Below are positions 1 to 64,000 of a stretch of DNA of 64,000 nt, in pieces. The notes beneath the pieces are model-generated. The model saw only the letters and a program-made list of their open reading frames with translations. It was not told where the DNA came from and searched no databases. A program made the position numbers and the translations under genes. The number at the start of each line of letters is the position of its first letter. Within the stretch, counting starts at the first letter, position 1. The DNA comes from Utricularia gibba. Taxonomy: Eukaryota; Streptophyta; Magnoliopsida; Lamiales; Lentibulariaceae. The stretch is taken from positions 1,240,001 through 1,304,000 of the forward strand of contig NEEC01000016.1 in NCBI GenBank assembly GCA_002189035.1, in the 5' to 3' direction.

Positions 1-367
1 CTTAAAAATCGAATTTTTAAAATCAACGAATCTCACACCTATTTTGGTGCAACCTACGTTTTGAAACTGATCGAATTACTACACATTTTTTAAAACATTG
101 AATAAATTGCACAGTCGCGTATCCGACGCGTGCACGCGCACCACGCTAATTAGTATTCTATGACACTCGAGTCGCCTGCCACGGGAATAACTAATAAATT
201 AATTATTTGATTTTCTTTTTTTTCTCTTATTTTTAGGGTTTAGGGTTTTTATCTGGTTGTCACGTGACTGCGAATCAGAAGGCAACGTGGAATAGAGATG
301 ATCCAGTAACAAAACCCAATCTTGAAGCTGGTTGTCAAATAACCTTCCCGTCGTTGGAGACGACGGG
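1..367. other. Intergenic left edge
   Basis: No gene is visible. The stretch is AT-rich, with a short telomere-like motif (two TTTAGGG-type units near 232-247). It lies just downstream of the truncated bHLH copy. Confidence 0.5.
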
Positions 368-883
368 TCACTGGGCGGCGGCGGCCGCCGGCCGAATAGC
401 GTCCCTAACCAGTGTCACGACTTCTGCAACCGTCAAATCGAACCGTTCCTCGAGCTGATCAATGGACAAAAAGTGGTCTTATTTTCAGCTGGAGTAAATG
501 AGTAACGTGATCGTACGTACCTCCGCCACGATCGTAATGTCGAGGAGGAGGTTTCCGAAGACGGAGGAATTGGTGTTCACCACGACCATGTTGAGGCTCT
601 CCACCTTGGACAGCAACTTGGCAAGAACCCCTCTTTGTTTCTCGCATTGGATGCGGAGCAGCATGCGGTTTTCGTATATTCGACCTTCGATCTCCGGCAG
701 TGGGACCGCCACGGTGCTCCCATTTCGCTCCCCGTCGTCCTCCTCCGCCGCCAGCCGTGTCCTTGTCACCACGGTCACCGACTCCATGGAAGTTCTCCCC
801 TCCGCCTCCTCGAGCGTTCTGACCCTGTCTTGCAGAACCCTCATGCATTTTATAGCATCCGCAAAAACCGAACCTCCATCCAT
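368..883 (-). pseudogene. 5'-truncated bHLH18/25-type transcription factor copy
   Basis: Two exons are readable on the minus strand: 521-883 (121 codons) and 368-454 (29 codons, TGA stop), joined in phase 0 by a GT-AG intron. The first exon opens at an intron acceptor (AAAG|ATGGATGG) with the second HLH helix (DAIKCMRVLQDRV), followed by the ACT-like C-terminal region (LPEIEGRIYENRMLLRIQCE, then VLAKLLSKVESLNMVVVN). The last exon (LEERFDLTVAEVVTLVRDAI) matches the last exon of the neighbour at 2096-3849. No exon for the basic region and first helix was found in the 1.2 kb upstream, so the product could not bind DNA. It looks like a partial tandem duplicate. An ATG falls at the exon start, so a short HLH-ACT peptide is possible but not supported by a promoter. 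Confidence 0.7.
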
Positions 884-2095
884 CTTTCAAAAAACAAAAA
901 AAACAAAAGAAGAAGAAAGTTACAAAGGAATTGAATGACGCTTGAGGTGGAATTTGCATGGATAATGTATATGAGAGCACCGAATGGCCTTTTCTTCATT
1001 ATTTTATTGTCTGCATGGAGGTATAGGGCCATTTTTTTATTGCTAGCGTCCTTCAATGACGATTTGCCCAACACCCAGAAGCCAGAAAGAGAAGATTCCT
1101 TGCAACAGTTCTGGTATTTCCCAATGCTTTTAGCAAATATAAACATCGAAACTGTTGATATATTTATTATTGAGAGAGTAAGTTACTCCACATGCACTCA
1201 TATTATATAGTTTATATACAATTATACTTATCAATAGTTAGTGATGATTGTATCGGTTTTATAATGAATTACTTGAATCTTGATAATATTCGATCAAAAT
1301 ATGTGATTAAAAATACTTTTACGAAATTAGATTTCCATGTCTGTAACTTTACTTTGGTATTCCTATTCCATCGACGCTCTAATTTACGCTTATGTAGTGA
1401 TCAGAAACTTTTGTGGTTGGATTTATTTGAACAAGAAGTTAACTTGTTCTATTCAACTGATTTTCGTGAAAATTGGATAGGAGGACATGTAGATCAACCT
1501 ATGACTCGAATATTACCTACAATAAAAAAAAAAATTAATCGCACCATAGTCAGTTTGACTTAAAAGCACATAATAGAATAAATAATTTCACATAAAAAAT
1601 TAAAGTAAAATAATTAAACATAGAAGATATTAATGATTATTAACATTTGATTAGATCTAATATTTTAAAATATTATTTACATTTTTTATATATTTTGGTT
1701 TTACCCACATGTTCATCCGACACATCAAATCCTTAATTTTTACATTAGTAGCCCAGAAAATGCAACAATCAGTTGAAAAATCGGATCTTGATGCTGGATG
1801 CAATACCAACATTTGATGGGCTGGCATGAATATGTCTGGAGGCCCAACTGTTTGGGGCCATATTGATAATTATAGGATTTAGGCCCACTGGATTTTGCAA
1901 GATTATTATCAAGTTTGTGCAATCCCGGCGACAATCCAATGATGCCTGCAATGCGATATTAGTGATACCTATTTAAGGAAACATGTCGACCCCGACTGTA
2001 ATTCTGGGTTTAACCTCTTCCATGGCGTTGAAAGCTCCACGTGAATTGATTTACGCATTAAAAAAGTCGTTACAGTTTCTGGGAAAGTAAATGCT
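884..2095. other. Intergenic between tandem bHLH copies
   Basis: AT-rich DNA. I searched the minus strand for the missing basic-helix exon of the truncated copy and saw none. The open frames here (for example 1192-1563, plus) resemble no protein family I recognise. Confidence 0.45.
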
Positions 2096-3849
2096 TCACC
2101 CAGAAAGAGCAGTTGCAGACGATGGGTTTCGGGGCTGCAGAGCTTCCCGCATTCTCGTCACCACTTCCTTAACGGTCAGATTGAACCCCTTCTCCATCTG
2201 CAGGAACGGTGGATGCAATTCGCGAGTCCGATCAGTGTTAATGGACTTTAAACTGAGAGAAAATGTATAGAAATCTACCTCTGTGACGATGGTGACATGG
2301 TGGGCGAGGCGGCCGATGGAGGCGACGTATGTGTTGACGACGGAGAGATTGAGCTTCTCCACGTTGTAGATTATGTTGGCGAGGATGCCTTTCCGGTACT
2401 CACACTGGATCAGAATGAGGATCTGGGAGTTGCACAGTCGGGCCTCGATCTCCGGCAGAGGCTCCGCCACGCCGCCGACGTTGTCCTCCGCCGTCGATTT
2501 CCTGATCAGGACAACCGATTCGATTGACTTTTTCGACGTCTGCTCCTCCAGAAGCTGGACTCTTTCCTGGAGAAACTTCAGGTACTTGATCGCGTCACCT
2601 AGGACCGAAGTCTTGTCCGTCTTCTTCAATCCGGGACGATAGCGGAGAGAGCGAGGAACCGTTGGCTGAGCTGCTCACGGCGTTTCCTCTCAGCGATGAT
2701 GTGATCGTACGTCTGCGAAGGGGGGCGAATGCGGCTGGATCTTCGCACGGGTTGCGGAGCCTTGGGCTCCTCGTTCGGACTGTCGGACCCCCCGGGGCTC
2801 AGAGTCGTGGAATTTGCAGACGGTGGTTTTTCTGGTCCAAAATTGAGGATGATAGGAGTTGAAGCTACCCGAGGAGGAGCTGTGACAGAGGAGTGGTTGT
2901 TCGTTTTCTGAAGCTTCGCCGGCGGCGGCGTGAATTCGTTCATCCGCGATAAACATGGGATCTCGAAGTTTTCCCCGAGAACTGCCGCCAATTCTTCGTC
3001 CATCTCTTCCAGGAGATCAAACTGATCGGAGAACATGGGATTGTCCAGTCCCTGGAACATCTCCTCCTGTTCCCAAACAAAATGCAACACACCAGACACC
3101 GATTAAATTTCTTTTCTTAAAAAAAGAACCAATAAAAAAATATTTCACCAACGTGCTTATTAAAGCAGTTAGTTTTCTATGTAGAATTAACCAACGGTAA
3201 AAGTAACGACTCTGTTGCACTCCGGGGAAAAGCAACAAAAATGATGACACAGTTGTCAGTGGGCATGTGTGAGGGTGCCACGTGTTCATTTATTTTAATT
3301 TTAACGGTTTTATTAGTCTAAAGCAGTCACTTTCGTCGGCAAACACAAACCTAAATAATTGAACTGAAATCCCACTAAGAAAAAGTGTAGCACCAGCTCG
3401 ACTCTGGTTACGTTCCCTTTTGCTTCTCACGCCTATCTCCTCCCTCCCCAACATACACACGCAGACACCATTTAACTGGTTAATTCCTTCTTAAGCAGTT
3501 AATCGGGACACACCCCAAAATGGAGCTTTGGAAGGCATCTAGCTGGTTCGGGATGAATGATTCTGGAGGTGTAGTGTTTTAGAACAGTGGAGGAGAGACT
3601 CCTAACAGCGCCCCTAATCCTCAAACCCCGACATGATTAGTAAAGAAATCAGGAAAGACAGTGATTAGTATGTTGGATAGGGGTTTAGTGTTGTTCTTAA
3701 GGTTGGGTGTTGGATAGGGGTTTTCCAAGTAAGAGTCTGGGTGTTTTTTGATTCCCAAAGAGAGTTTTAAAGTTCATTCGAGAAGGAGAAGGGAAGGCTA
3801 CCACTTCTGCGAGCCACGGAGCTGCGGAGGAATCCACCGATGAGAACAT
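2096..3849 (-). CDS. bHLH18/19/20/25-type transcription factor with one-base frameshift
   Basis: Nuclear DNA-binding regulator of the bHLH18/25 clade. Proposed exons on the minus strand: 3802-3849 (start MFSSVDSSAAPWLAEV), 2279-3066 and 2096-2197, in consistent phase. The middle exon holds an acidic N-terminus (MFQGLDNPMFSDQFDLLEE), the basic-helix block (HIIAERKRREQLSQRFLALS), second helix (TSVLGDAIKYLKFLQERV) and an ACT-like region (LPEIEARLCNSQILILIQCE). The last exon carries FNLTVKEVVTRMREAL. Reading breaks at 2626-2635: the family's VPGLKK would need CCCGGGATTG, but one G is missing, so the frame runs into TGA. The exon length (788, one short of a codon multiple) agrees. The usual intron just before the MDK position is absent here, and the conserved Met is Thr. 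Either a pseudogene or a sequence error; everything else is preserved. Confidence 0.8.
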
Positions 3850-6410
3850 TGCTTCGTCTGCAGAAGTGGAAAACATCGATGCTCAAAGAAGATGGGGAGC
3901 CGTCGGGAATCGCGATAACATAAAGAAGAAAGAAAACGCACCTGTGACCAGAGAGTTGCAGATCATTTGAGGAGAAGAAGCAGTATGCATAGGTTAAATA
4001 GACAGTCTTTACGCATTACGAGAGGCTACAAATGTGCCACTGCTTTGTCCGCTTCCTGGAGTAGGCCCCCTCACATACAATCTCTAGTATAATCAATCAC
4101 AAACCAGTAGGTTATAGGCCAATTTATGTGTACAGCCCAAACCAGAAGCTTCACTCTGAAATGACCTCCTCATTCTTTTCATTTTGTGATATCCAACCTA
4201 ATGGATCAACTATTACCCGGACCTTCTTCCAACCCGCTACACACTGAGTTTCTATACGCTTCCGGTTGCCATTTACAGGACAGCAGAATTCGTGCCTCTG
4301 ACAACTCTATGTACAGGGAACTAGGGGTTCGGGTTCCTTGGTAGTTATGTTGCATGGAATGGAATGAAGATGAGCTCATGAATGGCTGCTCTCCATGGAC
4401 TCGTCAACATCCTTAAACAATGGCGAGAGTTACATTTCATGAGTTCCCCAAAATACTACGCTCGCAGAAGACAAAAGGGCATTTAGCACATTCGCCTCCG
4501 TCTCCCTGATGTGACCCCAGACCTGGAAATTTGCACTAGGAACTCGTGTAGCTGCCGAGCTTGACTGCTGCGCCATTGCTGCTCTCCACTGAGGAATAGG
4601 ATAGTCCGCCATGATCATCTGCAACGCCCCTCCCAAGAAATAACCCTCCATAACAACACACATTCGTCGCCTCGGATGGAATTCATCTGCCTCTAAATCT
4701 AAGATGCAGAAGTGGCCCAGAGGAAAAAGAATCATCATCATATGATTCATTCCTCATTTTTCACAACTTGTGCACCATGTGTTTCTTTTATTATTATTAT
4801 TATTATTATTATTATCCCCAATCATATTCTTTTGTTTCAGATCATCCCATGCCACAATAACCTTCCTTTTTCGAGTACAAATTAAAAATATACATTTTTA
4901 TAAAAATAAAAATAATTTATATAATAAAATTATTTTAAACGTTCCTTAAAATAGTTACATTTCAGATAGTTTGAAACGACGTAGGTTTTGGATAATGAGA
5001 AAGGTGGGTAATGTTTTTTGAATGGTAATAGTATATATATTACATGTATTTAAATTAGGGTCCTTTTGAAAATTAATCATTCTAATTTTATTTCTCAATT
5101 TTTTACATATATTGATTTTTATTACATTCTCAAGGGATGATGCCTAATTTTATAATACATGTATTAAAAGGGGTGGGGGTGGGGGCCGGGTATTGGTGAA
5201 ATTAATGGTGTGCCCAAGGTGCCCTCTGACCGATGTGCCGTGGCGGACTGGACCACATGGGGAGAGGAGGAGTGGTGGGGCCGGGGTGGATGGGGCAGTT
5301 TTGTCCTTGTACTATTATTTTGTCCCCGGGATAAGATTCCGCGTCCTCTTAGCCGCTCGGGAATCGTATGGACCTCTTTAACAATCCCAACAATATCCCC
5401 ACCAATTTTCTTCTTTATTATTTTCCATGGACACCATTGGAATTGCACAAAAACCTTTTCCCGCATTACTGGACCCACACCCCCCCTATTTATTTATTTA
5501 TTTATTTATTTATTAATAAAAAATACACAAATATTCTATTTTCACCCCAAGCCAGCCGGGTAAAGCTAAATCCCAGATCTACTTTCCCAACTCTCGGTTT
5601 TCATTAGCTATTTTCTTTTTTTTTTTGAAAAATACTCTTGATAAAATAAAAGTTATTTTACCTCGAAAAAGTGCATATACAGTACACGTTCGAAAATCAA
5701 TTCCATACTAATAAATTCAATTCGATTCAGTTAGGATTGATTCTAACTTCCAAAATATGTATCTGATTGTGTTTTATAAGAATAGATTTTTGAGAATTAA
5801 TTCAATTCTTTGAAAAGCATGTATGTGTAGTTTCTCATGCATAATTGTGTTTTAAGAATTGATTTTAACAAATGAATTACTATTATACTCATTTATTAAT
5901 ACAGAATCACAATTAATACTATTTTGAAAATAAATACTAATTTGATAATATTATTTAAGAGTTTGATAAATATCGATATTATATAATATATTTTATTTAA
6001 ATAAATTAATGAAATATGATTATCAATCAATATGAGTAAATATATAATTTATATAAAAATAACTTTTTAATTCTTTTATACTTCAAACATTAATCACTTT
6101 TATAATAACCATTTTTTTCAAATATATATCAATTTTAAAATCTTTTGAAATCAATTTTGGAACGATTTTGAAAAGCGTTACAATAAATTCCCAACTTGTG
6201 TTTTGAATTGCTTTTTAAATTGAAGAAACGAATCCCGTATGGTTGATTAATTTAAGGGGAAGAGGGAGCGGATTTGTCGTCTGAATTTCCGATTTGGGAA
6301 AATAGGAAGGCGACAATATACATTCATACGTATCCCATCCTTGAAAAGTCCTAATGAACGGAAAAGAAGAGGTGATGGGTCTCCATCAGAGAAGGGAATA
6401 AAACGTGCAT
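3850..6410. other. Intergenic with microsatellites
   Basis: Mostly AT-rich DNA without recognisable genes. It contains a (TTA)n tract at about 4784-4814 and a (TTTA)n tract at about 5487-5513. The minus-strand frame at 4430-4750 is listed separately. Confidence 0.45.
4430..4750 (-). other. Unassigned 106-codon open frame
   Basis: An uninterrupted ATG-started frame with protein-like composition (EADEFHPRRRMCVVMEGYFL, then MIMADYPIPQWRAAMAQQ). I recognise no family. No matching exon chain, TATA box or neighbour supports it. It may be a gene remnant or chance. Confidence 0.15.
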
Positions 6411-6490
6411 TATGACTTGTGAAGAACAGCAACTTGATGTATTGCCGAACATTGTCTTTTATCTACTGAAAAGGGGAGCGGGAGCCGACG

Positions 6491-6685
6491 CTGTAACGGC
6501 CCGCCCTTCCATGGAGCTCCATAGTGGACATGATTCACTCCTGATGGCAAGCCTACTCCAGGAGGCGCTAACTTGTAACGACCCATGTCCGACTTCGCAC
6601 GATATCTGGTGTAGGGAGTCACCCATCTTCACATAATTTCATGCCGAATACGCTTAATTTTAGATTTACTGCCAATGATCCTCCA
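6491..6685 (-). repeat. Cassandra-like LTR fragment with 5S rRNA-like segment
   Basis: On the minus strand, positions 6681 to 6608 resemble plant 5S rRNA: GGATC start, a degenerate TTAAGCGT...TCGG block (the region of internal promoter box A), then GATGGGTGAC as in 5S. On the plus strand the piece begins TGTAACGGCCCGCCC, a typical LTR start. 5S-like sequence inside an LTR is the hallmark of Cassandra TRIM retrotransposons; a 5S-derived SINE is the alternative. The copy is diverged and no second LTR was found. Confidence 0.55.
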
Positions 6686-6689
6686 TCAT

Positions 6690-7130
6690 GTTTGAAAAAA
6701 ACAAGATAAAATCGAGTAAATTATTAGTGATTCACAATTTCTTATATATATGATTATTTCACTTTCAAATCTTAATGTGAGATCGTTTGTTCTAATATAT
6801 GCTCTCAAATTGAACTAATATTTGATTTAGTCAAGACTTGTTTTTTTGTGTGATTGTAAATATTGTTCAGATTATAGATTAATCTAACTTTTGTCATTTA
6901 ATTTCATTGTATCTCTTTATTTTTTTAATCCGCAAGACAAACGCTTTGATATCATGTTGAAACTAAGGATTTAATGGATTGAATGAGTACATATGAAGTT
7001 CAAATATATAAAACACGTGAATCATATTAAAAAAGATTAGGCTAAATCAATTATTAATGATCCATAATCTATTATATACATGATTATTTTATTTTTAAAT
7101 CTGGATATGGTATCATTTGTTCTAATACGG
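6690..7130. repeat. Dispersed AT-rich repeat, two partial units
   Basis: Two diverged copies of one motif occur here: a unit reading ATTATTAATGATCCATAATCT (here described by its core), followed by TATATACATGATTATTT and then ATCATTTGTTCTAATA. Related copies are at 16565-16770 and 21935-22110. It is probably a non-coding transposon fragment. Confidence 0.45.
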
Positions 7131-7131
7131 T

Positions 7132-7963
7132 TTGAAACTCAACCTCTCCTTTGAGGTGGGTTCACGAATGCACACCGTTTGGATTTTGAGTAACTGCTTG
7201 ATTGGGCTGGTTTTGGAAGGAGTGAGGGACAGACATCTTCTGAATGGGGGGCTGGCTGCTACTGCTACTACTACTACCAGTGAGCCTAAATACTTAAAAG
7301 CCCATGACTATGAAGGTGCTTTTGTCCAAAAGTGGGCTGAAAATGATATTGTTTTGTAAAAAAACATTTTTGTTTATAGACTTGTTGAAGAAAATAAAAA
7401 TGGTTTTGGAGTCTTGCTTCGAGGGTTCCTTCTTACAATTTTCTTTCCAACGACAATTTTTGTCGGAAGCGCTGCCCCCAATCAATCATATCCGGATTAT
7501 ATTCCGTTGCTTGTTGATCCTCCTTTTTGGTGAGTTTGAATTTCGGGTTTTGTGTGTGAAAATTGTTTGGTTTTACTTGCTTCCTGTGGTGTTTTGTTTG
7601 GTTTTATTTTAGGTGACTCGTTTTTTCAAATGGTTGATGTGTTCGAAGTTGTTTTTCCTATGTTTCTGATCGGCAGGCCTGCGTCAGATTGGGTTGATTG
7701 GTATGTATGATGAATGAAACGAATGTGTAGGGGAGTTGGAGATATTCCCGTTGAACGGTGGCTTTTGTGTATTTGTTATATACATCTTGTAGTTCCAGTC
7801 ATACATGTATTCTAGCTTCTATATTTCCCAACTCAAAGATTGCAGCTTTTCCGAAGACGTTTGAGACATCGTGAGAAAGTTTCATTTTTGTTCCTCATTT
7901 GTATTGTAGGTGTTAATGATTTCCTTTGACGGGCATCTAAGTTGGTTATTTTGAGATTTGCGG
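7132..7963 (+). other. RMD5 leader region with probable 5'UTR intron
   Basis: Upstream of the RMD5-like start there is a donor TTTTTG|GTGAGT at 7530 and an acceptor TTGTATTGTAG ending at 7909. This gives a leader intron of about 380 bases, removed before the ATG at 7964. The leader exon and promoter boundaries are not resolved. Confidence 0.5.
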
Positions 7964-9124
7964 ATGGAGTTGGATCCTATCAAAGATGCATTTGACCATG
8001 TAACAAAGAAGCAAAAACTTGCATCCTCAAAATGTCAAGAAATGGTTCAGAAGATTGAAGAGGAGATAGCAGAAGCCCTGTCAAGACTGAACTCCCAGGA
8101 GGATTCTGCATGTTCTTTGGATCATAAGTCGGTCCTCAGCAGTTTGAGCATAGGATTGAAGACTCTGGATTTGGTTAGCCAGCTTGAGGGCGCCCAAAAA
8201 GAGCTGAATGCTGCGGCCACCAAGTATGCGAAACTTCTTGAGAAATGCTTCAATCCTGAAATCTCAAGAGCATGCCGTGATGTGGATTTTGATAGCCACA
8301 CAGTGAACCAAATCATCGCAAGCCACTTCTATCGAGAGGGCCAATTTGACCTCGGTGATTGCTTTCTTTGTGAGGCCAGTGAACCTGAGGCATTGTCTGG
8401 GAAGTTACCCTTTTTGGAGCTTTTTCAAATTATGGAAGCCATTAGATCTCGGGATTTGGAGCCTGCAATCACCTGGGCCGTAAAGCATCGTGAACAGTTG
8501 ATGGAGAACGATTCACAGATTGAGTTGAAGCTTCATCGCTTACAATTTGTGGAAATGTTGCAGAACAAGGGCAGAGATGAGGCCCTCAAGTATGCCAGAT
8601 CAGTGTTTGCTCCATTTTCTGAAAAACACATGTCTGAAATCCAAAAGCTTATGGCTTGTCTGTTATGGGCTGGGAAGCTTGATTCTTCTCCCTACGCTGA
8701 ACTGCTGTCCCCTGCGCACTGGGATAAGCTTGCCGAGGAAGTGAAGAGGCAGTTCTGCAATCTCATGGGACAATCATACGATTCTCCACTGAGTGTAACA
8801 GTTGCCGTCGGTGTTCAGGCGTTGCCAACTCTTCTGAAGCTGATGAATGTGATGTCGGGAAGGAAACAGGAATGGCAGACCATGAAACAGTTGCCTGTCC
8901 CCGTGGATTTGGGAACCGAGTTCCAGTTCCATTCCATATTCGTCTGCCCCGTGAGCCGCGATCAAGCAACCGAGGAAAACCCACCCATGTTGCTGCCCTG
9001 TGGGCATGCTCTGTGCAAGCAATCCATCACCAAGTTGTCCAAAAACAACAGCACTCGACCCTTCAAGTGCCCCTACTGCCCTTCCGAGGTCGAGGCAGGT
9101 CAGTGCAAGCAGCTGTTTTTCTGA
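7964..9124 (+). CDS. RMD5: RMD5/GID2-type RING E3 ubiquitin ligase subunit (GID/CTLH complex)
   Basis: A single coding exon of 386 residues. Family role: RING subunit of the cytosolic/nuclear GID-CTLH ubiquitin ligase, pairing with a MAEA/GID9-type partner. The N-terminal half is helical. A LisH/CTLH-CRA region follows (IASHFYREGQFDLGDCFLCE at about residues 110-130, then FLELFQIMEAIRSRDLEPAI). The C-terminus (about residues 325-370) has the degenerate RING of the family: CPVSRDQ...PPMLLPCGHALCKQSI and FKCPYCP. The ATG at 7964 (MELDPIKDAF) is chosen because it matches the family start; the frame is open two codons further upstream but lacks an ATG. No disruptions were seen. Confidence 0.93.
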   Translation: MELDPIKDAFDHVTKKQKLASSKCQEMVQKIEEEIAEALSRLNSQEDSACSLDHKSVLSSLSIGLKTLDLVSQLEGAQKELNAAATKYAKLLEKCFNPEISRACRDVDFDSHTVNQIIASHFYREGQFDLGDCFLCEASEPEALSGKLPFLELFQIMEAIRSRDLEPAITWAVKHREQLMENDSQIELKLHRLQFVEMLQNKGRDEALKYARSVFAPFSEKHMSEIQKLMACLLWAGKLDSSPYAELLSPAHWDKLAEEVKRQFCNLMGQSYDSPLSVTVAVGVQALPTLLKLMNVMSGRKQEWQTMKQLPVPVDLGTEFQFHSIFVCPVSRDQATEENPPMLLPCGHALCKQSITKLSKNNSTRPFKCPYCPSEVEAGQCKQLFF

Positions 9125-9681
9125 TATTACCTGCTGCATCGAAGATATCTACTGTTGTGGAATTGTATCTTCGTCTAGATAGAGTGTGTTCTCATAGCAT
9201 TGTTGCTTCAAAGTAAGACGATGATGTTTCAATGGGAAAGTTTGATGTCATCGTCTTGCAAATGTACTCAAAACTGTATCTGGAATCGAACACGGTTTCA
9301 TGTCACGCAAGGAAGCTTCAAGCTTCAGATCATGGGATCCCAAGCTCCACTAAATCCTCCATGGCCGCAGACACTCGACTTTCATACTCAAGTAACTAAG
9401 AATCGCGGAACTGATAATTTAGTAGCGGGGGACTTTCCCCTAGAGACAGATGAACAGCAGAGAACATGTCAAACAGGCAAACAAATAGTTGATCACATGA
9501 ATTCAGTACAGCACAAACTTCAGATTGATCCGAATAGGTGAAGTAGACAACTTCTAATATCAGACACGGTATATAACTATCATAGCTAAACTCAGATGGA
9601 AAGATGCACATTGTCCAGGTGAAGAACTGTTCACCATCAGAAATACTCCTCAGGAAGCCAAAAGAAAGCAGCAGCGCTTTG
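9125..9681. other. Convergent 3' flanks of RMD5 and IAA9-like genes
   Basis: The two genes face each other across 557 bases. This stretch should hold both 3'UTRs. The frames seen here have no family resemblance. Confidence 0.5.
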
Positions 9682-11117
9682 CTACGTCCGGTTTTTAGCC
9701 TTCTCCATTGACCCCGGGGCTGTGACAAAAGGAAAGCACAGGGATAAGTAGATTTTCCAGATTTAAAGTGGCCAACGGTTACAGTCAGTGTATAAGAGAT
9801 TCATGGGGTAGAAAGCATGAATCTTTCTATAAGAAATCACAAAATCTAAGACGTGGAACTTACCTAATCCAATAGCATCAGAGCCCTTCATAATTTTCAG
9901 TCGCTTGCATGAAGCAATGAACATCCTGTAAAGTTGAAATTTGTTATGCTATACATTGCTTATCTGATTCTTGAAGCAGCAAATGAGAATAAAATTTAAT
10001 GACTTACTCCCAAGGGACATCACCAACTAGCATCCAGTCACCATCTTTATCCTCATAAGTCAGCACATATTCGGATCCATGCAAATCCCTTGACTTACTT
10101 TCAGTCAACATTTCTCTGTTTGGAGCTTCTGGAGATACATATTGTCCTAAAAAGAGAGAGTCATCATGTTTATTCCTTCAGAAAACAAGTGAGGCACGAA
10201 GGATTACCTGTAATATAGCAGCTGAACATCTTCTCCAGAGCAGATGAAAGGTCTTGATATGCCGAATACATCCTCAAATCCACCTTCCGAAGGTATGGAG
10301 CACCATCCATGCTGACCTTAACAAAGAGAGAACCAGCACCTGGCTTACCATCAACCTTGTCATTATTTTTCGACGTTGTTCCAAGGGTATTTTTCCAAAA
10401 TGACCGAATAGGTGGCCAGCCAACCATCTGTGCCCTGTGGATGAAAGCATAAAATTCCAATGGTGCACTACTGATGCAAGTTATTTTATTGCAAATGTTC
10501 ACAACTTACTTGGCTGCAGGGGCAGCGTTGGTGCTAGAATAATTTATCTTGTCATTACCATCCTGAGATGCATCAAGATCCGTCTCAACAGTCGCAGGAG
10601 TTGCACACGAACCATTTGACATCAAATTTCCAGTTAACTTTGCATGTCCCGCATCAGAGGCTCCCACACCGAAAATCCACTTCCCATCAGAAAAAATAGC
10701 ATTTCTGGGCTCAGCCAGTCCGTCCACTGTGTCAGAAAATCCTCGTTTGTTCCCAGAAACGATTTGTTTTTGGGATGAATAGCAGATTACATCTTTTGAG
10801 GGAGCCAAGGGAAACAACGGCTTCTCATCATGTTTCACCAAGCTGAAGAGGTTAAAATCAGATTCGTGTTCTGGGGATTGGGATCCAGGAAGACTCAGTC
10901 TCAACTCAGTCGCCTTAAGATTAAGACAGCTCTTGTTTTCCTCAGGCGATGCAGAGACAGACGAACTGTCCACTGAGGAACAATCAGACAATCCTAGGTA
11001 GTTCCTTTCTCTCAGTCCAGATTCCTTGGGAGAATCAGAATCTGGCGATGCAGGGGAGCCCATTAAAAAAGCATTGCACTGACCTTGGCCCCCCACCCCT
11101 AAAAGTGGCGGAGACAT
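9682..11117 (-). CDS. IAA9: Aux/IAA auxin-responsive repressor, IAA8/IAA9 type
   Basis: Nuclear co-repressor of auxin response factors, degraded through TIR1/AFB when auxin is present. Five coding exons: 10510-11117, 10208-10434, 10008-10146, 9864-9925 and 9682-9719. All junctions are GT-AG and in phase, and total 1074 bases (357 residues), right for the long IAA8/9 subclass. The start [10 protein letters not shown] matches that subclass, as does [17 protein letters not shown]. Domain I is ELRLSLPGS (LxLxLPG, EAR motif). Domain II degron is MVGWPPIRS. Domain III is [19 protein letters not shown]. Domain IV is [20 protein letters not shown] ending [10 protein letters not shown] leader intron (11144-11748) separates a non-coding first exon. 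Confidence 0.95.
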
Positions 11118-11748
11118 CAAGTTAAGGAATCCAAGATGCAAGCCTGTAAAAACAAGACCACCCAACAACCAAACATTTCAATTGTATACTGAAGAAGCAT
11201 TTTGAACTCATAAAGAAACGGCATTGTGTAGTAACAGAAATTCGCGTTAGGCAGCATGGTGATTCCACAGAAGGAATCCTAGTCATAATAACTTGAAGTC
11301 ATAGGTGCTCAAAACACGTTTAGCAACCAAAATAGATGGAAACAAAGCCCTCCATAGCAAGAATAAAACAGGGAAAGATGAAGATGAAATCAAAAATTGT
11401 ATTTTAAAACTACATACATAGAGAGGAAGAAGTTATTGCTTTTGAATGAGGGTATTCCTAGAAGCAAGCAAAGAGATCAACCTGTTAACTACACCCAAAT
11501 ACAGGCAGCATGGAACCAAGCAAGAAAGCACATTCGAACGTTAGCAAAAACTAACTAAAGAACCCATTAAATAACGAATACGCACCAATGGGCAGTCCAC
11601 AGCTACAACGAACTAGAAAAAAACTGGATGACTGATTTTGGACAACTACCCACAAGATCTGAGCTTTTTGAAAAGACAAAGAGCCTCTTCAATAAATTTC
11701 TTCCTCCAAAATACAATTGTAAGGAGAAACCATCGACAAAGAGCTCAC

Positions 11749-11965
11749 CTGAAACCCAGTCTTCAAAGCTCCACAGCAACCCACAACCCTCAAATGGAAA
11801 TGAAGAATCTCGAGGCAAGATTAACAAACCAAAAGCACACTACACAGAATAAACTTCTGTTTAAGGTCCTTCCATCAGAAACAGTTCAAGAGAAATGAAG
11901 TGCCCGTGCGTAAATGTGTGAGAGAAGAAAAAGGCAGCAGCTCTTTCTCTCTGTATATATCTTCG
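11749..11965 (-). promoter_or_regulatory. IAA9-like core promoter and non-coding first exon
   Basis: On the minus strand, GATATATACAG at 11951-11961 is a good TATA box, followed by a pyrimidine-purine leader rich in GAGA/TCTC. The first exon would run to 11749, where CAG|GTGAGC is a strong donor joining the acceptor at 11144-11145. The transcription start is inferred at about 11925. Confidence 0.55.
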
Positions 11966-13440
11966 GCCCAGAACAGAAAGATCAGGATGAGCAGCGCAAG
12001 CGTAAAAATTAAAACTTTGGAAAAAGCGAGTAGGGGTATTGGTGGAACTTTTCTAGAGGTCGGAGGCGAACGGCGGCGATTGATTCTTCATGGATTCTCA
12101 GCCGTTGAATCATGCGAGGGAGGGAGCAGTGCAAAATAATTACCTGTCGTTCTTGCAGGGAAGGGGGGTAAATGGCGACAGCCAATTATACCTTTTTACA
12201 GTCCCTCGATCACAGTGTGCTTGCTGCCCACACTGCCCGCTCTCCTGCTTTACACATTTCCCGGGTAGCTTTCCAAATGACCCTTTTACCCTTTCCCACC
12301 CTCCACCCAAAAGGACGATTTTATCCTTAACCCTAATACCGATTGTATTTAAAAAAGGTCCACAATAACCCTCCCAAAGAAACGTGTAACACCCCGCGTA
12401 ATCATTGAAATTTTCAAACCCCACTACAGACATTCCAAGTTCGAATTCATTATTAGCTTAACGTGTCAATTCACATTCCAAGGGGTAAAAATGTAATTAG
12501 CACAACATGACGGGGGCAAAACGGAGAAATCAGAAGAATGGCGTAGGGGCATTGTGTGATGGGGGAAAAGAGAGAGTGGGGGACACAAGAAACCCGAAGG
12601 CGGTAAATATTATTATTTTTTGGGGGACAAGAAGCGGCAATAAACCCATCCTTTGTCGGGGGGGGGGGCACCCGGCCCCACACATACAAAAAATTTAATT
12701 ATTCTTTTCATACAATATCTGACTCATGCTTAATTTACTAATTCATCCTTTAAACTCTAATTAAAAATAATTAGTAAGCCAACACCGACACATCACATCG
12801 ACTTTCTAATTTTTAATTCTATTATCGTAAAATTATAAATTCAATAAGTTGATTTCATAAATTATTAAATTTAATATAATTTATTGTATAAAAGTTTATA
12901 TATTCTTTATTTAATGAAAACTTATAATATCTATAAAATTAAATTTACAATCTGATAATTGATTCTATTTTATATAATTTGAAAGGTTCCTAGCCTAACA
13001 ACCGTCCAATTTAGTTCGGTAATGTCCATTTCTGCAACAAAATAAGTTTCACGACTTGATGTATTATACAGGACATTATTTTATACAACTTTGAACTGAA
13101 TTGCGCGTAGGAATGATTTCAGCAACCGTGATGAGGTTAGTTGGGCAGACTGGCGGCAGGCATCATGAGGAATCAGTGACGTTCGCACGCTCGGACAGGG
13201 CATTTTTAATGATATTCCTAATCAAGTATGTTTACTCATAATTATTTCTTAATAACTAACCATGCCTCAAATCATGTAGTATTAAAACGTCCAAAGATTA
13301 ATGTTTCTCAAAAAACCCCTTCCAACAATTGATGATAAAAAGATAAAAACTTAGTCTACGTAATTTATTAAAAATAATAGTGTTTATCAATTTTTGTTTT
13401 TTTGGATAAAAAATCAATTCATATTTTATAATAATCAGGC
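11966..13440. other. Intergenic upstream of IAA9-like gene
   Basis: No gene recognised. The proximal part (to about 12690) is relatively GC-rich and may be promoter. It includes a 12-base G run near 12658-12669 and a TGTAACACCCCGC motif at 12384 that could be the edge of an LTR. Beyond 12700 it is AT-rich. Confidence 0.4.
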
Positions 13441-13467
13441 CTAATCAAGACGGGTGAGCTTTCTTCA

Positions 13468-13707
13468 TCAGTGTTTTAAAAACGGGTTCAATTCATGATC
13501 CAAATTATTATTGATTTTAGGTTGAATTTTTTTTATAATGTATTGAATCGGATTTAACTCATTATAAATGAATATTTATATTTAATATTTCTAAATTTCA
13601 GAATTTTTTAAGTTTTATAAAAAAATATTGGATTTGAATCCAACAAATCATGAAATTCAATTGAATCGGATTGAACCCGGATTCAAGATATATTTTAAAA
13701 CATGGCC
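13468..13707. mobile_element. MITE-like element with GTGTTTTAAAA termini
   Basis: The left end reads CAGTGTTTTAAAAACGGGTT. The right end reads GAACCCGGATTCAAG and then a diverged TTTTAAAACAT, forming an imperfect terminal inverted repeat. The left end closely matches that of the element at 15945-16460, so both probably belong to one hAT-like MITE family. A target duplication is not clear. Confidence 0.4.
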
Positions 13708-14720
13708 CCCAGCTTGTGCAATCCAATTTCGAGAGTACCTAAACTCCTGCCCAGCGGATAAATTAGAATTTGGTCATATATAAACATTGTGTGAAAAAAA
13801 ATAATGATCATATATGTATCTTTTTATATTAATGTGAGAGATAATGTGACATTGTTCACTTTTCTAAATGACTTCATGCCTAGCACTCGAGTGAAGGAAA
13901 CTCTAGAGTAATATCACCAAGCTACGGATGGTCTCTTGGAGGAGGCACGATAATTTATCTTTTATTATAAAGGTTTGTTGTATTACTTTAAATTATTAAT
14001 ATATTAGATTTTATATACATACGTTTTGTTTGGTTAAAATTAAAAATATATTTGAGTTATAAATATATGTTTTAAAATGATATGTTTGATTAATATGTTT
14101 TAAAGAATTTTTGAAAATATTATTAGAGGGGTTACTATGCTATGTTTTTTGAGTAATTTTCTTTTTTAAAAAATATTAACCTCTAAATTCTTTTAAACGT
14201 AAAAAAAATTTATTTTGTTCGTTGTTGAATATTACTAATCTTATTTAAATAAAAATGAATGATTTAAAAAATATAATTATGTTTGTAAACAGTGTTTAAT
14301 TTAAAAAAAAAATTATTTATATCATATTGTAAAGAAAGTTTTATAATTATTTTATATAAAATATTAATAAAATAATCAAAACATATCCAATTAACATAAC
14401 ATACATCTTTATTATTGAATAAGACCATTGAGAAATAACTACAACCACTCTATGTTATGAAGATGATATCAATAATAATAATAACTATATATATATTTCA
14501 TGTGTAGGGTTTTGGGAAGTGAAGTAGCAACTGTGGATGCGTATCTCATATGTAAAAAAAGGAAATATCTGCTAACAATTCCAACACACATACACAATAC
14601 AACAGGTGACCACTTTTGCGAACATTCGATGATCAATTTACAGCACAACAGTATGTATACCAGGGAAGGGGGAAAGGTTGCAGAGAGTAGATCGGCATCC
14701 TTGACAGCACAGAGGCGCAC

Positions 14721-15009
14721 TCAGCTCTCCATATAGTTAGCACATGTCACGCAGGAAGCGATAACGGACATACAGGTAGCGAAAACCTTCCACATGCCAC
14801 ACAGTAGCTTGCTGCAAGAATGCAACCAGATTACAAGCAACTCAACAGAGAGTAGAAGAAAAAGGATGAAGGAATGCATGAGCTGGTTACCAGCATCCCT
14901 TCTTCTCTGAGCTGCTCCCCGAACCGGCATCAAGAGCAAACGTGAGTAGGAAAACCCATCCATGGTGATGGTGGATTGGCTGATCCAGAAACGTACCTTG
15001 CGTAGTCAT
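14721..15009 (-). pseudogene. Micro-gene copy A, Cys-containing short peptide with damaged splice acceptor
   Basis: By alignment with copy B, the exons are 14997-15009 (ATG ACT ACG CAA G), 14891-14924 and 14721-14811. They would give a 45-residue peptide starting MTTQGSGSSSEKKGCC and ending TGA. The first donor (CAAG|GTACGT), second donor (CTG|GTAACC) and second acceptor (TTGCAG) are kept. The first acceptor, CAG in copy B, reads CCG here, so normal splicing of intron 1 should fail unless a nearby AG is used. A TATA box lies 45 bases upstream. The frame stays open despite many replacements relative to copy B. I do not recognise the family; a non-coding transcript is the alternative. Confidence 0.45.
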
Positions 15010-15052
15010 GGCTTGCTGCTGCTCTCTGGGGTGGGTTGACTCCCCTTCCTGC

Positions 15053-15064
15053 TTCTATATAAAG
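15053..15064 (-). promoter_or_regulatory. TATA box of micro-gene copy A
   Basis: CTTTATATAGAAG on the minus strand, 45 bases before the ATG and conserved in position with copy B. Confidence 0.5.
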
Positions 15065-15944
15065 GGGGAAGACCTGGAGGAAAGACTGGAGAGAGAAGGG
15101 ATGGGATCATCATTATGTGGCCGACATTGCTTGACGGTGGGGACTGGCGGCTTTGAGACCAAGTCTAACATTGCGGCTTCAAACTACCAGCATTAATTGG
15201 TAATGCATCAACGGAACCACATCTGCATGATTGGAGGCTAAAAATTACGTGCAAATGGTTAAAGATTCCAATTTTTATTGAGATTTAAAATATTGGTGTT
15301 AATTAGAACAAATCCCATACCCATCTTCCTACTTATTGAGGGTGATTTTGAAAAATAAACCCTATAAAATGATTGTGTTAGAAAACTACCCAATTTATGT
15401 GTAATTTTTTGTGCTTAGTATATGTGAGAAAAATGAAGGATATATAGTTTTATAAACAACCTTACTTATAGGCCTATGTGCGATACAAATTAATTTAATG
15501 TAGGATGTATTCATTTTGTTTATATAAAAAAATCGTTAATCGTTTGATATTAATTAGGTTAAATTCGAAGCATTTTAAAATAAAAAAATGAATTATAACT
15601 CAATCAAAATTCAATTATGATTATATCATAATTTGTTACAAAAGTATTTCATTTCAAAAGATGGGGTTCAATATAAAGCAATGATGTGGAGCAATCAGCA
15701 ATGTGGCCAGGAATCGCTTCACAAGTCAAGCCTGGTGGTTTTAAATCAGTCAAATAAGCCGGCTTTAAATAAGTGCACTACAAATATGGTATCATATGTG
15801 TGTAAAAAACTTATCATTTTTATATTAATTTTTGGATTTTGATTACTATTTTTTATTGTTTTTGTATTTTTATAATTATTAGTGCTGTGTCAGCTAGCAG
15901 GCCTGATAAGCGATCTACATTAACAGACATAACTTGGTCATCGG

Positions 15945-16264
15945 CAGTGTTTTAAAATCGTAGGTTCGACCCGGTTAGATCCAAACCCATGTTTTAGTGG
16001 GTTGGATCCAACTCTATTCTTTACTTTTATTTTTTTTATTTTTTATTATTTATTTTATGATAATGGTTATGAATAAATATAAAATATATTATACATATTT
16101 GATATATATTTTAAATAAATCTTAATAATTATATTTTTATATATGTATTTATATTGATAGTAGAAAATAATTATTTGTATTTAAATTACACATTATTTTA
16201 ATGAGATATGAGATGATAAATATGATTTTGATTAAACTTTTTAATATAATTGTATCAATTATTG

Positions 16265-16296
<32 letters not shown>

Positions 16297-16460
16297 TTTC
16301 AATATTTTGATGTACTAAATTATGATTTTATAATTATATTCTAATATTTTGATAAATATAATTCAAAATTAATGAATTTGATTCAACCCATTTTAAAAAT
16401 AGTTGAACCCAAAATCATAGTTAGACGATTGAATGGGTTCAACCCGTTTTTAAAACACTA
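15945..16460. mobile_element. hAT-like MITE inserted in copy A
   Basis: 516 bases with terminal inverted repeats (CAGTGTTTTAAAATCG at left, TTTTTAAAACACTA at right). It is flanked by an 8-base target duplication with one mismatch: GTCATCGG (15937-15944) and GTCATAGG (16461-16468). An 8-base duplication is typical of hAT. Copy B carries the corresponding site without the insert. The interior is AT-rich and non-coding, with a (TA)n tract at about 16263-16290. Confidence 0.75.
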
Positions 16461-16540
16461 GTCATAGGATATGGGTTAGTAGTTCCTAATAGAACTTGAG
16501 GACAGACGCATCACCGGGTAAAACCAGCCTATCTCTTGGA

Positions 16541-17290
16541 ATCATCTGCATACTCATGTGTTGGAAATAAGTATGTGATAATCGGACGAGCATACATAAT
16601 GTCTAAGTGAAAATGTAAATCATATTAAAAAATATTAAATTCAATCGATTATTAATTATATGTAATTTATTATATATTTAACTACTTAATTTTAATTTTA
16701 CAACATGGGATTTTTTATTCCAATATCTGTCATCAATTTGAATTGATCTTTGATTTGATTATACTATAAGTCAATCTGATTTTTTTACCTAAGTCTAATA
16801 TATCTTTTTTTATAGCAGAATTTAAATTAGTACGAAATCTATCTTTGCCACCTAAGCCATCCCGTGAAACAAATGTTTTCATAACATGTTGAAAATAAAG
16901 ATCCGATAAATTAAACAAACACACATGAAATAACTAATAAAAAAAATTAAATACAATCGATCACTAATATAAGCTTCACTCATAAACTCAACTCACATGT
17001 TCATATCTTAGAACCTAACCCACTTTTATATTTTGTGAAGTGAGGTTGGTTATTTAATAAAAAGATGGGCATCAAACTTTTGGTTTGGTATCAACTCACC
17101 TATTTTATTATGTAACCAAATTTCGACACATTAAATACAAGGATGTTGATAGATAGAAATCAATTATATTATATGATTGCTTATCTTAAAAATGAGTCAC
17201 ATTTGATGATTTGGAATAAAAATAAATGTAGGAAAATATTTTTTTGTTCATTCCACATTAATCTCACTTGATCTCTCATCAATATTTCAA
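16541..17290. repeat. Spacer with dispersed AT-rich repeat
   Basis: Between the two duplicated segments. Positions 16565-16770 carry a copy of the dispersed repeat also seen at 6690-7130 and 21935-22110. No gene seen. Confidence 0.4.
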
Positions 17291-17299
17291 CAAATTTCG

Positions 17300-17830
17300 C
17301 AACTACATTGTTGGAATCCTCTACTTACATGTCATGCAGCACCCGCTTCTACCAAAATTTGTTCCTTTGTGAAACCACAGTTATTGTGGTTGGGCATGGA
17401 CTTTGGCTCGCTTTGCATATATTCCCCTCTCCTATCGAGCCCTCATGTAGTTTGCTCCCGCACCTCATATTTGACCATATTAGCCTACCTAATCCATACG
17501 TTTTCGACTCTATGGCAACACAGAGCCAGATCGCGGGTGCTTCTCATACCAAATTGTAATGATCTATTCCAGTCTTATCCAAAAGTACAACATTTTTCAA
17601 CATCCTGATGTTCAATAACATCACTTCAATTTTGGCCTATTCATTTTTTTATAAGAGGAGAAGTACTCTTGAAGTCACTCTGCCCACCCCTCGAGTGCTC
17701 TGTGTTTCTTCGTAAAAATTGCAGTGTAGTTCAACATTATAATGTGTGGTATCATTATTTGGATTCTTGCATGTTTGCCATTTATAAGAAGGAATGTGCT
17801 TTCGACTGCATGGACTACTTTTAGGTAGTA
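17300..17830 (-). mobile_element. LTR retroelement fragment with primer-binding site
   Basis: On the minus strand an LTR-like segment (about 17830 to 17557) ends in ATCATTACA. It is followed at once by TTTGGTATGAGAAGC, close to the initiator-Met tRNA primer-binding consensus TGGTATCAGAGC. A related LTR-like stretch occurs at 62234-62520 (shared TTTTTCAACATC-type core and GAGAAGTACTCTTGAAGT). No open polyprotein is present. Confidence 0.5.
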
Positions 17831-18524
17831 TTTGATTGATAGAATTAATTAGATTTAAAAATTAAATTATAAATTATATCGTATTTATTTTGTAACTTTT
17901 AATGAGCTCGACAAAACGAGGTCTTTTTTTAAATTCCACATATATTGATTTATTTAAATTATCTCTTGTCTTTACTTTACTTCATATTAGTTATAATCCT
18001 ATTAGGTAGCATTTGTTTGATAGAATTAATTAGATTTATTATAAATTATATTATATTTACTTAGTGCCTTTAAATAAGCTAGAGAATAGGAGAATTTTTT
18101 TAATTCCGTGTATACAGATTTCTTTAAAATCATGTCTCTTTCTTAGTTTATTTAATATTAATTTTAATTCTAATAACTAAACATTATCTAAAAAGATTAT
18201 TCTTCTACATCACTTTTATTTAAATTCAAGTTAATTAAATCCCTTTTATGTTAATTCCATAAATCAAATATTTCCTTACGGTGAAATGTGTCCCATTGAG
18301 ATGCTTCTAATACCGTCTTTAGAACAAGAAAATTTTGAATGACTTTCTCATTGATAACTATAGGTTATATACAGAGATTATAAAAAAATACCGAAAATTA
18401 AGCTTATAATATAGCCCATAAATACAATATTCTCCTAAAATATAGAACGTAAATATTAACAGGATCAATCTTGGTTAACTTTTAATTCAATCCCGTACCA
18501 TATTTTATAACATGATCCACATCC
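17831..18524. other. Intergenic AT-rich spacer
   Basis: Contains two diverged direct copies of a short motif (TTTGATTGATAGAATTAATTA type) at about 17828 and 18010. No gene recognised. Confidence 0.4.
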
Positions 18525-18604
18525 TTTGTGCAATCCAATTTCGAGAGATGGAGTTTTGTCACCAAACTCCTGCCCAGCCCTCGGGGGAAATAAACTCCGT
18601 CGTT

Positions 18605-18815
18605 ACGCCAAGATTGACCGGCCGGTTAACCGGTAACGGATTTCCGGTTTTTCAAAACAGATGGTGGCCCACTTGTGTAAAGTTGATCAGCTTTAAATAT
18701 TGGATTTCCAAAATCCGGTTTTGACCGGTCAAATCCGAATTTCACCGATCATAACCGGATTTTGAACCGGTCCCTTACCGGTTCGGTTTGAAAACCCGAT
18801 TTGAAAACATAGGGA
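18605..18815. mobile_element. MITE-like insert rich in ACCGGTT palindromes
   Basis: A run of CCGGTTAACCGG, TTGACCGGTCAA and AACCGGATTTTGAACCGG units bounded by TTTTCAAAAC and GAAAACATAG-like ends. It sits inside copy B near its left edge and has no counterpart in copy A, so it is probably a foldback or MITE insertion. Confidence 0.4.
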
Positions 18816-19614
18816 TTACGATAACCAACGATACGGATAGGAGGCACGAGCATTTCTATTTTATTGTAAAGGTTTTTATATCATATTTTAATTGGCAATA
18901 TATTTGTTTTTATATACATACTTTTCGTTTGATTAAAAGTAAAAATATATTTGATTTACAAATTTTATAAATATATGTTTTAAAATGATATGTTTGAAAG
19001 AATTTTTGAAAAAAATGATTAGAGGGGTTATTATACTATGTTTTTTGACATATTTTCTTTTTTTTGAAAAACATTAATCTCTAAATTCTTTTAAACCAAA
19101 TCAAATTTAATTTTTTTTGTGTTAAATAATACTAATCTTATTTAGATAAAAATGAATGATTTGAAAAATATAATTATATTTATAATGAGTGTTTTTTTTT
19201 TAAAAATAATTATCTAGATCATATTGTTCAGAAAGTTTTATAATTATTTTTATATTAAATATAAATAAAATACTCAAACACATATAAAATAACCTACATC
19301 TTTATTATTTAATAAGACCATTGAGAAATAACTACAAGCACTCTATATTATAAAGATGATAATACTACCAATAATAATAATAAATTTAGTAACAAAAAAT
19401 AGGTATATTTTATGAATTTGAGTTTCATGTGTAGGGTTTTTGGAAGTGAACTAGCAACTGTGGATGCGTATCTCAATATCTGCTAATAATTCCAACACAC
19501 AAATCACAAATTTAGCAGTGACCGGTTTTGCGAACATTCGATGATCAATTTACAGCACAAGAGTATACCAACAAGGGAGGGGGACAGGTTGCAGAGGCGC
19601 ACTCAGTTCGCCAT

Positions 19615-19891
19615 TTAGTTACCACGTGTCACACAGGCAGTGATCAAGGACGCGCAGGAATCCAAAATCTCCAGCATGCTACCCAGTAGATCGCTGCAAG
19701 AATGCAACCAGGTTACAAGCAACTCAACACAGAGTAGAAGAAGAAGGATGAAGGAATGCATGAGCTGGTTACCAGCATCTCTTCTTCTCTGGGCTGCTCC
19801 CCGAACCTGCGTCAAGAGAAAACGTGAGTAGGAAATGCATCCATGGTGATGGTGGATTGGCTGATCCCAGAAACGTACCTTGCGTAGTCAT
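19615..19891 (-). CDS. Micro-gene copy B, 41-residue Cys-containing peptide
   Basis: Three exons on the minus strand: 19879-19891, 19773-19806 and 19615-19693. They are separated by introns of 72 and 79 bases with canonical GT-AG ends (CAAG|GTACGT to GACGCAG; CTG|GTAACC to TTGCAG). They total 126 bases in phase. The peptide starts MTTQGSGSSPEKKRCC, continues with an amphipathic or hydrophobic stretch (DLLGSMLEILDSC) and ends CVTRGN. A TATA box lies about 55 bases upstream of the ATG. No family recognised. Support is structural: complete splice signals, open phase, and a duplicated copy with the same architecture. The alternative is a spliced non-coding RNA. Confidence 0.5.
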
Positions 19892-19942
19892 CGCTTGCTG
19901 GTGCTCTCTGGGTTGGGTTGACTCCCCGATGCCGCCTCTTGC

Positions 19943-19955
19943 TTCTATATAAAGG
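19943..19955 (-). promoter_or_regulatory. TATA box of micro-gene copy B
   Basis: CTTTATATAGAAG on the minus strand, shared with copy A. Upstream lies a CT-rich stretch (CTTCTCTCTCAATCTC), a common plant core-promoter feature. Confidence 0.5.
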
Positions 19956-20184
19956 GGGAAGACCTGGAGGCGAGATTGAGAGAGAAGGGATGGGATGGGA
20001 TAATCATCATGTCACAGTTGATGGTGGCGGCGTTGAAACCAGGTCTAACATAGCGGCTTGCCTGTTTGGTTGGTGGATAACGCCCTCAGGTTTGGGTTTC
20101 GGTTGGGTTTATAGGCAATACCCATATGAAAACCTAGGTATCAAACAAAACCCACCTAATCTCTTCAACCAAACGCGTTCTTAG

Positions 20185-20325
20185 GTTTCCCCGTATTGAG
20201 TCAAATTAAGCTGCAGGGTCCGGTCCACTTCTGATGGTGCACTTTCGTCAATTCCTTTAAATTTCAGCCTTGCGACCATACTACCCCTGTAATCCAAAAA
20301 CTTTGATTTCTCATAAAGTGCCGGC
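20185..20325 (-). rRNA. 18S rRNA gene fragment (antisense to plus strand)
   Basis: The minus strand reads the 18S segment containing GGTCGCAAGGCTGAAATTTA, then AAGGAATTGACG, and TTAATTTGACTCAATACGGG. Substitutions and small gaps show it is a dead fragment. Confidence 0.8.
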
Positions 20326-20452
20326 ACGATACCCCGTCCTACAATCGAGGGGTGCAATGCTGACCGACCTCGATTGAGAAGGGTTAGAATGAGCATACCT
20401 ATCGGGACCCGAAAGATGGTGAACTATGCGTGAGCTAGGCGAAACGAGAGGT
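20326..20452 (+). rRNA. 25S rRNA gene fragment
   Basis: The plus strand reads a diverged nuclear 25S segment: GCTGACCGACCTCGAT, GAGAAGGGTTAGAATGAGCA, and GGGACCCGAAAGATGGTGAA followed by CTATGC. It directly abuts the 18S fragment in opposite sense, an order not found in a normal rDNA unit. Confidence 0.75.
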
Positions 20453-20470
20453 TCAGGGTTTAGGGTTTAA
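20453..20470. repeat. Telomere-like repeat at rDNA insert junction
   Basis: GGTTTAGGGTTTAAG resembles two units of the plant telomeric repeat TTTAGGG. It lies exactly where copy B rejoins homology with copy A (TGCATCAACG). Confidence 0.5.
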
Positions 20471-20866
20471 GTGCATCAACGTAACTTGGATGCTGAAGAT
20501 TCCATTCCAACGTGCAAATACACACGATTTGCTTGTCGTTTTGTTATAAAAGTAATTCATTTCAAAGTCATCGCTCTCCTTGTGCTCTTGGGGTCGTCCT
20601 CCACAATGCCATCTCGGGGTCAATATTGTGGATCCAGAGGCGTGAGTGCCTGGACAATCACCATGTGGCTAATTGTAAAAAAAACTCACCATTTTTATGT
20701 TAATTTTATAACTTATATTTATTGATTTAGATAATTATATGATGATTGAATTTCTGTTACTTATATTTATAAATTTTGATAATTATTTTTGATTGTTTTG
20801 TATTTTTATCATTATTAGAAGATATTTGATAGTATAATATAAATAAATTATAACCAAGTTTATACA

Positions 20867-20893
20867 TAAATAAATAAATAAATAAATAAATAA

Positions 20894-20939
<46 letters not shown>
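20867..20939. repeat. Compound microsatellite
   Basis: Successive (AAAT)n, (AT)n and (GT)n tracts, about 73 bases. Confidence 0.9.
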
Positions 20940-21210
20940 TTTGAATGATTATATCATTAACGCACTTATTTTTTTTGAATATATGGATGATGTAAACAAA
21001 TAAAAATGAGTTTAATTATATTTATACCATTTATATATTTAAATCTCTACAATCCAACGATATTTTAATATTTTACAACTAGCACCTTTGATAAGGGATC
21101 AACCTTGGTAGACATGACTTGCTCGTAGTCTTGTAGATATGGATTAGTCGTTCCTGATAGAGCTTGAGGACATACGATGGCATCACAGATAGTGATGTTG
21201 TTGAAAAAGA

Positions 21211-22222
21211 TCATCTCTATGAAGTGATAATGATAGAGGAGATAAGGTGGCTGATGTGTTTAAACGAGAGTGTTAAAATCATCCGATAATCTAAGTTATC
21301 CAAAGTCGACATGGTGTAGCTCAATCTATTAGGGCATCTTTATTCATGTTCGGAAATGATGATGTGGATGTATGTTTTTAACATTTAAATTTTCGAACAT
21401 TAATACAGGCAACTTTCCGATTTCCGAAAACTATCTTTGCGAAAACCTAGTTTCTACTGGGAAACTCAGTAAAATAAAAGATGATTTTTCCTCATTCTCT
21501 ATTCACACACACTGGATTAGGTTATGCAGTAAAATAAAAGCTTTTTCGGAAATGAATGTGAAAAAGTGGAAACCCATTTATTTGATTTCCGGAAGGTTAG
21601 TAATCTTATGTGGAATTGCATGTTTCCGAACATCAATAAAAATGTCCTTAGAGAAATTATGGCAATCGGTTATAACTTTTGAAGAATAAAATGATTCTAG
21701 CACATGGAAGGAATAATTCTAACATGCATGGAAACTTGATCCACCCCAAGAATTGCTGCTATTCGGATGGAAGGATGCTGCTTTTAGTATTTTGAGCATC
21801 CTCACCATAATTAATGTTTTTTTACTTATTTATCTTTTCATTTGTAATGTGTGAACAATGTGTGGTGAACAATTGAGTCATTTTCTCTTACCTCGTGCTC
21901 TTTTCTAGCCCTCTTATTAAAATAAATAATTTTACATTGAGATTTTAAAATAAAATAATCAAATATATAATAAATTATAAATCATTAATAATCAATTGAT
22001 CTCAATTTTTTTAATATAATTTATGTTTTTTTATATACTTGGACTTCACATGTGCTCATACATCTATCGAATCCTAAATTTTAACATAGTATTAAAGCAT
22101 CTTGACACTGCTTGAGATGATCAAGATGAATTTTGTATTGATCTGAAATTTGGTTTTAAAAATAAGAAAGAAATGTATTAGGATTAGACAAGAAATCGGA
22201 TGTACCTAAAAGAAAATTTGGT
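21211..22222. other. Intergenic with dispersed repeat
   Basis: No gene recognised. The plus-strand frame at 21372-21689 lacks family resemblance and contains the repeated motif AGTAAAATAAAAG. A copy of the 6690/16565 dispersed repeat sits at 21935-22110. Confidence 0.4.
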
Positions 22223-22880
22223 CTAGACCAGCATCTTCAACAACATGCCCTGATCACTTAACATAATTCCCGCTGCCCCCGGCTGATGTCTTGTAGCCTG
22301 TACCACTCGTGCCACCAGCTCCATCACACTTGGGCGCCCCTTGCCATCCGTCCACACCACGTGCGTGCCTTCCTTCCAGTCGCACACTTGCCCAAGTCTC
22401 ACAGAAACACTTCCATGTTTGATCCTTATAGCACCTGTGTATGCTCCTGTCGTTATCAATGGAATATGCTCCAACGAACGCATTTTGCTCCCGCATGATG
22501 TCCCTGTGCTACATCCCTGCGCGACTCCGTATTTCCAGAGGTTCAGTCATGGGTAGCTTCATTCTGTTGACGCCGCCGATGCTGATTTCAATGGATTCCG
22601 TCTGGATTTTAGATCTGAAAATCAAATTGAAATCGCTTCTTGCGAATTTATCATATTTCAGACGCATTTCCTGCTGTGATAATAACGCCAGGGGAGGATT
22701 CTCCCAAGTTCGTCGCGTTGCCGTGTCCCGGTGAGCCTCCGCATCGGAACAAAATCACGTTTCAGGCATCCAGGTACACTTCACATTTGGGATCAAGGGC
22801 TGTGGAAGACCAGCTCGTTTTGTGTTGGACTCATCATACGGCCCAGGTTTACATTGGGCTTCTTAGGTGGGCCTGAGCCG
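22223..22880. other. Unresolved coding-like fragments
   Basis: Unusually GC-balanced DNA for this neighbourhood. The minus strand at 22223-22483 reads a protein-like frame (KHGSVSVRLGQVCDWKEGTH, then GRPSVMELVARVVQATRHQP). The plus strand after an acceptor-like TTTCAG at about 22660 reads AFPAVIITPGEDSPKFVALP and EPPHRNKITFQAS. I cannot assign either to a family or join them into one gene. Confidence 0.25.
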
Positions 22881-23934
22881 GGCAGACAGGGAATACGTCA
22901 AAACAAAAACCCAGAAAGAAACAGACAAATATTGTATTATATCTATCTATCTATCCATCATCGCTGCATCATTGACAATTCGTGGATTCCCGATCCCGTG
23001 TGTCTCCCAGCCTTTTTCTTGTCCAGGTCGTGCTTTCACTTTCACCAAACAACAACAAGTAGACAGTCGCAATCGGAAATCGGAATACGATTCTGGGATT
23101 ATTATTTTTTTATCTGCCGGAAAAACAAGACTTGGGAATCAGAAAGAAAACCCTTTTTACTCCCCGAGAATCATATCCCTGCATATCTTTCGGAAACTAT
23201 GTCGTTTTGTGTTGGCTGCTTCTCCAGCGAATCATTTCTCTTCGTTGAGTTGTCCGGATTTTACCCTTTTATTTATATTGTGTTCTTACTCTTATTCAAC
23301 GGACAATGATGTAAAAGCTGCGTGCTGACATGAAAGCCAACTGTTTTACATTCAGCTTTACTATGAGGTGTTTCTGTAGCTTTTCTCCAGCTGCAGTGTT
23401 CTTCTTACTTCCTTCCAGGAAGTCACACTTCGAAGCCAGCTTATGAGCATTCGAAGATGCTATGCAGAGGGATGGCATGCATGCATGTGGCTTCTCCACG
23501 AAACCCCATGCATCTGCATAACTCTGTATCCGGCTTTTCAGAGAAGGGACCCTTATCTTTTTTCCTTCTCCCCCATCCCTTAATGCGTGTTGGTTTCCCT
23601 CTTTGTGAATGAAAATATGACAGTTGAGTGTGTGTTTTTCTGTGTTTTGTCTATAAACAATGCTGTGTATGACAGTATCCACTGTGGCCTTGACAGAAAT
23701 TCTTATCTAGATACAGAAAAAACGTTTCTTGAATGCAGGATTGTTTTGATAGATAAAACCAGGCGGCCAAAGCCATGGATATGGCTTCAGACAAGAAGTC
23801 ATGGCCATCTCCGCAGCCTATTACAGTATTGTAGTAAGCAGATAATGGTTTGGTTTGAAAGATATCCAGCAACACCAATCCGATCCTCATCCATCTGATG
23901 GATTCCATGAATTTTGGAGAGCAAGCAGGGTGTT
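22881..23934. other. Intergenic downstream of bHLH93-like gene
   Basis: No gene recognised. Includes a short (TATC)n tract near 22940. The minus-strand frame at 23296-23682 (128 codons) lies downstream of the bHLH93-like stop and matches nothing I know. Confidence 0.4.
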
Positions 23935-25144
23935 TTAGAGATTTCTCCCTCCACAGCCTGCATTCATGAAGAGGGCTTGCTTTAAGTCTTCACAGCTAAC
24001 CAAAGGGCCACTCCCAGCAACCTGAGAATGTAAGATTTGTTACTAATGACGTGAATGGTTTTGTTGATGGCAGAAGAGGAACTGCGTGCATACTTCAATA
24101 CAAGAAGCTCGGAAAGCGAAGTCATTGAAGCAGCTGATGACACACTGTTCAACATCAAGGCCTAGAGAATCAAGTGTGCTGAGTGTTGACAACAAAAGGC
24201 CCGGTTTGGGAGCGCAGCAAACTTCGATATGCATCTCATCGTTTTGCCGGTTTACTTCGAACTGAGAGCTGTCAAAGATTAATGCCTGTTCTCATCATAG
24301 ATCTGCTTGAAAAATTATGAGGTTTGTACCTTGGGTGGGCTTCTTGCTAGCAGCTCATTCATAGATTGGTCCCTTGAGGTGTTGCTTGTCTGATTCATCT
24401 GTTTGTTGGTATCATCAATGCCTTCTTCTCTTAGCTTGTTGATCTTGTCATATAGCTCCTTTAAGTAATCAATTGTGTCTCCAAGTATAGATGTCCTATC
24501 CATCTGTTCAACCATAAGCATACAAAGCAACAAAGGTAGCATGTTACCACGAAGAAAACATGTTAAGTGGTGTAAATGATTGTGTATTTTGCCTTGCTGA
24601 TCTTGGGGACGATGGACCGGAGCATGGAAAGCCTGTCGTTGAGCCGTTTCCGGCGTCGCCTTTCCGCCATCAAGTTCTTGGATGGCAGCCCATCAGGCTT
24701 CTTACTTTTCCAGCTCCTTTCTCCGTACGGACCAATATCAGCTGCTGCGATCCCAACTTTAAACATGTTCACACTGTCTTCAAATTGGCTCTTGGAATTT
24801 TCATCGAACACCGTGTGCCCATTCCCCATCCCTGCTTGGTACTCCTCCTGCGCCACTTGCAATGGCTGAAAATTAACACCTTCACAAAAAGCGCCATCAA
24901 GAAAGGGCTGAAACTCCCCGAGTAAACAAGAAAAAGTAGACTCTTGCGGGGCAATCAGTTCCATGAACGAAGATGTGTAGGTTTCCGACGGAAAAAGTAC
25001 TTCCTGGGGCTGATCTAAACATGTAAAGCTCTGTGGGACTTGAATCTCATTGCAGAAAGATGAATGCAGAATCCTCGGATCCATCATCATCATCATCCTT
25101 TCACGAAGAGCGCTGTGCATAAATTGCTGCTGCTGCTGCTCCAT
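23935..25144 (-). CDS. bHLH93/bHLH61-type transcription factor
   Basis: Nuclear bHLH regulator of the ICE/bHLH93 clade. Four exons: 24593-25144, 24330-24503, 24094-24261 and 23935-24021, all phase 0, giving 326 residues. The N-terminus is acidic and Gln/Met-rich. The bHLH at about residues 155-205 reads SKNLMAERRRRKRLNDRLSM and LRSIVPKISK, then across the intron MDRTSILGDTIDYLKELYDK. A C-terminal ACT-like domain follows (MHIEVCCAPKPGLLLSTLST, then LGLDVEQCVISCFNDF), with the family end LKQALFMNAGCGG. The start ATG at 25144 (MEQQQQQF) is the first in frame. Exon 1 ends AAG|GCAAAA: the donor is GC, not GT. Without that splice the frame stops ten codons later. Confidence 0.9.
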
Positions 25145-27110
25145 TCCGTGTTCCTTCTTTTCCCCGGTTGCTTCGAAACCCACCTAAAGGACGTGGGGCG
25201 TTACTTCTTCTTCTTCTTCCCCCAGAGGAATCTTTCCTCACTCTATCATGTTCTGAACTTAGATATAGCTTTTTCTTCGTCATGTTCTGAACCGCCAGCG
25301 AACCGGGTCTACCTGTATTTTTTATTTTTTATTTCTAAATCCACGTGGATATTTCCATAAAAAATAAAAATCCCTTCCATTTATTAAGGGTGATTTGTGT
25401 TGTAAAAATTGATATTTAATTACATTTATATGGATTTTAAAGTGTGAAAATAGTAAGAAAATAGAATGGTGCCAAGGGAGGAGGAGATGTAGAAGCAACA
25501 GTCATCGTGAAGCGTATCTGCCCCCACGATACACACCGCCAAGGCATGCGTCGGCTTCTGGGGGCTTTTTGGCAATTTTCAATTTTCGTAGATTCCTTCT
25601 GCCCGGTCCCACTGTCCCACACCCACGCTTGATAATGGAATTGTTTTGTTTTCTATTTTTAAATAACATTTACACTTTATTAAAAATATTTTAAAGTTAT
25701 TTTCTATACATTTGTGTTGTCAAATTATGGTTTAAGTTGTTAAAAACGGGTGGTATTTACCAACGGACTTGGAGCTACCGTTTGTATAAATAATTTAAAT
25801 TTCAAAATTCGAAATTATGTCATATGTTACTCAAACTTGTTTTTTATAAATAATTTATCTTCAAATTTATAAAAATATATATTTAAATCTTTATGTTATC
25901 AAAACTAATTGATTTTGACTCTAATCTTGTTACAATGGTGAATCATGCAAGATATAAAGATAAAAACGATATAACCATCATCAATTTGAATTATACAAGA
26001 CACAAATGTAATATAACTCTGATAAACGTATCATTCTATTTGTCAATTTTCATACGCGAATTTCAAGAATGCTAATATGAAATTTTGTTGTGTTTGAAAC
26101 TACCGTCAGTTCACAATATCATTAACCGATTTACTTTTAAAAAATTTTGAAAAATTGTTTGGCTATTCGTTGACGATTGTGATAACTTGATTAATTTTTT
26201 TTACAATCTAAAACTTAAAGTTTAAACTCTTTATACTTGTCAAAACTTAAAGTGTTTTTCTTGAATTTTTATATATATTAAAAACTGATGTTTTAAATCA
26301 TGAAAAAAATCATAAATTGGTTGTGTAAATGATTCTTAGTTTAAACAGTTTCACTACACTTAAAATCATGATTAATGTTTTTTGTTTTTTAAAAAATGAA
26401 AAAATATTAAATAATTATTAAATCATAATTGAATCATGATTGAATTATCATTTATTTATTTTTTATTTTAAAACGATTCAAATTTAATTGAATTAATTGT
26501 GGTCTTATTTAAATGGGCCGGCATCAATAGGTGCAACCGATTGGGCCTGATGACCAGATGGGAGCACAATAAGCCCGGGATTGCTTCTATTGAACCGTGT
26601 GTGTGGTTCTAGGTTTTTGCTGACGTAAAGTGGACAACAAAGAAGTTGCTGTAATATTCATGACTTGTCGTATGGGGGAAAAAAGCTATTTTTAAAAAAT
26701 AAATAATGAAGGTATTTTCCAACACCCAACGGCCTTTCCATCTTTTATAGTTTCCGTGTGGACCCTGCGAAGCCCATACCCGTACAATGCACCCACATGC
26801 ACCTCAGCCTGCAATTCACTCCACCAACTCTTGGATATTCAGAAAACTTCCCCAAGGGAGATCCTTTGTGGAAAATAGTACAAAAAGAGGGGTCGATTTT
26901 GTAGTTATTGCATATTATAGGGAAAGCGTGAAATTTGGAAAATAAAAAAGAAATTGAGTTTCTTGAGGGGTTTCATGATAATTTGAAAAGTGTAGGGGAG
27001 ATATTGGGTATTTTTAAATAATATTAATATCCGATGGGAAAAGAACCATACCAGCCAGCCAAGTCAGAACGTTGCTGAGTTGCTCTCGAATCTTCGTACA
27101 CGCCGCTACG
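25145..27110. other. Intergenic between bHLH93-like and PB1 genes
   Basis: Divergent promoter space. A moderately GC-rich patch at 25450-25625 may be regulatory for the bHLH gene. The middle is strongly AT-rich, and 26510-26590 contains TGGGCC/GGCCTGA-type motifs upstream of the PB1 gene. No gene recognised. Confidence 0.4.
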
Positions 27111-27760
27111 ATGGAGAATCAAAGCTCGTCGTTCAACAATGGCGGAAAGGTGAAATTGCTCGTCAGCTACGGAGGAAAGATTCTCTCCCGTCCCACGGAG
27201 CGCCACCTGTGCTACCTCGGCGGCGAAACCAAAATCCTCGCCGTCGATCGCCGCGCCAGGTTCCGTGAAATTGTTGTAAAACTCAATTCTCTCGCAAATA
27301 GAGCTCCTGACTCCGAGATTTGCGTCAAGTACCAGCTCCCGGCGAGGATCTGGACGCCCTCGTTTCCTTGATCGACGATGAGGACGTGGCACAAATGATG
27401 GTGGAGCACGACCGCGCGCAGCGGATCTCATCCAAACCGGCGCGTCTCCGTCTCTTCATCTTCGACACCCACGCGCCGCCCACTCCCCCACCAGCGAACC
27501 CGGATTATCTGTTCGGGTTCGATAAGGAGTATCAGCCTAGCGTTGCCCCGTCTTTGAATCTTTCGCAGATTCCTGGCGTGGATCTGGCCCACAACCAACG
27601 CTGCGGTGACAACCACCACTCCAGCAAAGAAACCGCCACCGCAACGGCGCCGGCGGCTTCCCGTCTTCCCGATGCGGCTAACGGGGGACCGTACCAAAAG
27701 GGGCAACTCCCATGCGCGGTTCCGAAAATGGGGAAATTGGCAACCAGGAGCAGCAGGTGA
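27111..27760 (+). CDS. PB1 (octicosapeptide/Phox/Bem1p) domain protein with one-base frameshift
   Basis: A small plant PB1-only protein; PB1 domains mediate hetero- or homo-oligomerisation. The first frame (from ATG 27111) gives KVKLLVSYGGKILSRPTERH, then LCYLGGETKILAVDRRARFR. The PB1 continues in the next frame: GEDLDALVSLIDDEDVAQMM and VEHDR, followed by a Pro/Thr-rich tail. The switch is at 27338-27342, where the conserved QLPGEDLDAL would need CTCCCGGGCGAG but one G is missing. The 650-base span is one base short of a codon multiple (about 216 residues if continuous). As read, the product stops at 27371 with half a PB1 domain. Either a null allele or a sequence error. Confidence 0.8.
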
Positions 27761-28023
27761 TGATCAAGATAAAACGGTTAAAGGAGTTTCTGACCGCGGT
27801 AATTTCTGTAACTGGTTTACCCGGCAGGGTGAACTTTATTATTAATTAATTCTATGTGGATATTGCAAATTCTTGATAAAAAGAACAAATTATTTTTGAA
27901 AAATATTCCAAAAATAATACTACATTAATTTTTTTTTCTGAAATTTCTAATATTCCAGAAAATTATAATTAAAAAACCTAATTTCAGATTCGTGGCCTAT
28001 TGAGGCAATTTCTAAAAATAAAC

Positions 28024-29888
28024 TTAGCTTCCGGAATCCGCCTCCTCCTCCCCTTGCTGGTCTACCTCAGATTTGGCGTACTGTTGCAAGTACTCCTTTT
28101 CGATGGTTTCCTTGAGGATGAAGAGTCTCTGAATCACAATGGGTTGACCCATCTTCTTTGCTTCCCTGATATCAGTCTCTTCTTTATTCAGGTAGTAAGC
28201 ATCGAGCATGATCGTCACCCATTTGTGCAACTCCTTGGGTGTTCTGCCCGCCACATCCACAAGTTTCGCATGGATTATGTTTTCTGCAGGAATCAAAAGC
28301 TACAGAAACACATTTCTTACGTGTAAACGGCGTTTGGTTCTCTGGTATCCAGTTCGTCTCCAGGGCAGAATGAAGTTGCTAATGCTGAGAAGCGCTCTTC
28401 GGGGTCTGTGATGTTGAGCAAATGCTTGAGCAATTTGATCTCTTTTGGGGACATGCTTCTTAAGCTACTCTGTGTGGACTTGTAAATACGGTGCATTATT
28501 TGTTTAACCTGCAAAAACAAGCACCTTGTAGTTCAGCATATCTTGTTGAAAATCGAACACCAAATCAATCTAACAAATTAGATCCTATACGCACGCAAAG
28601 TTCCACTTATCATCAAGATCAAAGGAAGGTTATCTTATATAAACTAGTTGAAATAGATTTCAACTAGTAATGTGGGATTACACACCTCTTCTCCAATATT
28701 AAATTTCCAACATATCTAACATTTTGGATTTGTGGAAAAGGATGTATCCATACCTCGGTTTTCATGGTTTTCGACTCTTTTGCGGATGCCCATGCCCCAT
28801 TTATCAGCAGAATCAAGGATGAGTCCAGTTCTTTGGCCTTGGCAAGATGTTTGATCTTCTCACAGGCCTCATCGATTGAAGGGGAATTGAGAATCTCATC
28901 AAACTTGCTCTGTGCAGTGTCCAAGGAACCGACAATTTCCAAGGTGTTATCAAAGGAACTGATTGCTGATAAGCATCTGGCTCCCAACCGAGAGATCGCT
29001 GATCCATTCACATGTACATTAAAGATTACCCCATGAACAAGACCATGAGACTTCTTACTTCATGCTTCAGAATCACTAAACAACTGATCATTACCATCAC
29101 GATCTTCCAGGTTGTCGCATGTTTCTGCTAGCAAATTGAGATGCTGAAAGAAGTCATCGGAGAAGTCTCCGCGCCGTTTAGTCACAACAGAATTTATATC
29201 CCGAGGATTGTCTTGTATCTCTTTAAGAAGCTCAGAATGCTTCTCCATTTCCTCATCAATCTGCAAAATTCATGCTTTTTCCAGTAACTATAAAAGGTTT
29301 GACATTCGGATATTCTAATGCCCCAAAAGCACAACAATCACATCATGAATCTTGCTTTAGAAACAAAGATGCAATTACCATTTTCACTTTTCTGGATAAC
29401 TCATTCAACTTTTGCTTCACTTCGGGATCTTTTTCAGCATCGGCTCGCACTGTACACCGATGATAGAACTTCTCTCGGTACTTGAGCCAATCATCCCTGA
29501 AAATCAGGTACTTTTTCCAATATTTAGGCCTGGGCTTCTCGTTCATAAAAAGATCGATGATCTTATCGCAGAATTGAGTCATTGTGAACCCATCTGCAAC
29601 TTCGGCATCTTCTTCTTCCCCCGCCACCGCCGTATCAGTTGCCCATAGCCCTGACAACCAGAAAAATAAAAACAAAAAATGAACAGGAACGTCCCAGGGA
29701 TGCGGTGAAAAAAAAACGACAGTTTCACCCCATGCTCTTCCCGATTTCCCGGTGGCTGCAGCGTGAGGAAACTGCAACGTCTGAACAAATGGAGAAGGAA
29801 AAAGTAAGGAAACTTTCGGAGCATCAAACGGTAACTCTGCTCGAAAGGTGAAGAGATTGGAGCCAAAAAATGCGAGCTTGGAAGCCAT
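28024..29888 (-). CDS. At4g37920-like chloroplast protein
   Basis: Conserved plant plastid protein of unclear biochemistry. Six exons: 29729-29888, 29379-29650, 29095-29260, 28754-28998, 28321-28508 and 28024-28243. All are GT-AG and sum to 1251 bases (416 residues), close to the family length. The first exon encodes a Ser/Phe/Pro-rich probable transit peptide (MASKLAFFGSNLFTFRAELP). The core is helical: MTQFCDKIIDLFMNEKPRPK, GARCLSAISSFDNTLE, RSMSPKEIKLLKHLLNITDP, and TPKELHKWVTIMLDAYYLNK. The C-terminus is acidic (VDQQGEEEADSGS). The last intron is only 77 bases; its acceptor GGGCAG|AACACC was chosen because it restores the phase and gives YTTPKELH. Divergent with the HIT4-like gene. Confidence 0.88.
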
Positions 29889-30316
29889 CGTCGTCTGCTC
29901 GCTAGGTCTATGAGATCAACGCAGCTCCTGAACCTGAAGATAGGATGAAGGAAATGCAAACGAAGCGAAAACGATGTCGTTTCCATAAACCCGCCTTGAA
30001 CCTTCTGGCGTACAAACGACATCGTTTCCATGAATAGAGAAATTTGAGGCTATTTAATGAAATGGGCCTGGCTCAAGGCCCATTTCATGATGCGTTGCGA
30101 CAACGCTAGGTACTTTTGTACTCCTTGCATCGTAAGTTGTACACTTGTATGATGGTTATGTAGCCGACGCAACAATATAGCCTCCTTTTCATTTCATTTT
30201 CCGCGGTTTATTCCTTTCTCGAATTCAAAATTTGGGGTCGCTGCAAGCAAACCCTAGCTATCTACCTATCCATTTCCATTTAGCCGGAGCATTGGCCGCC
30301 GTAGGGAGAGCGTCCA
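29889..30316. promoter_or_regulatory. Shared divergent promoter
   Basis: The 428 bases between two outward-facing start codons must hold both promoters. Visible motifs: an inverted pair around AACGATGTCGTTTCC (29968) and ACGACATCGTTTCC (30016), site II-like GGGCC/GGCCCA elements (30063-30085), and a telo-box AAACCCTA (30249). Site II plus telo-box is typical of constitutively expressed plant genes. Confidence 0.65.
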
Positions 30317-33300
30317 ATGAAGAAAGGAGCTAAGAAAAAGGCTGCAGGCCGTGGGAGGTCCGGGAAGGAGCCGGAGGAATCGAAAGATGAGGTCGGTCAA
30401 CCATCTTGCCCGCCCCCGGAGGAGAATAACAAGCCTGATGAATCAGTGAACGCGCAGCCAGAGGAGCAGCCGGAGGAGCAGCCGGAGGAGAAGCCGAAGG
30501 CGGAGCCTAGCAAGAGCAAAAAGGAGGCTGCTAATGGCGCGGGCAAGAGAACTCGAGCTTCAAAGGCTGAGCCAGAGGAGGAACGTAAGGCGGAGCCTAG
30601 CGAAAAGGAGGCTGTAGCTGGCGCTCGCGCCCGTAAGAGAACCAGAGTTTCGAAGGCGGAGCCTAGCAAAAAGGAGGTTTCCCGGAAGAGAAGTAAGGTT
30701 TTGAAGGTTGAGAAAGAGACAGAGTATTTTCAAGAGAAACGAAATTTGGTACAGAAATTTTCATTTAGTATATTTCAGTATTATGTTGAAAGCGATGTTG
30801 AGTGGCGTAGTACGCGTATTTCACATAATAATATTTTAATATCCTTGTTTTTCATTTTGGGAATCTTTTGTGAAGGAGGACCTGTGGAAGCATGCTTTTC
30901 CAGTTGGTTTGGAGGTTGCTCTATATTTTTTTGAAGTACTTATTTCCATTTGGTAGCTTTCTGCTTCACATTCACGTTTCTCATTCTTTCAATCTGGCAG
31001 TGGGATCAGATGCAAAAGGTTTATCAGTACAATTGGAATTTCTCGAATTTGGAAGTAAGTGATCAACTTCATGTCCTGTCTCAACGTTTTATCAATGTTC
31101 TGTGGTTATAACACTACAGAATGGAGATATAATTATTCTTTTTCTTAAAAATTCGCTGGGGTACTGGCAGGATGCTTTTGAAGAAGGTGGCGAATTGTAT
31201 AACAAAAAGGTCTACTTGTTTGGCGCCACTGAGGGTGTGTACTCATTGTTGGCTCTACTCTTTTTTTGTTCTACCATGGAATTGTTTAGTTGTTGCAGAG
31301 AATGGTTCAACATAATACATGGACAGTCATCATCTATGCAGTTTTTTCTCTCGATGGTATTTTTAGTTACTTTAGTTTATGCCTTTCGCTCATCAAATGT
31401 TCTCTCTGCAGCTGAAATGCTTCCTTTTCAAGGCGAGACGATATTGGTCATGTTTCCAGTTGTTGTTGCTGTAAGTCATGAGCCTTACATCCATAGAAAT
31501 AACTCATCTGCAATTAATGGTTACCCATTCAATAAGTGAGATCCATATGTATTTAGTATACATACCATTTTGATTTGGGCAACCACTTGTAGTGGAATAA
31601 TGCTGGTTTTCAGTCAATCTGGGTGCTCATATTCCTTACCGGATTTTGGTATACGTTTGGCGATCCTGTTATCGTATTCGTTCACTGAAAGCTTTTACCT
31701 ATCCAATTCTCTGTGATTAATCGTTTGTTTTCTTTCCAACTTTTTTCTAATAGGTAATATCACCCTTCCCACCTTCTGATAAGATTGGAGTTACCTCAGT
31801 TCAATGTGAGACTGAAGAAATTATTCCAATGAAGGAGATGAAAATGGACTGGGTTCCTTATATTCCACTTGAACAGAGGTATAATTAAATGTGTTGCACG
31901 TTTTTCTTTTTTCAGTAGTATTCTCAGACACCATAACTTGTTCTGAACAGGGAATCTCAGGTCGAAAAGCTTAAAAAATCACAGATATTCATCCTAGGAT
32001 GTACTCAAAGAAGGTACATTTTTTGCAATGCAACGGAATCAGGCTTATGTTGAGCGTACTTTTTTTTATGGGAAATGTATATTCTTATGCACTTTGGAGT
32101 ATTACTGTTGGCAATGTTCTTTTTTCCAATGACTGCCTTGATATGGCCTGTTTGTTTGGTCTAATAAGATTTGTGGTTGAATTGAGTGCTACATATTGAT
32201 TGTTGCAGAGCTGGTTTGAAGCATTTAAAGGCTGACCGTGTAAAGAAATTTGAATATTGTATACCATGTGAGTAAAATCCCGAATTGATTTCTTTTATAT
32301 GTTTTTTTCTCCCACGTTCTCCAATCTTTCATCTTTTTATGTCGCTGGCATTGCTTCTTAAGAAGTATGTTTGCATAATGTACGTATTTTTCCTTGAGTT
32401 GGGGATGAAAATGGGTCGTAGTTACATTCTACAGTAGTACATGATGTAAACATTCCATTTACCATCTTTTGCAGACTTTTACAACCCGCTAAAAGAAGAC
32501 GAACTTGAACAGAGTACAGAAGTGGAAATCCTATTTCCCCTTGATCCTCAGCCTGTAAGATCATGCACGTGGTGCAAATGCCCCCCCTGTACATCAATTC
32601 ACAACTGCAAAGATTTTTCCCACAGTGCGTGGGTGGTTTTGCTTGTTTCATAATATCGAGGGCTACAATTGCAAGTTAAGTTAATCTTCGTTTCTGCAGC
32701 TTGTCACCTCCTTTGATTGGGAAATGGACCAGCTCAGCGTACGTTTCTTTCTTCCAAATCCTTATATGAACACATAAGCCCTTCCCATCATGTGAAATTG
32801 ATACATATGCAGGAGTTTGTCGATCAACTTATCGAGGATGAATCACTTCCTGCTGACCAGAAAGATCCCTTCAAGGTAATCTCACATCCGCTTCTCTATC
32901 TGCACAATCTCCTTTTCGTCTTATGCAATTCCTTGATGCTGGTCGTTGCTGTGGTTGTATTAGGATTTCATCAAGCAAAAGGTCCGTGAAGCCAAGAAGT
33001 CAAATAATGAGGTACGGCCAAGCGAACATTAGTGTCTGCATTTTGACCCGCCCTGCGCATACTGATCTCTGCATCTATCTCGTAGGCCAAAGAGGCACGT
33101 AAAAAGGCTCTAGAAGAGATGAGTCCTGAAACAAGGCTTGCTTACGAGAACATGCGGTTCTACAAATTTTACCCAGTTAAATCTCCTGACACTCCTGATT
33201 TGTCTGGAAAGAAGGTGAATGCTCCCTCGTTTGCATATCCTGTCCCTCGGCTGTGCTTCATTCATCTAATTTTCATACATTGACTGCCCTGTTCCTCGTT

Positions 33301-33358
33301 CGCGTTGCAGTCTTCCTTCATTAATAGATACTACGGGAAGGCCCACCAGATCTTCTGA
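30317..33358 (+). CDS. HIT4: HIT4 (HEAT INTOLERANT 4)-like nuclear protein
   Basis: In Arabidopsis HIT4 is a chromocentre protein needed for heat-induced chromatin decondensation and release of silencing. Fourteen exons run from 30317-30748 to 33311-33358, all GT-AG and in phase, totalling 1302 bases (433 residues). Exon 1 is a Lys/Glu-rich tail with several basic nuclear-localisation-like patches (GKRTRASK, RKRTRVSK) and imperfect PEEQ and AEPSK repeats. The conserved body follows: DLWKHAFPVGLE, WDQMQKVYQYNWNF, VISPFPPSDKIGVTSVQ, MKMDWVPYIPLEQR, IFILGCTQRRAGLKHLKADR, FYNPLKEDELEQSTEVEILF and KFYPVKSPDTPDLSG, ending INRYYGKAHQIF. Other exons: 30876-30914, 31001-31054, 31171-31234, 31412-31470, 31754-31878, 31951-32013, 32209-32267, 32475-32554, 32700-32738, 32813-32875, 32964-33011, 33086-33214. 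Confidence 0.9.
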
Positions 33359-34078
33359 TGTTTCAGTGCAGAAGGGATTTTTTTTGGTTACCGTATGTCG
33401 AAGATGGATGCAACTCGCAGAGTCTGTTCTGGTACATGACACGGGTTATTGTCCGTCACTCGCACCAGTTATGAACTTAAAAATGAGGTGAACGACGAGA
33501 GAAGGTTCTGTTGGCCCCCAGATTATTTTGCTGTTGTAAGAGATGTAATGATTTTTCATCCCGATGTGTTTCATCATTGTTTGCCAAGTCCAAAATGGTT
33601 CAGAATTCGTTGAGCAAAAGCGGGATCGTCAGTGCTCGATCCTATGAGGTACTCTGCCTCCCTCTTTCATGATAATGACGCATTATTTTATTATTAGTAT
33701 GATTCCCTTCTCCCCTTTTGTAATTTCCCAACGGAAGTGTTGAACTCCTCGCGAATGCGAGGTTCGGCACCGGCGCTGCAAGTGCGCATTCCCCCCTCGC
33801 TGGCTTGACGATTAGGTCGTCCACTGGGTTCACGAGCCTATTCGTCATCCATCAAGATTTATTCAGCTTCAGGGCTGATTCTCATAACTGCTTTATATGC
33901 ATTACTGCCAGTCAAAGGGGCTTCATAGCATCAGCATTCAACAATTGAGTTAATTTGAAAAATACCAAAGGGGAAGTTTCAGAGCAGAGGGATCACACAG
34001 CGCCACACAAAAAGGAGGCTGTGCTCGCATCTGCTCCATTTACAACACGCGTCTGGTGTTCGGCCATTCTTAGTCTCG
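33359..34078. other. Intergenic, possible organelle-like patch
   Basis: Holds the HIT4-like 3'UTR. At 33735-33848 the composition shifts to GC-rich, and the minus strand reads an open frame (MTNRLVNPVDDLIVKPARGE) unlike its surroundings. It may be an organelle-derived insert, but I cannot match it to a named organelle gene. Confidence 0.3.
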
Positions 34079-34826
34079 CTAATCTCGCCGCTTCTTGTGG
34101 GAGTTTCTGGAACTGGAGTCAAAGCCAAAGCATTTAAAAATGGCTTTCATGTAGCTGCACGGATGAACCTGGCCGCGGAAAACCTGCAGAACTACAGGAT
34201 CCTTCAGCGAAGGAGGAGACTCATCTCCGTCCTTGTCTTCTTCTGTAACCAAGTAGTCCCCTATTCCTTCACCCCCCTCTGCAACATCCTCATCCTTCAC
34301 AAAAAAATAAAATAATATATACTCAGCTTCTCTACACTCATAATAAACTGCATTACTCCAACCTCACATTCTCATCACCTAAATAAGATCTCAATACTCA
34401 CACCAAACTTTTACCAGTTTAGTTTCTCAAGGGCTGCAAAAAAAGCTTCTGAAAATAAGGAACGGAAAGCAAAAACCCTAGTGATAAGGCGATTTGAACA
34501 ACAACCACAGTCGAGAATTTTTCTCGTCCGGGAATGCAGGAACCTTTTAAAAGGTCCTGATCTGTGTCTGCTGAGATAGAAGAAACAGGCAACTTCGATG
34601 TACTAAAGGGAAGATGCCATTGAAATGGACGGACCTTGATCAAGGAATTTGAATCCGCCGCAGCTCCGCTGAGGAGCGGTGGTGACGGCGACGGCACGGC
34701 GTCAGACGTAAGAAGAGTAACACCAAAAAAGAAAAAAACGAAGAGAAGAAACATGACGACGAGTTGGATCCAAATCAACCATGGGACTTTGAAGCTATCG
34801 AGGATCAGCTCATCCCCAAACTCCAT
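34079..34826 (-). CDS. Small single-pass membrane protein of unknown function
   Basis: Two exons, 34635-34826 and 34079-34294, with a phase 0 GT-AG intron, give 135 residues. The N-terminus LILDSFKVPWLIWIQ leads directly into one hydrophobic segment (about residues 15-40, LVVMFLLFVFFFFGV). An acidic middle follows (EDVAEGGEGIGDYLVTEEDK), then a conserved-looking HPCSYMKAIFKCFGFDS near the C-terminus. This layout recalls short uncharacterised plant proteins with the same start and a CFG-type tail. The ATG at 34826 (MEFGDELI) is preferred; an in-frame ATG ten codons upstream exists. Function unknown. Confidence 0.65.
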
Positions 34827-37736
34827 CTTCCTACTACTCTCACAGAGAAAATTCACTTTCTCACGAAATTGACGACCAAGGGGAGAGAAGGTAGTAGAAG
34901 AACTGAGGAGGCGGCGATGGGGTCCGCCAGAGAATAAAACACTCGCTGGCTTCCACGACGCTACGACGCAGAAAGCAAGAAGATTACCAGCAATTTCACT
35001 TTAGGCCCTTGACTTTAGTATCAATAGCATATAGGTACTTCAAATCTACGATAATTCTCACTTACGCCCCAGAAATACCTACAATTTTCTCCGCCGGCCT
35101 TCCGGATACTCTTTATGGACCTAAGTCCTCTCCACAACTAACACTGCAGCTTTTCTCAAACGATAATTCCCAGATACATCACTTATCACCGTCTATCCAC
35201 AAACTCCACCCAATTTTTCAACACCGTAAATCCAGCAGAACCAGAGGTCTCCGAATCGAATTATTTCATCACTACAAATCGGATCCAGCAATGAGAAAGT
35301 AGATATCATAAATGCAACAGTTGAAATCAGTGCAGACAGCGGAGACGACGTCCTACATTTGTGCATTCAAAATTCTACCACCATATTCACGAAGGTATAG
35401 AACCTGATCGGCTGTGGAGATGAAGCCGATCCATCGGTTTCCCACGGCGCGGAGTTGGAAATGAAATCTCCTGGGCCGATTTCTTCGGCTCCCGGAGATA
35501 CATTTCGTTTTGGAGAAATTCCCATCGATGCCAACAGTTAGCACAACACGAAACAAGAAGACGGATTACTGGGCCTGGTTTGGGCTTTTCAAGCGTCAAT
35601 TCATGGGCCACCTAAATTAAACAACAAAATATTAATTAAAATGCTTAAAAAACAGAAGAAAAAGATTTTTTAGCTACATAATTAGTACTTCTTAATAGTG
35701 AAAAATGAACCCGGTTTGGTTCGTTTGGGACTTCCGTCGAACAGGAGGCAGGCGCGCAAAACTGAACCCCAACCGAGATACTCCAGCAAGATTCATCCAA
35801 AAAGGCAAGAAAAGATGGCCGGAAACAGCCGATTTTTAAACCTGAGGAACGTCGGCGGCCTGGCGCTCGGCCACATAAATCAAACCCCGACTAGACTGCA
35901 TTACAATGCCAACAGTTGCGTCGTCGCGGTACTTTCTCCTTGCGTATCATACATACTTCCAACATCTCCGGAATAGTGTGATTTTATTGAATAATGATAC
36001 AAAAATAAAAAACGCACAATGTGCGCGTATCATTAGTGTCCACGATATTGACGTGTCGTTGAGCTCTTCACGCGCTGACTGCCGCGTGTGATTTGATGTG
36101 TATAAAATTTGAAAAACTAATTAAGTTCAATAAAAAATATACTTTATGTTGATTGCTAAATGTTTGCCTATGTTTTGGAATTAGAGGATTAGGGTAAAAA
36201 TATTTCAATTTATTTCAATCTAGATAAAAAATGATGTAATGAAATTAATTTTTTATATAATGTTTAATTAATGGGTAAACGAGAAGAGAGATGCAATATA
36301 TACATCATTATTCTTGAAATTAAACAAAACTTTCTTAATCTAGAGTTTATTTGAATCAATTAGAAAAGCAGCCATGTATCATAGGGTACGTTTAAAAAAC
36401 AATCATCTTATATGTAAATTCTTTATCTTAGTCTACATGAGATAACTTTTCTAAATAACTTGAATTTATTTAAACCTAAATACAACATACTTTTTGAATA
36501 AATTTATGTTAAATCTTATTAAAATACAACACTAGGTATTTTCTAAACCTATGTGGTACATAGGTTCAAAAAACTAACCACTGCACTAATGAGTAATGAC
36601 ATTTTTGTGCTATTTTCCCTTCTACAGTAGACTTATTATGAGTTTGTTTTTGATTGTTGAATCCGTTGGACACGCATATATTCTAAATTCATGATAAAAA
36701 CCCATAGTATTATTTATATATTAGAAATTTAAATACAAAAGACCCAATATTTATATATAATTCATGATTCAACTCATATAATATACACATTCGGCAGGAA
36801 TTTATTTATGTGGGTTCGTGTTAGGAGCGATCACATCAAATCCGATAGTTGGACACTGCAAAAGCTGCTCCCCTACTCTGCTCCTATCTGCAATAAAATA
36901 CGAGTAAAATACGAATTTCCATGAATTTGGACTCCGGGCCCGGAGTGGTTGCCGTCGGTGATGGTTTGATCTCAGCCAGAGACACGCATCGGGCAATTAC
37001 TTGCCGGCCCCCCTGAGTTTTATCACATGACCCATCCATGTTCTCATCTCCTCCGCCTCCGGTCAAATCCCGCCATCCATTCCCGGCGCAACCCACCCCC
37101 TACCGCCAAATCTTTTTATTTCAAAATCCAATTTATTCAAATTTATAATTAAATTACAAAATAAAATGCTTGTTATTCATATTTTTATGATTTGTAAAAT
37201 ACGACTATTATCATTTTAGTTATATTTATCTAATTAATGCTCTTCATAGGAATATTTTTATATTGTATATAATAATAATTTAAATAAATTTATTTATTTA
37301 ATAATTCAAATAGATTATTAATTAAATTAATACTTGAAACTAACTGTTGATATCTTTTTTTTGTATGAGAATAAAATTTTTGGTTAAATCCACGTGGCAT
37401 GTTATAAAATGTTTTCAAGGGAGTTATTTTTTGTATGCATGTGGAGGTCCACTTTGACTTGACTCGGTATTAATTTAAAATATTTTAAATAAAATTAATT
37501 AATATAATATTAATTCAATAAAAATATGGAACCTGAAGAGGAAAAACAATTAATCGGATGAATGTGATTGAAAAAAGGTATATTGAAATCCTAAATTGGT
37601 GAATTATTAATTTGAACGTCATGAACAAATTATTTACTTAAAGAGGAAATTCATGATTAAATTTATCACCATTTCGTGCTTTTGATTTCAAAATCTGATT
37701 ATTTTTTATAATAAATTATTTTGTTACTAATCACCA
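34827..37736. other. Intergenic upstream of CYP78A
   Basis: 35000-36000 contains several short frames on both strands (for example RAVGNRWIGFISTADQVLYL, minus, 35353-35556) that look like eroded coding DNA but match no family I recognise. 36100-37730 is AT-rich with no gene seen. Confidence 0.35.
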
Positions 37737-37746
37737 CTATAAATTC
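37737..37746 (+). promoter_or_regulatory. TATA box of CYP78A gene
   Basis: ACTATAAATT lies about 80 bases before the start codon, a normal plant spacing for a leader of roughly 50 bases. Confidence 0.55.
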
Positions 37747-37824
37747 CGCCCATCAATTCCTTGAGTCCATACCAACTTTCAGCCTCAGCTTCTGTAGTGT
37801 GAAGTGTGAGGGAGGTGTACGGCC

Positions 37825-39502
37825 ATGGAGTTTGCGGCTAAGGATTCAAGCTGGTGGGTGTTTACACTCCCTGCGTTTCTTGGATTCGATTCCATTCTCG
37901 ATGGATACCTTCTTTTGGCAGTTTTTCTGGCATTTCTCTCTGCGGGGATCGTCACCTGGTTTTACTCCCCTGGCGGCGCCGCCTGGCAACATCGCATGAA
38001 CAGAGCAGGCTCAACTCAGATTCCTGGGCCAATAGGGCTGCCGATTTTCGGCAGTTTGTTTAGTCTCAGCAGTGGGTTGGCTCATCGTACTCTGGGGGGA
38101 TTGGCGGAGAGGATGAATGCGAAGCAGTTGATGGCGTTCAGTATCGGTGCGACGCCGGCGGTGGTTTCTTCAGACCCGAAAATCGCGAAGGAGATTCTGA
38201 CGTCACCGCATTTCGCCGATAGACCGATTAAGCAATCCGCGCGTAGTTTGATGTTCACCCGAGCGATGGGGTTCGCTCCAAATGGTACTTATTGGCGTCT
38301 CCTACGCCGCATCGCGGCGTCGCATCTCTTCGCACCGCGGCAAATAGGCGCCCAGGAATGCGGGCGTTTACATGATTGCGCTGTGATGGTTAGGGGGATT
38401 TCTGGGGATATGGCCCGCGACGGCGTTGTCTCTGTGAGGAAACATTTACAGGCGGCGTCGCTGAATAATATAATGGGTAGCGTTTTTGGGAAGAGGTACG
38501 ACGCTGCGGCAGAGTGCGAGGAGCTCAGAGAACTCAAAGAAATGGTGAGAGAAGGATTTGAGTTGCTTGGCGCTTTCAATTGGACGGATTTTCTGCCGTG
38601 GATGGCGTACGTTTACGACCCGCATCGCATTATTAACCGCTGTGAGAAGCTCGTTGTTCGTGTGAGGAAATTGGTGAAGGGGATCATCGAAGAACACAGA
38701 GCGAAGGAGAAAAATTCATCGGGATCCCAGGATTTTGTTGACATTTTGCTTTCGTTGGACGGTGAGGAGAAGCTCGGAGAAGATGATATGATCGCTGTTT
38801 TATGGGTAAGTTTTGCTGTGAAGGCGAATAGCTCTGTTTCACTTGCGCCGTTGCTTACAGGATTTGTTTCTGCAGGAAATGATCTTCAGAGGAACCGACA
38901 CAACAGCTTTACTGACAGAATGGGTTATGGCGGAATTGATTCTGCATCCCGATATTCAATCGAAACTCAGGCAAGAACTCGACGCCGCCGTCGCCAACAA
39001 ATCGTCACTAACACCCGGAGACCTCGCATCGCTGCCGTATCTTCAAGCGGTTGTGAAAGAGGCTCTCCGCATCCATCCTCCTGGCCCGCTTCTCTCATGG
39101 GCTCGTCTCTCCACCGCCGAAGTTCATCTCAGCAACGGCATGGTCGTCCCCGCCGCCACAACCGCCATGGTGAACATGTGGTCAATCACCCACGACCCCC
39201 AGGTCTGGGAAACCCCACTGCAATTTACACCAGAGAGATTCGTGCCGAGCATGGGCGGCGAGGAAGTCGACGTCCGTGGCGGCGATCTCCGACTCGCTCC
39301 GTTCGGCGCCGGCCGCCGTGTTTGCCCCGGGAAAAATCTTGGCATGATTACAGTCACTCTCTGGGTGGCGGAGCTTGTGCGCCGCTTCGAGTGGTTGGAG
39401 GACCCAAAGAATCCAGTTGATTTGACCGAGTTGCTGAAGCTATCATGCGAGATGAAGTACCCGGTGTCGGCGGTGGCGGTTAATCGGAATGTTCCGAACT
39501 AG
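37825..39502 (+). CDS. CYP78A: Cytochrome P450, CYP78A family
   Basis: ER-anchored monooxygenase; CYP78A members (KLUH type) control organ and seed size through an unidentified mobile signal. Two exons, 37825-38805 and 38876-39502, encode 535 residues. The single 70-base intron falls at AVLW|EMIFRG, the family's usual site. An N-terminal anchor lies around residues 27-45 ([20 protein letters not shown]), then the Pro-rich hinge [13 protein letters not shown]-helix: [14 protein letters not shown]-helix Exx[21 protein letters not shown] motif: FTPERFVP. Haem loop: [14 protein letters not shown] with the Cys ligand. Intact throughout. Confidence 0.95.
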
Positions 39503-42500
39503 GGCTTCCTACTTTGCTGACCTTTTTGGTTATATTACTGCATTTTATTCCAATAAATTAAGGAAACAATATTTCTAAATCTTTTTTACAAAATATAAAA
39601 AAAATACTTAGATTCAAAATTCAAACCACGAAATTGTTATCCGAAGTCACAAGCATCCAAAACACGTGATAAAAGTTGGGTTGTTATGACATACCATTCG
39701 CATGGGCATTGCAAATTAAAATAACAATTTCTGTAGTACCTACCATATATGCCCATCTGCGCATATATTTTATTCCAGGCTTTACTGGTAGAAGAGAGTG
39801 GTGAAGACTGGTTGGTAAATATAAAAAACCTACATTCGAGAGAAACTGTTATATTTGCATTAGCCTATGAGTTACCGTGCTCTTCAATTAGTGCTGGTGC
39901 CTCGATTACAAGTACACAATTAATTATGTATTGGGTTGTAATTTGCACCCTTTTGTTTTGCTCAAGTTTTGAGTAATTGAGGGTAAGTTACAACCACATA
40001 CCCAGTTCGATTGTGTTGTGTACTCTTTTGCAAGTTTTTATATAGATTTCTTTGGTAGTACCTTGAAATAAATTTACTCTTCATAATCTTCTTTATCTCA
40101 ACCAAAGTTCAAATTGATTCTTTAGTATTCCATGTTATGTTGAATACTATCTTGTCCTACCAAATAATGGTGTAATTCATGAACTCAACAATAACTAGTT
40201 TAATTTTCTTGGAATTAGAATAAATATGGCAATAAAAAACATTCTACACACTTTGAAAAAGAAGAATTTCTCATTAATGTTATCAAATTATTTGTAATCA
40301 TGTATGTGTCTTCTCCTTTCTCTTTCAATATTCCCTCATATCGAATTGATCATCAATTTTTTTGATATCTTATTTCCATATCATCACTATTGGAAGAATC
40401 ATACTCAATATGATCATTGCTAGTATTTTTACATCAATCTCTCGATTGTTAGAGTATCTAAATTCATGTTTGCCTAAATCAATTAGTTTTTTTAACATTA
40501 TCTTTTATATATTTCACATCATATTTACTTTAATTAAATTTAACTTTAAATATTACACATGATACTTTCGTTCACTTTCACATTCTTGTATAGACATTTG
40601 ATTTTTTAATAATTAATATTTATCTATTTTTATCTTAATTAACTTATTTATTTATTATTTAAAAATACAACAACAATTCAACATAAAAAAACTTAATACG
40701 ATAAATTTTAAATTAATGAAACTTAACTCAAATGTGATCAATCAGATCCATCTTGAGTTATATGCAACACTTCTTCTCTATATTTTATAACATCGTCAAC
40801 ATAGTTTTCGAAAATGAGAACATTTTGTCTCAAAAGATTGGACAATTATGCAACATTTATTTGATCGTGATCTCTAGAATTTGGTTGCCCCTCATCGCCT
40901 TTATCTTCCATTATCATATTATATAAAATTATTGTGATATACATAATATCGATAAATATCTGATGATTCTATATCCTAACTTGTGAGTAAATGATTCTAA
41001 ATCTTGCTTGAGGTATCCAAACATCATGTTTTTGATAAATTATTAAAAAAACACAATCTATTATTTTGAAATAGTATAATGACTTTTAACAAGTATGCAA
41101 ATAGCATTAGAATACTTGCACAACACAGATTATATAAATAAACATTATTCTACCAGATTTCAGGTTCTAAAATAGCAAGCATATAGTTTTTGATCCTAAA
41201 ATTGGCATTCATAAAGAAATTAACTATATTCATCTCTTCAAAGTATTTTTGGAAAAGTTTTTGTGAAATTCCAAAACACTACTATTGATTTCAAAGGGTT
41301 TGGACAGAGGTGTCAAAGGGGAATGGAGTTAAAATATAAAGTTTTGAAAACAAAAAAAGATCTTGTCTATGGAAATAGAAAGAACGATGATTGATTTTGT
41401 TCGAACTTTCAAGATTGTAGTATTGGTTGGCAAAAAAATAGAAATGATAGATTAACTAAATAGGGTGTCACATTGGATTTGGGCATCAAGCGATGGAGAT
41501 GCTTTATGGCTCATCATAAAGATGTAGTTATTGATTTAATCGAACTATAGTTGATTATATATTTGAAGATTAGTCAGATCAACTCCAAAAAATAGAAAAA
41601 AACATAAATATATTGATTGTGCCAATAAATTTGGAAACACTCGTCTAATGACTAATTATTTTTCAATGTCAAGAGAGACATGATGTAATCTATTGTATCT
41701 TTTCAACAATAATGCTAACATATAATAATACCATGCGAACGATAACGATGACATATGGATATGATGCAAATGTTTGTGAAGAATATTTTAAGTTGATTAG
41801 TTTACTACCCTCAAGTGCTTAAGGGTTCTTATAATCAAAATTCGTAATATGTTAAAAATAGAATATATAAGATATGTCAATTCAAATAACATTAAAAGAC
41901 TACTTTAATGAGATAAAAAATATGTTATCTATTATATTGTGAAGTATAAATTATATACATTGAGAATGAAAAAAATATTTTGTAATTTAGAAAAGGTCAA
42001 TATATTCATGGACATTGACATTCAACTATCATATTAAAGATCATTGCTTCAAATGACACATGGGTATAGGATTCGCTTTTTGATGTTTCGAATTCAAATG
42101 ATAATCTCAATATGTTATCTCATTTAACAATATTTGACAATTTGAGTTTAGGTATTGCCATCTAATAAAAAAACAATACTTTTTATTATTATACAACATA
42201 CTGTAAGATAGGATGTAGAATGAGTTTTAAGATTGTTAAAAACAAAATTTTAAATTATTTATTCACTTGTAAGCATATGCGATCATCAAATTTTGATCAA
42301 TATGAAGTAAATGCTACTCAGTTAGGTCATGAAGATTATGATCAATTAACATAATAATCACATGATTAGAACAAAACATTCACATTTTTTGAAGCACATC
42401 TTGTTGGAATTGTGAAACTAAGTAAATAAAATTTCAAAGACAAGCGAAAACAAATTTGGTTAAACATATTTGAAATGAATTTAATTAATTTTAGTTTATT

Positions 42501-42713
42501 ATATTATTTATCTTTTTAAATAGTAATTTCTTATATTTTTAAATAACAATTATTATTGCATTTGAATAATCATGTAAATTAATATAAAATAAATAAATAT
42601 AACATTCTAAAGGTAAAATATCTGGACAAAAATGTAAATGTATAACATTATTCTAGTGTAAATACACTCCTGGAGCACAACGTGCTCTTCTTGGTGAAAC
42701 TCCAAGTGCATCA
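39503..42713. other. Long AT-rich intergenic region with transposon debris
   Basis: No gene. A PIF/Harbinger remnant is at 40860-41030. Other patches (41340-42420) look like decayed coding DNA full of stops. The UGT promoter should lie near 42600-42700. Confidence 0.4.
40860..41030 (-). mobile_element. PIF/Harbinger transposase C-terminal remnant
   Basis: Minus-strand fragments in different frames read WIPQARFRI and IILYNMIMEDKGDE. They resemble the Harbinger transposase pieces QARFAIVRG and ILHNMIVEDERDE that lie in this order near its C-terminus. Frame shifts and stops show it is dead. Confidence 0.45.
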
Positions 42714-44365
42714 ATGGATTCCGGTGATCAATCTCTGCAATTGATTCTCATCCCATGGCCAGTAATGGGCCACGTTCAAATTGTTGAATTCGCCAAGCTC
42801 CTTCTTCCCCGTATGCAACTTCGTCTTCCTCCGGGTAACTGTTTTCTTTTGCTCTTCTTGGTTGCTGACATACACAAAATCTCTTTTTCCAAGGTCAGAT
42901 CTAAGTGTTGGCAGTACCAGGAGTTTCGTGTGTTTTTCGTTGCTCCGATTTTGGTCTAAACTAATTTCTTGCACTTGATCCATACTTCCACAGGGAAGAA
43001 GCTTTCGATCACAGTGTTGCTAATGAGACTCCCTGATTCAATCGACACTGTGAGCGGCTCCTTTTCCGACCAACTTTCGGCTTCCTCCGTCACCCCGCTC
43101 AACTTCTACAGCCTCCCTAGTGTTGACCCGGCACCGGAATGGAGCTCTAGAACCAGGGGATACTTCATTCATAGCTTGGTCCTCCGCCAACGATCAAATG
43201 TTTCAGAGTTTTTATACCCCGGAAGCAATCCATCGCCGGTATCGTCGTCGACATGCTCTGCACCTCGATGATTGGGGTGGCACGGGAGATGAATATCCCT
43301 AGCTACATATTCTTCACTTCTCCGGCGAGCTTCCTTGGGGCAATGCTCCATTTTCAAGCCCTCAATAATGAAGAGAATCAGAATGTGGCTGAGCTTAGAG
43401 ACTCAGAGACTGAGTTGCTGGTACCAAGCTTTGCGGTTCCGGTTCCCCCTAATGTCTTGTCACAGGTGATTGTGAACAAGGAACAATGGAAAACCAGATT
43501 TCTTCACTACGCAAGAGATTACAGAAAGACCAGTGGTATAATTATCAACACTTTCATGGAGTTGGAAACACATGCCCTCAACTCATTCTTGGCTGATTCA
43601 TCTTACGGTTCCAGTGGACTCCCTCCCGTGTTTGCAGTTGGCCCGATTATAAACCGGGCTCCATTTGTCGATGAATACCGATCGGATATAGTTCAATGGC
43701 TGGACAAGCAGCCACCAGGATCAGTGGTGTTTGTTTGTTTTGGGAGCCAGGGGAGCCTAGACAAGAACCAGGTTCAGGAGCTGGCTAAAGGGCTGGAGCA
43801 AAGTGGAAGCCGTTTCCTTTGGTCTCTCCGCCGACAACCATCGAACACACAGCGTGCAAGTTTTCCAACTGAGTACACAAGCTATGAGGAAGTGTTGCCA
43901 AAAGGATTCCTGGAGCGCACCGCAGGGATCGGAATGGTGGCCGGTTGGGTGCCGCAGCTGGAGGTACTCGGCCACACGGCTGTGGGTGGTTTCGTTTCAC
44001 ATTGCGGTTGGAATTCGGTGCTGGAGAGTCTATGGTTCGGGGTTCCGATCGCAACATGGCCTTTGCACTCCGAGCAGCAGATGAATGCATTTCAGCTTGT
44101 GAGAGAGCTTGGTTTGGCGGAAGAAATAAGCATCAGCTACTTGGTGAGCGGCGAGGAGCGGCCATTGATCTCGGCGGATGAAATCGAGAGGGGGATCAGG
44201 GCGGTGATGGCGGAGAGAAGCGAGGTGAGGAAGAGAGTGGTCGCCATGAGGGAAAAGAGCAGGAGCAGCGTTGCTGAAGGTGGCTCCTCTCACATCTCTC
44301 TCAGTAAATTCATCGAACATGTTATGTGCAACTCACTTCCCCAGTCTGATAACATATATAAGTAA
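42714..44365 (+). CDS. UDP-glycosyltransferase, UGT71-like, with one-base frameshift
   Basis: Cytosolic enzyme transferring sugar from UDP-sugar to small hydrophobic acceptors. Exon 1 is 42714-42810 (LILIPWPVMGHVQIVEFAKL). A 183-base intron (C|GTATGC to CCACAG) precedes exon 2, 42994-44365, starting KKLSITVLLMRLPDSID. The frame breaks at 43217-43222: the family's SIAGIVVDMLCTSMI continues one frame over, and one extra G (CCCCGGGAAG) would restore it. The C-terminal half is intact, with the PSPG box WVPQLEVLGHTAVGGFVSHC and GWNSVLESLWFGVPIATWPL followed by HSEQQ. If continuous it would have about 489 residues, normal for UGT71. As read, the first frame ends at 43271. Confidence 0.85.
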
Positions 44366-44792
44366 TGAAATAAAATTCCTTCTTCACAAAATGCTTGTTA
44401 TTTTACTGATCCAGAAGTCTAAAATATTAAAAACTACATTTAATAAAAAAAATTGCATGCAATGGCAATGCAAATGTGGGAATATCCATCCTGTAAGTTG
44501 AAGAAAGTTGAAGTCATTGCTGAATTTATGTGAATGGCCCAATACGCATCGTCCTCCTCATTTGTTTACTTATCTTGAATGGGTGTTTCGGGGACTCCGT
44601 TTTGAAGTTTCGGCAAGGATAATTTGCTGCTGTCACCTCCTCGTTTTTGTGAGTTAAAAATCAAATCTTTATACACATTTGTCAAATACGCCACTCGCGT
44701 CGTACTCATTTTTTTAGGTACTCTGAGTACTAATTTTTACCTGCGGTTTGGATTATTTGTGTTCCCTTTACCAGAAATTGGTGTAGGTTGTA
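44366..44792. other. Short intergenic UGT to SAM carrier
   Basis: Holds the UGT 3' end and the promoter and leader of the carrier gene. No other gene is seen in its 427 bases. Confidence 0.5.
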
Positions 44793-47199
44793 ATGGGCCC
44801 GGTCACATCAGCTGTTGATGCAATGTCTCTGGGTAACTCTTGAGCCACATTTTATGTGTTTGTCTGCTTAATGTTCTAATTCTCTGGGAACCGATTGACA
44901 AAGAGTGCCCCTAAGGTGTTCGGTGCTTTGTAGATACATCAAACACGAGGCAAGGCCTTAAGTTGGAAGGAAGACAATGCTTCGCCGCAGTTAATTTGAG
45001 CGATGAGAAGCCATTTGATTTTTTTCGTATATTCTCAGGCAGGAGGAATCAATTTCTTGCAGTTTTTTTGATAAACATAGTTGCATACTGGTTACTGTAC
45101 TTGCATTCATATTATGTGGCTTAAGAAAAAGACTTTGTTACAAACGTCTCAGAGGGTGTTATAGCTGGTGGAACGGCTGGAGTTGTGGTTGAAGCAGCTT
45201 TATATCCCATTGATACAATAAAGACTCGCCTACAGGTTTATTTTCATTCTTACAGTCTTCCAGATTCATTATATTATTGTGTGTGCATTGTGTTTTTGTG
45301 AGGAAATATAATTGCACATTGTTTCATTCTTTTCTAGCGTTGCTATGGTTTATTTCTCTTGCAGGCTGCCCGTGGTGGAGGTAAAATAATCCTAAAGGGG
45401 TTGTATTCTGGACTCGCTGGAAATCTTGCTGGGGTCTTACCGTAAGGACATTGAACCGCATATTTATTTGTATAAGAAGTTATGACATGCCGCTTATCAG
45501 TTACATAATTTTACACTGGTTGATATCAGTGCATCTGCTGCTTTTATTGGTGTGTATGAACCTGCGAAGCAAAAGCTTTTAAAAGTGCTTCCTGAAAACC
45601 TCAGTGCTGTTGCTCATTTGGTAAGAATATATTCATTCATTAGATGTATCTTCTGGGATTTGGATAGACTATTAGCTTTTTTTTTCCGGCATGAACCCAT
45701 AGACGTACCATGTGAACGTGTACCCCAATATTAGCTTCAAAGGATAATTGCATGGCACTGATTTGCAGAAACGTGGAGTTTTGTTCATTTGATATAGCTG
45801 CCTGTATTTTTTTTTTTTCATGTAGGCTGCAGGTACTCTTGGAGGCATTGCAGCTTCTTGCATTCGGGTCCCCACTGAGGTAATCTATCTTGATACCAGT
45901 CTCCTTGCCTTGATACAACTCTGCCGCTTGTCTCCCTTTATCATTGTGTCCTGAACTGTTGATCTCTCAGGTGGTTAAGCAGCGGCTTCAGATGGGACAA
46001 TTTGCTTCAGCCCCTGAAGCGGTTAGACTTATTGTTTCCAAAGAGGGCGTCAGAGGTCTTTATGCGGTGTGTTCCCTCTCCCTGAAAGCCTAACCTTATG
46101 GCTGCAGCATTTTTAAGTTGATGTCATTGCAGGGATACGGATCTTTTCTGTTGAGAGATTTACCTTTCGATGCTATCCAGTTCTGCATCTATGAACAGCT
46201 GCGACTTGGCTATAAATTGGCAGTATGCATTTCACCTCTGCTTTACTAATTCCTTTGCTGGCATTGAGCCGAAGGATCCCTTTTATGGGCAGACTCTATT
46301 AGATCGTCCTCCCACTAAACTGGCAGAAACTGATGTTAACCGTATTCTCTTATCTTTCTCTAAATCAGGCAAAGAGAGATTTGCATGGCCATGAAAATGC
46401 AGTAATTGGCGCCTTCGCTGGTAAAGTAATAGTGCCAGCAATTTGAACTATGCTTTCCCATAGGAATGCACAATGTTTTAGCAGTAAAATATGTTTGGAG
46501 AACTAGTTATGTTCAATTTCTAAAATCCAAACGATTATGGAAGCAGATGAGCATATTTTTGTTTTTTCAATGGGAGTAATATTTCATCTTCAGCTATACT
46601 GCTTATTCGGTCGATTCCATCTTTATTGCAGGCGTCCTGTCCCATGCATATCTTTACTGAACCGTAGAATCTTCATGAAATTACAGAACTTGGGTTTTTT
46701 CGTAGGTGCTCTTACTGGAGCCATTACTACTCCTTTGGATGTGATCAAAACACGCTTGATGGTTCAGGTAGCTGATCATCAACGCCTAGCATCTTCCTAT
46801 TCCTGGTACTTCTGTGTGCTGATCATCAAGAATAAGTGGTTACTCGTACTTTCATCTCTTCATCACAGGGATCAGGGAACCAGTACAAGGGCATCCTCCA
46901 CTGTGTTCAGACTATTGCGAAAGAGGAAGGACCAAGTGCTCTTCTCAAGGTTAGTGATACTACACCTAGGCATCTTTGTATTATGCTTCATATTTGCCAA
47001 TGGAACTTGGTGCACTAGGGGCTCATTTCCTGAAGCTGTAACTAGTCTCTGTGTCGTGCTTTAAAATCAGGGCATTGGACCAAGAGTTCTCTGGATCGGC
47101 ATCGGTGGTTCGATATTCTTCGGAGTTCTTGAGAGCACAAAGAGATTCCTGGCAGAGAATCGCCCCAACAAGCAGCAGCAGCATTCTGATGCAAAGTAG
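44793..47199 (+). CDS. SAMC1: S-adenosylmethionine carrier (mitochondrial carrier family)
   Basis: Imports S-adenosylmethionine into plastids and mitochondria in exchange for S-adenosylhomocysteine. Twelve exons (44793-44832, 44934-45038, 45153-45235, 45365-45441, 45530-45620, 45826-45879, 45971-46066, 46133-46222, 46369-46420, 46706-46767, 46869-46949, 47071-47199) total 960 bases, 319 residues. The start MGPVTSAVDAMSL and CFAAVNLSDEKPFDFF fit the family. Three carrier signatures are present: YPIDTIKTRLQ, VPTEVVKQRLQMGQF and TPLDVIKTRLMVQ. FLLRDLPFDAIQFCIYEQL is highly specific. Exon 2 appears to end TCAG|GCAGG, a GC donor, and reads RIFSEG where relatives have RxLFEG; that junction is the least certain. 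Confidence 0.92.
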
Positions 47200-48031
47200 A
47201 TGGCAGGATAATTCTCTGAGATCCATCATGGTTACATATTTTGTAGGTGGGGATTGAATGCATGCGTTCTTTCTTTCTTGATATAAACAGCAAGTATCAT
47301 TATCTTTCAGTGAAGTGAATAATACAGCTGTGTAGTCACAGAGTATGGACATGCTCCATTCATTCATTGTACAGCTTCCTTGCTGGTGCAAAAACCAAAT
47401 CTTCTTGCATACCCAGCTGTTCCATCCTGTCTGAACCTTGTTGGAGATCTGCAAACGAAAGAAATTTATGCTTAAATATAAAAGCCTGGATGTTTGAAAA
47501 TGGAATTTTGGAGACACAGGTTGGTGATGCCTCTTTCTCACTCCCACTTCTCTGTAAATGCCCACCACATCCTATTGCTCCCTTCCCATGACGAAGAGGG
47601 GCGTCCCTACGTGGCATTGTCAACTGGATATGTATCTGGAAAATAAATAGTCCAGGGTTTCTGGATGATCTGTGATCAAACTCAATATTCTTATTCTCCT
47701 TTCTCCCTGCAATCATTTGGAGGTGTGGAGTGGGTAAGAAGCGGAAATCAGATTCGACGCGTCTGGATGAGGAGGCTGGTATAGGCATGGTCTCTTTTCC
47801 TCCTGCAGCGCAGCTAATTCCCTTTCCCAGCTTTCTACTCGGAACCCGTGCAGCAGCGGCTCTCCTTCCAATCCGGCGAACGTCATGCCATGGTCTCTTT
47901 GTGTGCCACCTTTTGTGCTTTCTTTGGTTCCCTTAGATTTTTTTGGGTTAGTTTGGGCTTTTTGTATTGTGGTGGTGAATAGTTGAGTTGGAGTAATAAA
48001 GTGCTTGGTATATGATTTCAGTTTGCTATAA
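47200..48031. other. Intergenic after SAM carrier
   Basis: Contains the carrier 3'UTR and overlapping frames (47360-47788 and 47713-48051, minus) without family resemblance. Confidence 0.35.
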
Positions 48032-48371
48032 TTTGTACTATCATAATTCACTACAACAACAAGACATATAAATTAATCTAATACAATATGACATTGACAG
48101 AAAAATAAAACATCTATTTTAAGAAATTTAATATTATTGCATTTCTTTTTCTTCCTTGAATCATCGTGTTTTTCATATATGGTAACTTCATTGATTTTCA
48201 CTTTGGCACTAGTGGACGGCTTCATCGCTCATAGTTTTCTCTTGTCTTGAGTTTCTACGTAAAATCACTGTGTCTCTCTTTACTCTTCTTGTTTTCTTGG
48301 TCAAGCTTTTAAACATACCATCATGTAAAGTTTTGATTTTTTAACACATATGAGCACAAACGATCCTTTCA
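48032..48371 (+). repeat. Copia 5' LTR
   Basis: About 340 bases, aligning along its length with 52214-52560 (shared TCATAATTCA, TTTCTTTTTCTTCCTTGA-like core, GTGTCTCTCTTTACT, CACAAACGATCCTT). The left border is approximate. The LTRs have diverged considerably, which implies an old insertion. Confidence 0.7.
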
Positions 48372-48374
48372 AAG

Positions 48375-48387
48375 TGGTATCAGAGTA
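48375..48387 (+). other. Copia primer-binding site
   Basis: TGGTATCAGAGTA, matching the 3' end complement of initiator-Met tRNA, four bases after the 5' LTR. Confidence 0.8.
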
Positions 48388-51300
48388 GGTTGGGCTCATG
48401 CTTGAAGATCGTTGTCATTTCTTATGCCTTCTTATGAGAGTTATCTATGACATTATGACTTACATGAGATGTGATATTCAAAAGCTCGAATGAAGTGGAA
48501 TTCGGTTTACTATTTAGAAAATGAAGATGAAAGCCATGTTAAATCAGCTTGATTTAGATGTTGTGATCCAAAGTGTTGGTAGAGTTCACAAAACATTATG
48601 AGGGATTAGAAAATCATGAATCACATTTACCATCATCTTTCTAGTGATCTTTTTGCAAGATGTACCAAAAGAGAAAACCATAAAAGATCTATGGAAGAAA
48701 TTAGAAGAAATCTGAATTTCGAAATCTTTTGGTGATAAACTTCACTTAAAGATGAAACTTTATCCACATAGATTACAAGAAAGTGGTATTGTAATGAGAT
48801 TGTGGCTGATCTTACAGTAGTTGATGCTGCCCTCTCTAAAGAACTAGAGATGATGTTATTGTGCTCTCTACCTTTCTTGTACGAGAGCTTTAGAGATTCT
48901 CTCTACTGCACCAAACACAAGATCAATCTAGATGATGTTTATGATGCTCACTATTCCAAAAGCAAGGCTAAACAAATTATCTTTAGAACTACCTCACAAG
49001 GTGAAAGGATCAAAAGGAAGCAGAGACAATCAAAAGGAGAAATGATCGAAATCATCTGTTGGAAAATAGAAGAAATTATGTAATTACTATAAGAAGAAGG
49101 GACATTTGACATCAAAATGTAGAAAATTGCAGCAAAAGGAAAAGACTCAATTTAGAGACCTCGAAGAAAAACAAGAAAAGGGAGATAATTCTAAGAAATA
49201 TAAACCACAACCACAGGGTTAAGCACACCTTGTCATGTAAGATAATAGTGAAGGGAAAATGTTGGCAATTGCTCAAACAACTCCTGACTCTTGGAGAGAT
49301 TGGATTTTAGATTGTACATACACATATCATTGTACATTCAAAAAAGAATGGTTCTCTACAAATTGAGTATAAGTTTGGAGATGTTGGGATTGGAACTATA
49401 AAGTTAAGACTTCATGATGGTTTTACAAAAATTCTAGTTTCGGTGAAGCACATACCTTCACTTAAGAAGAATTTAATATCCCTTTATACTCTTGATAAAA
49501 AGGGTTATAAATTCATTAGTAACAATATGATGCTTAAAGTTATGAAGTATGATGTTGTCATGCTGAAAAGAATCATGGGGCTGGCTGATTTTTACATTTT
49601 ACAAGGTATCACAAAATTTTCTTATGTCAATGCAATGACTAGTAGCAACAAAAATTCCTCACTTTGTGGCATTGTCGGCTAGCACACATGAGTGAATGAG
49701 GATTGAAAATTTTGAGTTCTCGTGGCTTGCTGGAAGGATGGAAAATTACTAAGCTTGATTTCTATAAGTTTTGTGTTATGGGAAAATACAAACGATCAAG
49801 CTATAAGCCAAAACTTCATACAAGTCTACACCATTTGGCTTATCTCCATTCTAATTTATAAGGACCTATTAATACTTCTTTTGGTGGTGCAACTTACTTC
49901 ATGTCCAGCATTGATGATGTTCTCGAAAATTATGGATTTTCTTCCTCAAGCACAAGTCTGAAGTTATCGAGAATTTTAAGACTTGGAAGATAATGATCGA
50001 AAAGCAAACATACATGTATGTGAAGAAGTTGAGAACTAATAATGATCTTGAATATTGTTCAATTGAAGCTGATGCTCTTTGTAAGGAAATTGGTATTGTG
50101 ATAGATAAAACAAATAAAAATACTCCAATGCAAAATAAGATGGCCGAGAGAATGAATTTTACGATTATAGAAAAATTATGATATATGTTTTTCATGGCTA
50201 GATTCTTTTAAAAGTATTGGGTGAAAGCAGCATCATATATAATAATGATCATCAATCAATTACCTTCAAAACCTTTTCAATGGCAAGATCTTGCTTGACT
50301 TGTGAAAAAGAGAATCAAGTAAATACTCTACACAAAAAAATATTTAATTCCCCCAACACATGATTATGTCAATGACAAAAAGTTAAAGTCGAGAGCTTTG
50401 AAATGCATTTTTATTGGCTTCAAAATCAAAACCAAAGGCTATAAGCTATGAAGTCCCTACCTAAAATGTGTGATTACGAATAAAGATGTCATATTTGATG
50501 AAAAGACTCTTATATACAGAAAATCCAAGAAAAAGAAAAATGCTAAACCTATTATCCAAAAGGCTTCCTCAAATAAAAACTAGTTAAATATTGAATTTAT
50601 AGAACCCCAAGTTAAAAGAAATGCCATGAATGATGCCTCTAAGGATGCTGACCAACCATCCACAACTCTTGAAAATTCAAAACAACCCATAGCTATTTGA
50701 TGAACTTGAAGAGAAGTTAAAATCCTTGCTCGATATACTAAAGCTAACCTAATAGCTTTTGTTCTTGCAACAACTAATGATCTTGAGCTGGAAGATGAAA
50801 CTAGCACTTTTCAAGTTGCCACAAAGTTCAAAAATTCAAAGCAATGCCATAAAGCCATGGATGAAGAAATTGTTTATGTGCATAAAAATGAGACATGGTC
50901 TCTTGTTCCACTTCATGTAGGAAAGAAAGATGTAAAGTGCAAATGAACTTACAGAATTAAGGATGTAATTCTTGGAGTTGAACCAAGAAGATTTAAAGTA
51001 AGGATGTTGATCAAAGGTTTTAGTCAAATTCCTAATTTTGATTCTAATGATGTTTATTCTGTGGTAGTTAAACTCGTTACCAGTTATCTTGAGTTTGGTC
51101 ATAAGGAATAATTGAGAGCTACATCAAACGGATGTAAATACTACACTTTTAAATGGGACACTCAATGAGGAGATTTACATGCTTTAAACCAAATGATACA
51201 TTAAACAAGAAACTAAGAAGCTTGTGTGCAAGTTGAATAAAGCTCTTTATGGGCTTAAGCAATTGCCTCGACAATGGTATAAGCAATTTGCTACCTTTTT

Positions 51301-52213
51301 ATTTAGAATTGACTTCACACGAAGTGCTTATAATCCTTGTTTCTTTTTCTTAAAACAAGTTAATGATGCTGATATGATGTTCTTATTATTATATGTTGAT
51401 GATATACTTTTTGTTGCAAAGTCTACTTCTGTTTTTCAACAATTTAAACATAATCTTGTCTCAGAGTTCAAGATGAAAGATCTTGGAGAAGCATTAAAAA
51501 TTCTCTGCATGAAATTTTTTTGGGATAGGTTAAAATGCACTTTGCTGATAACTCAAGCCTCTTATATGCCAAACGTTCTTGAAATATTTCGTATGTTTGA
51601 TGCAAAATCTATTAGTGTTTCTCTTGCTGCTCACTTTAAGTTATCAACATCATTGCAACCACAAAATGTAGAAGAAGTGCAAGAGAATAGAACATGTGCC
51701 TTATGCTTGTGTGATTGACTCTTTGATGTATTGTATGATATGCACAAGACCCAATCTTTCTTATGCTATAAGTGTGTTAAGTGGATATACAGGAAACTTG
51801 AGAAAAGAACATCGGCTTGCTGCTAAATGGGCCTTGAGATTCCTTGCTAAAACTCAGAACTTTGGTCTTCTATTCACTTCTGTAGATTATGCATGTGATT
51901 TGGAATCTCGAAAATCCCTTGTTGCTTATATATTCTTATTGGGAAATATAGCTATATTATAGAAGACAATGTTACAATATTCATAGGCACTCTCTATCAT
52001 TGAGGCTGAATTTACGTCATTTATTGAAGATATCAAAGAAGCTATTTGACTTATTGATTTTCTCTTTGAGCTTAGTGTGCAGAAATTGATGAAAGGAGTT
52101 CAATGTGATAGTCAAAGTGATTGAGAAATATTAAGTGCAAATTAAGAAAGTTGACACTTCTATAAATGTTGCCGACATGTTGACCAAAGATTTTTTGGGT
52201 CTATGCTTTCAAT

Positions 52214-52560
52214 TTGTTGTAACTTGGGTCATCATAATTCAGCTAAATGACAAGACATGAAGTTCATTTCACACAGCATGGCATGTATAGAGATATAATA
52301 CATTTTTTTCAAAGAATTTAATGCTGCTATATTTCCTTTTTTTCCTTGAGTCATTGTGTCTTCTATGTATAGTAATTTTATTGATTTTCTCCTTTGCAAT
52401 AGTAGACAACTTCATCGTCCATAACTTTCTCCCGTCTTGGGTTTCCACATAAAATTGACGTGTCTCTCTTTACTTTTCTTGTTTTTTCAATCAAGCTTCC
52501 AAACATATCATCACATAAATTTTTTATCTTTAACATATACTAGCACGAACGATCCTTACA
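52214..52560 (+). repeat. Copia 3' LTR
   Basis: Partner of the 5' LTR, starting near TGTTGTAACTTGGG and ending CGATCCTTACA. A clear target-site duplication could not be read. Confidence 0.7.
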
Positions 52561-54223
52561 TAAAGTGAAAAGATAAGATTTTTATAACCATTTTGATCGA
52601 TGCATGTTTGATTGAATCCAAAGAATACCCTTGGTTCTAACAGCTTATGAATCTTCACTTTCAACTCTTCTTCTTGTGCTAATGAGAGTTCATCGTAGAT
52701 ACTTTTTACCATAGGAAAGGTGCTATGGTTGGATGTTGAGGAACTAGAAGGAAGGGGACAAGGTGGCATCTAGTGCCATAAATGTAGTTGTCCCTATAAA
52801 TGATCCTAGAAGTTCACTTCTTGAGTTTTGGTTGATAAATCAGTCTTCCCCATTCGTAGTAGCTCTTCGATGTAAGTAATTTTGAGCTTTGGTTTAAAAT
52901 TGTAGTAGTTCAGATAGGCCTTTTGTGATTGGTATCCCATCAACCTCATTACTTGTAGACCTTGCATAAAAATGTGAATGGGTTAGTTGCTCAAATGACC
53001 TTACAAGCATGCATTTGTTTCATACATGATGAACTTGACCATGCCAATGAGGAGCAATCACAGCCCCCTAGGCTTCCATTGCAATCGAACCATAGCCAAG
53101 TTTCAATTCAACATGGAATTCTAGTATCTTCTAATGCTATTGGACTTGCAACTATTTGACAAGGGGCTATGGTAAGGCCACTCCGATTAATCCAAGAGCT
53201 CAAATACACCCTCAAGTCTAATGAGACACAACCTTTAGAACTATCGTTTGTCATGGGGCTTATGATGTCAATGACCATTCACAAGCTAATGACAACAACA
53301 ACAACCCAACTCTTAAGTTGATCTTTGCAAGAGGAGAATGTTGGTTGAGACACACAAGTTAACATAAACTGCTCAAATTATTGTGTCAAAAGTTAAAAGC
53401 TTGGAAATGGCCTTAAAAGCTAGAGCAATTCATTTTTTGTTCAATGGCATTGCCAATGATTATACTCTATCTTGTACTGTTTGGTATTATCTTTGTTATC
53501 CTCTATTTCACTCCAAATATCTTTCCTAAATTCCTCTAGGATGCTTTCAAGTACTCTACATAGTTTATTCATATCTTTAACATTATGGTTTTTCTAGATC
53601 ATATTCCTTATGATCATTGTTGGTTGAAAGTAATTAAAACATACAAAATCAATAAACCATAAGTTCGATAATTCATTATATTAAAGGTATTTCTAACCAT
53701 TCGGAGTTACTTTCAGAATTCAAGTGATTTGTTATGAAATTAGAGACTCCTTTTTATAGAGCAGAAACAACCGAATAAAATGCAACCAAATTCGTAAAAT
53801 TAGGAAATCTAATCAATTCTACCATTTCCTAGTCTTAAACTAGGAATTTGCTATGACAATTCAGAATTAAACCAAATCTTAGATTAATTTCCTCTTCCAA
53901 TAATTCTATTATTGTAATTAAAATATTACAACAATCATTATCGAAAACTAGTTCCATCTCATACCAATTCTGCTCCAATCCCACGAATGAAGAAAAGATC
54001 AACGGGACAGAGCAGATAACTTGCAGTACAAGAAGTTTACGTAATTTACAATACGGACCCAACAAAATGATTTTATTATTATTTGACCTATTTTATTATT
54101 ATATATATATATACACACATCGTATTTCGTAAGAAGCTTTATTCCTACGCTCTACAGTTCCAGGGTTCCCGTTTTCTTCTTTCTTGTGGTCGAAGATCGC
54201 TTGGCCTGCACTCTGTAATCAAT
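52561..54223. other. Intergenic between copia element and RPN5
   Basis: No gene assigned. The minus-strand frame 52530-52769 (YDELSLAQEEELKVKIHKLL) may be a retroelement scrap. The right end (54095-54120) has a (TA)n(CA)n tract within about 100 bases of the RPN5 start. Confidence 0.35.
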
Positions 54224-56921
54224 ATGGTAAGATTTTTAGGCTTTGTGAGCTCGACGTTCTGTACATTAATTTGTGTGATTTTTTTAAAATGGTTGAGCAG
54301 GACGACGAATCTGGGAGTTTGGAGGAGAGGATAGATGCCCTACTCAATACGGAGAAGCAGATGAGGCAATTGGGTGACGTTGCGGGAACACGGAAGGCGG
54401 TGACTGAAATTCTGGAGCTTTGCTTCCAAGCAGCGCAGTGGAAAATACTCAATGAGCAGATTGTGTTAATATCCAAGCGCCGTGGGCAGTTGAAACAGGT
54501 TTTTTTGGCTTTTTAGTCTCTTGCTGTAGTTGAAATTATGCGTCTTCTGCCGTTTTTTCCATTTCTGGTATGGTTTTTGTTGGTGCCTCTCAAGTTTTTT
54601 TGCTGGAGGTTATGCGCATATTGGGGTTTGATATGGATAATATTAAGGCACCTTTTCTTAGCACGAAAATTCTTCCATGGGATTTTTTTTGTGGATTCTG
54701 TTAGATGAGGTCAGAATAGTTATGAATGCAAGTTTGGGAGTTGTTTTATTGTTCTATGGGGGGATTCGCTGCTTCGAATTTTGGTATCTTTTATTTTAAT
54801 TTTATATCCTCTTGTAGGTTGTGCAAGCTATGGTTCAACAAGCTATGCAATATATTGATCAGACTCCCGATGGTGACACTAAAGTAGAGCTGATTAAAAC
54901 ACTGAACAATGTTTCTGCTGGAAAGGTGAGTTTCATAACACCTAAAAGATGTTCAGTTTAAATCAAAGATTCTCGTCTTGACGGTTGTTTAAATTGGTTA
55001 TAGATATACGTTGAGATAGAGAGAGCTCGGTTGATCAAAAAACTTGCAAAGATTAAGGAAGAACAAGGACTTATAGCTGAGGCTGCTGAGTTGATGCAAG
55101 AAATCGCTGTGAGTTGACATGCTGGTGTCAGAGTTTTTGGCCTGATGATTTGGCCATTTCATGCTCATCTATTGAACTTTTTTTTCTGTGTGATTCATTT
55201 GGTTGACAGGTGGAAACATTTGGCGCAATGGCAAAAACTGAAAAAATTGCTTTCATTCTTGAGCAAGTATGTGTTTCTTCGTTTATCCTTCTTGAAATGC
55301 CACAGAGCATATGATGGTATCTCATTATCCTTGTATTCCAGGTTCGCTTGTGTTTGGATCATCAAGATTATGTTCGTGCCCAAATACTCTCCAGAAAGAT
55401 AAGTCCCAGAGTTTTTGAAGCTGATACTTCAAAAGAAAAGAAAAAACCAAAGGAAGGTGAAAGCATTGTGGAAGAGGCTCCTGCTGACATTCCTTCATTG
55501 TTGGAGTTGAAGCGCATCTACTACCAACTAATGATTCGGTAAATGAATTATACTCGAGTTGGTGTTTAGTGGGTCATTTTACTAGCGGCATGGTTTACAG
55601 GTGCAATTTTATTCCTGGAGTAAGACTTAAAATGACTATTTTCCTTCCTCAATTGTAGGTACTATTCTCATAATAATGATTATCTTGAAATATGTCGATG
55701 CTACAAGTCAATCTATGAAATTCCCTCGGTGAAAGGCGACCCTGCTCAATGGGTTCCGGTATAATCATCCAGCCACTCCTGGTTTAAACTTATTTTTGTT
55801 GGTTTTTCTTTTGTACTGCTTACCCAGATGAATGTGTTTTCCTCTGTGTTATTGTTTCTCCATCTGAACTGATCTTGATTTGTACGGCAGGTTCTGAGAA
55901 AAATATGCTGGTATTTGGTTTTGTCACCTCACGATCCGATGCAGTCTAGCCTTCTCAATGCAACCCTGGAGGATAAGAATCTTTCAGAAATTCCTCATTT
56001 CAAGTCAGATTTCATGATGAATAAAGTTTTTCCCTTCAAGTATTCTGAGATGTAAATTATTATATCTTGTTCACATTTTGCTGCTTTGCAATCAGGGTGC
56101 TTTTGAAACAACTTGTTACGATGGAGGTTATTCAATGGACTTCTTTGTGGGCCATGTTTAAAGATGAATTTGACAATGAAAAAAGTTTTCTCGGAGGTTC
56201 TTTGGGTGACAAAGCAGCGGGGGATCTGAAGCTGAGAGTAATAGAACATGTAAATCCGACCTCAGTATTTAGTCTTCTTCATTTCCATTTTTTTACTTGG
56301 TTTTGCATTAGTTGTATTATCATGTTTATGCCTAATTGAGCTCAATTTTCTCCTCCCAGAATATCCTTGTTGTTTCAAAATACTATTCAAGGATAACATT
56401 GAAGAGACTTGCGGATCTACTGTCTCTTACTGCACAGGTCTATCCATGCCCCTTTGAAAAAATTTTTGCATTCTTGATGAAAGCTGACTGGTCACTGTGT
56501 CTCTGAATTCGTGTTTACTCGTTTAGGAGCCTTTTTTATTCCATATTACAGCTCATTACGTAAAGCTTTAGCAAAAAGAAGAGCATGTTCTGAAACCAGT
56601 GGAGTTCTAAATAACTCCCCGCATTTTATTCTTGTTTTAAAAGAAACCACCAGTATCTCGTGGATAGTTATGCCTCTGAAGATCATCCCTTTTCCACCAC
56701 AGGAAGCGGAAAAGCATCTCTCTGACATGGTTGTCGCCAAAGCTCTCCTTGCGAAGATGGACAGACCTTTGGGTGTCATCTCTTTCCAAACCGCCAGAGA
56801 CAGCAATGAGATTCTAAATTCATGGTCAACCAACTTGGAGAAGCTCCTTGACCTGGTCGAGAAGAGTTGCCACCAAATTCACAAGGAGACTATGGTTCAC
56901 AAACTCGCATTGAAAGCCTAA
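54224..56921 (+). CDS. RPN5: 26S proteasome lid subunit RPN5 (PSMD12)
   Basis: Scaffold subunit of the 19S regulatory particle lid, in cytosol and nucleus. Eleven coding exons: 54224-54226, 54301-54498, 54818-54925, 55004-55108, 55210-55266, 55342-55538, 55659-55758, 55891-56003, 56096-56249, 56360-56437 and 56703-56921. They total 1332 bases, 443 residues, nearly the Arabidopsis RPN5A length. The first coding exon is the start codon alone (ATG|GTAAGA joining CAG|GACGACGAA). The N-terminal solenoid includes [20 protein letters not shown]. The PCI domain occupies the last ~150 residues ([54 protein letters not shown]), ending in a helical bundle ([20 protein letters not shown]). Intact. Confidence 0.95.
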
Positions 56922-57458
56922 CAAGGTGAGAGTGTTGTATCCCCTGTACCACCCATCGCCCCCTCCTCTACACTCATAAAGTCCACTCATTCTTTCTTAT
57001 AGCTTGGGAAGACTGGTGGCAGGCACATCCGGATCTTCGTTCCCTCGAGACAGCGCCAGTGTTGAATATTTGTTTTTCTTTTCATCACCCTTGACATGAA
57101 ACAATTCACTACGTTGTTTGGATTTTACCATCCTGAGACAGCTGAGCTGATAGGATGTGTTTCTTTACAACTCTGAACTGCTGGTCCTCTACATTGTGTG
57201 GATTCGAATTTGAATTCGATGTTGAAATTGCAAGGTTAGATGATTTCCTGTCTGGTAGATGATACTGAATTCTATTTGGGGTGCAACAGGAGAGATAACG
57301 AGGCCAACACTGTGGAAAGCTTCATGAAACACTAATAGCCATGTTTACAGGTTCGAGGAGGGACAAGCAAGCCGGCAATGTAAAAAATATATGTATGTGT
57401 TAAATGGACTCGTGTGAGCTTTTCCCGAGTCTGATGGCTAAGCCCTGAAAGCCTCCGA
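56922..57458. other. Convergent 3' flanks of RPN5 and ERF
   Basis: The two genes face each other across 537 bases, which should hold both 3'UTRs. No gene seen. Confidence 0.5.
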
Positions 57459-58286
57459 TCATGGAGTCCAATGGAACTCCGGCCCCCCGCTGCTGTATCC
57501 GCCCATTTCCGGCCATAATTCTGCGATGATATCCGGCTGCAGAGACGCCGTGGGGTAATCGGCAACCGATGGGTAAAACATCATCGGTTCATCCAGCATG
57601 CTCCACGCGTTGTACTGATTGTCGTAATCGGAGTTGTTTCCCTGAATCTGAGGTTGGGTATGAGCAGTCGGAGGGGAAGAATTGGATGATCGGCGTTCAT
57701 CCTTGGGAGGAGCGTTCGAAGACTCTCTACTCGCGAGCTTCACGTTTTCAGGGAAATTGAGTTTGGCTTTGTTCCCGCGAAACCTAAGCGCCGCCATGTC
57801 GTACGCCATCGCCGCCGCCTCTGCGGAATCGAAAGTCCCAAGCCACAACCTCGCCGCCTTAATGGGATCCCTAATCTCGGCGGCCCACTTCCCCCACGGC
57901 CGTTGCCTCACTCCCCTGTATTTCCTCGGCGACGAATCCCGGTTCAGGGTCACCGAGGTACTGTAAGTATACACCGCCGGTTCCTTCACTATCGTCACAA
58001 CACTCTCCGATTGCACACAAACTCCACCACCACCTGCTACTCCCCCGTCTGAATTTCCGGGAACGAAGTTTGTCGGAGTGGACACCATTGCTGGCATCTC
58101 AAGCTCCCTGGCGTAACCAGGTAACATCCCGTAGTTGCCATTGCCCCCATGAAAGAATTGGTTCTGGGCTGTTTCCGTATCCATCTCCATCTCCATCTCC
58201 ATCCCCATCTCTCCTCCCCATGGGTGGAACTGGAAAGCTTCCTGTGGAGTGTCCTCCACTTTGAAGTCACGCATATACAGAGTCAT
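57459..58286 (-). CDS. AP2/ERF transcription factor, group X (ABR1/RAP2.6-like)
   Basis: Nuclear ethylene-response-factor type regulator binding GCC-box-like DNA. A single exon of 275 residues. The AP2/ERF domain (about residues 121-178) reads [20 protein letters not shown], then [20 protein letters not shown] and [14 protein letters not shown]. The ERF-type Ala and Asp (WAAEIRD) and the immediate Arg-Lys before YRGVRQ point to group X. The N-terminus is acidic with an EMEMEMEMD run from a tandem GAGATG repeat (58180-58207). The C-terminus is Ser/Asn/Gln-rich and ends GGPEFHWTP. Intact. The exact Arabidopsis counterpart cannot be set from this alone. Confidence 0.92.
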
Positions 58287-58367
58287 TCTATCCAGGGGAA
58301 GAAACCAAGAAAGCTAGACTTTTTGCGAGTCAAAGCTGAGATGAGAGAGCGTTGAAGCCGGTGAAGT

Positions 58368-58380
58368 TTGTCTATATATA
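58368..58380 (-). promoter_or_regulatory. TATA box of ERF gene
   Basis: GCTATATATAGAC on the minus strand, about 85 bases before the start codon. Confidence 0.6.
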
Positions 58381-58399
58381 GCATGGAGATAGGGGAGAA

Positions 58400-61300
58400 G
58401 TGGGGCCCTCTCGCACCTGCAAGGAAATCACCAACGTCGGCTCCCTAACCAAATAGGATTTAATTTTTTTATTAACAAATATATATAATATTATTTTTTA
58501 AAGTTAAATTAATTTACAAGTATATAATATTAATTTCAAAATTTAAATGACATTTCTATTAGATAATTTTTCAAAAGCCATCCCATGGATCAATTGTCAA
58601 ATCTTATTAATTTAAAAAATTAAGATAATTTACAAATTACATATGTTTTAATGATTTTGATGATTCCGGTGCACCGAGTGCAGAGTGTGACAAATCCGGT
58701 GCATTGGCTTTTTTAATTTTAATATTTTTAATCACTAGTTTTAATAATTAATTAAAACTCTAATTCAGTCACTTTATTTTACCATATTTTTTACTCCTCT
58801 TCATCTTGAATGCTCATTTTCGAATTGAATTTGTATTGTTTTATACATTTGAATACTATTTCAAGTTTTAGTAATTTTTAATAAAAAAATCACTTTATTT
58901 TAATATTTTAAAAAATAATTTAAATATTATAAATTAAAATTATAATGATGTATCCATAATTTTTCAAATTATAAATCAACATACTCAAATTTGTGAATTA
59001 ATGAATACACCTACTTGCACATGTATATCTAGGATGATCATTCACTTTTTAAATTATTTGTTAATATTTCATAAAAAAAATATAATTAATTTTTTAATTA
59101 AGATGCTTAGCTGACTATTATGATGAATTAAACACTAAATAAAAATGGAAACGAAGTGATGGTGACAGGTGGATTGAGTTGACTGGTAGAGGTAAAATGC
59201 TAGTCAACGCCCAATGATGACGCCAATTGGCGTGCTGGGTGTTCACACTTTGGCGCTGACAGAGACGTGTGGTGTTTTGTGCCGACGAAATATTATTTTT
59301 TAAACCCCTTTCTTTGGCCATGTGATTAAATTTAATAAAAAAACATCTCCTTTCGCATTTTCCTTTTTCCGTCCATCAGGCAACGCAGTCCTGGTCCCGC
59401 AAAGCATGTGTGGATTTGATTCATAAGAGGATCGAAAATGAGTTTGTGTATTTTTTAGATTTGATAATAACTAAGCTATTTTCGTTTGATTTGTTATTGG
59501 CACGTGATTAATGATGTAAATGTGACATAATTTTTCTTATGAAAAATCGAAAAACTCCATATGAAATACGAAATTGTTAAAATCTAGTGTTGAATTTATT
59601 CATACTCAACAGTATTTGATACCCTCAAGGCACACAATATGATCCCAATAAGTCGATTTGCAGCTCCCTGATGCGTGATGTTCTCTTGTTGATGAGCATT
59701 GAGTGGAGGGGGTTCGTTGCTCCACTTGGAAAGAAGACTTTAGAAATAGGGATTCATGAATTAGATACTGAGTATAGGGGTTGATATCGAATGAGAGTAT
59801 TGAGTTTGTAAAAAAATGGGTTTGATATAATATGATAGGAAAAATTAGTATTGTATGAAGCAAATAAGTTCGACATCGAATATAATGGAATGTAAAATTT
59901 GATAACTATATCAATTGAAAATTCCTTTATTTTATTGTATTTCATTCTTATTTTACATATTTTTTCATCTCTTTTCTTACAAATTCAACAATTTTTCCTC
60001 CAAAGGATCAAGATAATTCCCATCCGAATGTGTCATTTAGAAAAATGATCACTGTATATTTTATCTCATATATCAAATTAAGAAATTTACATTAATGATG
60101 ATCATTTTTTTATACAATATCTGACATATGATCGAATTTTTAATTTATTCTAGTTGAGATTCTATCAACTTTAATGGTTGTTCCAAAAACTATCTTGATA
60201 TTTTTTTATGGCCATAATAATAATAAATTATAAATGAATTAATATTCTTGTTTATTATACACAGAGTGAGTTGCTGGTGCCCGGTATCCGAATGCGATCC
60301 CCAGCTCAGGAAATGAGTACCCGACAACGACCACAGCCGGAGGTGGCTGACTACCGGCCGATATGAACCACGTGACAACTGTTCGCCGGAAAAGTATTGG
60401 ATTACTCTTCGGTTGGTGGAATTTTATTCTAATTCCATAGTTGCAAGAATTAACTATTTCAAAAATCAGGATACAGAAAATATAATAATTTGGACAAATG
60501 TGGGTCCCACATCCGAGTTGGCATATCTAAAATCAGGATAATAATTGTGACGGTTTTCTTTTCCTTTTTTTTTTTTTTACCGAAATAGGGGTTTGGTAAC
60601 GTAGAAAGAGAAAAGGAAACAAATAGTTATGTGGGGCCCACGGATTGGAATCAAATTCCATAGCCGACACGTGCTTTTCTTTTCTCTTTCCTGATGAAAA
60701 GCAAATTAATTAATTAAATGCAACCAACATTGGCCACCCTCACCGGTTGAAACTTGGGACCTCGAGCCGACACCTGCACCATGAGGGATAATGTAGAGCG
60801 GGGCCCACACAAAAATAAAAAGAAATAAACCAATATATACTAAATTCAACAAAATTGTAATTTCTTCATTTCTTGGAATATAAAAAAAGGAAACTACAAA
60901 ATTCCTCATGATGATTCATGGTTGAAACAGTATTAGAATTTGTTGAATCGGATTATAGTTTTAGAATAGGGACGTAAATGGATGGGATCGAATTCAATTG
61001 CATATATTCAAAACTAATCCGAAAAAAGATAACTAAATTCAAAAACTAAAAAATTTAAATCAAAATCGTAATTGATTTAAAAATATGATTAAAACTATAT
61101 CCAAATTCTAAACCTAATCTATCCGATTTTTCATTAAATAACTATAAAATATCAAAAAAAATAAAAATTTCATATTCTTATAAATATTATTGAAGTAATC
61201 GTTACTTGAAAATAATTTACAAATAAAGCTAGTAATAATTGATTTGAAGTTTTGTGTAATTTAATAAAAAAATTTAAAAGTTTGATTTTTATCATAATGA

Positions 61301-61600
61301 TTAATAGTTATTAATATGTTAATTTAATGAAAATGTAAATGGACCAAATGGGTCGAATTGGGTTTACATATATTAATTTGAAATCAGTTTGAAAATGAAT
61401 TTGGATCATGGAAATGAAATCGAAATTCAATTTAAATAATAAATGATTTAATCCATAAATGATACGGTTGAGTGAATCCAAATGTACTGTTTTAAACCGT
61501 AGACATTTTTTTTTTTTTACTAGCACTCCAGTCTCCCCGTTGGGTTGTTGCTTTTGAGACTCGTTTCGGTTCTGTAGGGCTCAGCAAGTGTGGAGAGCTG
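58400..61600. other. Long AT-rich intergenic region
   Basis: No gene recognised. 60260-60380 is locally GC-rich and includes a CACGTG G-box (60369), isolated from any start codon I can see. Numerous A/T homopolymers occur (60568-60580, 61508-61520). Confidence 0.4.
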
Positions 61601-61611
61601 GAGCAAGACAT

Positions 61612-61837
61612 TCAGCATGCAATTTGTGCCATCTTGGAGTCATCGTCTTCTCCATCTCTCTGAGCTTCTTTCGTGCGGCCTCGCAGTCCCTGCAACACAT
61701 TCATCATTAGGAATGACAGACAGACATACAGGAACTAGAGGAGGCTGAGGGCCGCCTACATTTTTCTTTGGATCGGTGGTGTTGACTGTGGATTCCCGGC
61801 ATCGGCTACGGCACTTGTTCTTAGATAGAGTACATTC
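61612..61837 (-). other. Possible terminal exons of an unknown gene
   Basis: Two minus-strand segments, 61760-61837 and 61612-61689, are joined in phase 0 by a 70-base intron with GTAGGC and TTGCAG ends. They read ECTLSKNKCRSRCRESTVNT to TDPKKN, then GLRGRTKEAQRDGEDDDSKM ending AQIAC and TGA. The first segment begins at an acceptor (GTCAG|GAATG). No upstream exon or promoter could be found, and no family is recognised. Confidence 0.2.
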
Positions 61838-61849
61838 CTGACTTCAAGC

Positions 61850-62233
61850 ATCTTTGTGCAAAGAACTCAGACAAGAGGAAGTGATTCAGCATTACAAGAT
61901 ATGGATGGGGGGTGTGGAATGGTTAAGAGATGCAAGGAGGTTAGCTTTCGAGCTGTGGGTTCATCCATATGAAGGTTGAGCTCTCGTCTCTGTAGCAACC
62001 TCGATCTGGCTCTGGTTCTAGTCCCATACGGTGGTCCGGATACACAAAATAGTATAATTTGAATGAAGGATGACATGTAGATAGCCAGCAAGTTCAATCA
62101 AACAACTTGGAAACCATACTTTTAAATCGATGTTAGCTCCTAAGGAATGCTGAAAATATTCTGCAAAGAACAACCATTCTCGTACATTATCATGTTCATA
62201 AGTACAGAAATTTAAGATTCTCATCTTTGACAT
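61850..62233. other. Intergenic
   Basis: No supported gene. The minus-strand frames here have no family resemblance. Confidence 0.4.
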
Positions 62234-62520
62234 TGTAACAACTCAGGCCCGCATTATCTAAAAGTGAATCATTTTTCAATATCTTGATGTCTAGTGCTAT
62301 CATCCCAATTTTGGTTTGTTTATATTTTATAAAAGGAGAGGTACTCTCAAGGTACCTCACTCTTGAAGTGTTATGTGAGTTTCTGACTTTTCATGAAAAT
62401 TGAACCTTAGTTTGACACTCAGACGCCTGGAGAATCATCTTGGTTTTGGCGTATTTGTCATTTATAAGGATGAAAGTGCTATCAATGGATGCTCGAACTA
62501 CACTTAGGGTGCCCATCGGT
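62234..62520 (-). repeat. Solo LTR-like fragment related to 17557-17830
   Basis: Begins TGTAACAACTCAGGCCCGCA on the plus strand. It aligns with the 17.6 kb fragment through ATCATTTTTCAATATCTTGA, then GGAGAGGTACTCTCAAGGT and TTTGTCATTTATAAGGA. No primer site or partner LTR was seen beside it. Confidence 0.5.
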
Positions 62521-63319
62521 GTGCCATGTGCTTGTGTTGTGATTGTGTAGCTCATTGAGTTGCTAAGATTGTTGTCACATTTATAGAAAAGAGCCTAAAT
62601 TACAAAAGCTCACGCATGCACATCCCATGTGTGCTTCCCTAGTTATACTCCCTACGTGCTCCTAACCTCATATGGTCACTCTGCACCTTTATTTCTGTTG
62701 CCATTCAACTTGCTATCTATAAGGATATGTAAGGGTCAGTCCTCCTTTTTACCCAAATTGTAACTTGCCAATATAACAACTTAGAAGAAAAAGGAAATGC
62801 TAGATTATGGGTGGTGTCGAGTCTCCCTTACTTGGCACCATGACCATCGTGCTATCGTGCCCATGCACAGTCCATGCTACAGCCTCGGCTTGCCTTGGCC
62901 TCACCCTCTTCCACTCATGACATCTCATCTTAGACTCTCATGGACTTTAACATAAGTCCTTTATCATGATGAATCAAATACCAAAAACTAATCAAAACCT
63001 CATGCACATATACACACTGTCTTAAATGATTTATCGATCCATCAAGATTTATGAGGCCTATCAAGAACAAGATCTTGATATACAGAAATTAGTCGAACAT
63101 ATTAAATATATAGAAGTTGGCATCAATTCTTGTTAGATCTAATACAATGAGCTCACAATTATTATTCTCAATTATTTTTGAATGTTGTAAGGTTGTTGCT
63201 GCTCTTTTATTCGTTTTAAAAATATGCAAGTTTGTGTGAATGTCCAGCACCTTGATTTTAATCCTATTTACTAATGCATGTCTACATGAATTTGTGATGT
63301 CGATGAGGATCATGGAAAA
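62521..63319. other. Intergenic
   Basis: No gene recognised. A moderately GC-rich patch at 62800-62950 has no coding signal I can support. Confidence 0.35.
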
Positions 63320-63969
63320 AGAGTTTGGGTCGAGGAAGAAGAAAAAGTCTTGATACTTGCTTTCAAATAGATAATTGCATATAAGTGAAAGTGCGATAAT
63401 TCGTCTAAGCCCCGATATCTTGATGTATTGGAGGATATCTTGAAGAAAATATTACTAAGGGCTACCATTAAGGATAACCCTCACATTTCTTCTAAGTATA
63501 AGGTTTGGAAAAGAAATTTCAAAAAAGTACACAATTTTGTTTCAAGATCTAAAAATAACCTTGATTCAATCACGCATAAGATTGATGAGACTAAGGATCA
63601 TTGAGATGAGTTGTTAAAGGTACAATTTAATTAACCATCGATTTAAAATTATGTATACTAACTCGTAAAATTTTATTGCTTTCTTTTCTTTTGTATAGCA
63701 TGATAGGAAGACCTATATTGCTTTGAAAGATAAAGCTTTTCCCTACTATAATGATAAAGATCTTTGATAAAGATCTTGCAAATGGAAATGATACAATAGA
63801 TGCAACTGATGAAGGATTAAAGTATATTGCTGCCTCTTCGCCCAACCTTGCAAGTGAATTTGGATTTTCACCACATATGGAAACTGGTGCTAATCTTGAG
63901 GAGTCTCCTTTAACTTGTGATGAAAGTAGTAGGTCAAAGAATAGGAAAAAGTTGATAATATTGGGATAG
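63320..63969 (+). pseudogene. Myb/SANT-like DNA-binding gene remnant (transposon-derived)
   Basis: Frame-broken pieces in order: WVEEEEKVLI (SANT start), KATIKDNPHISSKYKVWKRN with FKKVHNFVSRSKNNL, KAFPYYNDKDL, and the open tail 63751-63969 (MIKIFDKDLANGNDTIDATD). This order matches plant Myb/SANT-like proteins of the L10-interacting/PIF-Harbinger ORF1 type. Stops at 63390 and 63602 and a small repeat (AAAGATCTT twice near 63748-63778) break it. It may continue past the window edge. Confidence 0.5.
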
Positions 63970-64000
63970 AATGAAGGCTTTTGCGAAAAGAAACAATGAC

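Follow-up and report, generated by a model that had tools for sequence, protein, structure and literature searches.

The three frame breaks in the window, the 64,000-nucleotide stretch of Utricularia gibba DNA analysed here, are very probably base-calling errors left behind in a consensus built from single-molecule long reads, produced by a generic contraction of G/C runs. The assembly itself displays single-base losses of this kind, which vary in frequency with the length and the base of the run and recur in many other conserved genes. We infer that the errors stem from an assembly of PacBio continuous long reads for which Quiver was the sole polishing step. A preliminary description of this DNA had attributed the breaks to one signature, a base lost from CCCGGG in three otherwise well preserved genes. 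The window, the three genes and their breaks are placed as follows:

C402:1240001-1304000: the window, in a genome of 100,091,633 bases and 516 contigs
2099..3102, minus strand: bHLH18/25-like gene with an HLH and a weak ACT-like domain, in two frames (translations, Pfam)
2628..2636, minus strand: bHLH break within Pro-Gly with one base missing, minus-strand reading GTC CC. GGA (translations, paralogues with intact CCN GGN)
27111..27757, plus strand: PB1-domain gene, in two frames (translations, Pfam, genome search)
27335..27343, plus strand: PB1 break within Pro-Gly with one base missing, reading CTC CC. GGC (translations, genome search, paralogues)
42715..44362, plus strand: UGT71-like glycosyltransferase gene, frame broken once (translations, frameshift-aware alignment)
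42835..42993, plus strand: 159-base GT..AG stretch in the UGT gene, with an in-frame stop (splice signals, homology on both sides)
43215..43235, plus strand: interval of the UGT break, with CCCCGG and other short runs inside (frameshift-aware alignment to L097, translations)

The bHLH and PB1 genes contain one break each, where a single base is missing inside a conserved Pro-Gly pair (CCN GGN). The translations place both breaks within a codon or two. The bHLH frame switches between AIVP and GLKKTDKTSVLG at approximately 2631 on the minus strand, and the PB1 frame between KYQLP and GEDLDALVSL at approximately 27338 on the plus strand. The Pfam profile of the HLH domain is split over two open reading frames, with profile positions 5-28 in 2629-3102 and 31-53 in 2099-2674, and the match to the PB1 profile begins at position 47 and is confined to the second open reading frame. 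Both halves of the PB1 gene, along with many intact paralogues, were recovered by the genome search. These two sites are firm and the UGT site is bracketed only. The translations allow the UGT frame change anywhere between FLYPGSN and SIAGIVVDM, and the frameshift-aware alignment to the best paralogue (L097) sets it approximately 10 bases downstream of CCCCGG; the break need not be at this motif. The shortened motif itself is found at each of the three sites named earlier, as CCGGG at 2631, CCCGG at 27338 and CCCGG at 43218 (within the CCCCGG of 43217-43222). All three breaks are real in the sequence, and sharp in the bHLH and PB1 genes, but CCCCGG is not established as the place of the UGT break. 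Beyond its one break the remainder of each gene is conserved, the bHLH gene also being without one intron. No second copy of the bHLH, PB1 or UGT locus was found when the genome was searched for each. Introns were rejected as the cause of the three breaks, as a single base cannot be an intron.

The intron missing from the bHLH gene follows directly after GLKK in the paralogues, and the corresponding junction in the window is near 2620. In L117, L118, L120 and L121 there is a GT after the two Lys codons, the mark of an intron at this point. The intron loss is clean and single, at 12-15 bases from the frame break. A probable last intron, in frame and bounded by GT..AG, appears to be retained. 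A second bHLH copy at 488-886 (minus strand) begins at the same exon boundary; no first exon was found nearby and the copy is probably truncated. The 159-base GT..AG stretch sits near the 5′ end of the UGT gene and was overlooked in the preliminary description; as read from the sequence, it is a probable intron whose length is divisible by three. UGT71-like genes are usually intronless near the 5′ end.

The error spectrum of the assembly was characterized in loci that had been assembled more than once. One GRAS locus is present on three contigs (the end of C414, the start of C416, and C422). Its copies contain no substitutions across the gene (approximately 1.07 kb) and several losses, each confined to one copy, which include CCC to CC, GG to G and CCCCC to CCCC. 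The two longest blocks shared by contigs C316 and C412 match closely and together amount to approximately 29 kb. Across 47.9 kb of duplicated contig sequence, 65 single-base indels were recorded against 37 mismatches, and longer indels were few. Per run, the event rate was 0.02, 0.3, 1.3, 4.9, 20 and 30% for G/C lengths 1-6, and 0.18, 0.08, 0.5, 1.1 and 5.5% for A/T lengths 2-6. These values probably mark an upper limit for the genome, since they come from small contigs or contig ends, where reads may have been few. Over lengths 2-8 the A/T rates range from approximately 0.2 to 25% and lie below those of G/C runs of equal length greater than one. Losses were densest in a contig end and in a small contig. 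In these respects the genome resembles one assembled from PacBio reads alone. The earlier preference for a shared cause over three independent pseudogenes, namely a consensus error, is upheld by the fact that loci assembled twice or three times differ by like single-base losses and by few substitutions. The redundant contigs (C414 end, C416 start and C422; C316 and C412:822374-860395) could also inflate gene counts.

A real germline bias of the plant towards the contraction of G/C runs would likewise favour deletions over gains and depend on the run, as expected of slippage. It is extremely unlikely, as inherited divergence is not expected to leave the copies of one locus with several losses and no substitution across a gene. 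The clustering of losses at one contig end and on one small contig is, moreover, the pattern that low coverage would give.

Similar breaks are widespread in conserved genes elsewhere in the assembly. The genome search found many GRAS genes split between frames, and approximately 29 further single-base losses, all well supported, were identified in otherwise intact GRAS, KCS, UGT and PB1 genes. The scored set consists of 26 losses in GRAS, KCS and UGT loci, called by frameshift-aware alignment where they were flanked by good homology to either side. Visual inspection later added three breaks, which brings the number to 29. Splits in GRAS and KCS genes that are true introns were left out by the requirement for support on both sides. 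Minus-one calls numbered 26 and plus-one calls three at the GRAS, KCS and UGT loci, and two of the three plus-one calls represent net multi-base losses against other copies. The sequence around the 26 losses was compared in 12-base windows; the assigned positions may be off by a few bases, in the background as much as at the breaks. CCC or GGG was present at 18 of the 26 (69%; background 20%, P = 6e-8) and CCCC or GGGG at 35% (background 4.3%, P = 8e-7), with no enrichment of AAA or TTT (27% against 24%). CCCGG or CCGGG was present at three of the 26 (12%; background 1.0%, P = 0.0024), and CCGG without a flanking run was struck in none of these breaks. Three GRAS genes (L001, L002 and L003) are broken at the same G/C-rich Gly-Gly-Pro segment. 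GRAS is the only family that was surveyed without picking broken members, and its break rate is estimated at approximately 1 per 3.5 kb (13 losses in approximately 46 kb). Approximately 9 kb of conserved coding DNA were examined in the window, for which this rate leads to an expectation of two to three breaks, as seen. The type, context and frequency of the three breaks in the window thus point to their membership in the run-contraction class.

The same survey bears on the possibility of three real and independent loss-of-function mutations, either in pseudogenes or as segregating null alleles. All three genes belong to large families, in which the loss of some members may be tolerated, and the bHLH gene both adjoins a probably truncated neighbour and is without an intron that its paralogues kept. 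As the intron was also lost, it is thinkable that the bHLH break is a real lesion and no run contraction. Three such mutations are nonetheless highly improbable, given that each gene has a single lesion in an otherwise conserved sequence, that the lesions are of the type found in the assembly-wide error spectrum and that like breaks occur at similar density in many conserved genes.

The form of the breaks may be explained by the coding sequence in which they lie. The preliminary description stated that family conservation demands CCCGGG, a claim contradicted by the paralogues of the same genome, which read other CCN GGN pairs at both sharp sites. At the bHLH site these are CCCGGA, CCTGGC, CCCGGC and CCCGGC, and at the PB1 site, in paralogues which have kept Pro-Gly, they are CCGGGT, CCTGGC and CCTGGT; CCCGGG occurs in none of the same-genome paralogues compared at either site. 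Judged by these sequences, family conservation fixes CCN GGN (Pro-Gly) and not CCCGGG. Loss of the third base of the Pro codon always leaves CCGG, and hence the apparent motif partly follows from a break at Pro-Gly. Under generic run contraction, consensus calling would shorten a run of identical bases by one, C or G above all. Pro-Gly (CCN GGN) would be among the most run-rich coding sequence, and the loss of the last Pro base or of a run base would produce CCGG. Breaks at Pro-Gly would then resemble ‘CCCGG for CCCGGG’ whichever base went missing.

The abundance of CCCGGG provides a further line of evidence. The six intact sites reported in the window (2791, 5325, 9713, 12260, 26574 and 39326) are all present, against 5.8 expected under a Markov model (34*20/118), a sample too small to decide. 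Genome-wide counts are 6177 for CCCGGG, 10686 for CCCGGA, 10625 for TCCGGG and 14855 for TCCGGA, and the odds ratio of CCCGGG among these six-base words is 0.81. A 278 kb sample contains 22 CCCGGG against 23.6 expected, and the 105 kb of surveyed coding DNA contains 12 intact sites against 12.5 expected. The loss of half of all CCCGGG sites is not compatible with the genome, sample and coding counts. The coding count contradicts the statement that about half of the coding sites are affected, and the proposed check for genome-wide depletion returned a ratio that is not the 0.5 of such a loss. The mild deficit may be plain composition. The word GGGCCC occurs 20,951 times genome-wide, 3.4 times as often as CCCGGG (odds ratio 2.9), and shows no excess in the 278 kb sample (35 seen, 41.8 expected); its surplus may sit mainly in a repeat.

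A consensus error specific to CCCGGG, acting through methylated or palindromic CCGG, had been offered as the shared cause. It would account for the two sharp breaks in the window and the three of 26 elsewhere that fall at CCCGG or CCGGG, compared with 1% of coding positions. Methylation-motif consensus errors of the nanopore type would also affect a single motif repeatedly by one base, whereas the events recorded here are not centred on CCGG and depend on run length. In the duplicated loci, indels struck 0 of 88 CCGG, 0 of 14 CCCGG, 0 of 13 CCGGG and 0 of 3 CCCGGG sites, leaving all 27 CCCGG or CCGGG sites untouched among 65 indels. The majority of breaks lie at other G/C runs, and bare CCGG was never struck in the scored set. 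Together with the near-normal counts of CCCGGG in the genome and the 278 kb sample, and its absence from the paralogues at the bHLH and PB1 sites, this makes a CCCGGG-specific error very unlikely.

Generic run contraction was also modelled by applying the run rates of the duplicated loci to intact coding sequence. The model expects 3.6% of breaks at CCCGG or CCGGG; with three observed in 26 (P = 0.06) or in 29 (P = 0.085), the frequency is approximately three times the expectation, a weak excess. It is rather unlikely that CCCGG and CCCGGG, as adjoining runs of C and G, lose bases two to three times beyond the effect of run length, through a chemistry context or a true mutational bias.

The U. 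gibba PacBio assembly, made with HGAP/Quiver, has been described with 581 contigs, a contig N50 of 3.4 Mb and 88x coverage (PMC5793159), and a mean coverage of 34x was given in an analysis of the same PacBio reads (PMC8333044). When the same pipeline was used on Capsella BACs, indels were the only errors, although not specifically in homopolymers, and false frameshifts were warned of (PMC5873921). The assembly studied here is similar to such HGAP/Quiver assemblies of PacBio continuous long reads in that single-base indels outnumber substitutions and false frameshifts arise (PMC5873921). It differs from the Capsella BACs, which were deeply covered and had 2e-5 to 5.7e-5 indels per base, in its higher rate and in a clear dependence on run length that was unseen there (PMC5873921). 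The truncation of DCL3 was considered as the same artefact and rejected, since it was verified by its authors with transcripts and 5′ RACE (PMC8333044). Five of the 25 contigs inspected have sizes in exact multiples of 500 (8,500,000; 6,192,500; 3,452,500; 2,492,500 and 642,500; P = 2e-9), as if the consensus had been cut in fixed blocks.

The suspicion of a shared technical cause in the preliminary description was therefore right, but the signature given for it was wrong, the artefact being of an ordinary kind. The finding is a quality warning and not biology. Conserved coding DNA in this assembly contains a probably false frame break about every 3.5 kb, as measured in GRAS, the family surveyed without selection. 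At this frequency, claims of gene loss, pseudogenes or truncated proteins made from this sequence alone are unsafe.
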